Source: Patiria pectinifera (Eukaryota > Echinodermata > Asteroidea > Valvatida > Asterinidae). From it: DNA of 64,000 bases. The notes beneath the pieces are model-generated. The model was not told where the DNA came from. It ran no database searches and saw only the letters and a program-made list of their open reading frames with translations. Numbering within the stretch: position 1 is the first letter of the stretch; each line of letters opens with the position of its first letter. This document shows positions 1 through 64,000 of the stretch, piece by piece. A program made the position numbers and the translations under genes. The DNA is taken from the NCBI GenBank assembly GCA_029964075.1, contig CM057149.1, positions 4,784,465-4,848,464 of the forward strand. The letters run 5' to 3'.

Positions 1-524
1 AATAGCAGAATAACACTCGGCCCACGCAGGATCTTTGTTGACTGCTGGTGATTTGTTTCTGGGAGACGTGGATCGGAAGACACTGTCTGCCACACGGAGA
101 ACATCTATAGAAAGAATACAAATCTCTTCCTAAACAAGTAAAAGTGCAATATCATTATTATAGACAGCAAGTGAACACAGGAGGGAATTCAGGAACTCAT
201 CTTTTTCGGAATAAAACGGTTTGAACAGATTCATGTATAGGAGGCAAAGTGGTACTGATCCTGACTGTCTGCAGGCTGAAGTCAGAATGCCCTCAATCAC
301 TCACTTGAGGCCTTAACCGAATTTGACCGGGCAAGAAGCTGGATCGAGTCCGAGACAGGCGCTATGCATAATAGTTGGCCACAATGAAAGGAATAATTGA
401 TAGAAATGGCTCGCCAACCCCTGTCCACCCCCCAAAAAGGGAAGGTTTGGTAGTGTGACATATATATTTGCAAAAAAAATGCAGGTGCTTTTCTTGACCA
501 TTTTTTTCTTCTTTTATTTTGCAG

Positions 525-545
525 TTTTCAGAGCAGCTGCGAAAA
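525..545 (+). CDS. Candidate microexon 1 (21 nt)
   Basis: A long pyrimidine tract ending TTTTATTTTGCAG is followed by 21 nt and then a perfect GTAAGT donor. Read in phase 1-1 (2 nt, six codons, 1 nt) it encodes FRAAAK plus split codons. The flanks are nearly identical to copy 2, whereas the exon differs at 3 of 21 positions. The host gene is unknown; no larger exon is recognisable nearby. The splice signals are seen directly, while use as an exon is inferred. Confidence 0.45.
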
Positions 546-769
546 GTAAGTTGCCTTTTGTTCTCTGAATTTGCACTCGAAGTACAGTTCATATCCTATT
601 GAAATTGGTACACAACCTGCCAAAGTGTACTGTATATGTTTATTTTCATCATTGTGTAAATCAGGAACTTGACCATCAGTGATCGTTTCCCATTATATAA
701 ATGTACAAAATGTAACAGTGACTCGTGAAATGACAACATGAACAAATATAAGGTCTCAAAAGATGATAC

Positions 770-1762
770 ATGCAGGGTTATAAACAAATCATTTTTTTCC
801 CAAGTCAAGTCAAGTCTCGAGTCAATTTTTCACAAGTCAAGTCAAGTCTCAAGTCAATTTTGTTTTCAAGTCAAGTGAATTTTCGATTGATTTTTCTTTT
901 ATTTCTAAATATTACATGCACATTTTACGTACTGGAACCAGTTTATATGTTGGACGCCGGAGAAGAGATAGGAATGGGGTTTATTAAAGCGTGCATCATG
1001 CAACGAGATTTAAAAAAAATATATATCATACTTTTCAAACATCCTCTCTCAAACACCTTATTTGTATAAAAGGTGTCTTAATATGCATTTTGATATAATA
1101 TTTTCGAACTTGATCCATCATGTTGAATGTTTGAAGGACGTCTGACAAAATGTCCTTCCGAACGTTTTCGTTTTTTGCATAATGTGATTTTTTTGCTTTA
1201 TGGCGGATGGGGGTAGCAGCCGTTTTCCAGTCGTTTAAACCCTAGTTGCTATTAGCAAGCTTAAGGTAAACCACTCAAAGTGTACATGAACGTGTAGTCT
1301 ATGGTCTCTATGGAATGACCGCTCTATCACAACGGATGGTACTCGGACTACGTACAGCACAAACTTCAGGTCGAGTATGATACGTTTTCAATAACACAAC
1401 TAGTCATGAACATGACGTGTGGCAGGCTCAGGATGCCAAACTATCGCTTGCTGGTTGCTAATTTGCTATGTTTATCTGCATCCTCTTCAACCGATTATGC
1501 TAGTGCGCACGAACGCCTAGAGGTTTGTGGGTTTTTTTGTAACTTAAAAAATGTGTTAATGTCAGCAAGTCAAATTTATTCGAGTCAAGTCAAGTCACAA
1601 GTCATATTTGTTCAAGTCAGGTCAAGTCTCAAGTCATTTTTTTCCAAGTCAAGTCAAGTCTCAAGTAAAAAAAAATAAAAAGTGACTCGAGTCCGACTCG
1701 AGTCGTTGACTCGGGTCAGTGACTCGATTCGCTGACTCGGGTCAGCGACTCGAGTCAACAAA
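770..1762. repeat. Insertion with (TCAAG)-rich ends
   Basis: This ~1 kb stretch splits the array block between its GGTACACG motif copies. It starts (780-870) and ends (1565-1755) with degenerate runs of CAAGTCAAGTC, then GACTCGAGTC-type near-palindromes. Shorter relatives of the same insert sit at 3115-3410 and 9795-10370, so it was present before some of the array duplications. No coding capacity is recognised. Confidence 0.6.
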
Positions 1763-2873
1763 ACAGGGTACACGATTTTTTTGGGTACCCGGGTACTTTT
1801 TACACAGAAGTGTTATATTTCATATGGGTCAGAATCAAGGGAAAAACTCACCGACACGGATCCTACGGTAGTATTCCGTGACATCTTGGCTGAACTCTAA
1901 TTGGTTATTATCATGGAATAATTTATGGAAATGGCTGGCCAACCCCTGTCCCCTCAAAAAGGGACGTTTGATGGTGGGACATATTTGGTTTGTAAACCCT
2001 GAAATTGGGCCTGGTTGATCGTTTTTTCATTGTACAGCCAATTACAAAATGTAAACAGGAGGGGGAACATGATATTTCAGTTGATAATTAATGAAATTGC
2101 ACTGCAATGATTAATAATTGCATGGTTTTCAACCATATAATTGACAAAAATACTTCTTTTATTGTGTGGAAGAAAACAGTTATGTATACAGGCTGAGTAA
2201 AAAAAAATGTCCCTTTGGATAGGCCTAAGTCCTTGTCTGCCACAAACATGGGAAAGGTTACCGATTTTTTCCTCAGCCAAAATTTGATATGGTTATTGAC
2301 CAGAGTCAGAGTAGCATGAGTAGGGCGTTGATTGTGAGGCCGGGCGGAATAGCAGAATAACACTCGGCCCACGCAGGATCTTTGTTGACTGCTGGTGATT
2401 TTTTTTTTTCTGTGAGGTGTATCGGACGACACTGTCAGCCACACGGAGAACATCTATAGAAAGAATACAAATCTCTTCCTAAACAAGTAAAAGTGCAATA
2501 TCATTATTATAAACAGCAAGCGAACACAGGAGGGAATTCAGGAACTCACCTATTTCGGAATAAAACGGTTTGAACAGACTCATGTATAGGAGGCAAGGTG
2601 CATGGTATTGATCCTGACTGTCCGCAGGCTGAAGTCAGAATGCCCTCAATCACTCACTTGAGGCCTTACCCGAATTCGACAGGGCAAGAAGCTAGATCGA
2701 GTCCGACACAAGCGCTAAGCATAACAGTTGGCCACAAATAAAGGAATAATTGATGGAATTGGCTCGCAAACACCTGTCCACCCCCAAGGGACGTTTTGGT
2801 AGTGTGACATATATATTTGCAAAAAAAATGCAGGTGCTTTTCTTGACATATTTTTTCTTCTTTTATTTTGCAG

Positions 2874-2894
2874 TGTGCAGAGCAGGTGCGAAAA
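2874..2894 (+). CDS. Candidate microexon 2 (21 nt)
   Basis: Acceptor CTTTTATTTTGCAG and donor GTAAGTTGCC flank 21 nt encoding CRAGAK in phase 1-1. This is the closest relative of microexon 1. Both splice sites are intact. Open in the same phase as all other copies. Confidence 0.45.
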
Positions 2895-3114
2895 GTAAGT
2901 TGCCTTCTGCTCTCTAAATTTGCACTCGAAGTACAGTTCATGTCCTATTGAAATTGGTACACTTACTGCCAAAGTGTATTATACTGTACATGTCTATTTC
3001 CATCATTGTGTAAATCAAGAACTTGAACATCACTGATCGTTTCCCATTAAATAAATGTACAAAAAGTAACAGTGACTCGTGAAATGACAACATGAACAAA
3101 TATAAAGTCTCAAG

Positions 3115-3410
3115 AGATGGTACACGCAGAGTTGTAACCAAGTCATTTTTTTCCAAGGTCATGTCAAGTCCCAAGTCAAGTGAATTTTCGAGTGATATTT
3201 TTTTTTTTTCAAATATTACATACACATACCACGTACGGGAACCAGTTTATGTGTTGGACGCCGGAGTAGAGATTGGAATGAAGTTTATCAAAGCGTGCAT
3301 CGTGTAAGGAGATTTAAAAAAAAAATCATTCTTTTCAAACATCCTTCTCATGGAGATACGTACTAAAAAAATTCTTTCACAGAACCCGCCCCCTCCCCCC
3401 TGGATACGCC
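3115..3410. repeat. Shorter copy of the CAAGTC-rich insertion
   Basis: Same sequence as the 770-1762 insertion but with most of the 3' part missing. It keeps the AAGTCAAGTGAATTTTCGAG boundary and the TTGGACGCCGGAG stretch. Confidence 0.5.
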
Positions 3411-4184
3411 ACTACAGATATGGTTGAGGAGGAAAGGTTACTACGGTATTGGAAAGATGTGGTGGTTATTTGCCCTATATTGATAATTCATATCTACGAA
3501 CCTATCCACTGTCCAGTGGCTTTGGGTCCACCCAGTAGTTAGTTCCTTTGTTTTTGCTTGTGGACGTATATTACAATAGAAATTCATACTTGAACTCTTG
3601 TGGTCACTGATTTAGTTCGTGCTCCCTATATGTGTAAAAAAAGAAATCAGATACAAAACTATATCACATATATTAAATGCAATTATTGTTTGTACTGAAG
3701 TAGTTCCAACAGAACTCTAAAGACCCAAACACAATCAATAGTTCTTTATTAATTAGTGAAAAATTAGTCCTATAGCCGATTCTATCTGTTCAATTGCATA
3801 TAAAGACAAAATCATCACAGGAGATAAACATGCTATACAACTATATATGATTATAGTATACGAATAATGATATTTCAAATCACCATCTGTGAATACTTAT
3901 GATTAAACGATACTAAAATTAACATCTATGGAAAGCATCCAATACTCTTCCTATACAAGCAATAGTGTAATATTGGTGTAAAACAATAATTTACGATAAA
4001 GGCAAATTTATAAAACACCAACATGATTAATAAAAAAAATCATAGGAAAACAGAAGAGAATTTGAAAACTCACATATTTCAGAATCAAACGCAATGAAAA
4101 GAGCAGTTTTGCTGGTGTGACATGTATATTGGCCAAAAATGCAGGTGCTTTCCTTTACCATTGTTTGTTTGGTTTGATTTCCAG

Positions 4185-4205
4185 CATTGGAACCTTGGAG
4201 GAAAT
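4185..4205 (+). pseudogene. Candidate microexon 3, donor lost
   Basis: Acceptor GGTTTGATTTCCAG is intact, and 21 nt encode LEPWRK in phase 1-1. The donor position reads CTAAGT instead of GTAAGT, so normal splicing is unlikely. This is also the only copy ending in T, which would create a stop codon when joined to copies starting AA. A dead donor here therefore fits with a reading frame being maintained elsewhere. Confidence 0.35.
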
Positions 4206-4934
4206 CTAAGTTGCATTTGTGTTCTCTGAATTTTAACTTGAAGTTCAGTTTATGTCCTTTTCGAATTGGTACACATAGTGCCAAAGTATACTGAGCATTT
4301 TTATGTTCATCATGTGTAAACCATGAACTTGAACATGTACTGATCGTTTCCCATCATATTCATGAAAAAAAGAAAGAAAGTGACTTGTGAACTGACAACT
4401 TGAGAATATATCAAGTCTCTAGTGATGGAACAAGATTTTTTGGGCAGTAAGGTATACTTTTTACACAGAGGGTTTCTTGGTCACATGGGTCGGAATCAAG
4501 GCAAAACTCACGAAGACTGATTCTAGTATTTTCCACTGACGTATGTAATTCCAGTGATTTCGGATTCACTCATTAGTTAGTTGCTTGTATACTGTATACT
4601 GAACAAGTAAAAGAGCAGTATCGGTGTCAAACAATAATTTTCGATGAGGGCAACTCGCCTATTTCAGAATAAAACGGTATGAGCATGACTGTCCGCAGGC
4701 TGAACTCAGAATGCCTTCAACCACCTACATGAAGCCTATCCCGAATTTGACAGGTCAAGAAGCTAGACCAGGCGCTATATTTTATAGGTTGCCACAATTA
4801 TCGGAATAATTGATGAAAATTGCTGGCCAACCCCTGTACATCCAAAAAAGAGTAGTTTTGCTGGCGTGACATATATATTTGACAAAAATGCAGGCGTTTT
4901 TCTTAACCATTTTTTTGTTTGGTTTGATTTCCAG

Positions 4935-4955
4935 AATTTGAACTTTCTGAGAAAG
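4935..4955 (+). pseudogene. Candidate microexon 4, donor lost
   Basis: Acceptor GGTTTGATTTCCAG is intact and the 21 nt encode FELSEK in phase 1-1. The donor position reads ATAAGT, so the GT is lost. The exon is closely related to microexon 7 (3 differences), which keeps a perfect donor. Confidence 0.35.
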
Positions 4956-5324
4956 ATAAGTTGCCTTTGTGTTCTTTGATTTTAACTTCAAGTACGGTTT
5001 ACGTCCTATTGAAATTGGTGAACATATACTACCAAAGTACAATGTACATGTTTTTTTTTCATCATTTGTAAATCATGAACTTGAGCATCACTGATCGTTT
5101 CCAATGATATATATGTACCAACCTTAATAGTGACTTGTGAAATGACAGAAAATATAAAGTCTGAAGAGATGCTACACGATTTTTGGGGGTACCCGGGTAC
5201 TTTTTGCACAGAAGTGTTATTAGTCACGTGGGTCAGAATCAGGGAAAACTCATGGACACGGATCCTACGGTGGTATTCCCTGAGATCTTGGCTGAGCTCT
5301 GTCTGGCTATTATTATTATTAAAC

Positions 5325-7790
5325 ATTCATTCATTCATTCATTCAACATGGTTTATTAACAAATCACGAATGGCAGCCATAGCTGAATTGCACGTGATTT
5401 ACATTAAAAAAAATGCATTTAAAAAAAAGCTAAAGGCTGACATTAAATACTAATATTAGAAAAGGTTTAGACATTGTGCATACAGATCTGACTAAAGATT
5501 GTCTATATAGAGAAATACATATTATTGTTACAGACTGTGTTGCAATCAATTTATCTTACTTTAAAAAGGGGGCATTGAAATTGCGTTAAAACTTATAAAA
5601 GACATTCAAAAAGGTTGCAGGTAAAAAAAATTATAGTCTCATTTAGGATTAGAATGATAAAAATGAGCCAGATGAGGAATGAGTTTAAAAATTGTGCAAG
5701 ATGTGTGGCAGTCAAATTATCTTATTTAAATGAAAGGTAGTATTAAAATAACGTTAAAACTTGTAAAATACAATAAAAGCTTGCAGGTAAAAATCAATTC
5801 AATTCATTTCATTTGGGATTAGAGTTATACAGATGTACCAGATGAGGAATGGCACTATTCTGCATTCTATTTGTTTTACACTTAAGTTGTGGGACTTTGT
5901 TCGAATTTCTTAGTGTACGTTTCATTTTTGGAGGAGAAGGGATAAAATCCTTAAATTGTTCAGTTTGTTTCAATGTTCTTTCGATGAATGATGTACATAG
6001 AGATTATCTTCTTTGTTTCAAGGGGGAAATCCCGAGCTCACATAGCATCTCGGAATAACTGTTATAACCACCGCGTCCGGTGATTATTCGTAGAGCTCTT
6101 TTTTGGATGCTTTCGATGTGGTCAGACTGGGCAGTGGTTAATCCCCCATCCCATACTGGTGCTCCATATTCAAGAAGCGGTCTGATGTAGCTGTTGTAGA
6201 TAATAAGTAGATCCTGGACCGGCAAACAGTGGCCTTTAAGAAGACGGAGCATGTAAAGTTTTTTACCTGCACGTTTAATGAGGTCGGTAATATGTGCGTC
6301 CCATTTCAAATTGCTCTGAATAAGTAGGCCAAGAAGTTTAATTGATTGCACTGTTTCTAATTGATGATCATGCAGCATGAGCGAAGGTGGTGCTGGGGGG
6401 TTTTGCTGGAATGTTATTTCCATTGCTGTACATTTCTTTGGGTTTAGTTTCATATTGTTATCCTTCGACCACTGTACCAAAGAGGAGACAGCTGACTGCA
6501 TGCGCGACAATTGGTTTTGAGTTCGGCATTCGACAAGTGTCATGTCGTCGACATATTTGTAGGCGTTTATACCATTCGGGGGGGGGGGGAACATATCGTT
6601 GATCATTGCCAGGAAGATGATTGACCCTAGACGTGTGCCCTGCGGTACACCAGAGTGAAGAGTGGACCAATCAGACTCGGAGGTTTTGTACCGTACTCTT
6701 TGTTGACGTTATGTGAGGAAGTCTGCGACCCATGGGATGAGCGACGGACGAACACCGAGGTCCAACAACTTAGCAATTGCTATAGTGTGGTCGATACAGG
6801 CGAAGGCTTTTGTAAAGTCTGTCACAACAATTGTAGAGGAAGCTTTTGGAATTTCAGAGTTAGCGTACACTTGGTGTAAAATGTTAATTAAGCAGTGGGT
6901 AGTTGACAGGAATTTTCGATTCCCAAATTGGTTTCGGTCCAGTTTTGGCTGGATATCACTGAAGATCCATTTGGCTATGAAGCCTTCAGTCACCTTCGCG
7001 AAATGGTCTGTGAGAGAGATTGGGCGGAGTTTATCCAGTGTAGGGGGATTTGTTTTGGGTACCGGGATAACGATAGCTCGTTTCCATTGGTCGGGCACAA
7101 TGCATTGTTCGAAAGATGAATTAATAATATGTGCTACGGGTGTCGCAAGTTCATAAGAGAATGTTCTCACAATCCTCGCGGAAATGTCATCTGGACCTCC
7201 AGCTGTCGTGCGTTTGATTTTCCCCAGTGCCTTCTGTACATCCCAAGGATAAACCTCAGGACATGGTGTTGAAGAGGGGAGGTAGGCCGGGAGTTTGGCA
7301 AGCTTTAGTGGTTCTAAATCACCCGCAATAGATACGAAGTGTTCATTGATTGCGTTAGCGATCGATTTAGTGTCATCATGATTTACTCCTGGGATAGTGA
7401 TGGGCGAGTGGTCTTTATTGGTGCCAGAGAGCACGCGGATTTCACGATACCAGGATGACGGATTTTTTTGCTTGAGCCTCTGAATCCGCTTTGAGTAATA
7501 TTCCGTTCTTGCCTTTTTGATGGTTACGATGACTGCATTTCGTAACCGTGTCCATTCATCAGTCTGTTTATTATAGTACGCTTTTTGACGTCTACGGATA
7601 AGAAGTTTAATTTCGGGAGTTATCCAGGGCTTATCAGAAGAATGTACCTTAGCTACTCGAGAGGGAAATGCGTATTTATAGCTGTATGCAAGGTATTGTA
7701 GAATTCGGTACATTGTAGGTTGACGTCACTTTTATTGGTGACGTCTAGCCAATCATGTTCGCTGATCCATCTACCATCGGTGCGGGGAGT
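5325..7790 (-). mobile_element. 5'-truncated L2-like LINE
   Basis: Minus-strand non-LTR retrotransposon holding the reverse transcriptase half of ORF2, a 3' UTR of about 450 bases and a (TGAA)n microsatellite tail at 5328-5350. Simple TGAA-type tails are typical of L2/CR1-type LINEs. The 5' end, with endonuclease and ORF1, is missing. The element sits inside the microexon array. Confidence 0.85.
5809..7713 (-). pseudogene. LINE ORF2 reverse transcriptase, interrupted
   Basis: The frame contains RT motifs AGGPDDISARIV, LRPISLT, VTDFTKAFACIDH (motif A Asp), HSGVPQGTRLG and KYVDDMTLV (catalytic YVDD), then the post-RT region with YMLRLLKGHCLP and the C-terminus. Two in-frame TAA codons, at 6709-6711 and 6004-6006, break it; the frame itself continues on both sides and ends in TGA at 5809-5811. 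Sequence upstream of 7700 (DVNLQCTEFYNTLHTAINTH) continues in another frame, so there is also a frameshift near 7660-7700. Non-functional copy. Confidence 0.85.
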
Positions 7791-8640
7791 GAAAAAAACC
7801 CATAACGAATGAGGTAGAGTGGGAAAAGTGAAAGCACTATAAGTTGCTTTACAAAAACCACCAAGAGACAACTCAAGATAAAGAACGAGAAAACAAGAAC
7901 ATGTTTGATCGATTTAAAACTGGACAATAACGATCAACACTAGATATAATGAAATGGACCTGAGATCCATGGTGCGGGGAGTGAAATAAAAATGCATACC
8001 CTTGGAGACAGGTTGATGTTTAGCGTCAGATATGGATGAGAAGGAAAGGTTACCTATGGTATTGGAGGGGTGGTGGTTAGTTGCCCTCTTGGGAATTCAC
8101 ATTTTCGAAACTACGACCTCTCCACTGTCCTATGTAATTCACTGTCCACTGTCCACTGTCCTATGTAATTCCAGTGGCTTTGGGTTCACTCATTAGTTAG
8201 TACCTTTGTCTTTCCTTGTATACGTATACCACCATTGAAATCCATACTTGAACTCTACTGGTCGGTGATTTAGTTCTTATACTCCCTCCGTGTAAAATTC
8301 TTTTCAGATACAAAATTACATTATAATTATATTGAAAGCAGTTATTGTTTGTACTGAACCAGTGTCAACAAAATTGTGAAAACCCAAACACAATCAGTAA
8401 TTCTCTATTAATTAGTAGAAAGTAAGTCATATAGCTGATTGTGTCTTTTAAATTGCATATAAAGACAACAATCACCAGAGTAGATAAACATGATATACGA
8501 CTATATGTGATTATAAGCTTGGAATAATATTTCAAATCACTATAAAAATCGCAATTAATCGGCTAATACTTATGAATAAATAAATGAATAATTCAACTAA
8601 TTAAGAAAGAATCATGTAAGCACTAACACTAACAATAAAA
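7791..8640. repeat. Array block without microexon
   Basis: Holds the CAGATATGGATGAG, CTGTCCTATGTAATTCCAG and TGGCTTTGGGTTCACTCATT landmarks of the array, with a short local duplication of CCACTGTCCACTGTCC near 8120-8165. No exon-like segment seen. Confidence 0.6.
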
Positions 8641-9555
8641 TAATATAGAAAGAATGCTAAACTCTTCATAAAAAAGTAAAATTCCAGTATCCATGTACAA
8701 CATTAAGTTACGATGACGGCAAATTTATAAAACCTGCAATTTCACTGCAATGATTAATTGCATGGTTTTATACGATATAATTTACACTTTTTTGATTGTG
8801 TGAAATAGAATAGTAAGGCCTATGTATACAGGAAGAGAGAAAAAAGGAAAGGTTACCGATTTTTTTCCTCAGCCAAAATTCGATATAGTTATTGACCAGA
8901 ATCAGAAACATTTTCACTGATGTTCAGCCATGCATGAGTAGGGCGTTCATTATGAGGCCGGGCGGAATAGCAAAATAACACTCGGCCCACGCAGGATCTT
9001 TGTTGACTGCCGCTTTTTTTCTTTTCTGTGAGAGGTGGATCGGACGACACTGTCAGCCACACGGAGAACATCCATAGAAAGAATGCGAAGCTCTTCCTAA
9101 ACAAGTAACAGTGCAATATCAGTGTAAAACAAAAAATTACGATAAAAAAGGCAAATTTATAAAACAGCAACATGATTAATTAAAAAAAAAATCATTCGAA
9201 AACAGAAGGGAATGCGGGAACTCATGTTTCAGAATATAACGGTATGAACTGACTAATGTTTAGGTGGCAAGGTGGCATTGATCCTGACTGTCCGCAGGCG
9301 GAAGTCAGAATGCCCTCAATCACTTACACGAGGCCTAACCCGAATTCGATATGACAAGAAGCTAGATCGACTCCGAGACAGACGCTTTGTATAATATTTG
9401 ACGACAATTTAAAAAATAATTGATTTAAAGAGCTGGCCAGCCCCTGACCACCCCCCCCCCTCCCCCAAACGGAAGTTTTGGTAGTGTGACATATATATTT
9501 GCAAAAAAAATGCAGGTGCTTTTCTTGACGATTTTTTTCTTCTTTTATTTTCCAG

Positions 9556-9573
9556 CTTTTGAAGCTTACCTAG
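9556..9573 (+). CDS. Candidate microexon 5 (18 nt)
   Basis: Acceptor TCTTTTATTTTCCAG and a perfect GTAAGTTGCC donor flank 18 nt rather than 21. The length change is exactly one codon, so the phase 1-1 frame is kept and encodes FEAYL. The other two frames contain stops. Both splice sites are intact. Confidence 0.45.
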   Translation, partial: LLKLT

Positions 9574-9794
9574 GTAAGTTGCCTTCTGTTCTCTGAATTT
9601 GCACTTGAAGTACAGTTCATGTCCTATTGAAATTCGTACACATACTGCCAAAGTGTACTGTACATGGTTATTTTCGTTATTGTGTAAATCAGGAACTTGA
9701 GCATCACTGATTGTTTCCCATTATATAAATGTACAAAAGGTAACAGTCACTCATGAAATGACAACATGAACAAATATAAAGTCTTAAGAGAGGG

Positions 9795-10370
9795 TACACG
9801 CAGAGTTGTAAGTCAAGAGAATTTTCGAGGGGAATGGGGTTTATCAAAGCATGCATCGTGTAAGGAGATTAAAAAAAATCATACTTTTCAAACATCCTCT
9901 CTCAAACACCTTATTCGTATATAAGGAGTCTAAAAATGCATTTTGATATAATATTTTCAAACTTGTTCCATCATGTTGAATGTTTGAAGGATGTTTGACA
10001 AAACGTTCAAATTCGTTTAAATGCATGATGTGAATTCTTTTTGCTTTATGGCGGATTGGGGTTGCAGTCGTTTTCCAGTCGTTTAAACCCTAGAGTTGTA
10101 TTTAGCACGCTTAATTTAATCCACTCAAATGACCGCTCTTTAACAATGGATGGTACTCGGACTACGCACGGCACAAACTTCACCTCGCATGCACGAGGTC
10201 GAATATGATACGTTTTCCAAAACATACGCATAAATGCTAGTCATGTACATGACGTGTGGCAGGCTCGGGATGCCAAACTATCGCTTGCTGGTTGTTAATT
10301 CGCTACGTTTATCTGCATTCTTTTCAACCGATTATGCTAGTGCGCAGGAACGCCCAGAGATTAAAAGCTA
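9795..10370. repeat. Third copy of the CAAGTC-associated insertion
   Basis: Shares with 770-1762 the GGGGTTTATCAAAGC, TTTGCTTTATGGCGGAT and GACGTGTGGCAGGCTC segments. Most of the CAAGTC runs are lost. Non-coding. Confidence 0.5.
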
Positions 10371-10574
10371 GCAATAATTACATCTCAAATCCCCACTAGG
10401 AAAAGTGCAAGTATTCGGTGAATACTTATGAATAAATGGATAAACTATCAAACTAATTAAGAAAGAATACTCTAAGCACTAATAATAAAATTTACATCTA
10501 AAGAAAAAACTTAATCTTTTCCTGAACAAGTAAAAGTTCAATATCGGTGTAAAACAATAATTTACGATAAAGCC

Positions 10575-10945
10575 AACAAAAATAAATACTCGTACTTTGG
10601 TCAGCGCGCGCGTCGATTTTAATCATGCGCGTCAAACTTGTTTTTCTTCTTCAAATTAACACGGAATCTACAACAGCGCCCTCTATTGCCGCACCTCATT
10701 AAATTTTTGTACCAAGGAGCACCAAGGAATGGGGAAATTGCACCAAGGCAAATGATCAAGGGCACCAAGGCAAATTATGCAGGACACCAATGTATAATGA
10801 GGACAGTACAGTTCAAGTACAGTCTGCACAGTTCAAGCTTGAAAAAAAAGCCACCCCCCCCCAAAAAAAAAAGAAGAAACGCGTCGCCGCATCAATTCCG
10901 AAACTTCGGTCTGACCAGAGACCGACAATTTTTTTTTTTGGCCTA
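10575..10945. mobile_element. ~370-bp MITE-like insertion
   Basis: Compared with other array copies (GATAAAGGCAAATTTATAAAAC), this sequence is inserted between TAAAGCCAA and TAAAGGCAA, a likely 9-bp target duplication with one mismatch. Inside are GCGCGCGCG, several CACCAAGG repeats and homopolymer runs. Terminal inverted repeats are not evident. No coding capacity. Confidence 0.45.
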
Positions 10946-11028
10946 AAGGCAAATTTATAAAACAGCAACAAGATTTGTAAAAAAAGTATAGAGGACAGAA
11001 GGGAATTTGGGAACTCGCCTATTTCAAT

Positions 11029-11231
11029 AAGCCTTTTCGGAGTTCCAACTGCGCGCATTCGTAACCTGTGACAACGCACATTATTTGTCTCAAATGCCCT
11101 TTGACAGTACCCACAATGCACGAACAGCCTTTTTGTAAAGTCAGTGGCGCGATGATGTCAAAGGCCATTTGAGACAAATAATGCGCATTGTCACAGGTTA
11201 TGAATGCGCAGTTTGAACTCCGAAAAGGCTC
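11029..11231. mobile_element. Hairpin MITE, ~203 bp
   Basis: The two ends are inverted copies over about 75 bp: AGCCTTTTCGGAGTTCAAAC and related sequence at both termini, including ATTATTTGTCTCAAATG in each arm. The central part is about 50 bp. It interrupts the array block at TATTTCA/GAATAAAACGG, so the empty site is visible in sister copies. Typical of a small non-autonomous foldback element. Confidence 0.75.
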
Positions 11232-11519
11232 ATATAAAAGGGTATGAACATGACTGTCCGCAGGCTGAAGTCAGAATGCCCTTAATCACTTACATGAGGC
11301 CTGTCCCGAATTCGACAGGGCAAGAAGCTAGATCAACTTTAAGACAAGCGCTACATATAAAAGTTGGCCACAATTAACGGAATAATTGACGGAAATGATC
11401 AGACTAGCCAACCCCTGCCAACCCCCCCCCCCCCCCGGGAAGTTTTGGTGTTGTGACATACATATTTGCAAAAAATGCAGGTGCTTTCCTTGATCTTTTT
11501 TTTTTCATTTGATTTCCAA

Positions 11520-11540
11520 AAGAGTATGCACAATTTGCAG
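11520..11540 (+). CDS. Candidate microexon 6 (acceptor shifted)
   Basis: Aligned to the other copies, the acceptor AG has become AA. An AG exactly 3 nt further downstream (11521-11522) would give an 18-nt exon, 11523-11540, still in frame and encoding YAQFA. The donor GTAAGTTGCC is perfect. The full aligned 21 nt would read EYAQFA. Confidence 0.4.
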
Positions 11541-11815
11541 GTAAGTTGCCTTGTCTTCTCTGAATTTTCAATTGGGGAACAGTTCTATGTCCTTTTCAAA
11601 TTGATACACATACTGCCAAAGGGTACTGTATGTGTTTACTTTCATCATGTGTAAACCATGAACTTGAACATTTACAGATCGTTTCCCATCATATTTATGT
11701 ATAAAAAAACCCAAACAAGCTGACTTGTGAACTGACAACTTGAAGATATATCATGTCTAAAGTTATAGAACACGATTTTTGGTGAGTAAGGTGTGCTTTT
11801 TACACAGAGGGGAGT

Positions 11816-12574
11816 AGTTGAGGTAGTCTTCCTGGCACACTTTGACCTTTGGCATAGAAATATGTAAAGGTCACATAAATATGTAAATATGTAGATACAG
11901 ATATAAATATGAATGAATGGGGTTAGGAATTTCTGGCACAGTTTGACCCCTAATGAATGGATGGGATGAATAAGGAATAGATGAGGGTATGGAATTGGGT
12001 ACAGTTTAACCTATTCTATGGGAAAGATTGCATATATGTATGGGGAAATATAAAAATTTATAGTACAATTTGACCTTTAGCCCTAACAGTATATACATGT
12101 AGTTATGTATCTACAAGTGTATTACATGCGGTTACGCAATCCGACCACGGCCAGCTGTGGCCGGCAGTACTTAATCCTCTTGGACAATAGACTGTTGACG
12201 TAGGTGGTGTCCGGAAGTGAGCGTCGATCCGTAATCCTCTAGGACAATAGGACTGTTGACGTAGGTGCGCTCGCGTGTGGTGAGTGTGTAATCTGTCGGA
12301 CAATGGGACTTTAAGTGGCCAGAAGTATTTAGTGACAGCTCCGTGGGGGTTAGCCGGATCGGAACAGATCGATATTTCTCGAAAGGGGCCACCGTAGGCC
12401 GTGGTGTGAGGCATCGATTAGGCTCTATATCTTTAAGTCTACAGATAGATGCGCGTACAATAAGGAATGGATTCATTGGTTTAAAAAGCGTCATTATAGC
12501 CATAACAAAAGCGTTGGTTTTAACACAACCATCGTTTAAATCTGGGCGTTTTGTGTTTTGTGTCAAGTTTGGTG
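11816..12574. repeat. AT-rich stretch and ~58-bp tandem repeat
   Basis: 11816-12110 is AT-rich with recurring TTTGACC and TATGTAAATATG words. 12170-12320 contains two and a half copies of a unit starting TAATCCTCT.GGACAATAG and containing GACTGTTGACGTAGGTG. Nothing coding recognised. Confidence 0.45.
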
Positions 12575-12632
12575 AACCACCCCAAGTCAAAATTGAATAA
12601 TTTAGATATGGCAAAATAAAGAAATTGTACAA
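12575..12632 (-). mobile_element. Short LINE RT C-terminal fragment
   Basis: Minus-strand peptide LYNFFILPYLNYSILTWGG matches the post-RT region of the LINE immediately to the right (LYNSFVLPYLNYSILTWGS near 13370-13420). Only this scrap is left; the following frame does not match any LINE. Confidence 0.6.
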
Positions 12633-12939
12633 GATTAATTATTGTTTGGAAACATTTATTTCAATGATGTCATTCATTACAATTATGTACAATCATGTAT
12701 AAATTAAGAAAGGTCAGTAGTAATATATATGACAGTTATGTACACAGTGATTACTAATAAGTGTAATATTAAATGACAACAGTTAGGTATAAGGTTAAGC
12801 AGACGCTTTTGTGCCCTTACCTAGGGACAGACATACAACCAAAGTACTGTAACAAGGGACAAACAAAACACAACGGTAGACAGACAGGACAAGTGTGTAA
12901 GACAAGGCCTAAATATTAATGCACATATAACATTTCAAT

Positions 12940-15885
12940 TTATGAATATGATTCGATAAAATGAGTTTTTAAATTTTTGACAAAGGCAGATAGTGAGGGT
13001 AACAGTTTAAGAGAGTCATCTAAACTATTCCAGTACAAGGTGCCTCGATGAATCACACTGTTTTTGACATTGACGTCCTGTTAAATTGGACAAACAGATT
13101 TCCCTTAGCACTACTTCGGGTGTTATATACATGAACATTAGATGCTAAGGTAAAACAAGAATCAAAACAGGACGGGAGTAGATTATGCTTAAATTTAAAC
13201 ATTAATTTTCCTAAATTAAGGTAATATAAGTCATTACATTGTAATATATTTAATTTAGCAAATAACGGAGCAGAATGATCACGATAGCCAGCATTTGAAA
13301 TTACACGAACTGCTCGCTTCTGTAAAGTAAGTAATTTGTTACACTTAGATGGCAAACTGCCCCAGGTCAAGATTGAGTAATTTAAGTATGGTAAAACAAA
13401 TGAATTATACAATGTTAATAAAATCTTACTCGGAAGATAATATTTCAAACGATTCATTATTCCAACGTTCTTTGATATTTTTGTCGCTACTTCATCAATA
13501 TGATGTTTCCAAGTGAGATTTTCATCAATAGTTACACCCAGGAATTTAGTTGTCTTAACCTGATTAAGCCTTGAGTTATTTAAATTCAGAGGAACAGATT
13601 GTGTGTACTTGTACTGATTGGCACAAAAAATCATATAATTTGACTTGACGACATTAATAGATAATTTATTTGCGAGAAGCCATGTACTGATCTTTTCAAG
13701 TTCCATATTTAGGTTACTAACTGCTTCATCTACATTATTGTGAGTGTACAACAAACTTGTATCATCTGCAAATAAACAAAATGTTACAGTGTCTGAAGTA
13801 TTACATATATCATTAATATAAAGAAAAAAATAGTAGAGGACCCAATACGGAACCCTGAGGTACCCCACACGTAATGAATCGGCTAGTTGAAGTTACAGAT
13901 TGATACGATACATACTGGTTTCTGTTACACAGATAACTTTTCAGAAGGTCCAAAGCTGTTCCCCGCACTCCATAATGATCTAATTTACTTATAAGAATAT
14001 CGTGATTTACAGTATCAAATGCTTTTGATAAGTCTAAGAATATGCCTATGGAGAAATTATTTTGATCAATTGCATTACATAATTTATTAACTACATATGA
14101 TATCGCTAATTCAGTTGAACGATTTTGTCTAAATCCAAATTGAGACTCAGAAAGAATATTATTTTTAGTGATAAAAGATACTAATCGTTTGTAAATAAGC
14201 TTTTCAAATAGTTTTGAAAATGTAGATAGGACTGATATGGGTCTATAGTTGGTAATGTTATGCTTACAACCTTTTTTATATATCGGTGTTACTTGGGCTA
14301 TTTTTAGATCATCGGGGAAAACTCCAGCTGTCAAACACTTGTTAAAGATGTCAGACAAAGGCTTAGCTATAGAATACCGTGCTTGTTTGATGACAGAGGA
14401 ACTTAAACCATCAAATCCAGGGGCTTTCCCAGAAGGTATTTTGTTAAGATAATCAACAACCTCTTCCTTGGTAATAGGTGTAAGAAACAGTGAATTTGGA
14501 CATTTGTTGCTTAGAAATGAATCAAAGGAAGTGTTACATAACGGGAGTTCACTGGAGAGGCTACTGCCGATGTTAACAAAGTAGTCGTTAAATGCTTCTG
14601 CAATTTCCTTGTCATTGTTAATTTCGTTACCATCCTGAAAGAAGTAAGATGTGTTTACATTTTGCTTGCGCTTGTTAAGTAAGGAATTAATAACTTTCCA
14701 AGTACCCTTGATATTACCTTGCACTTCGCTAAATTTTGTGTATAAATATTCTTTTTGGCTAATTTGATTAAAGAATTCAATTTGCTTTTATACAGAGTGT
14801 AGACAGAGTTGTTGCTCGCAGTCAAGTTGCTCGTAAATTTTCGGTACAAATGATTTTTCGTCTGATAGAAATGTAAATACCATCAGATAACCATGGGGAT
14901 TTACATTTATTGTATCGGCATTTAACATCTTGTAAAGGAAAGTTTTTATTATAAAGTTGTTGGACATTTGATAGGAAATTATTATACATACGATGTATAT
15001 CGTTAATTGATATTACAGAATCCCAATCAATCATATTTAGATCATGAATGAAGTTTTCAACATTACTGGTATTAAAGGTACGTTTTTGGAATTTGTTGCT
15101 GGTTCGGGGACTTTCTTTGACACTGTTGATTACTAAGAATACGGGGAGATGGTCTGTGACATCAGTCATCAAAACACCAGAGGAAAGATTCGAAAGGTCA
15201 TTGGTTAGAATGTTATCAATAAGAGTTGCACTATCGGCAGTGATCCTTGTTGGTTTGTCAATAGTTGGATAAAATGATTGAGATAGAACAGTATTCATAA
15301 AGGTCTGCACACTATTGTCAATATCATACTCAAGTAAGTTGATATTATAGTCACCCATTATATAACATTTTTATTTTCACTAGATATAAGTGACAAAACA
15401 GTACCAAAGCATTCTGTAAAGTTGTTGGTTAAAACACAAGGGGGTTTATAGACAGTTCCAATAATAACATTCGCTTTACCTGTATTTATAACTTCAATAA
15501 AACATGATTCAATATCGGAATTGTTAATTGATAAGTCGTTGCGAACTTTATATACCAAATCCTCTTGTATATAAAGTGCAACCCCACCACCCCTCTTGTC
15601 TTGTCTACAGGTTCCCTCAATGACATAGTTTGGAATTTGTATTAGAGGGTCATGAATATCATTTAACCAGGTTTCCGATATTCCAATAAACGCAAAATCC
15701 TTCCGTAGTAAGTTAATATACTGATTAATGCTTGATACGTTTTTTCGTAAGCTACGAGCATTGAAATGTAATAATTTAATGTCGGCGTTCCTAATGAAAT
15801 GATCACTGAATTCATCCTGATCGTAGTAATAGCAATTTTTGTCGGGAATATCAAAATTTGTATCTGGATCTATATCAGAAGTCAT
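12940..15885 (-). pseudogene. LINE ORF2 endonuclease-RT with frameshifts
   Basis: Endonuclease part: HFNARSLRKNV, GISETW, GTVYKPP, then GDYNINLLEYD and TDHLPVF (catalytic Asp/His). RT part: [56 protein letters not shown] (motif A), CGVPQGSVLGPLLFF, CLFADDTSLLY (motif C), and the post-RT region. The frame changes near 15358 (inside the endonuclease at the GD motif, fitting a 1-nt loss), near 14850, 14740, 13840 and 13065. The true C-terminus (KLLPSLSAFVKNLKTHFIES) ends with a TAA at 12940-12942. Confidence 0.85.
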
Positions 15886-16097
15886 TCAATAGGGTATGTT
15901 TATTGGTTAATTAATAAAAACAAAATCAAAACATATCAAGCACGAAATATAACTCACCAGAATAAGCAGGATAAACTTGTGATGTCGGCTTGTCTCACAC
16001 TGAGGCACAAATACACACACATAAATACACAAAACAAAGGACATGAATAGAGTAGTGAAGATTAAATGTAAGTGTACATTGTGATGCATTGTTGACT

Positions 16098-16985
16098 TCA
16101 GGCGTCTCCCTCAAGACGGAATGATCTGAACGGGCCATCTTGGATCTTGTACCTGATCATGGCTGGTACTGACCAAGGAATGTATGCAAAGTGGACCCGC
16201 TCCTCTCTTTGAATGCGTCGCAGGTGCATTTCCCTCAGCTGCTTGCGTTGGGCCCTGACTTTGGGTGTGACGTCGTCCGTTATGAAGATGTTGTTGCCCT
16301 TGAACTTGTTGTTCTTCAGATGTTTTGCTGCATTCTTTAGGATGAATTGACGATCGCTGTATCGAAGAAGCCGGCAGTGAATTGGTCTTGGGCGTGGTGA
16401 GCTGAGTGCTGCAGCTGAGCCTGTACCGGGTGGTGGACCCGTGCGATGTGCCCGGTCGATCTCGATCTCGTCGGCACCCTGGAGCTTTAGATGATTGGCC
16501 AAGAGCTCGTGGACGAAGTCCTCGCACGATTCCGATCCGGCCTCAGATCTCTCAGGAATGCCTTGGATGACAACGTTGTTACGGCGACTTCGATTGTGGA
16601 TGTCATCAATCTTGTCTTCGCGGTTCCTGATGATCCGCAGGTTGTACTCGGTTTTTGTGTTGATCAGCTTTTTGATGGCGTCATGACTTTCCTGGACAAA
16701 CGTTACAGATGTTTTGAGTTCAGCGATGTCTGTGGCATTTGAAGACACCTGCTGATGGGTCTGTTGGTGCTTAAGCTCTAGGGAGGTCAGTCGTGATTCG
16801 ATGTTAGTGATTGACGCCAGAACCTTGTCAAGCTTGTCGTCAATGATCGATAGCTTGTCACTGCATACGCATGACGCAACATAGCCGCCATCTTGGTCGC
16901 TGTCATTCGGGCTCGGGAGATCTTTTTTTGAGCTGGGTTTTCGGCGACTCCGAGGTGCTTTAGTTGCTGGATCCTTGTCAGTCAT
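16098..16985 (-). CDS. LINE ORF1 RNA-binding protein, intact
   Basis: 295 residues from ATG at 16985 to a stop at 16098. The layout is a basic Ser/Pro-rich N-terminus, a heptad-rich probable coiled coil around residues 45-130 (DKLDKVLASITNIESRL, TSLELKHQQ), then an RRM-like segment with NRSRRNNVVIQGIPE and IDRAHRTGPPPG, a PRPIHCRLLRYSDRQFIL strand, and a basic C-terminal domain. This matches L1/Tx1-type ORF1 proteins, which trimerise and coat element RNA as nucleic-acid chaperones. The frame is uninterrupted although the partner ORF2 is broken. Confidence 0.85.
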   Translation of the reverse strand: MTDKDPATKAPRSRRKPSSKKDLPSPNDSDQDGGYVASCVCSDKLSIIDDKLDKVLASITNIESRLTSLELKHQQTHQQVSSNATDIAELKTSVTFVQESHDAIKKLINTKTEYNLRIIRNREDKIDDIHNRSRRNNVVIQGIPERSEAGSESCEDFVHELLANHLKLQGADEIEIDRAHRTGPPPGTGSAAALSSPRPRPIHCRLLRYSDRQFILKNAAKHLKNNKFKGNNIFITDDVTPKVRAQRKQLREMHLRRIQREERVHFAYIPWSVPAMIRYKIQDGPFRSFRLEGDA

Positions 16986-17104
16986 GGTAAGATGTGTCTA
17001 TCTAAAATGACTGTAAGCAGTAGTGGCAATATTTTTTTCAAAATGACGCAACATTTATGTAAAAAGAGGGAGAGCGGATAGTACACAACCTTACTCGTCA
17101 CGCA

Positions 17105-17850
17105 TTAGATTCTACTAGGGATGTAATATTTTAATCGATTCATTATGCCAACAATTTTTGATATTTTTGTCGCTATATCATCGATGTGTTTTTCCAAGTG
17201 AGATTCTTGTCAATAGTTATGCCCAAGAATTTAGTGCTTTTTACTTGACTTAAGTTGGAATCGTTTAAACTTAAGGGAACCAATTGAGTGTATTTATACT
17301 GATGGGCACAAAAAAATCATATAGTTCGATTTCAACAAATTAATGCAAAGTTTGTTAGCTAAGAGCCATGTACTAATTATTTTCAATTCAACATTAAGTT
17401 TCTAATAGCAGTATCAACATTTTTATGAGTTTATAATAAACTAGTGTCATTGGCAAATAAACAAACTGAAATAATGTCATAGGTGTTAATGACATCATTA
17501 ATATAAATAATAAAAAGTATTTGGCCTAATACAGTACCCCACAAGTAATATCTCGATAGGAAGAATTTACAGAATTATATGACACGTACTGCTTTTTATT
17601 ACTCAAATAACTTTTAAATAAGTCAAGTGCTATTCCCCGCACACCGAAGTGTTCCAACTTGCTTATTAAAGTACCATGATTGACTGTATCAAAAGCTTTT
17701 GACAAGTCTAGAAATATGCCAATCGAGAAATTATTATGTTCAATCGCGGTACATATTTTGCTTAGAACATAGGATGTCGCCAGATCAGTTGACCTTTTTT
17801 GTCTAAAACCAAATTGTGCATCAGACACGATATCGTGCTTGTTCATTAAG
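17105..17850 (-). mobile_element. Degenerate LINE RT fragment
   Basis: Same family and orientation as the adjacent LINE. An open stretch at 17526-17846 carries DAQFGFRQKRSTDLATSYV and [20 protein letters not shown]. Toward lower coordinates, several frames continue with TWLLANK and TKFLGITIDKNLTWKN homology, broken by stops. It is an older copy beside which the larger LINE inserted. Just beyond it, 17850-17895, lies a + strand scrap (AAACCAAGTAGAACTGAG) of the LINE also seen at 26340 and 28361. Confidence 0.75.
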
Positions 17851-18141
17851 GGTAAAGGGGATCTTTTTGTGAAACCAAGTAGAACTGAGTTTTTTTCTAG
17901 GCACTAATACTAAAATTGACATCTAAAAAAAACCCGGATTTTTTTCCCGAACAAGTAAAAGTGCAACATCGCTGTAAAACAATAATTAACGATAAAGGCA
18001 TTTTTTTAAACAGCTGATGGTACACGATTTTGGGGGTACCCAGATACACGGAAGAGTTCTTGGTCACATGGGTCAGACTCAAAGAAAAACTCAGGGAGAC
18101 GGATCCTACGGTAGTATTCCTTGAGATTTTGCCTGGCCGAG

Positions 18142-18323
18142 CGCCAGTAGTAATGATTACGCCCTCTTGCGTTCGTGACCTTCGACCTTCCGTCTTCGTT
18201 CTATCGTTTATCGCTCAATATGCGCTCTCGCCTTTGTTCATTAAAGTAACCCATTATACCCGATAAGTCGATTACAGTTGCGGTTATTGTGTGTGTTGGA
18301 TTGAACTCTTGTCCTTACTGGCG
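18142..18323 (+). repeat. 5' LTR (182 bp)
   Basis: Starts CGCCAGTAGTAATGATTACG and ends CTTGTCCTTACTGGCG. The terminal short inverted repeat is CGCCAGTA...TACTGGCG rather than TG...CA. Immediately downstream, 18324-18341 (TGGTTGCAGCGTTTTGAG) begins with TGG and is the likely tRNA primer-binding site. Confidence 0.85.
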
Positions 18324-18628
18324 TGGTTGCAGCGTTTTGAGATGAATCTTCGCCGTAGAAAGTGTGGAAAATGTGCTTCAAACCTCGGACATACCGGACA
18401 CAAACATAGCCATTTACGCACACGGAGAGTGACTGTACAGTTATACATACAATTGAGTACATCGTCTTGTCATTCAGTGGTTAAATTTTGGAGTGCACTA
18501 TGGCGTCCACGCACCGCGCACCGAAGCAGTGGTGCTTGAGCAAGGTAGAAACAGTAAACACTTTCGAGAACTGACGGCTAAACCTTCAATATACACTCTC
18601 ACTTGATTCCAACTTTGCTCCATTCTTA

Positions 18629-19340
18629 GTGGAGGGCTGTCAATGGGGGAACAATGGTGGACAAACGCAAAACTGCTCAGCAAAAAAAGTTACTATGCTT
18701 GAGCTAATGTTGGGGCAAATCGCCAATTATTGCCCCGTTATATCCAGAAATACCATTATCAAGAACTCAACTTTAGTACAGACCATATGGCAAGTTATAC
18801 GCCTACACTTTGGCTGTCAATCAACTGGCGCCCACTTTATTGACTTTTCTGACATCCACCTCCGCCCAGATGAGCGACCAGAGCATCTGTATCAGCGCCT
18901 CATGGCATTTGCAGAGGACAATTTACTCCGCTCGGACAGCGGAATTTCCCATCATGGCCAGCCAGTTACTGAGGATGAGGAACTGTCTCCCTCCTTAGAG
19001 AACTTAATCGTCCTGACATGGTTGCGACTGATACATACCAGTCTGCCAAAGTTAGTGAAGCAGCGATATGGTACAGAGCTCCGGTCACGCACACTCGCCT
19101 TTATCACGCCTGAGATATCGCAAGCTCTTGACTTGCTCCTGGAGGAAGTTCATGCCTCCGATGACGCCAAGGCAATGCGTAGAGCAACCTCACGCCCTCC
19201 CCCTCCACGCCCGTCTTTCGGCTCGCAACCCAGGTCCGAACGACGTCAACCAAAGTCATGACCCATCTGCAAACAGGTTGGACGGAACAGTTCCAATCAC
19301 TTCCTAAGCGAGTGCCCTCACCTCTCCGAGCAGGACCGTA
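18629..19340 (+). pseudogene. Gag-like region with zinc-knuckle remnant
   Basis: Open from 18629 to a TGA at 19259-19261. It contains a capsid-like segment ([37 protein letters not shown]) and a basic Pro/Arg-rich tail. The same frame continues past the TGA as PICKQVGRNSSNHFLSEC, a C-x2-C-x9-H-x4-C-like zinc knuckle whose first Cys codon appears to have become the stop. The frame then shifts near 19335 into the protease frame. A nucleocapsid role is inferred from position and motif. Confidence 0.7.
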
Positions 19341-20262
19341 CCGACGCTTTATCCTGAAAGCCCGTCAAATCGCCAACATCCTGGACAACAGCCCAGAAGA
19401 CGAGCCCCCAGTAGTCAATGAGGATGAGGAGAGCCCTGACACGAACGACAGGGACAATCCCTCCGCCTTCAGAGTCCAGACACGACATTCCCCGCACTTG
19501 GACACGTGTTGTGGCCATCACACCATCCGCATAACCATCGATAGTGGAGCCACAGGAAACATGATCCGTGCCTCCGCTGCAAAGCGCCTAGGGGCTACAA
19601 TAAAGGAGAGCTCCCAATCTGCACATCAAGAAGATGGTTCATCCCCACTCACGGTAATGGGCGAGACACGCCTCACACTCTCCCGTGATGGCTGTGAGTT
19701 CTGCTTCGAAGCCCTAGTGATCGAGAACCTCGATGTCGACGCACTTGGTGGTACACGTTTTATGGAGACAAATGACTTGGCCGTTCGACCAGCCAAGCGC
19801 CTCATCTCCCTCGCTGATGGAACCACCTTCCTCTACGGCTCACCCACAGACCAACCCAGGCCTCATAGCGTCCGCCGTGCACATGTACTTCGTGCTCCTG
19901 CCAGCTCCACCACTGTCTGGCCAGGAGAATTCATTGAGGTACAACTCCCCAAGGACATATCATCATCGGACAGCACTTTCGCCCTTGAGACCCGCACCGA
20001 TTCCCCTAGCTCCATTATGGCCGCCCCTGCTCAACTCTGGCCTCCCCCGGACATAATTGACAGTGTGGCAGGGAAAATCCGCATTCCTAACTTGACTACG
20101 GAGCCACGTGTACTGAAACGACATGAACACATCTGTCAAGTCCGCCCTGTGTTCGTACCCACCCCACCCCACGACAAAACAAGTGAGCGAGGTACCAACC
20201 AGAGCTGCCCCCGAAAAGCAACTGCCCCGGCCGGCCCTACACTCCAAACTAGTCTCCGTTGA
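19335..20262 (+). pseudogene. Retroelement aspartic protease region
   Basis: Open frame with the retropepsin motif ITIDSGATGNMI (DSGA at about 19540-19555), an acidic linker before it, and a hydrophilic dUTPase/protease-to-RT linker after it. It overlaps the start of the RT frame, which begins near 20123 in another frame, so a frameshift separates protease and RT. Single DSG motif, as in retroviral-type proteases that act as dimers. Confidence 0.75.
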
Positions 20263-21708
20263 ACCAGACAACATACTTCCTAACGAAACGAGAGCCGCTT
20301 TCCAGTCCCTCAACCAGGAATTTGATGAGGTCTTCAACCCAGTATTCAGTAGTTACAATGGCAGTGCTGGACACTTTGAAGCTGTCGTCAACATGGGCCC
20401 CGTCCAGCCCCCACAGCGCAAGGGGCGCCTCCCGCAGTATTCAAAGGACAAACTGCAGGAGCTTCAACACAAATTTGACGATCTTGAAGAAAAAGGTGTC
20501 TTTGCACGTCCAGAGGAAGTAGGCATCACAGTCGAATACCTCAACCCTTCCTTTCTCGTCAAGAAGTCGAATGGTGGCTTTCGATTAGTCACAGTCTTCG
20601 CCGATTTTGGCCGCTATAGCAAGCCACAGCCTGCCCTCATGCCTGATGTCAACTCCACCCTGCGACAAATCGCACAGTGTAAAAACATTATTGCCACTCC
20701 CCTTTCCGCGGAGTTCGCGTCTACACCAGGTCAGCAATGGGCAGGCCGGGCTCAGAAACTGCACTTGAAGAGCTTATGTGCTGCGTGCTGGGTGACCTGC
20801 TGAAGGAGGGCATAGTAGCCAAGATTGCAGACGACCTGTATTGTGGTGGCAACACTCACGTCGAACTGTTACATAATTGGAGGCGGGTCCTGCACACCCT
20901 GTACAAATGCGATCTTCGCTTCTCTGCCAAAAAGACCATCATCTGCCCAAAGACGACCACCATACTCGGATGGGTTTGGTCACTGGGAACACTTCATGCA
21001 AGTCCTCATGGCGTCGCGACCCTTGCATCATGCTCCATCCCTGAGAAAGTCGCAGGCCTGCGTTCTTTCATCGGGGCATACAAGGTCCTTACCCGCGTCC
21101 TTCCCAACTGTGCCTCCATCATCTCACCCCTAGACAGCGTCGTGGCTGGACGTCAGTCGGTTGATCGCCTTCAATGGACTGACGACAGTCGCACCGCCTT
21201 CTCCAGTGCTCAGGCTTCCCTCTCTAAAGCTCGTACGGTAACGTTACCTCGCCCAGTTGACCAGTTATGGATTGTCACAGACGGAGCTGTCAAGAATCAT
21301 GGCATTGGTGCAACCAAGTTTGTCACACGCCATGGTACGCTGCTCCTTGCCGGCTTTTTCAGTGCCAAACTCCGTGGGCGTCAGCCAACATGGCTCCCAT
21401 GCGAAGTAGAGCCCCTGTCAATTGCTGCTGCCACTAAGCACTTCAGCCCATACATCATTCAGTCTACACACAAAACATCCATCCCCACTGACAGCAAACC
21501 CTGTGTTCAAGCTTTTGAGAAGTTATGCCGTGGGATAATTTCCGCCAGCCCCCGAGTATCAACATTTCTGTCGACTGTCAGCCGCTTTCAAGCCACGGTC
21601 CGCCATCTCGCAGGCTCAGCGAATATCCCATCAGACTTTGCCAGTCGAAATGCCCCAGAGTGCACTGACTTTGCTTGCCCAATCTGCTCGTTCGTGAAGC
21701 ATACATAG
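20123..21708 (+). pseudogene. RT-RNase H, with deletion of motif A
   Basis: The first segment (20123-20705) holds the N-terminal RT part ([39 protein letters not shown]). At NIIAT the sequence jumps to the [11 protein letters not shown] region in a different frame, so about 20 residues including the motif A aspartate are missing. The second segment (to 21708) holds [13 protein letters not shown] (motif C, ADD), the connection, and RNase H starts at [16 protein letters not shown] and ends near SDFASRNAP. Catalytically dead as it stands. Confidence 0.85.
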
Positions 21709-21756
21709 GACTCCGTCGTCCAGCGCATCTCTACACAGGACATTGCCACTGACAAG

Positions 21757-23269
21757 GTGAAGCTGCCATTCACCAGTCGATCAGCCTGGGCAAACTTGCA
21801 GGCAGAGTGCCCAGATTCGCGCCGTACGCATGCTCATCTTCTGCAAAGCACTCGTCCCTCCAAAAAGGTCACCAATGCCAAAGATGTCAAACGGTACCTC
21901 AACGTCGCCACCATCGCTAAAGATGGGTTCCTGATCGTTCGCAGAGATGAGCCATTCGCTCCCACACGGGAGTGCATTGTAGTCCCACGACAGGTTTTGG
22001 ATGGCCTCCTCACTGCCCTTCACATCCAGCTCAACCATCCATCATGCCACCAACTCAAGTGCGTTGTCCATCGTTACTTCTATGCCCTCGACATGGACAA
22101 GTCCATTGAGAAAATCTCATCTAGTTGCCACCAATGCGCTGCTCTCTGCAATGCCCCCACTACCGTAAAGCCTCAAACCACCGAAGATCCACCAGATGCT
22201 GTCGGCATATCCTTCGCGGCCGACATTATCAAACGAAGTCGTCAGCTCATTCTTGTTGTACCTGAGAGTGTCACGTCTTTCACAGCCACATGCTTCATAG
22301 AAGATGGACGACACACCACTCTTTGGGATGCACTTATTACCCTTTGCATTGAGTTACGCCCACTTGACGGACCCCCAGCTGTAATCCGTACTGACCCAGC
22401 AGCAGGCTTCAGGTCCCTTGTGACTGATGAGCTCCTGCAGCAGCACAGGTTGACCATTGAACTTCATCATCAAGAATATCGACAAGAATCCAGTTGCCGA
22501 AAAAGCTGTACAAGAGCTGGAAGACGAGTTCCTGCGCCAAGATCCCATGGGTGGCGCCGTATCACCACTGACTCTTGCATTAGCCACATCTTGCCTGAAT
22601 TCCCGCATACGCTCCCGCGGTCTGTCCGCTCGCGAGATGTGGCATCAACGGGATCAGTTTACAAATAACAAGATTCCCATCACCGACCGGCAGTTGATTC
22701 TTGACATTCGCAACGCTAATCTCCCCCACAGTGAAAAGGCGAAGATACCATCAGACAGAATTGCATCTGACACTGTTGTCGCCATTGGGGACTTAGTATA
22801 TCTCCATGGTGACCGCAACAAAACAAAAGGACGAAACCGCTTCCTTGTGACAGCCATTGATGGGTTGTGGTGCAGTGTCCGTAAATTCATCGGAAACCGG
22901 CTCCGGAGCACATCCTACCGTGTTAAACGCTCAGAGTGTTTCAAGGTACCTTCCCACTCTGATATCGATCCACCTTTTCCATCAGAATGGCCCGATCTTC
23001 ATGACAGTGCTGATGAAGTAGACGCTGACATAGCACCAGCTCCACCCACACCACCTGCCATACCCATCATACTCTCGACACCTGCCAAGCAAGCTACTGG
23101 ATCCCCCTCTCTGGAAGCTGAGCATGCACCACAAGTAGCAGATGTACCTATTCACGCGTCGCTTACTCCACAGCCCACGATTCCTACAAACAGCCCTGGA
23201 GACATGAGCTTGTCCACGCTCACCCGCAAGACGCTCATCCCGCCTACGCAAACCACCCGCATACCTTGA
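21757..23269 (+). pseudogene. Integrase with one frameshift
   Basis: Starts with a zinc-binding segment (HIQLNHPSCHQLK, SSSCHQCAALC), then the DDE core: FAADIIKRSRQLILVV, VIRTDPAAGFRSL and, after a frameshift near 22470-22490, NPVAEKAVQELEDE. The C-terminal domain has GDLVYLHGDRNKTKGRNRFL and a Pro-rich tail ending in a stop at 23269. The order zinc-DDE-Cterm and placement after RNase H are Ty3/gypsy features. Confidence 0.85.
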
Positions 23270-23575
23270 TGACTACTTGACTGATTATTGACACTGATCC
23301 GTGACTGTGTGAACACTTGTAGTGTTTAGGACAAGATATATAATGCCTTCCTATGGAGTGGCACATTTGGGGCAGAATAATCCCCAGGGCTGGAGGGCAG
23401 TCTACCCCTATGAAGGCCCATTGTGTTCTTTATGTAGCATTAGATTCCATTTTGATATTATATATTTGGCTTTGTTTCTGGTTTCAATTGAGCGCAGCAA
23501 CAAAAAGCCATATTCTTCGTTCTCCTAATATATTTTACTGAAAGAGGGACTTGTTTCAGTTCTTTGCCTTGTTTC

Positions 23576-23594
23576 AAAAGAAAAAAAAAAGAGG
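23576..23594 (+). promoter_or_regulatory. Polypurine tract
   Basis: Run of 19 purines (A-rich, ending GAGG) three bases before the 3' LTR. This is the expected plus-strand primer site. Confidence 0.7.
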
Positions 23595-23597
23595 TCA

Positions 23598-23779
23598 CGC
23601 CAGTAGTAATCATTACGCCCTCTTGCGTTCGTGACCTTCGACCTTTTGTCTTCGTTCTATCGTTTATCGCTCAATGTGCAATCCCGCCTTTGTTCATTAA
23701 AGTGTCCCATTATACCCGATAAGTCGATTACAGTTGCGGTTATGGTGTGCGTTGGATTGAACTCTTGTCCTTACTGGTG
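23598..23779 (+). repeat. 3' LTR (182 bp)
   Basis: Same length as the 5' LTR and about 93% identical by eye. Differences cluster in the middle (GTGCAATCCC versus ATGCGCTCTC). The array block resumes immediately with GAGCTCTATCTAGTTC. Confidence 0.85.
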
Positions 23780-24309
23780 GAGCTCTATCTAGTTCAAAGT
23801 ACTAGGAGTGAAACAAAACTGATACTTTTAGAGAAAGGTTTATGTTTCGCCCAGATATGGATGAGTAGGAACGGTTACGGTATTGGAATGTGTGGTGGTG
23901 AGTTGGCCTATTGGGAATTCATTTGACGAACCTAAACGACCTCTCCTCTGTCCTATGTAATTACAGTGGCTTTGGGTTCGCTCATTAGTTAATCGGTGCA
24001 CACTTATGAATAAACGGAAGAATAGTCAAACGTATTTACAAAGAACCCTCCCAGTACTGATACTAAAATTAACACCTATAGAAAAAATCCAACACTCTTC
24101 CTAAACAAGTAAAAGTGCAATATCGGTGTGAAAGAACAATTGACGATAGAGGCAAATTTATAAAACATCACATGATTAATAAAAATAAAAATCATTGGAA
24201 AACAAAAGAGAATTCGGGAACTTACCTAGTTCAGAATAAAACGGAATAAACAGACTCATGTATAGGAGGCAAGGTGGCATTGATACTGACTGTCCGCAGG
24301 CTGAAGTCA

Positions 24310-24540
24310 GAATGCCCTCAACCAGAGAAGTGAGTTGCCCTGTGTTCTCTGAATTTTGACTTGAAGTACAGTTTAGGTCCTATTCAAATTGGTACACATA
24401 CTGCCAAAGTGTACCGTACAATGTTTATTTTCATCATTTGCAACTACCTTGAATTTTAGCATGACTGATCGCCTTCGATTATTTCATGAACCAAAAAAGT
24501 GACTCGTGAACCGACAATTTGAACATGCGTCTCAAGTAAT
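24310..24540 (+). repeat. Array copy truncated through its microexon
   Basis: A deletion joins CCCTCAACC to AGAGAAGTGAGTTGCC, so only the last bases of the microexon and a GTGAGT donor are left. The downstream intron-like sequence is typical. No acceptor remains, so no exon is called. Confidence 0.6.
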
Positions 24541-25637
24541 GGTACACGATTTGGGGGATACCAAGGTACTTATATGGAATAGTTCTCGGTCACGTGAGTC
24601 AGAATCGAGGAAAAACTCACGGAGAAGGATCCTACGGTAGTGGTCTGTGAGATCTTGGCCGAGCACTACCTGCTTCACAGTACTGTGAGTGAAACAAAAA
24701 TTGATACTTTTGGAGAGAGGTCTATGTTTTCCGTCAGATGTGGATAAGAAGGAAAGGTTAACAACGGGATTGTAAGGGGGTGGTGGTTAGTTGTCGTACA
24801 TGTTGCTACAAAATAAGGAGCTCTCCACTGTCCTTTGTAATGCTAGTGGCTTTTGGTCCAATCTTTAGTTAGTTCCTTTGTCTTTGCTTGTATACATGTC
24901 CGTGTATCACCATTGAAATTTATACTTGAACTCTACCGGTCACTGATTTAGTTCTTACTCCCTAATATGATGAGCATTGTTATAAAATAGTCCTATGGCT
25001 GATTGTGTCTTTGCAATTGTATATAAAGTAAACATTCACCAGAAGAGATAAACGTGCTACAACTATATATGATTATAAGCTGGGAATAATTAAATTTCAA
25101 ATCCCCACTAGGAAAATTGCCAGCGTTCAGTGAATACTTATGAATAAATGGATACATTATCAAACTAATGAAGAAAGAATACTCTAAGCACTAAAACTAA
25201 GATTGACATCTATAGAAAGAACTTAATCTTTTCCTGAACAAGTAAAAGTGCAATATCGGTGTAAAACAATATTGCACGATAAAAGCAAATTTATCAAACA
25301 GCAACATCATTAATAAAAGAATTCATACGAAAACAGAAGAGAATTCGGGAACTCGCCTATTTCAGAATAAAACGGTATGAGCATGACTGTCCGCAGGCTG
25401 AAGTCAGAATGCCCTCCACCACCTACATGAGGCCTATCCCGAATTCGATAGGTCAAGAAGCTAGATCGAGTAACCAGGCGCTATATATAATAGTTGGTCA
25501 CAATTAGTAAAATAATTGTTGAAAATGGCTGGCCATCGCTGTCCATCCCAGAAAGAAGAGTTTTGCTGGTGTGATATATATATTTGCCAAAAATGCAGAT
25601 GCTTTCCTTTACCATCTTTGTTTGGCTTGATTTCCAG

Positions 25638-25658
25638 AATTTGAACTTTATGATAAAA
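25638..25658 (+). CDS. Candidate microexon 7 (21 nt)
   Basis: Acceptor GGCTTGATTTCCAG and perfect donor GTAAGTTGCC. The 21 nt encode FELYDK in phase 1-1. Closest to microexon 4. It lies 3' of the LTR retrotransposon, in the part of the array nearer to the ZU5-UPA-death-domain gene. Confidence 0.45.
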
Positions 25659-26339
25659 GTAAGTTGCCTTTGTGTTCTCTGAATTTTCACTTGAAGAACG
25701 ATTGATGTCCTTTTCAAATGGGTACACATACTGCCAAAGTGTCCTGCGCATGTTTATTTCCATCATGTGTAAACCTTGAACTAGAACATTTACTGATCGT
25801 TTCCCATCATATACATGTTTGGAACATAAAAACAAAGTGACTGATGAACGGACAACTTGAAGATATATCAAGTCTCAAGTGATATAACACAATTTTGGGG
25901 GAGTAAGGTATACTCTTTACACAGAGGGGTTCTTGGTTACATGGGTCGGAATCCAGGCAAATCTCATGGAGACGGATTTTACGGTAGTATTCCGTGAGAT
26001 CTTGGTTGAGCTCTGGCTGATTCACAGAACGGAGAGTCAAAAAAAAGTTAATACCCTTGGAGAGAAGTTTATGTTCAGCGTCAGATATGGATGAGGAGGA
26101 AGGTCAACTACGGCATTGGAAGGGGGTGGTGGTTAGTTGCCCTATTGGCAATTCATATTAACGAGTTCTCCACTGTCGTATGTAATTCAAGTGGCTTTGG
26201 GTTCACTCATTAGTTAGTTGTTTGTATACGTATATTAATATTTAAATTCATCTACTTGAACTCTTCCGGTCACAGATTTATAGTTCTTACTCCCTATGTG
26301 TAAAATTCTATTCAAATACAAAATTACATCATATATTAT

Positions 26340-27042
26340 AGGTTATCTTGAGCATACTTCCCCTTTATTTTGAATATTTTTAAACTTGGTGATTTTTTTT
26401 GGTTTCATTTGGCTCAATTTATTTTTTAAATACTCTCGTAATGTATTACCCAAAACAAAATCAAGCCTTTTTTTTACCAAGTTCTTCAGTTCACATTCAC
26501 CAGACTCGTAGTTCAGTTATAGGGGATCTTTTTGTGGAACCAAGTAGAACTGAGGGTTTTTTAAAGAGTGTCTTTCATCAAGGGGTCATATGCTGGAAGG
26601 GTTTAAATACAGACCTTAAACAGTCAGCCATTTCCCATCTTTTTGTAAAAAAAATTAAGAATAATATTACCGATTTATACAACACTTAATATATTTGCAT
26701 CTCTTCATATTTTATTACATCAAATGTATTGTTCTCTATATACCTTTTGCCCGGTCTCACTCCTGCATAACATGTCCTTGTCCCCATTATTTGTATGTTC
26801 TTTTGTCCTTGTGTCAGTATATTCTTTTGTTTTTGTTTTCATACGGAAGGGGAACAAGAAGCAATTGCTTCTCCCTTTTTTTACATGTGAACATCACTTC
26901 ATTATTTATTTATTTATATTGCTCTAGAAAAAAATATCTCTTTTGAACAAGTTGCAGAGTATGATGAGCATTGTTATCACATTTTTCAATGATGTTGACA
27001 TAAAATATATGTGTATCTGAAATGGAATGAAATGAAATTATT
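26340..27042 (+). mobile_element. LINE 3' end with (GAAAT)n tail
   Basis: The + strand C-terminal LINE peptide runs from about 26360 to a stop at 26689 (HTRSSVIGDLFVEPSRTEGF, CWKGLNTDLKQSAISHLF). It is followed by a ~330-base 3' UTR and a GAAATGAAATGAAAT tail. It resembles the C-terminal region of CR1/L2-type ORF2. Severely 5'-truncated. Confidence 0.75.
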
Positions 27043-27783
27043 GTTTGTACTGAAGTAGTGCCAACAAAACTATGAAAACACAAACACAATCAATTGTTCT
27101 CTATTAATTAGTGAAACAAATAGTCCCATAGCTGATTATGTCTTTGCAATTGTACATAAAGTTAACATTCACCAGTCAGAAGTGATAAACACATGATTAA
27201 TATATATATATATGATTAAAAGCTAGGAATAATAATATTTCAAATCCCCACTAGAAAACTTGCAAGTATTCAGTGAATATAATAAATGGATAAATTATCA
27301 AACTAATTAGGAAAGAATACTCTAAGCACTCATAATAAAATTGACATCTATAGAAAGAACTTAATCTTTTCCCGAACAAGTAAAACTTCAATATCGGTGT
27401 AAAACAATAATTCACGATGCAGGCAAATTTATAAAACAGCAACATGATTTATAAAAAAAAGTCATAGAAAAACAGAAGGGCATTCGGGAACTCGCCTATT
27501 TCAGAATAAAACGGTATATGAACATGACTGTCCGCAGGCTGAAGTCAGAATGCCCTCAATCACTTACATGAGGCCTGTCCAGAATTTGACAGGGCAAGTA
27601 GCTAGATCGACTTCAAGACAAGCGCTATATATAATAGTTTGCCACAATTAATGGAATAATTGACGGAAACGGCTGGCCAACCCCTGTCTAGCCCCCAAAA
27701 AGGGAAGTTTTGGTGTGGTGACATCCATATTTGCAAAAAAAAGCAAGTGCTTTCCTTGACCTTTTTTTACATTCAATTTCCAG

Positions 27784-27804
27784 AAGAGGAGGCAGGATTG
27801 GTAG
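27784..27804 (+). CDS. Candidate microexon 8 (21 nt)
   Basis: Acceptor CATTCAATTTCCAG; the donor is GTTAGT, weaker than consensus but keeping GT. The 21 nt encode EEAGLV in phase 1-1. It shares its first five bases with microexon 6 and differs at several positions after that. Confidence 0.4.
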   Translation, partial: KRRQDW

Positions 27805-28360
27805 GTTAGTTGCCTTCTCTTCTCTAAATTTTCAATTGGGGAACAGTTTTATGTCCTTTTCAAACTGGTTCACACACTGGCAAAGGGTACTGTACGTGTT
27901 TACTTTCATCATGAGTAAACCATGAACTTGAACAGTTACTGATCGTTTCCCATCATATTCATGTATCAAACAAAAAACAAAAAAGTGACTTGTGAACTGA
28001 CTACTTGAAGATATATCAAGTCTAAAGTGATGGAACATGATTTTGGGGGAGTAAGATATACTTTTTACACAGAGGGGTTCTTGGTCACATGGGTCGGAAT
28101 CAAGGAAAAAACTGACGGAGACGGATTCTACGGTAGTATTCCGTGAGATCTTGGTTGAGCTCCGGATGATTCACAGAACGGAGAGTGAAACAAAAGTTAA
28201 TCCACTGAGAGAGAAGTTTATGTTCAGCGTCAGATATGGATGAGGAGGAAGATTTACTACGGCATTGGAAGGGGGTGGTGGTTAGTTGCCCTATTGGCAA
28301 TTCATATTAATGACTTCTCCAGTCACTGTTGTATAGTTCTTACATCATATATTATAGGTA

Positions 28361-29165
28361 ATCTTGAGCATACTTCCCCCAAATTTGCCAATTTGAATAT
28401 TTTCAAACATGATAATATTTTGTTTTCATTTCGGCTCAATTTATTTTTTCAGTACACTCGTTATTTATTACCACAAAAAACTCGAGCCTTCTTTTTACCT
28501 AGTTCTTCAGTTCACACTCACCAGACTTTTGGCTCAGGTAAAGGGGATCTTTTCGGTGAAACCAAGTAGAACTGAGTTTTTTCGAGGCACTAATACTAAA
28601 ATTGACATCTAAAGAAAAAACTTAATCTTATTCCGAACAAGTAAAAGTGCAATATCGTTGTAAAACAATAATTTACGGTAAAGACAATTTTTTAAAACAG
28701 CAACATGATTAATGAAAAAATCATGTTCGGGAACTCGCCTATTTCATCATGTACTAAAAAGTTGTGAACTTGAAATTTGCTCATCAGCCTCAAGTGATGT
28801 TACACGATTTTTGGGGTACCCGGATACATCTCTTCATACGTTATAACATCAAATTTATTGAACTCTATACATCCAGTGCCCGGTCTCACTAATGCATAAA
28901 CATGTCCTTGTCCCAATTATTTGTATGTAGTTTTGTCCTCGTGCCAGTATTTTCTTTTAGTTTTGTATTCATAGGGAAGGGGAACAAAAAGCAATGGCTT
29001 TTTCTTTTTCTTACATGTTAACATCATTCCATTGTTCATTTTTTATATATTGCTATATACAAAATATTTCTTTTGAACAAGTTGCATAGTATGATGAGCA
29101 TTGTTATCACAATTTTCAAAGATGTTGACATGAAGTAAATGTTTCTGAAATGAAATGAAACTATT
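28361..29165 (+). mobile_element. Second copy of the same LINE end, split
   Basis: 28361-28578 matches the peptide-coding part of the 26340 copy and 28829-29165 matches its 3' UTR and tail. The ~250 bases between them are array block sequence (GACATCTAAAGAAAA...). The junction ...AAGTAGAACTGAG is shared with the scrap at 17850-17895, so the insertion was duplicated with the array and then rearranged. Confidence 0.65.
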
Positions 29166-29928
29166 GTTTGTACTGAAGTAGTGCCAACACAACTATGGAA
29201 ACACAAACACAATCAATAGTTCTCTTTTCATTAGTGAAAAAATAGTCCTATAGCTGATTGTGTCTTTGCAAAAGTTAACATTCGCCAGAAAAGATAAACG
29301 TGCTACAACTATATATGATAATAAGCTAGGAATAATTATGTTTCAGATCCCCACTAGGAAAAATGCAAGTATTCAGTAAATACCTTGAATAAATTGATAA
29401 ATTATTAAACTAATTAAGAAAGAATACTCTGAACAGTAATACCTTAATTGACATCTATTGAAAGAACTTAATCTTTTCCTGAACAAGTAAAAGTGCAATA
29501 TCGGTGTAAAACAATAATTTACGACAAAGTCAAATTTATGAAACAGCAACATGATTAATAAAAAAATCATAGGAAAACAGAAGAGAATTTTGGAACTCAC
29601 ATATTTCATCATGTACACAAAAGTGAGTTGTGAACTGACAATATGCACATCAGTCTCAAGTGATGTTACACGGGGTACTTAGATACTTAGTACCCAGAGT
29701 TCTTGGTCACATGGGTCAGACTCAAAGCAAAACTCATGGAGACGGATCCTACGGTAGTATTCCTTGAGATTTTGCATGGCCGAGCTCTATCTGGTTCAAA
29801 GTACTGGGAGTGAAACAAACTTTTAGAGAAAAACATACTTTTAAAGAAAGGTTTTGGTGGAGTGCGATATATATTTGCCAAAAATGCAGGTGCTTTCCTT
29901 GACCATTTTTGTTTTCACTAATTTCCAG

Positions 29929-29949
29929 ATTTAATTTCTTCTGGTGAAG
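29929..29949 (+). CDS. Candidate microexon 9 (21 nt)
   Basis: Acceptor TCACTAATTTCCAG; donor GTAAAT. The 21 nt encode LISSGE in phase 1-1 and are stopped in another frame. It is the last intact copy before the array ends, and the nearest to the ZU5-domain gene, whose first visible exon also starts after a phase 1 intron. Confidence 0.4.
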
Positions 29950-31020
29950 GTAAATTGCCTTGTGTTCTTTGAATTTTAAATTGAAGAACAGTTTTAGGTC
30001 CGTTTCAAATTGGTACACATTCTGCCAAAGGGTACTGCACGTGTTTTTGGTTTTTTTATTTGTAAACCATGGACTTCAGCATAACTGATCGCTTTGCATC
30101 ATGTACAAAAAAGTGAGTTGTGAACTGACAATTGGCACATCAGTCTCACGGAAGAGTTCTTGGTCACATGGGGCAGACTCAAAGAAAAGCTCAGAGAGAC
30201 GGATCATACGGTAGTATTCCTTGATATTTTGCATGGCCGAGCTCTATCTGGTTCAAAGTACTGGGAGTGAAAAAAAAACTGATACCTTTAGAGAAAGGTT
30301 TATGTTTCGCCCAGATATGGATGAGAAGAAATGGATGTATTGGAAATGTGTGGTGGTGAGTTGCCCTATTGGGAATTCATTTGACGAACCTAAACGACCT
30401 CTCCACTGTCCCATGTAATTACAGTGGCTTTGGGTTTGCTCATTAGCTAATCGGTGCACACTTACGAATAAACTGAAGAATGGTCAAACTAATTTACAAG
30501 GAATCCTCCAAGTACTGAAACAGAAGAGAATTCGGGGTTTTCAGGGTAAACGTTATGAACAGACTCATGTATACGAGGCAAGGTGTATGGCACATGTCCG
30601 CAGGCTGAAGTCCGAATGCCGTCAATCACTTACATGAGGCCTACCCAGAATTTGATTGGTCAAGAGACAGGTGCGTTTACTTTACATGTTGTATATTTTC
30701 ATCATTTTGTAAAACATGAACTTGAGCATAACTGATCTCTTTCCATTAATATCAGGAACAAAAAAGAACTTGTGAACTGACAATTTGCACATCAGTATTA
30801 AGTGATGGTACACGTTGTTTTGGGGATACCCAGGTACTTTTTACACGGAAGCGTTCTTGGTCATGGGTCAGAATCAAGCAAAAACTCACGAAGAAGGATC
30901 CTACGGTAGTATTTCGTAAGATGTCTGCTGAGCTGTACCTTGTTCGCAGTACAGGGAGTAGGACAAATACTGAGACCCTTAAAGAGAGGTTTATGTTCAG
31001 CGTGCACTTGATAAGTTGTC

Positions 31021-31300
31021 CCATAAAATCACAGTATCCTAATTATTTTGATAATAAATAGTTTTCAATAATAATACATGAATTAAAATTATCCACAGTA
31101 TTTTATGTGACGAATCTCCACATAAAGATAGACTGCATTCAATTTTTGACTCAAATCATTAATAGAAAAATCAAAATTTCATCCCCATGGTGTTCATCTC
31201 CATGGTGTTCATCTCCATGGTGTTTATCCCAATGGTGTTCACCGAACCAATGGTGTTCATCCCCATGGAGTTTGTCCCATTGTGTTTCCCCGCTCTCTTA
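31021..31300. repeat. CCATGGTGTTCAT minisatellite
   Basis: 31185-31290 holds six imperfect copies of CCATGGTGTTCATCT or close variants. The reverse complement contains GAACACCATGG, the core of the large minisatellite at 62560-63150. The array of microexon blocks ends just upstream. Confidence 0.7.
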
Positions 31301-31580
31301 ATTCTGACGATTGAAATTTCAATCTATTAGATTGAATTCTCAATTTTTCACAGATTGCCGTGAGGGAACAATCTTTGCGGATTGACCGTCAATCTTTTTT
31401 TAGATTGACAATTTTCAGTCCACAAACGAGTGGAATTTCAAACCATTAGATTGAATTTTTCGATCTATCTTCAATCGAATTTGGATTGAAAATTTGTCAA
31501 TCTAGACTGATGATTGAACTATTCAGTCTAAAAAAAGATTGAAATTCTCAATCGTTTAAAGATCGAAAATGTCAATTCTA
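31301..31580. repeat. Cluster of ATTGAAATTTCAAT-type hairpins
   Basis: Many overlapping inverted words based on GATTGA/TCAATC (GATTGAAATTTCAATC, TTTAGATTGACAATTTT, GATTGAAAATTTGTCAATC). The whole stretch is a dense set of short palindromes. Non-coding; a MITE remnant is possible. Confidence 0.5.
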
Positions 31581-32933
31581 TTGCTGGATTGACACACACG
31601 CACTCATGAACCCACCCACAAGTTGCACAATCCTTCTCTGTCTTTACTTTAATACATCGCTGCTTTAATTCAATACATGTACTGGTAATACATTAAATAG
31701 TTGGTCATGTGCCTGTCTGTTTATGACACTGGTCTAGTTGGTGCTACTAAGAATAAATAATACTGACGATTTGGATCAGCCAGGATTACCTTTTTGAGAG
31801 ATCATTTGTGGGAGTGAACTTCTGAGTGCAAGTAATTCGTCTATCAACCTTGCAATTTTTAATACCAAAAAAATAATTGTGCCAGATGGGCCACTGTTGC
31901 AGCTTACTAAATCATGTACATTAAAGTTGCATGCATGTACATGTAACTCCAAGGCTATGCTAATTGGTCTGGAATGCCCCACCCTGGGACTGACCACGCG
32001 TCCCTGGCTGGGCCATGTGCTTTACCTATTAGTGACCTTAAACTCAAGAAAAGAAAAATCGGAATAAAAAGTAAATTTCCCTATGCAAATTACTCAAATT
32101 AAAAGAGCAATTGTCGTTTAAAAACCACTAGAAAAGTACTCTTTACATTATACACTCTCTGTAACTAGAGTTATCTAAGCAAAAATTATAAGGTTTCACA
32201 GAAAAAAAAACCCGGAATATTGTTACACACAATAAAAGTTGAACAATGCTGTGAAATCTCCAACTAGGAAACGGAAAAAAAGAACTAAACTTTAAATCAA
32301 GTGAACTAAATAGTCTTAACTATCATCTGAATACTTCACCCTGGAATTTATGCCAAAAATAAAGGAACATTTCTTACCTGAAAGACAAAGACAAGAGACA
32401 GGGCGGTTGGAATTGATGGTACATGATACAGCACTAAGGCATGCTGGACCACACCACTCAAACCACTGCACCCTCATGTCCAGGGGCCACTCCACTTCCA
32501 AGAAGTGGGTCTCTCTGGTATTACAAACAATAACTCTTGCAGGCATGGGACTAAACTAAGATAAAACGAAAAAGGAAAACAAAATGTATACTTTAATTAA
32601 GAAAATCTTACTTAATCAAGGGACCAAAAATCATAGGGCCCAATTTAGGGGCCCTATTACATAACGTTTTTCTTAAACTGATGTATGAGTTGTCAAAAAG
32701 TTTGCCAGACACACATGCACGATCAAAGAGCCTTTCTCATTGGCTTCGCCTAGGGAAATGATGCTTTGCAGAATGTTTGACACCAAGGAAGGGTCTTTGG
32801 TCCCATTGTATTGTTGCTGCTCCCAAGTGTTTTATGTCTTTATATGTCGTTTTCGTTAATTTTGATTTATTACATGAATATGATATTGTAGACTTTAAAA
32901 TATTTTCCTCGTTTCTATATATTGTTTTTAAAG
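31581..32933. other. Non-repetitive interval upstream of the ZU5 gene
   Basis: No retroelement or clear gene apart from the weak minus-strand exon at 32378-32550. If the ZU5 gene has upstream exons in this interval, none could be recognised by homology. The frame of the first recognised exon stays open upstream to 32777, so an alternative 5' start there cannot be excluded. Confidence 0.4.
32378..32550 (-). CDS. Possible orphan exon, Cys-rich
   Basis: On the minus strand, an acceptor-like ATCTTAGTTTAG precedes an open stretch. It contains VIVCNTRETHFLEVEWP, RVQWFEWCGPACLSAVSC and VSCLCLS, and ends TTTCAG with a GTAAGAAATG donor. The peptide is Cys- and Trp-rich like an extracellular module, but no family was recognised. 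The + strand is also open here, which lowers confidence. Confidence 0.25.
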
Positions 32934-33028
32934 CTAAAAGAAAACATGAACACAAAAATCAAGCAGATGATGCATCTGTGACTACTGGAAGCACTTCTTC
33001 AATCATTGCGTCACAAACCACACCCGAG
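32934..33028 (+). CDS. ZU5 gene: exon with basic segment
   Basis: 95 nt after a TTGTTTTTAAAG acceptor and before a GAG|GTATTT donor. It enters in phase 1 (two bases complete a codon) and leaves in phase 0. It encodes KRKHEHKNQADDASVTTGS and a Ser/Thr-rich tail. The basic start is what is often found just inside a membrane, but no transmembrane exon is identified. Confidence 0.6.
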
Positions 33029-36000
33029 GTATTTTTTAGTTATGTCTGTATATGCGACCAGTACAATGGTTCAATTGAGTAACTGCCTTTTGTGAGGTTT
33101 CTTTATAACACCCGTGTATTAATTTGGAAACAAAAGACCTTAATCATAAGCCTATGCATTTGCGCAGCAGTCTGTATTACATGTACCTCCCATTTATAAG
33201 CAGACTGAACACTTAAAATTTCACCGCAAGTCGGTCTGGTGGGCACCTTCCTTATTGTGACATAACTTCCATTAATATTAGTGTGAAGAATAATCAATGA
33301 AACCTTTCCATAGCTTCCCAAATTTTGATATTTTTTTAAATATGATAATGACATGTTTATGTCTCTACTTTGTTTCAGACTAGCAAGGACGCAAAGGTGC
33401 AGAGGTCACACCATCTCCAACTGGTGTTACATGAAGTCAACACGCTGACTGAGAAACTAACAGCAAGTGAGCGGTTGGATAGCAGATTCCAGTTACCCTA
33501 CATAGCCCTGGGTTACTTCGACGAGGAGGGTGGAAGCTTGTCCCTGGATGAGTATGGCGTGCACCTCACCATCCCTCGTGGTGCAATAGCTCAAGGCCGC
33601 GATCCTCAGCAAGTATACATCTATGTAGACCCTACTGCACCATCGGATGATGCGGTGGACACGAAAGAGGTCGGGCTTTCATCAAGTGTCGAGTGCGGCC
33701 CTGAAGGGTTGGAATTTAAAGAAAGCGTGGTGCTTTCCTTCCCTCACGACGGTGATGCAAAAAGTACGAACACTGAAACGTCCGGGTTCCGAATGTGTCA
33801 AGACAATCACTCGTCAGGCAGATGGGAAGATTTTGATGGAAACGCAGTGATAACTGAAGACAGGGTCATTCTCATTGTAAACCATTTTACAAGGTTCAAA
33901 CTATTCGGAAGGAGCAGGATGTTAGAGGTAGTTTCCTATGGAAATGTCTTCGACCCCCGTCAAAGCAAATATCAATTTCGGGTGTACATTTTAAAGGGTA
34001 CACGGGATAAACAGGTGGGTCACTAAGCTTTCTTACTTAATAATAATAATTATCAAAGAAATTAAGAAACGTGTCTCCCTAATGGTACATTTAGTGGAAC
34101 AATTATTATAATAATAATAATAATAATAACAAGAAGAAGAAGAACAATACAAATATAACAAGAACAAGAACAACAAGAACAAGAACAAGAACAAGAACAA
34201 CAAAAACAACAAGAACAACAACCACAAGAGCACAACAATAGTAATTATTGTTATTACCCTGATTGGACATTTGGGAGACATTTGCACAGAGTTGTGCACA
34301 CAGTTTTTTAACCTTAAATGTGCCCTAACCCAATATTCTCTTGTCCTTTTTCCACGAATTTCGGTATATTTACTAATTAGACCAAAAGCAACAAATGTAA
34401 TCTAATTGCGACAAAAAATTGCCTTGGGGGGGGGGCTGTGACATTAGGGAGAGGAAAAACCTAATGACCGATGTCTCCCATCGTGCGAAGAAATTACGAT
34501 AACGTGTCTCCTTAATGGTACCATTACACGTATAATAATATTAAATATCCACAGGTTATTAAAAAATACAGATAAAACAGTTTAAAAACAAACAAGTAGG
34601 CCTTATTAAGAATTTAACAGTTAACTTCAGTGATAAAAAAGTAATGCTTAAAAAGATGGGTTTTTAAGTAAGTTTTTAAAAAATGTTGAAGATATCAGCA
34701 GATCGGTTTGCTGCCGGTAGCCTATTCCACAGACGTGGGACATATATTGTGAATGACTGATTGCCATAGTATGTAGTTTCGCCAAGTGGCAGCTGTAAAC
34801 ATACCACACCAGAGGTTGTCGAGCGCAGATGGCGTGCAGTTGATTGAACACTAAGTACTTCACAAAGATAACTTGGAGCTATTCCATTTGGAATCTTGTA
34901 AACAAGACACATAACTTTGAATTCCAAACGCTGATTTACTGGACGCCATTGCAAACTTTTCAGCACTGGAGTAATATGCTCAGGCTGTTTCATCATAGTG
35001 ACAAGGCCGGTGCGGCTAAATTTTGAATAACCGTTAATTTTCTCAATTTGAACTCAGGCAGGCAAAAAAGCAAACTGTTGCAATAATCAAGTTTTGAAGT
35101 AACAAAGGCTTGGATTAATTTCTCAGTTGCATGCCGGTCAAGCATGTTACGTATTTTACCAATCCTCCATAATGAATAAGATGCTGATTTGCATAGCTTT
35201 GTGACATGAACAGACATAGTCCCTGATGCATCTAACTTAACACCAAGATCACGGACTACTGGAAGAGAATATACACTGACTTCACGCACCTGCACAGAAT
35301 AGGCCCGTGGTGAACCTCTCATACCAAATTTAAAGGAAAATCTAATCACTTCAATTTTGCTATCATTTAGTGCCAACATTTAACACGCATCCACTGACGT
35401 ATTTCTTCAACACATTGCTCAATTTTGGTAATTCGAACATGGTCAAGTGTGCAAGTCATGTACAGTTGAGTGTCGTCAGCATACATCTTATAGTCTAAAC
35501 CACGACATAATAATATGTCTTCAAGGGGTGCAGTGTAAAGACTAAACAACACAGGTCCCAAGACAGACCCCTGGGAGACACCACAATTAAGAAGCAGTAC
35601 ATTAGACATCTCTGACCAAATGCGCGCTTGCTGCGTTTGTCCTCGTAGGTAGGACTTAATCTATTCAAAACCAGTACCAATAATTTGAAACTTACAACGC
35701 AGTCTGTGCAATAAGATGTTGTGGTCAATGGTCTCAAAAAGACAGCTGATATATCAGGTAAAACGAGATTAACATCATTTTGCTTGCTAAGGGAACGTAG
35801 CACATCATTTAGCACTCGGAGGAGGGCAGTTTCTGTGCTGTGACTGTTCTTATAGGCAGACTGACATTTGGCAAACAGATTATTTTGACATAAATATGAA
35901 TTGTTTCGAACCAAAGCAACTTTCTCGATGAGCTTAGAAATGTTTGGTAAATTTGAAATAGGTCTAAAGTTTTTCAAGATATTACAATTAAGTCTCTGAG

Positions 36001-39000
36001 TGTTTCGTAAGAAGTGGCCGAACAATTGCAGATTTACATGGCTGTGGAAAAATACCCGATTGCAATGAAGCATTAAGCCTAATGGCAGGTGTAATTTGGT
36101 ACGAGCATTGCTTTATCAACTTCGTCGGCTTAGGATCCAAAACAGATGATTTAGGGGTTAATATGTTAATGAGTCTTTACACAAAATGCTCAAACAAAAG
36201 TCTTTGTTTGAGACGCAGTCGAGCGGTGGGATTGAAGGCATATTTTTTTACGGATAGTTTCTATCTCTCTGCGAAAGAACTCCGCAAAAAAATCAGGTAG
36301 TGTAGCCAAGTCCAGATCAGGAGTGACTGCAGTCGTTGTTCTGTTTGTGCCTGTGATCTCATCAAAGACGAAACAAAATTCCTGTATCAGCACCAACTAT
36401 GCGATCTCGGTGAAAAGTAGCGTGGGCATTACGTAACTTTGATACATACGAACATCGAGCTGAGCATCACTGTTATCCTTGGACCATGTCTCAGTCAATA
36501 AAAAGGCATCAGTGCAGTTCTGCATAATTGAATCCGAGACAAATTGATTTTTTTTATCCACAGAGCAAGCATTCCATACAGTAAACTTGACATTTTGAGT
36601 GTTGCATGTGGAAGACTTCCTCCGCACATTGATGAGATTAGTTCTATCAACACCACGCGAACATGGAAAATCAAAGACGGAATTAGTTGACACATGACGT
36701 CGGCTTGAAATAACCACTTCAATAAGACTAACTGTGCAAATGTTGTGTGAAGATTGTCGAATCCATTTCCGGCGGCCTGCTTTACTTCCTCTTCAAAGTT
36801 TCAGAATACTTAGAGACTTTACACGCTCAATTACGAACGGAGAAACAGGTCGTGGTTATTCCGAAGTTCAAATAACTCTGTCCGTGAATATGAGCAAGTG
36901 CGTCTAGTGAATTGAAAAGACTTATGGGTAGACTCCTGAGATGTCCATGAAGACATGTCCATTAGTGGGTCATGGCCAGGAATGGCAAAAGACGTTGGAC
37001 CATGATTTCATTTTCACCACATTGTTAAAGGCCTCCTAGTTGGGCAAAAACCTTGCACAGTCAATCTAACTGTACCTGTGTGTACATGGTGAAGGCTAGG
37101 CAATACAACTATGTGAATCTCTGCCATAATTTACATGACGATAGTAAGAGGCAAACACAAAATGTCTTTGCGCTAGAGTTCCAAACAAAAACAGCAATGT
37201 GCACATAAAAGCCGACTTTATGATGGGATGACATGTACATGAAGATGCACATGTACAAAAACCGACGGTGTACACAGTTTTAAAGTTCAGTTTAGTCTCC
37301 AAAAGACAAAAAGTATCTCACAGATGTGAACCACAATGTCCCAGAAAGCAACCATCAAAAGTTAAGACGATGATTTTAAAAACTAAACAAGATTTAAAAA
37401 GATAAAACAACTTAGTTTACAGCAGTAAAAATATCATGGCAGCCATGTCAAACAGCGTCCTCAATAACACTGAAAAGTCCAGGCCCCGAATGTGTCAAGA
37501 CAATAACTCGTCAGGCAGATGGGAAGAGTTTGATGGAAACGCAGTTCAACTATCCCCATCACCTATAGCTCATGATATTCTTATAATATTAGTTTCATGT
37601 TTATTTCTAAAATAAAACTTGATGCACAAGTAACACTATGCATAACGTTTAAAGGATTTTTTTTCTAGTGGATTGACGAAGGGTGTATTGTTGAATTATA
37701 AAGACGACATTTTTTGTAATATCGATTATGACATTTCAACGCAGAATGTGAAGAAATACGAGGAGAAGTCAAACATATTGAGCGGTTTCCAGAAACTCTC
37801 CTGGGGTGGAGGTGACTTGGCCGTTAAGCTTTCAAAACTCCCAAATGGATGTCATGTGCTTGAAGGAGCAACACAGGTTGGTTTTCTTGTGCTTTCCGTG
37901 CTGTTAATGTTTAATGGCGCAGTTATCTCATTGTTGGCTAAAATGGCAACAAAACTGTAGTAAATGTCCTGGGTTTGATTCTGTTTTACAAACAGACCAT
38001 CAGCGAAAACCAAATAAAGAATAAAGCATCAAACTGTGTGACCGTCACTATTGAATCGTCAAGCTGGCCTGAAAATGGCGTTCTGTACTGTGCTGTCGAA
38101 GCTTACCAGGATAGTGAAGATGAAGAAAAAAGAGAACAAAGTAACGTTTGGCTGTACATTTGTCCAGATGTGAGTTAATTTTCCTTGTTCCATTTCATGC
38201 AAAATATTGGCAAGCTGTTTGAATACGGCAGTTGTACTGCGCCATTTTATTCTATCCGTCGCTTTATTGTGTCCGAGAGAGCCAAGATGTTTACAGGGCA
38301 ACATTAGACATCAAGAAAAGAACAAGTGGTAATAATTAACTTCACTCAAAGACTCTGACATCTGAAGACTCACGAAAGTAGATTATACTTCGTATTTGAC
38401 CCCGTTTTCTCAAGGAGGATCATGATCCTCATCGAGGATCATATCGGTAACCCCGACGAAGATCATAAAACGGGGTGTGTCTGTGGTGTATCGACGTACT
38501 GGATCGATAGATAAATTGATCGAAAGGATTAGCACTGAATGAGTATCATTGTTAGAAAGCAATGGTGCAACAAAAATGGAATGCGGCGGACGACTAAATG
38601 GAGTCAAGGTGCATTGAATGAATAATTATTGTTTACAGCTTGAAGCGTCTATGTAGATAATACATGTATAATTTTTAACGCAATTCACAGATAAGGCGAA
38701 TACATGTAGGTCTATCGATGGATATCACGACCTCTTCATTCGAAGTTTTTTCCTCCCCCCCCCCACACTTTTTCTTTTGTTTTGAATCATGCAGTGTTTT
38801 TCGGCTGTTGTTCGAGGGACCGTTACTAAGCTGAAAATTATACCTTCTTTTTAGCTCAATGATTGGGTGTAAATGTATGAAAAATATATATTCAAGTATT
38901 ACTAGATAACGAATAACAAAGAAACTTGGAGCACGTACCAAAAAAATCAAACATCATCTGAAAATGTACTTAGAAGTACGTTTATTTTTAATTCACATCA

Positions 39001-41613
39001 CACAAACTCAATAACATAACAAGTAGTATTATTTACATTATATATTTATTGACTTATGTATTTGATCCCCACGTTTTCAAGTTGTTTTTTTCCGTAGTCG
39101 GCTATTTTCGTATAATTTATAACAGTTTATTACTATTGTTTTAATACCCACACCATATCTAATGATCCAAAATAGCCTTTGTATAGTCGAATGGGGGGGG
39201 GGGAGAGGAATAGAAATGGAGGGGGAGAGGGAAAAAAATCGGATGAAGAGGACGTAATATCCATCGATAGACCTACATGTATTCGCCTTATCTGTGAATT
39301 GCGTTACAAATTATACATGCACTATCTACATATAGGCGCTTAAAGCTATAAAAATAATTATTCATTCTGTGCACCTTGACTCCATTTAGTCGTACGCCGC
39401 ATTCCATTTTTCCTCCTTTTGTAGCACCATTGTCTTTTAACAATAGTACTCATTCAGCGCTTATCCCCTCATCGATTTATCCATCGATCCATCACGTCGA
39501 TGCACCATAGACACACCCCGTTTTAGGATCCTCGTCGGGGTTACCGATATGATCCTCTATAAGGATCAGGATCCTCCTTGAGAAAACGGGGTCAAATACG
39601 CAGTATACACTACTCACGAATGACAATCAAAATATGATCCATATTCTTTGTCATACAGGCCCATATTCTGTGTTAAACAGGTTGAAACCAAAATATTACG
39701 AACTCAAAAAAGAGAATTACATCTTACACGCTTATTGCTGATTCCCATGCTGATTTCAAATTTGAAATCTTATTACATGGACAAAACAGCAATTACTTTT
39801 TTTCATGGACTTCAGGGGAATAGGGCAAGGCTTTGATAACAATGTTTTACATTTATGTTGTACTCTTCATGCAGAAGAAAACTCTCGGCAATGGTGCGGC
39901 TGTGCAGTGCGTCTGTGATCCAACCAATACGTGTAGTCAAACGGTCAGAACCTCGAGATTCTGTTTAAAATAAGTTTCGTATAGTACAATTTTCATTCAG
40001 CATATTACCTCAAAAAATCCGAACTTTATCATAGTTTTAAAGGAACACGTATCAATGCTCCAATCAGCTAAAATACAACTTAATTAATACAATTACTGAT
40101 GTTTACTCAGGGTGTTGGAAGATCTACAAGCGACAAGACCGGCATGACCCCCCAGGTAAGAGGCAACAAAAGGGTGCATTCGAATACCTTTCGATCATTG
40201 CAATGTCATCAAATTCAGAAGTGTTCGTTGAGATATTTCATCAATGCACCGAAGGGAAATAAAAATGCTTACATATTTTTTTGTCAAACGGGGAAAGCAA
40301 AGCAGCAATCAACAACGGTTTTTTTTGGTTTGTTTCATGAATTAGGAGGAAATCAGGAGCGGTTTCTTTCAACAGAAATTTAACCACAGCGCTGTGGGCG
40401 ACTCGTGCGATTTGGCCTTAGATCTTTATACGGCTATCTACAAGCTAGTGGAAAAGCTACGTGACACAAAAACTGACAATGGTGAAAGCTCAATATGTGT
40501 TGCTCCAAACAGTAACTTGTTGGTGTTCATCCTCAAGTCCGATGCAGAAAATACATCAACCTTGTGTCAGAATTTCGTTCGAGAGATCTGCAGAGTAAGT
40601 GATGGAAAAAAGTAGGCTAATAACTGGTGATAAATTAGTAGGGCATTTTAAAATATTGGTCGTTTTTTATTGAAGATTTTCTCATCAATTATAGTTGTAT
40701 ACTTTAATATGATGCGGTTTTCGTTTAACTCTGCCATTTTTAACGTGGTTAAAATAACGAATCAAGAGATGAATTTCCCGAAAATTTCAGGACTTAAAGC
40801 ACTTGAGTTAAAGATCTGTGGAAGTAATTGAATTCATTAAATGTATCTTGATGTTCTCTCTTTTAGGGTATACCGGAAGAGCAGGAAACATCTCGCAGGG
40901 AAGGTAATAAATGGTATTCTGCACAAGAAACTCATCATGTACTGATCCAGACGTCTTACTGGCATCAGGGATGGTCATTTTTATTGGAGGGGGGGGGTAT
41001 GAAAAATTCTTGAAGAGGGCACTTGCACATCCGTGGTGAAATGGGGGGCGCTGTTCAAAACCGACGATTATGCACACTAACGGACAATAATTTTATATGG
41101 TGTTTTTCAGGGCGATACATGCGTGAAATTAAAAAAAAAAACACCCGGAACGGCCGAATTCACAAAAAAGGCACACCTCTTTTTAAAAAGGCCACTTGTT
41201 CAGAAAAAAATGGCACTTAAAAAAAGGGGGGGCGCTTGCTACGCCTATGCTTTATGTTTGGTAATGTTCATTGATTTAAATGGTTTGTTTGTGGAAACAG
41301 AGGACATGCAGTCGAGTCTATTTCTATCATTATTGTATTTGCAGAACCAAGTTTAGACGACAGAACTCTGGCGGCAGTCGCTATGAGACTTGGTGCAGGT
41401 TGGGCAATACTGGCAGTTGAGCTGGGCTTTACGATGGTACAGGTTCAGACAGTCGAGAGAAATTACGGAAACGATATCACAAGGCAAGGTCTGGAAATGC
41501 TTGTAACATGGAAACAAACCCAATCCATTCGTGTTGAAGAGCAGGTAACCACGATGTGCACAGCACTGAAGAACATCGGAAGAGCAGATATTGCCGCATT
41601 TCTGCACGGGTAA
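32934..41613 (+). CDS. ZU5-UPA-death domain protein gene (5' end unknown)
   Basis: Nine exons were recognised: 32934-33028, 33379-34014, 37669-37876, 37996-38169, 39875-39943, 40112-40156, 40376-40594, 40867-40903 and 41345-41613. They give about 580 residues: basic juxtamembrane-like segment, ZU5, UPA, a linker and a C-terminal death domain. This tandem is known from UNC5, ankyrin and PIDD-type proteins, where UPA can clamp the death domain until signalling. All introns are GT-AG and all phases agree except the 34014/37669 junction (phase 0 into phase 2). The first exon starts after a phase 1 intron, so coding sequence is missing upstream. A receptor with a transmembrane segment upstream is possible but unproven. 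Confidence 0.8.
33379..34014 (+). CDS. ZU5 gene: ZU5 domain exon
   Basis: 636 nt, phase 0 at both ends, TTTGTTTCAG acceptor and CAG|GTGGGT donor. Residues from about 48 of the exon read GYFDEEGGSLSLDEYGVHLT then IPRGAI, the hallmark of ZU5. The domain closes around HFTRFKLFG, and the start of UPA (KYQFRVYILKGTRD) is at the exon end. An 80-bp piece of this exon (33769-33848) is repeated at 37466-37545. Confidence 0.85.
34027..34259. repeat. AAT/AAC/AAG trinucleotide repeat
   Basis: Runs of AATAAT, AAGAAGAAG and ACAAGA/ACAACA hexamers in the intron after the ZU5 exon. Simple repeat. Confidence 0.8.
34560..36720 (-). mobile_element. Degenerate L2/CR1-like LINE in intron
   Basis: Antisense to the host gene. 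Pieces in several frames: endonuclease scrap (KFTVWNACSVDKKNQFV, DAFLLTETW), RT start (LKNFRPISNLPNISKLIEK), CGVSQGSVLGPVLFSLYTAP, KMYADDTQLYMT (catalytic YADD), then RDLGVKLDASGTMSVHV, TSKLDYCNSLLF and the C-terminal PRLWNRLPAANRSADIFN. Stops and frameshifts throughout. It enlarges the ZU5-UPA intron. Confidence 0.85.
36721..37465. other. Intronic sequence, nothing recognised
   Basis: No exon-like or transposon signature seen between the LINE and the duplicated ZU5 piece. A short exon joining ZU5 to UPA with length of 3n+2 would have to lie in the 34015-37668 intron if the phase mismatch is real; none is obvious. Confidence 0.4.
37466..37545 (+). pseudogene. Duplicated fragment of the ZU5 exon
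   Basis: 80 bp matching 33769-33848 with 6 mismatches by eye and no gaps, in the same orientation. It is open and encodes PRMCQDNNSSGRWEEFDGNA, close to the corresponding ZU5 residues. No flanking splice sites were found. It is either a partial tandem duplication of the exon or what remains of a paralogous exon. Confidence 0.75.
37669..37876 (+). CDS. ZU5 gene: UPA exon 1, frame problem at start
   Basis: After TTTTTTTCTAG the open frame reads NYKDDIFCNIDYDISTQNVK, later FQKLSWGGGDLAVKLSKLPN, and ends ACACAG|GTTGGT in phase 0. It fits the middle of UPA. Entry would need phase 2, but the ZU5 exon leaves in phase 0. The phase 0 frame from the canonical acceptor reads WIDEGCIVEL then TAA, in which a single extra T would explain the break. 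Alternatively a weak acceptor at GAAG (37681) restores phase 0, or an exon is missing. Confidence 0.65.
37996..38169 (+). CDS. ZU5 gene: UPA exon 2
   Basis: 174 nt, phase 0 to 0, acceptor TTTTACAAACAG and donor GAT|GTGAGT. Encodes VTVTIESSSWPENGVLYCAV and ends VWLYICPD. These look like C-terminal UPA strands. Confidence 0.7.
38371..39620. mobile_element. Foldback element with ~360-bp inverted arms
   Basis: Left arm 38371-38740 and right arm 39238-39620 are inverted copies. They share CGTATTTGACCCCGTTTTCT with GGGTCAAATACG, AGGATCATGATCCTC-like palindromes, CGCCGCATTCCAT, and AATACATGTAGGTCTATCGA at the inner ends. The ~500-base centre is AT-rich with a C run and a G run. No coding. It sits between UPA exon 2 and linker exon a. 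A target duplication could not be fixed with confidence. Confidence 0.8.
39875..39943 (+). CDS. ZU5 gene: linker exon a
   Basis: 69 nt, phase 0 to 0, acceptor TACTCTTCATGCAG, donor ACG|GTCAGA. Encodes KKTLGNGAAVQCVCDPTN and a short Cys-containing end. Linker between UPA and death domain; no domain recognised. Confidence 0.55.
40112..40156 (+). CDS. ZU5 gene: linker exon b
   Basis: 45 nt, phase 0 to 0, acceptor GATGTTTACTCAG, donor CAG|GTAAGA. Encodes GVGRSTSDKTGMTPQ. Small Ser/Thr-rich in-frame exon that could be skipped without a frameshift. Confidence 0.55.
40376..40594 (+). CDS. ZU5 gene: linker exon c
   Basis: 219 nt, phase 0 to 0, acceptor GGTTTCTTTCAACAG and donor AGA|GTAAGT. Encodes a compact segment with LYTAIYKLVEKLRDTK and LLVFILKSDAEN. 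No family recognised; its helix-rich look may be a small folded module before the death domain. Confidence 0.65.
40867..40903 (+). CDS. ZU5 gene: linker exon d (37 nt)
   Basis: Acceptor TTCTCTCTTTTAG-like and donor AAG|GTAATA. 37 nt moving the phase from 0 to 1, exactly as needed by the next exon. Encodes GIPEEQETSRRE. Confidence 0.6.
41345..41613 (+). CDS. ZU5 gene: terminal death-domain exon
   Basis: Enters in phase 1 after TTGTATTTGCAG, and ends at TAA 41611-41613. The ~88 residues form a death domain: LGAGWAILAVELGF (helix 1-2 with the conserved Trp), VERNYGNDITRQGLEMLVTW, then ALKNIGRADIAAFL at the end. Death domains mediate homotypic assembly of signalling complexes. The position at the C-terminus after UPA matches the UNC5/PIDD arrangement. 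Confidence 0.85.
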
Positions 41614-42559
41614 ATAAATAGGCCTTCATGTCTTTGCTAATGTCTGGTATAAATGGAATTAAAGAACGACATTACTGTAAAATTACAATTGGTACAAACA
41701 GGCCATAAGTATATGCTCTATACCCATTATACTCTAATGACAATGAAACCGCAACAAATCATGTAACCTTGTGTTTCCCTTTGAAAAAAAAGCAACACAT
41801 AATACATTTGTGAATTACATTTTTGAATTACATTTTTTTTCCCTTGGTATACGTGATCCACAATTCCAGAAGACCACTGAGTCAGGCGTTTATTTGTGAC
41901 TTATTTACTGCTTAAACGTAAAGGTCGTTTAGTTTATCCTCCCATTCCTGCTTATAAAAAAACTTACAAAAGTACTAATTAACTTCACCTCATAAAAATC
42001 ATTGTCATAGACCAGTAGGAAATTGACTATACTATTTGCAGTATTTTCTGCAGTACCACAAGTGCACGTTTAAAACAAAAAGGCACCTAATACTTTGAAG
42101 GATATAGGAGTACGTTTTTCCTTGCATTTATATGGAAAGGGGCCGAGGACTATGCATGAAGCATGCAGAAAACCTTGCATTAGTTTATTTTTCTCTTTGT
42201 GAATGGAAGGTGCTTGCTTGAAGGTTGTTCTGTGTAGGGTACATAGTTGTAAGTTTGTCAAAATGACATAGAAGGCATACATACATTAAAGCCGCCACAC
42301 TTGCTCTGTGGTGGAGTGCATAGTTGTACAATGGAATTGTTTCTCTCTTTTTTTTCTCTTTTTACAAAATGGAATTCCAATGCGGCATAAACAAGTAAAA
42401 TGTAATTGTTTCACAACAGGTTAAAGACTTTGTGGAAGAGAATCTGCAGAACTTAAAAAACACGTCAATTGAGCGAATCAACTACTGCCAACTTAGCCTC
42501 ATTGTGTTAATGTAATTTTTATCTTCGAACACTCCAATTATTTTTGTTACTAACTCAAT
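41614..42559 (+). other. 3' flank of the ZU5 gene
   Basis: Presumably 3' UTR followed by intergenic DNA. AATAAA-like words occur just after the stop (TAAATAAATAGG). No other gene seen. Confidence 0.4.
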
Positions 42560-45250
42560 CAAATGTAATACAATGTTGCTATAGAAGTGCCTTAGGCGTT
42601 AAGAGTGCAAAAATGAATCCACATATTGGATGACCGTATAATTTTACAGTTTAATGACATTAATAACTTCATGCTGCCAAATGTGGATTAGATATTGCTT
42701 TTAAAGCTGTTTTATAAAGGTCTACGACCAACTGTAGTATGCTGTAAGTATGATATGCCTTTACTATGCTAAAACGTTTTTACTATATTATATCTGATGA
42801 ATTATTGTTCTAATGTGTGCAAGAAATTAAATGTTGAGAAGACAAACTTAACCTCAAAATGATTTCGTTATTGTTCCCAACTTGGAACGTTGACATTCCT
42901 TGAAAATGTTTACTGTAATACATTGATGTAGAAGTGCCTTAGGAGATAAGACTATACAAAAGAATGAATCGCAATGTTGTAAACTAATTTTGGAGGTCTG
43001 TATAATATTTCACGGTTTAATAGAATTAACATGTCATGCTGTCAAATGTAAATTAAATATTGCCTTTGAAGCTGTGTTAGAAATGTCAATGACCAGCTGT
43101 AGTATGTTGTAAGAGTGATGTGCCTTTACTTATGGGGGACAAAAAGTGGACATCTGTTTTTCTGCTATCAGAAAAGCAGAAAAACCGATAGAACGTTTTC
43201 GAAAGTATATTTCTCTACGTCTCTGTCATTCTGCTACCAGAAAAGCAAACTTTTCATTTAAACAAAATATTTTTTTCTGTTTTTCTGCTTGTTTGCCTCC
43301 TGAAAAGCAGATTTTACTTTTCTTCCTTTTGCTGGTGGACAAAAAATTGACATCTGTTTTTTTCTAGCTCGAGTAATAGAAGAAGATCTAATCGGACTTT
43401 TTTGGCCTTTCAATTTTCTACAATTCTTCCACCTCAAAAGTAGATTTTTCTTGGGCGGTTGAAACGTGACCAACTTTTTTTCTCCATACAGAAAGTAGAA
43501 ACGACGATTGAACATTTAACAACAACTGTTTTCTACTTTTCTTCTTTTCAGATAGCAGTAAAGCAAATTTTACTTAGGCGGCCTAAAAGTGGCCATTTGC
43601 TTTCCTGCTTTCGAAGATGTAGACTGACAGTTGGATAGGGTTTAATCAACATTTTGGGAACAAATCCCCTGATAGTCTTAAAGTATAGTATTATCGACCC
43701 TGATAACAAAGTGCCAGTCTCCAGTTGTATTAGATCAGACAAAGGCCCATTGGCGCCATGCCAAATGTGGCCAATTTTGCATTTAATCAAACTTTTGAGA
43801 ACAAGAATAAAACCAGTATCATTTGAAAACTTGGAATTGTAGATTATGGAAATAAACTTAAGAGCGATTTTGAGATCAGACTAATTAACTTAAGAGCGGC
43901 CCGAAAAGCGCAGAGGGTGGGCATGGCCGTCTTCCCCTCTTTTTCCTTTTCGCTGATACCGTTGAAACGCAACGGTAGAGTAGAACATGAAAGCAGTTTG
44001 TATTGATGTCTTAGCATCTGTGGAACATAAAAAAATATAACTTAAGAGGGTTTTTAGGTCAGACTAATTACCTTAAGACCGGCGGGAAAAGCTAGAAAGG
44101 GGCGGGGCCTCAACCCCCTCCGTGTACATTTAGGCTCCTATCGTCGCAAAGCATTTCTTAAATCCTGTCAAGTTTCCAATCTTGTGAATTATTGTTTTGA
44201 CGGATGTGTATGAATGAAATCAAATATTAAGAGACAAACTTAACCTCAAATTGATGTTATTATAATTGATTATCTTGGAATATTCGTATTAACCTTGTAA
44301 CTTACTTAAACACACTGAAGACTTGTTGTAGAGGAAGCTGGAGTTAAGAGTACGAAAAAATATGAATCGAAATATTTTAAAAATAATTTGGGATGACTGT
44401 ATAATATTACACAGTTTATTGAATTTAATATGCCATGCTGTCAAATGTAAACTAGATGTGGTTTTTAATAAAAAGCTGTTTTAGAAAGGTCAATGACCAG
44501 CTGTATGTAGTGATCGAGCTGTAAGGGTGCAGGTGTGCCTGTTCTGTGCAGTGAAATATTTTAATTCACGATATGTAGTGAATGAATATTTTTTAGATGT
44601 GTGCGCATGAAATCGGACAATAATTGAGAAAACAAACTTAACCTCCAAATGATGTTCAATTATTATTTTGGATCATTCCTATTATCGTTTGTTACTTACT
44701 CAATCAAACTGAACATTATAACTGTAATACAACAGTGTTGTACGAGTACAAAAAATGAATCAACATATTTTAAAACTAATTTTGGATGTCTGTTTAATAT
44801 AAGATAGTTTAATGAAATTAATATGTCATGCAGCCGTCAACAAAACTGTAAGTTAGATATTGCTTTAAAAGCTGTTTTGGAAAGGTATATCACTAGCTGT
44901 AGTATGCTGTAAGGATTATGTGTGTATCTGTATGCATAAAAATATTTTATGGTGAATAATGGAATAACTGGTGAATTATTGTTTTGATGTGTGCGTATGA
45001 AATCAAATATCAGAATAATCAGGAAACCTATCCTCAAATTGACGTCATTGTAATTCTTTTCTTGGAACATCCCTGTTATCTTTACAACAAACTTCATCAA
45101 ACTTTGAAGATTTTCACTGTAATTCAACAGTGTTGTAAAAGTGCCTTAGGAGTTAGGAGAGCAAACAACTGAATCTACATATTTTGAATTTTATGATGTC
45201 TGTATAATATTACAGTCTGAAATGTATGACTGAAACAATTGTCTGAATGA
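42560..45250. repeat. Diverged tandem repeat, ~350-400 bp unit
   Basis: At least five copies of a unit containing AGTGCCTTAGG.GTTAAGA, GTCTGTATAATATT, CATGCTGTCAAATGTAAA, TAGATATTGC.TTTAAAGCTG and CCAGCTGTAGTATG.TGTAAG. Copies lie near 42590, 42940, 44330, 44720 and 45130. 43130-44200 interrupts them and is rich in TTTTCTGCT.CAGAAAAGCA words and G-rich patches. No reading frame is maintained. Confidence 0.7.
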
Positions 45251-45934
45251 AACTGAAAACGTCGTTATCTTTTTTTTTTCATCAGAAATCCTATGGTGTT
45301 CGATTGTGTATCCTTAATTGTAAATAAAAAGTGAACAAAAATCTTTAAAACAAATCACAATGAGCTCAGTATCCGTTTACAAAGCAAATTTGAACTGGAA
45401 ACCTGCCCAAATATTCAGAAACAAAGAGCTATTTAATCCCGCATGTGGTTGCTCTATCTTTATTTGAATTTGACTTTGAAATCGACCATATAGCTCAATT
45501 GCGGTCAGATTACACACTAAAAACAACATTTAAATTACATACAATTTGGCAGGAAAAAGGTAATAATAAGAAAACGTTATTTTAAAAAATACAAAGAACG
45601 TATAGTATAAAGGATAATGATCAAGTATGTATTGGAAATAAATTGACTTTAGCTAGAGTAGTGTTTAGAGTTGTAGACTAACATTAAAATCGTTTACTCG
45701 AGAAAAGCAAATGCAACTAATTATTCTTCATCTCGACGAAAACGATGACCAGTAGCTTCCTATACCTTGTCCAACCTTTTCTAACAACTAGTAATCCGCA
45801 CCTTGTCAGAATAAAGAATGTTGCAATGGCAGACCGTAGTGTTTATTATGTTTTTGATTGCAGTGAAAGTGTACGTTTTAATATTATAATGTCATACTTC
45901 ACAAGCTAGAGATTGGGTGGACCTAGACTCTCAC

Positions 45935-46064
45935 CAAGGCTATCGTGGCTTATAGCGGCAAAGCTGAAGCGAAAACCAATTCAGCGCGCACGCGCATGTG
46001 GTCTCCGCTCCAGTTGCTGCGCGATTTCGCCGCTTTAAATGCCAGTTAAGCCACGATGGCCTTG
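45935..46064. mobile_element. Small hairpin MITE (~130 bp)
   Basis: Ends CAAGGCTATCGTGGCTTA and its inverted counterpart TAAGCCACGATGGCCTTG, then GCGGC/GCCGC inside. Flanked by similar GGT.GACCTA words, a possible target duplication. Confidence 0.6.
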
Positions 46065-47189
46065 TCAAAAGGGTAAGGTAGACCTACATAGAATCATTTT
46101 TCTTACAAGTTTTTGCTTTCATTTTAGCAACAAAATCGCTCAAAATATTGAGTACGGTGTACAACTACTTATCTGTTGAAATTCCAGCTGCTGTATTTTT
46201 GAGAGAGTTCTGCGAGTATAGAGCCAGAAGAGTGGCCAGAAAAGGAGTCAGACTCCTAGTGGATTTGGCACACACTGGCGGCGCCAGACTCTAATATTTT
46301 GGGGGGCAAGTGAGGGAGGGGCGAAAAACTAGTTTTTGGGGGCAACATTGAAAATCACCGGCAGTGAAGAAAATTGAAAAGTGGGTCGGGGGTGGACATC
46401 ATTTTAAGCTTGGGGGCGCTGTTCAAAACCGTTTATATACGAATTTATATAATTATAAGCTGCGTTAATAGGGCCATTTGCGCAGGTTTCCTGTCTTAAT
46501 ATACATTCAATGTGCAGTAAAATGTTCAGTGACTTCCAGTCTCTTCTTCTCTATTTTCCCCCTTGTCTTTAACCTTATTGTTTCCTGTTTCCTGTTTCCT
46601 GTTTCCTGTTTCTTAGCGCCCTCCAGCTCTTGCACGGACTGTTGGGCTTGATAGTCACTGATTAATGGTCTGTTTATTGGTCTAGAACCATAGAGCTTGC
46701 GCATATTATAAGGCTTATGATAAGTAAGCCCTGTTTCTATGTGCAATATTTTATCATTATTGACGCTACAAAAGTTCTATACTCACGTTTGTGTACACCT
46801 GAAAAAAGTATGTCAAAAATATCGCAAAATAATAAGACAAAGCATTTGGTGATCGCCAAAAAAAATCATGGCATGTACAATCTTAAAACGTCCTAAATCA
46901 AGATCTCTCAATCTGTGATGAATCTAGATACAAAAAGAGAAGTATATTCCAAAACAGATGCAAAATTTTAGCAGTGCAGCGATGGCGATCGGCGTCATGG
47001 CGTACACTTGAAAACTCGCAAGCTGAAGTCGCATGACGAGTGTAATTAAGTTGTAAAGAAATATAATAAGCCTGTATGATCGCAAAAAAAGAAATTATAG
47101 AAGAGACCATGGCAACATAAATAAAACAGAACATGTATTATTGATTGGTCTTTCTCTGCATGGAGGTTCATTATTGATGACGATGACTT
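46065..47189. other. Intergenic, with a TTTCCTG minisatellite
   Basis: 46575-46612 is a run of TTTCCTG units. 46270-46420 is G-rich (GGGGGCAAG, GGGGGCGC) and resembles the short sequences at 56570-56720 and 60595-60690. No gene seen. Confidence 0.5.
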
Positions 47190-47576
47190 GAATATGCATC
47201 ATAATTATGTCGGATTAGCATGATAATGTAATTGGTGACGTACTGATGCGGTGACTGAACAGGCCGATACGTGATCGGCAAGAACGACCATAGTCGGGAC
47301 AGATGTGCGCATCAGCGGCTGGCACTGGTCTTGCATCCGCTGGTGACGTCGAGTACGTCTGTCTATGGCAGATTGGGTGCGGTGAGCCTCGAACCATGCC
47401 ATTCCAGCCTTGCATACAGCATCCAGGTGGTCCTGTTTTTGGCAAACCGGCAAACCCTTTACTCAGCCGTCTCAATAGGGATGGTGTATAGTTTCGAGGT
47501 TTGCTTTGGTCTTTTGTACAACTTGTATTGGCTTCCTTGGTGACGCTTGCCAATATTGAGCTCATCATTGAACATT
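47190..47576 (-). mobile_element. RTE-like LINE, 3' part (split)
   Basis: The minus strand reads ELNIGKRHQGSQYKLYK, then a broken stretch with WHGSRLTAPNLP, and ends with a zinc-finger-like CRSRIGLFSHRI. This is the typical C-terminal end of RTE-type LINE proteins (often annotated craniofacial development protein 2-like). It continues directly the part at 51458-52045 once the LINE between them is removed. Confidence 0.7.
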
Positions 47577-47854
47577 GTTCATTGTTCATTGTTCATTTAT
47601 TTTCCACAGTGCCACACATTTTTAATGATCGTAATTAATACAAAAAAGATACTATATAAACAGATAGTGAGACTGTAGAGGAACCCACTAAGAAGCTAAG
47701 CTTGTTATCGTAGGCCCCTTGTATACAAATTTAAAGTTGCTTTTAATACATAAGACACAGGACAGACAATAGACAAGGACAATACACAAACTTTATATGC
47801 CAGTAAACAAGCAGGATAAGATTTGTTGCACAAGCAATTCTCGAAGTTAATGGG

Positions 47855-50812
47855 TTACACGGGATCATAATAATTATACAACAGGGTCGATTTATATTTC
47901 CGTTTGAAAGTAGACAAATTTTTGGATGTTTTCAGGTTCTCGGTAAAGGAGTTCCACAGCCTGGGTCCCTCATATCTAATAGTTTTTTGGGCTAAAGTTG
48001 TGCGAGTCAATGGGAGATGAAAGTTAGAGACTTGACGAGTATAATGGGAATGAACATCAAAATTCCGGGTAAAAATTGAAGTAATGGAAGATGGTGAGGT
48101 GTCAGAATCAGATTGATACATTAGAGACCCAAGCTGGTGGAAATAAATATCTTTAACTTTCAAAATTTTGTGTTTGAAAAATAGGGGATCAGTATGGGCA
48201 TTAAAATCAGTAAAATTAATTATTCGAAGAGCCCGTTTTTGTAAAAGGAAAAGCCTATTGAGATTACCGAGGGAACATGCTCCCCAGGCTAGAATACCAT
48301 TACTGAGGTACGACAATATTAATGTATTATACAGGGAAACTAAAATTGTGGGAGGGATAAAATATTTGATCTTGTTGATGACACCTATGTTTCTCGCAAT
48401 AATTTTACATAAATAATCTATATGATTAGTCCATGTTAATTTAGAATCAATATATAATCCAAGAAATTTAAGACAATCTGCTTTTTCCATGGCCATGTCA
48501 TTGATTAATATGTTGGAAGGGAGATTACTGGCAGTTTTACTAAATAACATATAGTTGGTTTTCTTAATGTTAAGTGACAGTTTATTAACTGCAAACCAAT
48601 TACAGATAGATTTTAACTCATGATTAACTGTGTTAGTGAGAGTAGTCAAATTGCTATTCGAGATAAATAAGTTGGAGTCATCAGCAAATAAAATAAATGA
48701 AAATACATCAGATGATTTAACAAAGTCATTAATATAGATCAGAAAAAGCAATGGGCCCAAAATTGACCCCTGTGGAACACCACATTTTAGGGCCTTACAA
48801 GTTGAATTTGAACCGCCTATAGATACATACTGTTGTCTGTCTGAAAGGTAACTTCTGAACCACTCTAGGGCTACTCCTCGAACACCATAATAAGAAAGCT
48901 TATATAGCAAAATGTCATGATCAATGGTATCAAAAGCTTTTGAAAGATCGAGGAATATCCCCAGAGTGTGTTCAGAGTTATCCATAGCAGTTGTTACTTT
49001 ATCAACAAAATCAAGTATTGCATGTGTAGTTGAATGATTACTTCTAAATCCGTATTGACAGTCGGTTAAAATATTACATTTATTAAGAAATTGAATAATA
49101 CGAACATAAACACATTTTTCAAAAATCTTTGAAAAACAGGTCAAAATAGAAATGGGTCTATAATTGATAACTGAATGAAGATCACCATTTTTAAAAATAG
49201 GAACAACCTTGGCAGTTTTAAGTGAGTTAGGAACAATGCCAGTTTTAAAGGAAGCGTTGATAATGTGAGTAATAGGTCTACTGATGACAGTTATAGTGTT
49301 TTTAATAATAGAAGAGTTAATCAGGTCGTGACCGGAGCTTGTTTTGTTCTGTAAGTTGTTGACGATATCAATCACTTCCTGTTCAACTACTGGTTGTAAA
49401 AACAAAGACCTTGGGTTCGGATCATTAAAAAAATCAACAAATGAACCATGTGAACTAGGAATATTTTTAGCGAGATTAGGGCCTAAATTAACAAAATAAT
49501 CATTAAAGCAATTTGCAATATGGGTAAAATCATTGATTAACTTGCCTTCATGCATGATACTACTAATATGTTGAGAGGATAACTTATTATTAAGGACTGA
49601 ATTTATGACCTTCCACGTGTTATGAATGTTGTTCTTTTCCTTCTCAAACTGACAAACATAATATTGCTTTTTAGAATTTCGTAAGAGACTAGTCAAAATA
49701 TTTTTATATGTAATATATTTGAGTTTCCGCATGTTTGTCGGATTAGCAATGTAATGACGATATAACTTATTTTTCTTGTTAATTGATTTAAGAAGAAGTT
49801 TAGTAATCCACGGGGCAGTTTGGTTAGAATTAGACTTTGATGTGGGCTTATGTAAATTAGGTGGAATATTTTTATCAACTTTATCATTGAAATTGTCAAT
49901 AAATAAATTAAATGCATAATCGGGATTATCACAGGTAGTAATGTTAGACCAGTCGGTTGCATGCAGATCTTCTTTAAGCCTCTGGATATTAAAATGAGTG
50001 AATTTACGGGAACCAACATAGTTAAAATGATTAGAGGAGGCACTAGATTTATGGGAGGACATTATCATAAAAATTGGTAAATGATCGGAAATATCAGACA
50101 AAATTATGCCTGAGTTGGGAGATGGTAACACATTCGTCAAAAAATTATCAATTAGCGTAGCAGAAGAATCAGTTATTCTAGTGGGCTTATCAATTAATGG
50201 TAAAAAAGAATAAGAAGTAATGAGATCAGTAAAAGCCTGTGTGCTGGGGGCTGTATGATTGAGTAAATTAATATTAAAATCCCCAGAAATAATACAATTT
50301 TTGTTGGAAGATGTCATTCTACAAAACAAATTTTGAAAAGGTGGTAAAAAATCAAGTACATTGACAATTGGAGGTTTATATAAGACGCCTGTGATAATAT
50401 CCTTAGTTTTGGTAAACGAAATTTCAACAAAAAGAGATTCTAAAACATCTTCAGAATGGGTAAGATCCTGTCTAATTTTAAAATCGAGGTCACAGGAAAT
50501 ATACAGAGCTACGCCTCCACCCATCTTTCCCTGTCTGTTATTAACAATGAGTTTATACCCTGGTAAAAAATAATAATTATGGGGATATGTTTTCAGCCAG
50601 GTTTCAGATAATGCGATGACCGAGAACTTATATTTCAATGTAAGCAACAAAAGTTTAAGTTGATCGAAATGTTTTTGAAGACTTCTAATATTGATATGAA
50701 GTAGAGAAAATCCATCAATATTTTTATAGGTCCCCGAGAACTGTTCACTAGAGTAATATTGTGAATTATTAAATAAATGGAAAGGATTATTTGGGTCAAC
50801 ATAATCAGGCAT
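47855..50812 (-). CDS. LINE ORF2 endonuclease-reverse transcriptase, intact
   Basis: 985 residues without interruption. The APE-type endonuclease occupies about residues 1-260: [33 protein letters not shown] (near 174) and SDHLPIF (near 243). [29 protein letters not shown] ([14 protein letters not shown]), [14 protein letters not shown] (motif A, near 618), [29 protein letters not shown] (motif C, near 707), then the thumb and a C-terminal region ending [15 protein letters not shown]. All catalytic residues expected of the family are present. The ATG at 50812 is the first in frame. It would carry out target-primed reverse transcription. Confidence 0.92.
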
Positions 50813-51145
50813 ACTTTACTTTACAGGCACACACAAAAACAAGAAGACAAGGACAAGTAATTCAAATACTAAACAATTAGGTTAAGTGATTGAAATGAGC
50901 ACTGATAATCGAATTATCCTTTTTAAAAGATGTATGGATCGACATCCAAACAGTATATTTGTACTAGGCCGCCACTAACAAATAAATATACACGACAATG
51001 TACATCAAAAAGAAACTATGCGTATTTTTACTAGTCGCGACACTCGCAGCCCTTGGTCCAGGAAGGGCAACTCAACATAGGAACTAACTAGTCCAACCAT
51101 GGAGCTATAAAAAGATGGCCCAACCATGGGAATTTGTCAGATAGT

Positions 51146-51457
51146 TTATTTGAGTTTGTTGAGGTCGTCAGCACAACCGATTATGATGCGGGCACCACTC
51201 TTTTTCCGGACTTCGATGCGTCCATCTTGGGTCCAGACTTTCTCCACCGTGGGAAGACGTCTGGCGGTGTTTAGCCAACCTTGTCGCACCTGCGTCAAAC
51301 TCTAATGAACGAAAATGTTTTTTCCTTTAAATTTTGACCTCAGGCGGTAGAAGGAAGACCGCGTGCCGTAGTCCAAAAATTTCACGACGACAGGTCTGGA
51401 ACGAACATTTTCAGACTTATCCAGGCGCGAACCGATACGATGGGCGCGGTCAATACT
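51146..51457 (-). pseudogene. LINE ORF1 C-terminal remnant
   Basis: Minus-strand peptides IDRAHRIGSRLDKSENV and RPVVVKFLDYGTRS match the RRM end of L1-like ORF1 proteins, and LTQVRQGWLNTARRLPTVE then VWTQDGRIEVRKK match its C-terminal domain, ending in TAA at 51146-51148. The two parts are in different frames. 5'-truncated at about 51457, giving the LINE its 5' boundary. Confidence 0.75.
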
Positions 51458-52045
51458 GTTCAGGCCTCAACATCTGCTTGGGAAGCCTGCCGTCTTCCAT
51501 CCGAACAAGATGGGCTGTCCAGCATAGTTGTGCCTTGATGATGTTTGCCTCTACACTGAATCAAGCTGTTCTTTCGAGGACCTCGATGTATTACTGATCC
51601 GGTCTCGCCCGTATCTTCAGTACGAGGCATTCGTATAGCCATGCAGTAGAGAAGTCAAAACTATACGGCTTTATTATTCACCGCATTATTTGTTATTGTT
51701 CCAGTGAGAATCATTGAAGACACTTCCGTTTCCGTATAGACAGGAGAAGGGGGCAGCAGTGGCAGACTGATTGCGGTGAGTTATATTATGTCCACGCCGA
51801 TGGTTGCCTCTGCGCACACAATTAGCCGGTGAGGTATATGTAGCACATTTTTAATGGGAGTGTGATCAACAGATATCATACGTTGTATTTAGACGGAGTG
51901 CCAGCAATAGCTAGCTGTTGCAGTATACTTCCGTCTTGGCCAGGCAAATGGTGATACCAAATCGCCTTGCAGCCTCGGCAAACTGTTCAAGTGGTAATAT
52001 GTTGAAGGATCTGAGTATAATGCGCATTCGTCTGCATATAAAAGC
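51458..52045 (-). mobile_element. RTE-like LINE, 5' part (split, degenerate)
   Basis: From high to low coordinates: ELLYADECALYS (RT motif C, with the second Asp changed to Glu), FAEAARRFGITICLAKTEV, a degenerate stretch, then VLERTA and AQLCWTAHLVRMEDGRLPKQ. These are in several frames. The sequence stops at KQML and resumes at 47576 with ELNIGKR, so the CR1/L2-like LINE was inserted here. Confidence 0.75.
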
Positions 52046-52537
52046 TCCGGAAAATTACCACTTGGCTTTTAGCCAATAAATTATGTATAAATGTTCGCAA
52101 ATCAAATTGTATAATATTTTGTGCTAGCCAGTACAAGTACACTCAGTCTGTTCCTTTAATTTTAAATGATACTCATCTTGATCAGGTTAAGAGTACCAAA
52201 TTTTTGGGAATACATATTGATGAGAACTTAACTTGGAAGAATCATATAGACGTTATAACAGCTAAAATATCAAAAAATATTGGTATAATGAACAGTCTAA
52301 AATATTTTTTACCTAGTAGCATAGTACTAACCTTGTACAACTCATTTGTTTTACCGTATTTAAATTACTCAATTCTGACCTGGGGTAGTCCAACTCCTAA
52401 ATGCAACAAACTGCTTACTCTACAGTAACGTGCAGTTCGAGTAACTTTTAAAACTGGCTATTGTGAACACTCTGGGCCTCTATTTGCAAATTTAAAATTG
52501 TTAAAATTCATTGACCTGTATCATCTTAATGTAGGGA

Positions 52538-53342
52538 TCTGGGAATCTCCCTTTAAGAAGTTACGTACGCGCCATAAGCATGATGACGTCACTGACTCGT
52601 GGTTGCTAAGTGCGTTCGGCAACTACATAGTTACAACAAAAACGTTCTTGTAATTTCTCAAACTCTACTCTTACTATTTTATTGGGCATGTATAAGTTGG
52701 CAAAATACATTTATAGTTTTCTCATAATATTAGATCACTCCTGAAATATGATATTTTACCAAAGTAAATCTGGGTTTTTGTGCTTCGGACTTCTTCGGGC
52801 TTTTCCGGAAGTAAGTGGCCTACGTGCAGGATTGGCACGTCCTTTTCCTTTTTCTTCGGACCATGCCGTTGCATGATGTGAGCCAGATTCACATCAAAAA
52901 CCTTCTTTTGCGGAGCTAAAATCTGAAGGCCCATATCTGAACAGCCCACCAACTGAAGTGAAGTGCTGTATAGCTGCTTTCGGAGTCATTTAAGGACAGA
53001 TTTGAAGACGTCGGGGTGAGAATTTTAGGCATTTCTTTCGACACATTTTGTACCGAAATTGTAAACAAACTGAAGGTACATGTACGTGTATTGTACGTAT
53101 AGTGTGTACGCTGTGACATGCAAACTTTAATACACAGCGTCTGCTTTTCTATTTCATTGTACAGGGTTTTTATATTCCATTGAAATATTGTATCTCAACT
53201 GGATCATCAATAAATCAACCAATCAACTAATGACAGAAACCGATGATGATTGTCCACGCTTGGTGATTGCCTCCCATCCTCCTTAACTGGTGGACGAGTC
53301 TCCCCCTTCTGAATAAGACAGCAGGGCCGACCACTACATTAA
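52538..53342. mobile_element. ~805-bp insertion in the LINE
   Basis: Separates two LINE segments that are contiguous in relatives. Flanked by TTAATGTAGGG and TTAACTTAGGA, a probable target duplication with three mismatches. No terminal inverted repeats noticed. On its minus strand, 52722-52952 is open (VFDVNLAHIMQRHGPKKK, HVGHLLPEKPEEVRSTK) behind a CTTCAG acceptor-like site. This could be a captured exon or part of a transposon protein; the family was not recognised. Confidence 0.5.
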
Positions 53343-53528
53343 CTTAGGAACATTTATGTATAAATATATGAATCGTGCATTATCTGCTTGTTTTAACCCC
53401 TGTTTTACACTTACTTCAAACATTCATTCCTATAATACCCGCAGTACTACTAGGAAAATCTGTATGTTAATTATTGTAGAACGACATTGTCCAAAAACAG
53501 TGTTGTCCAACGTGGCACTCTGTATTAA

Positions 53529-53693
53529 GGGAATAACAGTGTGAGGAGCCGGTCTTCACTGCGTGATAATGACCGGGTGTGGGGGTGACCGCTGTTAATG
53601 GACCGAGACGAAGTCGAGGTCCATTAACAGCGGTCAACCCCACACCCGGTCATTATCACACAGTGAAGACCGGATCCTCACACTGTTATTCCC
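53529..53693. repeat. 165-bp near-perfect palindrome
   Basis: Begins GGGAATAACAGTGTGAGGA and ends with its reverse complement. Arms of about 75-80 bp match almost everywhere, including ATAATGACCGGGTGTGGGG and CGCTGTTAATGGACC. The centre has a small GACGAAGTC-type loop. Would form a very stable hairpin. Confidence 0.9.
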
Positions 53694-54366
53694 ATTAATA
53701 AATACTTTTATGACGAAATAAACAGTTAAAATGCTCCAATTTTGTGACTTTTTTTCCGGCGATATTTCCAGACTTTTTTGTGTTCATGTTCATGGGCCAT
53801 ATTTTAGCTTAACAGCTATAACGACGTAAACTCAACAGAAACTGCTGCCGTAGCGAAACAAATTACAACAATGTTTTCATATCTTTACCTGATGGAGGAA
53901 GCTGAAATCTCGTTTACACATTCCTTGTGTCCGGAATTACAAAGATGCTCGGTTTAGGAAAGGTAAATATGTCGGTGGGTGAAGTGTTTCAAAGAAAATA
54001 AATCGGATCTACGCTTTCGTCGTAAACATCCTCAGTATATACTGCACTGCTGTACGATGTCGTTTCAAAACTTCCTTACGCGCGCGCACGCACGCATCCT
54101 TAGCAACTGTAGAGCGTACGCGCGCGTCAGTCTCACGCGATGGGGGTTGAGCGCATGTGCAGTGCTCAATTGTTAAAAGCTACCGTAGGACTGTTACTAT
54201 ATTTTGACCAATCATTGGCTTGCATGGGGCTGAACGGGGCTTGATCAATGCTGGTTCAGGGGCCATGTATTCGCTTGATCTTTGAAGCCGGTCCATTATC
54301 ACCGTTAATGACCGGCCACGTGATCGAGTCTCGACCAATCAGAAACCATCAACTCTCCAAGGTATT
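53529..54366. mobile_element. ~840-bp insertion starting with a palindrome
   Basis: The LINE is interrupted between TATTAAGGGA and TATTAATGGA (likely ~10-bp target duplication). The left end is a 165-bp hairpin (53529-53693). CCATTAATAAATAC just after it is inverted at the right end as GTATTTATTAATGG. GACCGG/CCGGTC words recur near the right end (54280-54320). Looks like a non-autonomous DNA element; no protein coded. Confidence 0.6.
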
Positions 54367-54738
54367 TATTAATGGAATTTATAATAGTCTGGATAACACT
54401 TTTAAATCATCACCCACTCTCTCTATTGTTCCTAGAAAACTAAAAAATCAATTTTTAATTGCATACTAAAACAATGTAATAGGGATAACAACGGCCTTGA
54501 TTACTGTCTTACACCGGTGTTTGTGCTCTGTCTTTCCATGTATGTCTGTCACTTGTCTGTTTGTCCATAGGCTGGGGAACAAAAGCTTATGCTTCACCCC
54601 GGACCTAGATGCTGCCATTTAGTTAATGTTCACTATTGTAAATATATATATATATATGAACATGTATTACCAATTTGAATATATAACATTATGTATCGTC
54701 CTTTATGCAGCATCGAAATAAAGGTATGTATGTAATTT

Positions 54739-56989
54739 GGCAATTTTGAGACATCATCTTTCATTGAAAAAAGAAATTATTTTTGCCGACGCGCATGGCT
54801 ATATGGCGACGCCCGCGCATAGCAGAAACCGGAGACTTTTTTTCTTGGCCTTACGGGCTACAGTTTAAGTTATATCAGACATTGTTCACTGACCCGCAAA
54901 GTGTTATGTCTCGTAGGTGCTGGAACAAAAAAAAACGGGGAAAACGCTGTTCGATTTCAACTGATGTGCGGCAAGTTGCAGCTCGCCCGGTGAAACTTTC
55001 TGGGATAGAACCCATGGTGGAGGGGCAGATGGGAGATTTTGTGCGGATTGTTCACTTTTATGATAAATTTGGCACAGAGTATGTCATGAGAAAGATATTT
55101 GGCTATAGGGCCATAGCAGATTGTCCTTTGAAAAACTATTATCCCGTCAAGTCGGTAAACACAATCATCGCTAATAACACCGTGCAAATTTGAACTCAAG
55201 TTCGATGAAAACTACACACTCTTTAGACTTTTCGGACAATTCTATAACCCTTCTTGTTATATTTTTACTGGGCCTATAAATTATAGGATGCAAGGGGTAG
55301 ATATAACATCCCTGCCCCAACCCACCCCCTCCCATCCGTCCTTAAGCACCGTGGCCTCGCGCGTCTAGTCTATTGATTCTTCAATTTCTCTATAATCCTC
55401 CGTTTCTGTGTTAAGTCGAATGACGCGGGCTAAGGCCTATAAGAGCTGACGTTCATGCCTTTTAAAACCTTCCCCGTTTTACGGAACAGACTGAAAATAT
55501 TACTGGCGCCCAATGGCCGACTTCAGTGGTATAATAGCCATCTAAGTTAAAAGCTGATATTGAACGTGCGTGGCACGTGGAGATTTACTGGCTTCTTTTG
55601 CTGTTGTTTTGAAAACGGTACAGAAATGCGAAGGTTGAAATTGTGCTATAGCAATAGCTAGGTTGCTTATCCTGGCCTGCTTTGAGAATTTCCCTTCATC
55701 TCACATTCCATTGGACAATTATTCTTGCATCGAAAAAGAGCAAGGAAACTACTTTATAGCTGTATAATTACACAAAAATAAGGCTTCTTATTAATCGTTA
55801 CATCTTCCTTATTTACGTCTGTGAAAACGGCCTGAAATCCTTCAACTTACATGACATTAAACATAACAAACTCAAACGACAGATGAGATACAATGATAAA
55901 AAACTAATACCCTGTTTAGACGGACCAAATAAGATAAGTAATTGGAAAAGAAGCAAAACTTCCCTGTCTACAGTTTGTTATTTCATAGACCCCGATAGAC
56001 CTTTATCATACTTCCACGTGACCATTTCAGTCAGGTGCCCTGTATCCATTTTTTTTACAAAAAGGAACCTGACTATTCCTTTCAGCCTCGCTTTGGTTAC
56101 GTTGATATGAATGGGGAAAAAATAACAATGGCCGCAACATGATAATGGTCTATTGTTCTAGGAAGTTACAGCTGGTGGTTTCTTTGTGATCAGTCACTCC
56201 ACTGCCAAGGTCATTTCTGGTGTTTCACGCCGGGGACAAAGCCGCGAAAGCGGGACAAACATTTTTGTTTGACTTACTGTTTTTCTTGATGGACTTGAAA
56301 GATAATGTTATTTGTTCTCTTATTGAAACTAGGGACTATATAGCCGATTTGTTTACAATTTGAAAGGTTGAGAAACTTCGAGTGAGAAAGTGGTAGTGCG
56401 TTTGAATAACGTCGTATCCGTGCATGAGTTTGAAGCCATTATGATGTATACGGGAACTGGGGACATGACAGTAACATGATTGTCCTTGATCGAGAAATTA
56501 GAGGCACAATATGGGACACGTTCTTATTAATTCAGGGAATTTGAAAAGACAGAAGTCATTGACCTCTTGGCAGCGGCGGCGGAACGGGTTTGAAACTGGG
56601 GGGCATCACCAAAAAGGGGCACTTGCAAACCCGTGCTGAAATGTCGACACGGTGGTTTGTTTTCACTGGACACTTGGCCTCCGTAAAATCAATTTGTGGG
56701 GGGCTGGTACCATATTCCAACATAGGGGGCGCTCATTCAATACCAATGATTATATGCTAAATATGCATTATGTGCCCCTTTTCAGGCCGTATTGTATGGT
56801 TTTGGTCCACCAGGTTCATAAAGGACCGGAAAAGGACAAAAAATTGACAGGACAATTAAAACAAACTTATAGTACTACATCAAGCAGTCCGATATTTCAA
56901 CATTTCACCCATTAATCCCCTTTCCCCGCCCCCGCCCATTTCCCATATTGTGCCTCTAATTTCTCCGTGAAGGACAACCATATGCTACG
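54739..56989. other. No gene recognised
   Basis: A 136-codon + strand frame at 54783-55193 has no recognised family, splice context or repeat copies and is not called. 56570-56720 is a G-rich stretch (GGGGGGCATC, GGGGGCGC) similar to 46270 and 60595. Confidence 0.4.
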
Positions 56990-57165
56990 GGTGCATACCT
57001 ATGTTCCCCAATACCTATGTTCCCCAACCCACACCCTAAACCTAACCATCTAACCCTAACCCTATAACCCTAATAACCCTAAGGGGTTAATAACCCTAAG
57101 GGGAAACATAGGTATTTGGAATGAGGGGGAACATAGGTATTTGGAATAGGTATTGGGGAACATCG
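56990..57165. repeat. Telomere-like CCCTAA repeats inside an inverted repeat
   Basis: The centre (57030-57095) is made of degenerate CCCTAA/ACCCTAAC units. The outer parts are inverted copies of TACCTATGTTCCCC (left, two copies) and GGGGAACATAGGTA (right, two copies, plus one GGGGAACAT). No coding. Confidence 0.8.
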
Positions 57166-57796
57166 GGTAGACCCCCATGCTACTCGTGTGAACAGCCCGA
57201 GTACAACAGCAGGGCACCGAGTATTGGCATCGATAGCCTGAGTACTTTATTGCCTACTTTATTGGCAGCGCTGTGTTGGAATGGGCGGTCTGAACCATTC
57301 ATGAACGTACCCCCACATCACGCAATTTTATGGTGTAAACGAGGATTTTCTATTGTTTCTCTTCCTCATTCCTTCGTTTACACTCCAACTTCCTCGTTCC
57401 TTTGCGTTACACTCCAACCAAGTTGGTTTTGTAAACGTTTTCTAAACGAGGTCGTCCTCGATTTGACTCCTGTCCTCATTTACTTGATGATGCTCCACAT
57501 GTGTATCCTCCATTTACAACATAAACACGCACACACCAACAAATGTTTACGTTACATACCATACCAAGTGTGGACATTCCATTGCATTCGTGTAGTTAAG
57601 AAAAACCAGTGAAAAACAAGTCAGGTGTATTTACAAACACAAATGCCCCGCAACCGTGACTGTTTCCATGACATAACACCACTTTTTTAACATCCATGTA
57701 CCTTGGTCACATGAAACGTTCATTGACAGCATTAGTGTCTTCTGTAGGTTGTATATGAATCAATCCATAATCCCTATGATCTCAGAATAAATACAA

Positions 57797-58530
57797 GATT
57801 TCTATTGTTTCAGCCACAGTGACCCTGACTCTTGACCCTTCGACCCCGAATGCGATAGGTCTATTTGGATTACCAAGAACGATCCACAAACCAAAGTTCA
57901 CATGTAAAGTATTTCTCAAGTTATCGCGCTGACAAAATTTCTTTTGTTTTAGCCACTGTGACCTTGACCCTTGACCTTTTGGCCCCCAATGCAATAGCTA
58001 GGCTTCTTAGGATTGCCAAGGACAATCCACAAACCAAATTTGAAGTTCACATGTAAAGTATTTCTCAAGTTATCGCGCTGACAAAATTTCTTTTGTTTTA
58101 GCCACTGTGACCTTGACCCTTGACCTTTTGGCCCCCAATGCAATAGCTAGGCTTCTTAGGATTGCCAAGGACAATCCACAAACCAAATTTGAAGTTCACA
58201 TGTAAAGTATTTCTCAAGTTATCGCGCTGACAAAATTTCTTTTGTTTTAGCCACTGTGACCTTGACCCTTGACCTTTTGGCCCCCAATGCAAAAGACTTA
58301 TTAGGATTGCCAAGGACAATCCACAAACCAAATTTGAAGTTCATATGTAAAGTATTTCTCAAGTTATCGCGCTGACAAAACGTCTATTGTTTCAGCCACT
58401 GTGACCTTGACCCTTGACCTTTCGGCCCCAAATGCAATACGCTTCTTAGGATTACCAAGAACAATACACAAACAAATTTGAAGTTCATATGTAAAGTATT
58501 TCTCAAGTTATCGCGCTGACAAGATTTGTC
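57797..58530. repeat. Tandem array, ~149-bp unit, five copies
   Basis: Unit words: GCCACTGTGACCTTGACCCT, TGACCTTTTGGCCCCCAATG, TTCTTAGGATTGCCAAGGAC and TTCTCAAGTTATCGCGCTGA. Starts near 57797, 57941, 58090, 58239 and 58381; the fourth is shorter. The two central copies are nearly identical, implying recent homogenisation. Similar GTGACCTTGACC units are common in marine invertebrate genomes. Confidence 0.9.
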
Positions 58531-58605
58531 CGGACACACACACCCACCCACCCACCCACACACACAACCACCCACCCACCCACCCACCCACCCACCCACC
58601 CACGG
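58531..58605. repeat. CACC/CA microsatellite
   Basis: Runs of CACACACCCACCCACC follow directly after TTTGTCCGGA at the end of the 149-bp array. The array plus this tail seems to form one repeat family, ending near GGCTTCGCCGCGGGGGATAA. Confidence 0.85.
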
Positions 58606-58792
58606 AAGGACAAGGCGGAAACAGTATGACCCTTCGGCTTCGCCGCGGGGGATAAAAATTATTTTTCTCAAACTGTGAAAACTCTTTCGACCCAATTTTT
58701 TTCTATGGTTCCCTTTAATGTTTCTCTTCATTCTGCGACGGATAAACCTAACCCAAAAATGCCTCTAAACCTGTTTTCCAGAAATGGGGAAA

Positions 58793-58876
58793 CACTGTGT
58801 GGACTTGCCCAAGTCCACACAACGTCGCCTCTACCTGGTTTATGTGGACCTCTTTTGTTCGGAAGTCCACACAGTA
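58793..58876. repeat. Small hairpin, 84 bp
   Basis: ACTGTGTGGACTTGCC at the left and GGAAGTCCACACAGT at the right are inverted, with another AAGTCCACACAA/TGTGGACCT pair inside. A minimal MITE is possible. Confidence 0.55.
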
Positions 58877-58877
58877 A

Positions 58878-59974
58878 ATGTAATGCCTACCCATACTTTC
58901 TTCTTTATAGTAAAGTGGGGCTTTTCTCTTCAAATTTTAATATTTTAATCAAATACATGAACAATACTTCGAATCAAAATTGGAAAATAAAACTTTAGCT
59001 TTTTCTCTTCTTTAATAGTGGATTTGTACACTGAATGGTCAAAGTCCCAGCCTGCGTTGCAGTCAATGATGGTCTGGTTTAGTTCGCCTCTTGTTGTGTT
59101 TATCGTTACCTAATCAAAAGCCAAGGAACAAAGAGTTCGCTGGTAAGTTGTGAGTCGGGCAGTGTTTTCGTATGTGGTCACCCCTAAAATAACGCAAAGA
59201 ATGGGCTAAATACGACCCCTTGTACAGACCACAAGTATGAAAAAACTTCTGGCGATGAATAGCCATTCAGAATACAATTTTGTGCGCTCTGACACCAACT
59301 TAACTTGGGTTTCTCTGTCTGGATTTTTTAAAATCTGGCGGGAGCTTTCACACATGTCACTTGTTGGGCGGCCTGTCTGTTCGTCTACTGTCGTGGTGTC
59401 TGTCTGTTTGTCTGTCTGTCCCCGAAAATTGCAAATGAGTAAATGCCATGCCGTGGTCATATAAACGCACACTTGCCGAAAGGTTTTCGGGAAGATCAGG
59501 GTTTTTTCGATCAATGCGCATGCGTGTCTATTTCGCCTATGAAGTGGGACATTCCCAAACCGGGCCAGAGCTTCTTGTGCAATGGGCCATATTCACGAGT
59601 CGGCCATATTGAATTGAAAGTGAGGTACAAATCTTAATCTTTGGAACTTGCGAAGAGAAATGAAAACCACTAAATTTATAATAAATTCCAGTCTGCTTCA
59701 AATGAATAATTAAAATTGTGTAATTAAACACTCCCCAGGCCTATACATTCCCAAGCCGTATTTAAAAAAAGAAAAGAAACGATGGTGAATAAAGCATAAA
59801 TAGTCTGGCGCCATCCTATTCAACAGTTAGCACTTAATGGAATACACATGAGAAACACATTCAGGGAACTCGACAAAAAGTCTGGACATGACATATGCTT
59901 GTTTCGGTTCTTTAAGACTCGGTGAACTTTGAAAAGATGAAACACGAAGGTCTTGGAACCCATTAGGAGCCTAC
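58878..59974. other. No gene recognised
   Basis: Contains a short TGTCTGTTTGTCTGTC run near 59395 and otherwise unremarkable sequence. If the SLC22-like exon at 59975 belongs to a live gene, its next exon should lie to the left; none was recognised here. Confidence 0.35.
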
Positions 59975-60151
59975 CTCCACACCAGTCCAGTTGTACCGTC
60001 GACAGTTGTCATTTCCTTTGCCACTCAGTGTTGGGACAGCCACATCAATAATATTCTGGTCGCACTGGGCCTCATCCAGGCCCCAGGCACCACACTGGTC
60101 CCGTATCTCGGGGACAGAGCACCAGTGATTAACACTGGGATTGGTGAAGAT
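59975..60151 (-). CDS. Orphan exon, SLC22 transporter extracellular loop-like
   Basis: On the minus strand, TCATTTTATTCTAG is followed by 177 nt (59 codons, open) and a GAG|GTAGGC donor. It encodes FTNPSVNHWCSVPEI, then several Cys (DQCGAWGLDEAQCDQN) and NCRRYNWTGVE. HWCxVPE followed by Cys and a C-x2-Y-x-W end is the pattern of the large first extracellular loop of SLC22 organic cation/anion transporters. No other exon was found, so it could be a partial gene running through unrecognised exons or a relic. Confidence 0.5.
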
Positions 60152-60880
60152 CTAGAATAAAATGATAGTCAACGAACTGAAATTTGAACAACGTTGTCTT
60201 CGCGATGCCTAAACGCAGACTGAATGTGGAGGCGTATAATGTGCTTTTGGTGTACATTTTCAGTGCACCTAATATGAAATAGGCCTGCCCTCAAAACATT
60301 GCAGTAGCTTAATTTTGATACCAGATTTCGTGAAAAGTGTCTGTATAGTTATCAAAAGGGGGTGAACGCTTTGTACGAGAAATTTGATTTTTTTTCAAAA
60401 ATCAGAATAAATTAATCCATAAATGTTACATGGGAAAAGCACGCGGCGACATAGAGTAACATTCTTGTGTCCTGTGGTTTTAATACAAAGTAGTTTTTTG
60501 CAGTCATTAAGCACATAAAACCTTGTCATGTTCACCTTTACAAGACTTGACTTGGCATTTTCGGAAGGTCAAAACTGCTAAAGTCTGCTGAGCCAGGGGC
60601 GGCGGAACCGGTGGCGGGCAGGGGGGAACTCCCCCTTCCCCCCCCCCCCCCCAGATTTACCCAAGTGCCCCTTTTGCGGACATAAAGTGCCCCCTCGACC
60701 ATAATATTTATATGTGTCCCCTCGAGATGAAAACAAAACTGGCAATACAATTATTTGGGAATAATTTGTTTTCAGTAACCATTTTCCCACATGGTATAGA
60801 GAGTTCTGATATGAACGAGGAATGTGAAAACCAAGCCCGGTGAAAAAAAACGTGTGGACATTTCAGCACAGATGTGTATG
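60152..60880. other. No gene recognised; G/C-run repeat
   Basis: 60595-60690 (GGGGCGGCGGAACCGG, then a C run and AAGTGCCCCTTTT) is related to 46270 and 56570, a dispersed short repeat. Nothing else supported. Confidence 0.4.
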
Positions 60881-60904
60881 GTGGCCCTGAAGGGACATCA
60901 CACA

Positions 60905-61140
60905 TCAAAATTTCTGCGCAGAAATCTGCGATATCGCACATTTTTTCGCAAAAAAAATGCGCGGATTTCTGCGATTTCGCACATTTTATTGCAGATTTCT
61001 GCGCAGATTTCTGCGCAGATTTCTGCGCAGATTTCTGCGATGTCGCACATTTTATCGCAGATTTCGGCGCAGATTTCTGCGATGTCGCACATTTTATCGC
61101 AGATTTCTGCGGATGTCGCACAATTTTATCGTACATTTCT
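60905..61140. repeat. GCAGATTTCTGC minisatellite (forward)
   Basis: 12-bp units GCAGATTTCTGC (nearly palindromic) alternate with a longer unit GATGTCGCACATTTTATC. At least a dozen units. It occurs in the opposite orientation at 62466-62545 and 63855-64000. Both strands stay open only because of the repeat. Confidence 0.9.
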
Positions 61141-61322
61141 GCATCTTTTTTACACACTGGCGCCTGGCTATTTTTCTGCTGAAGCTAAGGGGTCTAAGAA
61201 TGTCGGGGTTTTGGTCTCCATGCTATTAACTTTGCATATAGGATAGTAGTCGGCTGCCGAAAGTATAGTCTGGTTCCCAGACCAAAAGATTCCGACTATT
61301 CCTGATAAATCTTAGGTCCGGT

Positions 61323-61824
61323 CAACCTCGTCCCCAGGGTGTCGAGCAGTACGCGCCAACCACTACCTGCTTTCACCCTGGTATTGGATCATTTGCATGT
61401 GCAAGATTTTTGATTACGTATGCAAATGAGGAACAGTCTGGTGCCTGGATATGCGTTATACATTAGCGTTTGTTTTTGTATGCGGTGTCTGGGGTATAAA
61501 CAGAGTCAATTCGTAGCAGTGCGAGCACAGCGTGAGTTACGAAAACACGATTTTTGAAATCAAACTGTTACGATCTTATGCAATATCATATTTCATATTA
61601 ATATGAGCAAATCGGAAAGGAAATTAGTATATTTTGGAGAAGGCGTGTACGAATGATCGCGAAAACACGTACTGCACGTTGTGAATAATAGCACCAAGTA
61701 CACGATAAAAATCCATTACAAGCCAATTGCGGTATCCAATCAGGATACAGGAAGAAAGTTTCCTATCCAGGGTTTACTATTGGAAACGCGGTTGGAAATA
61801 AAGTAAGCACTGGGGACGAGGTTG
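61323..61824. mobile_element. MITE with 15-bp TIRs and perfect 10-bp TSD
   Basis: Starts CAACCTCGTCCCCAG and ends CTGGGGACGAGGTTG, exact inverse. The 10 bases TAGGTCCGGT are found immediately on both sides (61313-61322 and 61825-61834). A 9-10 bp duplication suggests Mutator-like mobilisation. 502 bp, non-coding, with ATTTGCATGTGC/ATGCAAATG inside. Confidence 0.88.
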
Positions 61825-61834
61825 TAGGTCCGGT

Positions 61835-62465
61835 AGCCTCCGGTAATACAATGTATTACAAATTACGTCACGTGACTAAAAACGGGAAGAATTCCTCCTT
61901 TTTCCGAAAATTTCCGAAGTTTGCCGAAGTCGTTTCGTCGACAATCGGATAGTGCCCGAGTATTTCCGAGTATATAATATAGGTTTAATTAACTGCTAAT
62001 TGCTTATTAATTTTATTTTTAATGAGTTGATAATTAATATTCATTGTTTTCATCTAGAAAACTTGAAATTCAACGACGATTTTGTGCATCAAATATACTC
62101 GGACGGGCGAACTTTTTGCTGCGTCATGTACAATTTCGAATTTGACGACCGTTACCGAGATTTTCCAAAACTCGGTCTTCATTCGGCTCCGCCTGCTAAC
62201 AGTGCTATTTGGTTCCGTAATTTTGAAGATTCCAGATCAACATTACTTAATGTTATCTTACAAAAACATCAAACTGTTTTATCATAACTGTATGATATTA
62301 CGAAGCAAGTGATTTATTTAAAGATGTGATCAGAAAATTTAAAGTTACAAGTGATAAAGCGAAATCGGAAACGAAGCCGCGCTTTAAAAAAGGGCCATTA
62401 ATGTCGTCATGTTTATTTTTAGCCACGGAGGCTGCCTGACCTACAATTTAAGACGTGAGCGTTTA
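61835..62465. other. No gene recognised
   Basis: A + strand frame at 62000-62287 follows a TTTTCATCTAG acceptor-like site and reads FDDRYRDFPKLGLHS, but no family or second exon supports it. Confidence 0.35.
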
Positions 62466-62545
62466 AGAAATCTGCGCAGAAATCTGCGCAGAAAACTGCG
62501 ATAAAATGTGCGACATCGCAGAAATCTGCGCAGAAATACAGAAAT
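62466..62545. repeat. GCAGAAATCTGC minisatellite (inverted)
   Basis: Same units as 60905-61140 on the opposite strand (AAATCTGCGCAGAAATCTGC, GATAAAATGTGCGACATC). Confidence 0.9.
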
Positions 62546-63150
62546 GTCCCATGAGCATCACATGGGATTCCCATAGGATTCCCATGGGACCCCATGGGAA
62601 ACCCATGGGGTCATTAAGAACACCATGTAAGTTAAAATGATCATCATGGGAAACCCATGGGAACACCATGGAGATGGCATGGACAACATGGGAACACCAT
62701 GGGGATTTTACAAGTTCCATGGGAACACCATGGGAACAACATGGGGATTTTATGAGCTCCATTGGAACACCATGGGCATTTTACGGACACCATGGGAACA
62801 CCATGGGGATTTTATGGACATCATGGGAACACCATGTGGAATTAATGAACACCATGGGAACACCATGGGAATTTATGGACACCATGGGAACACCATGGGA
62901 ACCCCATGGCTATTTTACGGACAACATGGGAACACCATGGGGATTTTATGGACACCATGGGAACACCTTTGGGATTGTATGGCACCATGGGAACACCATC
63001 GGGATTTACTGGACACCATGGGAACAGCATGGGGATTTTAGACACATGGGTACACCATGAGGATTCGGACGCCATGAGAACACCATAATGTGGGTGATAC
63101 AAATTATGGACACAATGGGAACACCATGGAGATTTAAAAGGCAGCACGCG
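62546..63150. repeat. CCATGGGAACACCATGG minisatellite
   Basis: About 18 copies of an irregular ~31-bp unit: GGACACCATGGGAACACCAT plus GGGGATTTTAT. CCATGG itself is palindromic. Units vary by a few bases. The core is shared with the short array at 31185-31290. Confidence 0.9.
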
Positions 63151-63854
63151 GGGACACTGCCGGGATATACTGGATAACATGCATGTGCCATGAAAAACCA
63201 TCATAGACCCAATAACACTCCCAAGTAATAGGCAAACCTTTCTTTGATTTAATTACTTATTCGCCTAGCTGTAAATTTGAATTTAATTAAAAATATTTCC
63301 CTTGTGGCCATAAAGGTTATCAAGAATTCTATTTGTTAAGCTGACCATGGGAAACTTCTGTGGATGTTCAACAATTGAACACAATGGGATAAACACCACG
63401 TGACACCATGGGAACACCATGGGACACCATGGAACCACAAAGGGACATTTTTGTGAGAATCGCTTACAATAACGAGTGTTGTAATTGCACATTTTTGAAT
63501 TGTTCTGTTGATAAGTAATATAAACTTTATTCATAGAGTGCATAGGCCACTTCAAATACGTGGGAAAAAACCCATCGGAGTTCCGTGATGTGCTTTACCT
63601 ATTTGGTGAATAGCACTTAGTACACAGGATTAAAATGTATATGAAGTTGCTACTGAAAAATACCATGGAGCAATAAATCTTTTGAGAAATGAAAGGAAAC
63701 CATACATGGGAAAAAAACATACAACATTTCCATGCGAAAAAGCCAATGGGAAAACTCCCATAGAAAAATACCATGCTAAATGGTGTCCAATTCACCATGC
63801 AATTCCCATGGGGTCCCATGGGAAAATTTCCCATGGGAATTACATGGGAGCTTT
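63151..63854. repeat. Scattered CATGGGA words
   Basis: Looser continuation: GACACCATGGGAACACCATG near 63402, CATGGGAAAA near 63705 and 63750, and a palindromic AATTTCCCATGGGAATT cluster at 63800-63850. No gene. Confidence 0.6.
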
Positions 63855-64000
63855 CTGCGATAAAATGTGCGACATCGCAGAAATCTGCGATAAAATGTGC
63901 GACATCGCAGAAATCTGCGATAAAATGTTCGACATCGCAGAAATCTGCGCAGAAATGTGCGATAAAATGTGCGACATCGCAGAAATCTGCGCAGATTTCT
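63855..64000. repeat. GATAAAATGTGCGACATCGC minisatellite
   Basis: Four to five units of GATAAAATGTGCGACATCGC plus AGAAATCTGC, same orientation as 62466-62545. Runs off the window end. Confidence 0.9.

Follow-up and report, generated by a model that had tools for sequence, protein, structure and literature searches.

The variable exons of the protocadherin and UGT1 clusters are first exons, each with a promoter of its own, and are far longer than the starfish microexons described here, and mutually exclusive arrays of the Dscam type operate through base pairing between docking and selector sequences. Vertebrate neuronal microexons are 3-27 nt long, preserve the frame, occur singly and are highly conserved. 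In shrimp Dscam, arrays of 26, 81 and 26 exons have been reported (PMC6851185), and schistosome micro-exon genes (MEGs) are described as carrying very small symmetrical exons with raised dN/dS (PMC4350168). In NLRP1, a fast-evolving N-terminal linker is presented as a protease tripwire (PMC7857732). For PIDD, self-cleavage at HF/S directly behind the ZU5 domains is reported, and serine, threonine or cysteine are named as residues that can act as the nucleophile in autocleavage of this kind (PMC3210808).

The locus analysed here lies in a stretch of 64,000 nucleotides of starfish DNA, hereafter the window, and consists of hypervariable microexons of 18-27 nt placed upstream of a predicted gene encoding ZU5 and Death domains. 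Judged by titles and the first part of abstracts, no prior description of the array was found among the papers listed in a search whose scope did not extend to subscription papers and preprints.

Extent and architecture of the microexon array

The earlier note had described nine inserts over 29 kb with the peptides that they would encode. Their positions and translations are all correct and the array exists; it is larger, with no fewer than 28 copies spread across 222 kb, each on the plus strand and in phase 1-1. This count covers the window and 210 kb upstream and takes copies with both flanks alignable; those at 24330 and −171523, with a single flank, are excluded. The blocks, as read from the sequence, are broken up by apparent mobile elements. 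The parts of the array in the window are as follows.

1..31000, plus strand: window portion of the array, in blocks of about 2.1 kb, continuing upstream to about −192,000
525..545, plus strand: microexon FRAAAK, 21 nt, AG/GT intact
2874..2894, plus strand: microexon CRAGAK, 21 nt, AG/GT intact
4185..4205, plus strand: microexon copy LEPWRK, 21 nt, donor broken (CT)
4935..4955, plus strand: microexon copy FELSEK, 21 nt, donor broken (AT)
9556..9573, plus strand: microexon FEAYL, 18 nt, AG/GT intact
11520..11540, plus strand: microexon copy EYAQFA, 21 nt as set by alignment, acceptor AA
25638..25658, plus strand: microexon FELYDK, 21 nt, AG/GT intact
27784..27804, plus strand: microexon EEAGLV, 21 nt, AG/GT intact, donor GTTAGT
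29929..29949, plus strand: microexon LISSGE, 21 nt, AG/GT intact, donor GTAAAT

Placement of all nine between an acceptor and a donor, as had been claimed, holds for six, which have both AG and GT, and fails for 4185-4205, 4935-4955 and 11520-11540. In the last of these an AG is found 3 nt downstream of the start, and its use would give 18 nt. Among the 28 copies, one is of 18 nt, 22 of 21 nt, three of 24 nt and two of 27 nt; AG is present in 25, GT in 25 and both in 22, the six with a broken site still keeping the reading frame. In the three copies lacking AG the start was placed by alignment, and hence their length is not independent evidence.

On C21 the block forms eight clusters, delimited by eye, which lie between 3.07 and 4.82 Mb and occur in either orientation. 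Two genome searches with the block gave 49 matches (40 of 84 candidates scored) and 40 matches (40 of 58 scored), all of them in that interval of C21. A mobile-element origin of the block is unlikely, because all scored matches of both searches are confined there. Microexon copies elsewhere on C21 are broken more often than those in the array: both sites are kept in 6 of the 12 copies with both flanks, and five further loci of 16 read have lost one side.

Reading frame, length and divergence of the microexons

In the 1-1 frame no stop codon occurs in any of the 28 copies, as compared with 11 and 10 stop-containing copies in the other two frames, in agreement with the single open phase first noticed. 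Base shuffling gave a mean of 10.4 stop-containing copies, and zero was never reached in 20,000 trials; the 25 array copies with AG likewise have no stop in this frame. Length is likewise constrained, and the frame-preserving nature of the length changes is borne out by the classes of 18, 21, 24 and 27 nt, all multiples of three. Of the copies with an AG acceptor, 25 lie in the array and eight elsewhere on C21, and all 33 have a length that is a multiple of three (40 copies when the seven with an alignment-set start are included), as against 10.1% of the flank gaps, gaps being pairwise counts.

The microexon is also the most variable part of the block, as had been proposed. It ranks top among 1223 windows of 21 nt covered by at least 10 copies, with a diversity of 0.566 against roughly 0.1-0.25 elsewhere in the block. 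The contention that the exon diverges faster than the intron is upheld as well, the mean column diversity, taken from 22 copies of 21 nt, being 0.55 in the exon, 0.246 upstream and 0.216 downstream. By parsimony on a tree built from the flanks, with 33 of the 40 copies (those of 21 nt, broken ones included), there are 8.05 changes per exon site and 2.49 per flank site, the best flank window of 21 sites reaching 3.38; 129.8 of the exon changes alter the amino acid and 11.2 are silent, the neutral ratio being 3.53. The 20 closest pairs of equal length, which are not independent of one another, have a pS of 0.077 and a pN of 0.341, with a flank divergence of 0.065. With 16 disjoint pairs of equal length, four unequal-length pairs being omitted, 100 of 339 exon sites differ versus 278 of 2848 flank sites (p 5e-21). 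Judged from this substitution pattern, the divergence of the microexons is diversifying selection and not decay, because silent changes run close to the flanking rate and those that alter an amino acid at roughly threefold the rate expected under neutrality. An ordinary exon surrounded by homogenised flanks is an unlikely explanation, since the silent sites of the exon have diverged about as much as the flanks.

Exon A and the predicted ZU5-Death gene

Besides the microexon, the block contains a putative exon, exon A, whose last copy opens a gene model of eight predicted exons, from 30604 to 41613, with boundaries placed by eye. The model is a single open frame yielding ZU5 and Death domains.

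4699..4753, plus strand: exon A copy of 55 nt, AG and GT present, frame open, phase 0 to 1
25397..25451, plus strand: exon A copy of 55 nt, AG and GT present, frame open, phase 0 to 1
30604..30670, plus strand: final exon A copy, AEVRMPSITYMRPTQNLIGQET, with its donor at either 30659 or 30671, each in phase 1
32934..33028, plus strand: predicted linker exon KRKHEHKNQ...TTPE, phase 1 start, phase 0 end
33379..34014, plus strand: predicted ZU5 exon (PF00791)
37682..37876, plus strand: predicted exon u1 after ZU5, start picked to preserve the frame, no family match
37996..38169, plus strand: predicted exon u2
40376..40594, plus strand: predicted exon x3
40867..40903, plus strand: predicted exon x4
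41345..41613, plus strand: predicted Death-domain exon with stop codon (PF00531)

A family search of the gene model identified a ZU5 domain (PF00791, E 7.9e-17) and a C-terminal Death-fold domain (PF00531, E 3.5e-10); no UPA domain is reported at E 0.1, its expected place being occupied by u1 and u2, and no Ig, LRR or CARD was detected in the modelled part. The predicted exons other than the microexons measure 37-636 nt. Because the linker exon opens in phase 1, the phase in which all microexons end, each of them could be spliced to it with the frame kept, and the four codons that could arise at this junction (ACT, CCT, GCT and TCT) are all sense. Exon A closes in phase 1 as well, and its final G makes every first junction codon with a microexon sense. 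The earlier note drew no connection between the array and this gene.

A scan of the block for synonymous bias gave its highest score to exon A, with weaker scores at 27341-27424 on the minus strand, at 28213 and at 27720-27770. The minus-strand stretch was rejected as an exon, its alignment not looking coding, and that at 28213 falls in a region bearing stops in many copies. The stretch FRERFMFRPDMDE...RPLHCPM has a coding look and was discarded, since many of its copies carry stops and frame shifts.

The 5′ end of the gene was not found when the 160 kb upstream were crudely scanned. Over the same 160 kb, searches for Ig, TSP or membrane exons gave four noise-like motif hits and 21 hydrophobic stretches; the one checked of the 21, at 32805 and adjoining the linker exon, has no open phase-1 donor after it. 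DNA resembling the linker exon (81%) is found at G000:C22:27344112-27344200. Two ZU5 paralogues on C22 have linker-like exons within 8-9 kb upstream, and when those 8-9 kb were compared with window positions 20000-36000, neither an array block nor a convincing exon A turned up.

Proposed use of the array and comparison with known systems

We propose that the microexons are a tandem array of real protein-coding cassette exons of the ZU5-Death gene, alternatively spliced, an explanation that we consider probable. In the model, a unit of about 2.1 kb with the 55-nt exon A (phase 0 to 1) and the 21-nt microexon (1-1) would have been multiplied by duplication. A putative 5′ partner exon ending in phase 1 would be spliced to one microexon, or a few, presumably chosen one at a time, with the linker exon at 32934 following. 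Each mRNA would thus carry a different segment of 5-8 residues immediately N-terminal to ZU5. Diversifying selection would push the microexon residues apart, possibly in a recognition or defence role in which pathogen pressure is perhaps the driver of segment swapping. The microexons are symmetric, and hence the frame alone does not enforce exclusive choice. The idea that the array could furnish many short peptides through splicing, a process that we infer, is supported.

Exon A and the microexon share the block and have compatible phases, exon A holds an ATG conserved in most copies, and the stretch just 5′ of it shows comparatively low diversity (0.118 at 27500-27539), all as expected of a cluster of variable first exons with a promoter per block, in which exon A would be the first coding exon and promoter choice would pick the peptide. 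However, AG directly precedes exon A in 30 of the 38 tested copies (8 truncated, shifted or fused ones left out), exon A is decayed in most, with AG, GT and frame retained in 12 of 38 as against 22 of 28 intact microexons, and the aligned 4000 and 29640 blocks have a microexon and no exon A; we regard this cluster as unlikely. We attach a similarly low probability to microexons belonging to another transcript, either another gene or a small gene per block, with ZU5-Death downstream by chance. It would fit the finding of one full ZU5 match in the C21 region (3.07-4.82 Mb) that holds eight clusters in both orientations, and of a Death hit on the same strand and no more than 60 kb downstream for four of the eight clusters and none for the other four (150 of 440 candidates scored); in the one cluster whose final 10 kb were read, Death was the sole exon of the gene found. 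Against it, exon A tops the synonymous-bias scan, the microexon phase fits the predicted linker exon, and the gene's three closest Death-domain relatives, among the same 150 of 440 scored candidates, sit downstream of three other C21 clusters, on the same strand.

Least credible is a tandem repeat without function that has a local mutation hot spot and frames open by chance, a very improbable explanation to which the six broken copies of 28 and the more frequent breakage elsewhere on C21 would lend themselves. A hot spot should raise silent and altering changes equally, whereas the silent change observed is near the flank rate, and it would not preserve reading frame or length; the comparison of copies already contradicts it.

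Taking cassette exons of the ZU5-Death gene as the preferred explanation, an extension by analogy, which we hold to be rather improbable, is that the array is a splice-selected, genome-encoded library of bait peptides, with one fast-changing segment of 5-8 residues per cell or tissue placed in the linker before ZU5-Death. The segment might act as an NLRP1-like tripwire, cut or bound by pathogen enzymes with release of a death-domain signal, or alternatively as a recognition tag. If true, it would be a somatically variable innate sensor made from microexons. More generally, the array makes a clean test case for splicing as a source of variation in the innate sensors of echinoderms, and the contrast of silent and altering changes within 21 nt points to strong selection on very short segments.

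Like arthropod Dscam, the locus has tandem homologous exons, in tens of variants, in the same phase and on one strand. Dscam arrays encode half or whole extracellular Ig domains, whereas those of the starfish are 18-27 nt near a ZU5-Death region, in an unrelated gene family of an echinoderm host, and the modelled part is without Ig. In Dscam the choice is mutually exclusive, with one exon per transcript, and the starfish array may work likewise. A docking scan of one intron, 30671-32933, against 10 of the 28 copies gave best mean energies of −24.2 upstream and −23.9 downstream, with −25.6 and −23.6 in shuffled controls, so the values of this intron resemble the controls. The likeness to protocadherin and UGT1 lies in the array of variable exons. 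As in MEGs, the microexons are tiny and symmetric with a raised rate of amino-acid change; the coding region of MEGs is mostly tiny exons, whereas in the starfish one microexon position is multiplied and the other exons are ordinary. Vertebrate neuronal microexons are similarly small and in frame, but those of the starfish are arrayed and hypervariable.

The order of ZU5 and then a death-fold domain in the gene model is that of NLRP1, CARD8, PIDD and UNC5B, although no UPA, LRR or CARD was detected in the modelled part. The starfish sequence reads HFT (33883-33891, 36 residues past the Pfam ZU5 match), a possible counterpart of the PIDD HF/S with T replacing S. Unlike in NLRP1, the variation is stored in an exon array and not only between species. 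To our knowledge, a Dscam-like exon array, a tiny symmetric exon of the MEG kind and a fast-changing linker as in ZU5-type sensors are known only apart; if its microexons are used in transcripts, the starfish array would unite the three in a single route to peptide diversity.

Coding frame and hypervariability of the microexons

The nine inserts first noted in the array, together with their nine peptides, were confirmed in place; the splice sites ascribed to all of them are undamaged in six but damaged in three (CT replaces GT at 4206, AT replaces GT at 4956 and AA replaces AG before 11520). Reading of 210 kb of contiguous upstream sequence extended the array blocks to about −192 kb (negative coordinates being upstream of the window), nearly all on the same strand as the window array, although a single fragment near −119 kb is inverted; a gap of 500 bases is present near −34 kb. 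The window and this upstream sequence contain 28 microexon copies with two alignable flanks, those at 24330 and −171523 being left out because each has a single flank; AG is found in 25, GT in 25 and both in 22.

The inserts are coding. The phase 1-1 frame, which the earlier note named as the single open one, has stops in none of the 28 copies, compared with 11 and 10 copies for the remaining two frames; upon base shuffling, a mean of 10.4 copies carried a stop and zero was never reached in 20,000 trials. Microexon lengths are 18, 21, 24 or 27 nt. When the array is pooled with the copies elsewhere on C21 (the sequence carrying the window, at C21:4784465-4848464), an AG acceptor precedes 33 of the 40 copies that have two flanks, and all 33 lengths are divisible by three, the start of the other seven having been placed by alignment, giving 21; for gaps in the flanks the proportion divisible by three is 10.1%, counted across all pairs and hence non-independent.

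The exon ranked first in variability among 1223 windows tested, in agreement with the claim that the insert is the most variable part, and the diversity peak coincides with the exon borders (0.55 versus at most 0.31 in 147 outside windows). This hypervariability arises through selection on the protein. When changes were counted by parsimony on a tree made from 179 flank sites, the exon accumulated 8.05 per site versus 2.49 in the flank, and the inferred changes comprised 129.8 altering versus 11.2 silent, the neutral ratio being 3.53; the altering rate is thus about 3.3 times neutral, an estimate limited by the small number of silent sites, the use of parsimony, gene conversion that may have occurred and the inclusion of broken copies. 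The silent-site rate derived from the same counts, about 2.8, is near that of the flank, and in close pairs pS is 0.077 and the flank value 0.065. Of the 28 peptides, 22 begin with F, W, L, V or C, which indicates that the peptides are under some constraint.

The predicted downstream ZU5-Death gene and exon A

A gene model at 30604-41613, on the same strand as the array and with exon boundaries placed by eye, comprises exon A, a linker exon (32934-33028), a ZU5 exon (33379-34014), four more exons and a Death exon with the stop (41345-41613), all joining in frame. The start of exon u1 (37682-37876) has a weak acceptor and was picked to preserve the frame, so that its junction is not independent evidence. 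ZU5 and Death are the only recognised domains, with ZO-1 and UNC5B as best solved matches for the former and PIDD for the latter. Among proteins, the one closest to the ZU5 reading frame (33352-34026) is from the sea star Patiria miniata (54%), and the best match of that protein in the present genome is on C22 (89%), which suggests a source closely related to P. miniata but distinct from it. A fragment copy of the ZU5 exon lies at 37467-37544, between the ZU5 exon and u1. A candidate membrane exon at 32805-32890, a hydrophobic frame (IVLLLLPSVLCLYMSFSLILIYYMNMIL) adjoining the linker exon, was rejected: beyond it there is no open phase-1 donor.

Since the microexons are of phase 1-1 and the predicted linker exon begins in phase 1, any microexon can precede it, with a sense codon at the junction for every possible last base. 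Joining a microexon to a following exon A would create an immediate in-frame TGA (GCTGAA, from the third base), hence downstream exon A copies must be skipped. Exon A is a 55-nt exon-like stretch of phase 0 to 1, present in most blocks, with AEVRMPSITYMRPxPNSTG as typical peptide. Acceptor, donor and frame are intact in 12 of 38 copies tested (7 of 25 within the present array), after exclusion of 8 of 46 as truncated, shifted or fused, and the codon-position diversity of 0.101, 0.227 and 0.142 is not the pattern of plain purifying selection. The strong donor CAG/GTAAAG is found in three copies at other C21 loci (L033, L040 and L044), which suggests that exon A was formerly an exon. In our reading, the microexon originally had exon A as its 5′ partner, and exon A is mostly dead now.

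Genomic distribution of the blocks and of the gene's domains

In the 613.5 Mb searched, block matches are all on C21, at 3.07-4.82 Mb (49 matches, best 40 of 84 candidates scored), and a second block copy as query again gave C21 alone in the same interval (40 matches, best 40 of 58 candidates). A dispersed repeat was therefore rejected as the nature of the block, as far as candidates were scored. The blocks form eight clusters, grouped by eye, in either orientation. Beyond the array, 16 C21 loci were read, giving 12 copies with both flanks, one with a stop (L035) and six with both splice sites kept; one side is gone in five loci.

Other elements in the window
6004-7725 and 13053-15885, minus strand: shorter frames similar to the 986-residue frame below (by eye)
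18575-23269, plus strand: LTR-type-retroelement-like frames in a GC-richer stretch (46-51%, 4-kb windows) within the array (read from frames); two of its frames have no Pfam match
47855-50815, minus strand: single reading frame of 986 residues, non-LTR retrotransposon endonuclease-reverse transcriptase-like (by eye)
57793-58527: local tandem repeats
62582-63181: local tandem repeats, two frames open, with repeats like EHHGD and GNTMG

Among the best 150 of 440 candidates scored, the closest relatives of the gene's Death domain are on C21 (82, 81 and 80%); within the same set, four of the eight clusters, the present one included, have a same-strand Death match at most 60 kb downstream, and the other four have none within that distance. 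The neighbouring cluster's end (L050) contains a Death exon and intron pieces alone, the Death exon being preceded by sequence copied from the 3′ flank of the gene, and may thus be a rearranged fragment. ZU5 gave one full match and one fragment in the C21 cluster region, a distant match at 37.9 Mb, and 37 matches (about 35 exons) on C22 at 11.5-34.1 Mb; the 8-9 kb upstream of two C22 ZU5 exons contain no array. Related Death-domain exons occur by dozens on C10, C18 and C22. These and the C22 ZU5 exons are large expansions. Two linker-like exons lie upstream of a C22 ZU5 exon (L049:7883-7957 and L049:8551-8592), and the sequence hints that the linker was also duplicated in paralogues.

Proposed mode of action and comparison with known systems

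In the probable mode of action of these coding, length-constrained and phase-compatible microexons, diversified by selection and linked to the ZU5-Death gene, the transcript would start at a promoter upstream of the array, a 5′ exon with a phase-1 end would join a microexon, and one or a few microexons would be chosen per transcript. The phases allow several in succession, and when one intron was scanned for docking sites the values resembled those of shuffled controls, so that mutual exclusion is unsupported by pairing.

From diversifying selection adjoining a ZU5-Death module, by analogy with NLRP1 and PIDD, we infer a role of the microexons in recognition or defence. In NLRP1, viral proteases cut a linker that evolves fast (PMC7857732), and PIDD and NLRP1 cleave themselves at an HF/S or SF/S site located in ZU5 or beyond it (PMC3210808). 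In the present gene, HFT at 33883-33891, 36 residues past the Pfam ZU5 match, is a lead as self-cleavage site.

No description of the array was found among the open-access papers listed. The array resembles the Dscam exon array in its proposed way of working and the schistosome MEGs in exon size, and by the tests described here belongs to neither.
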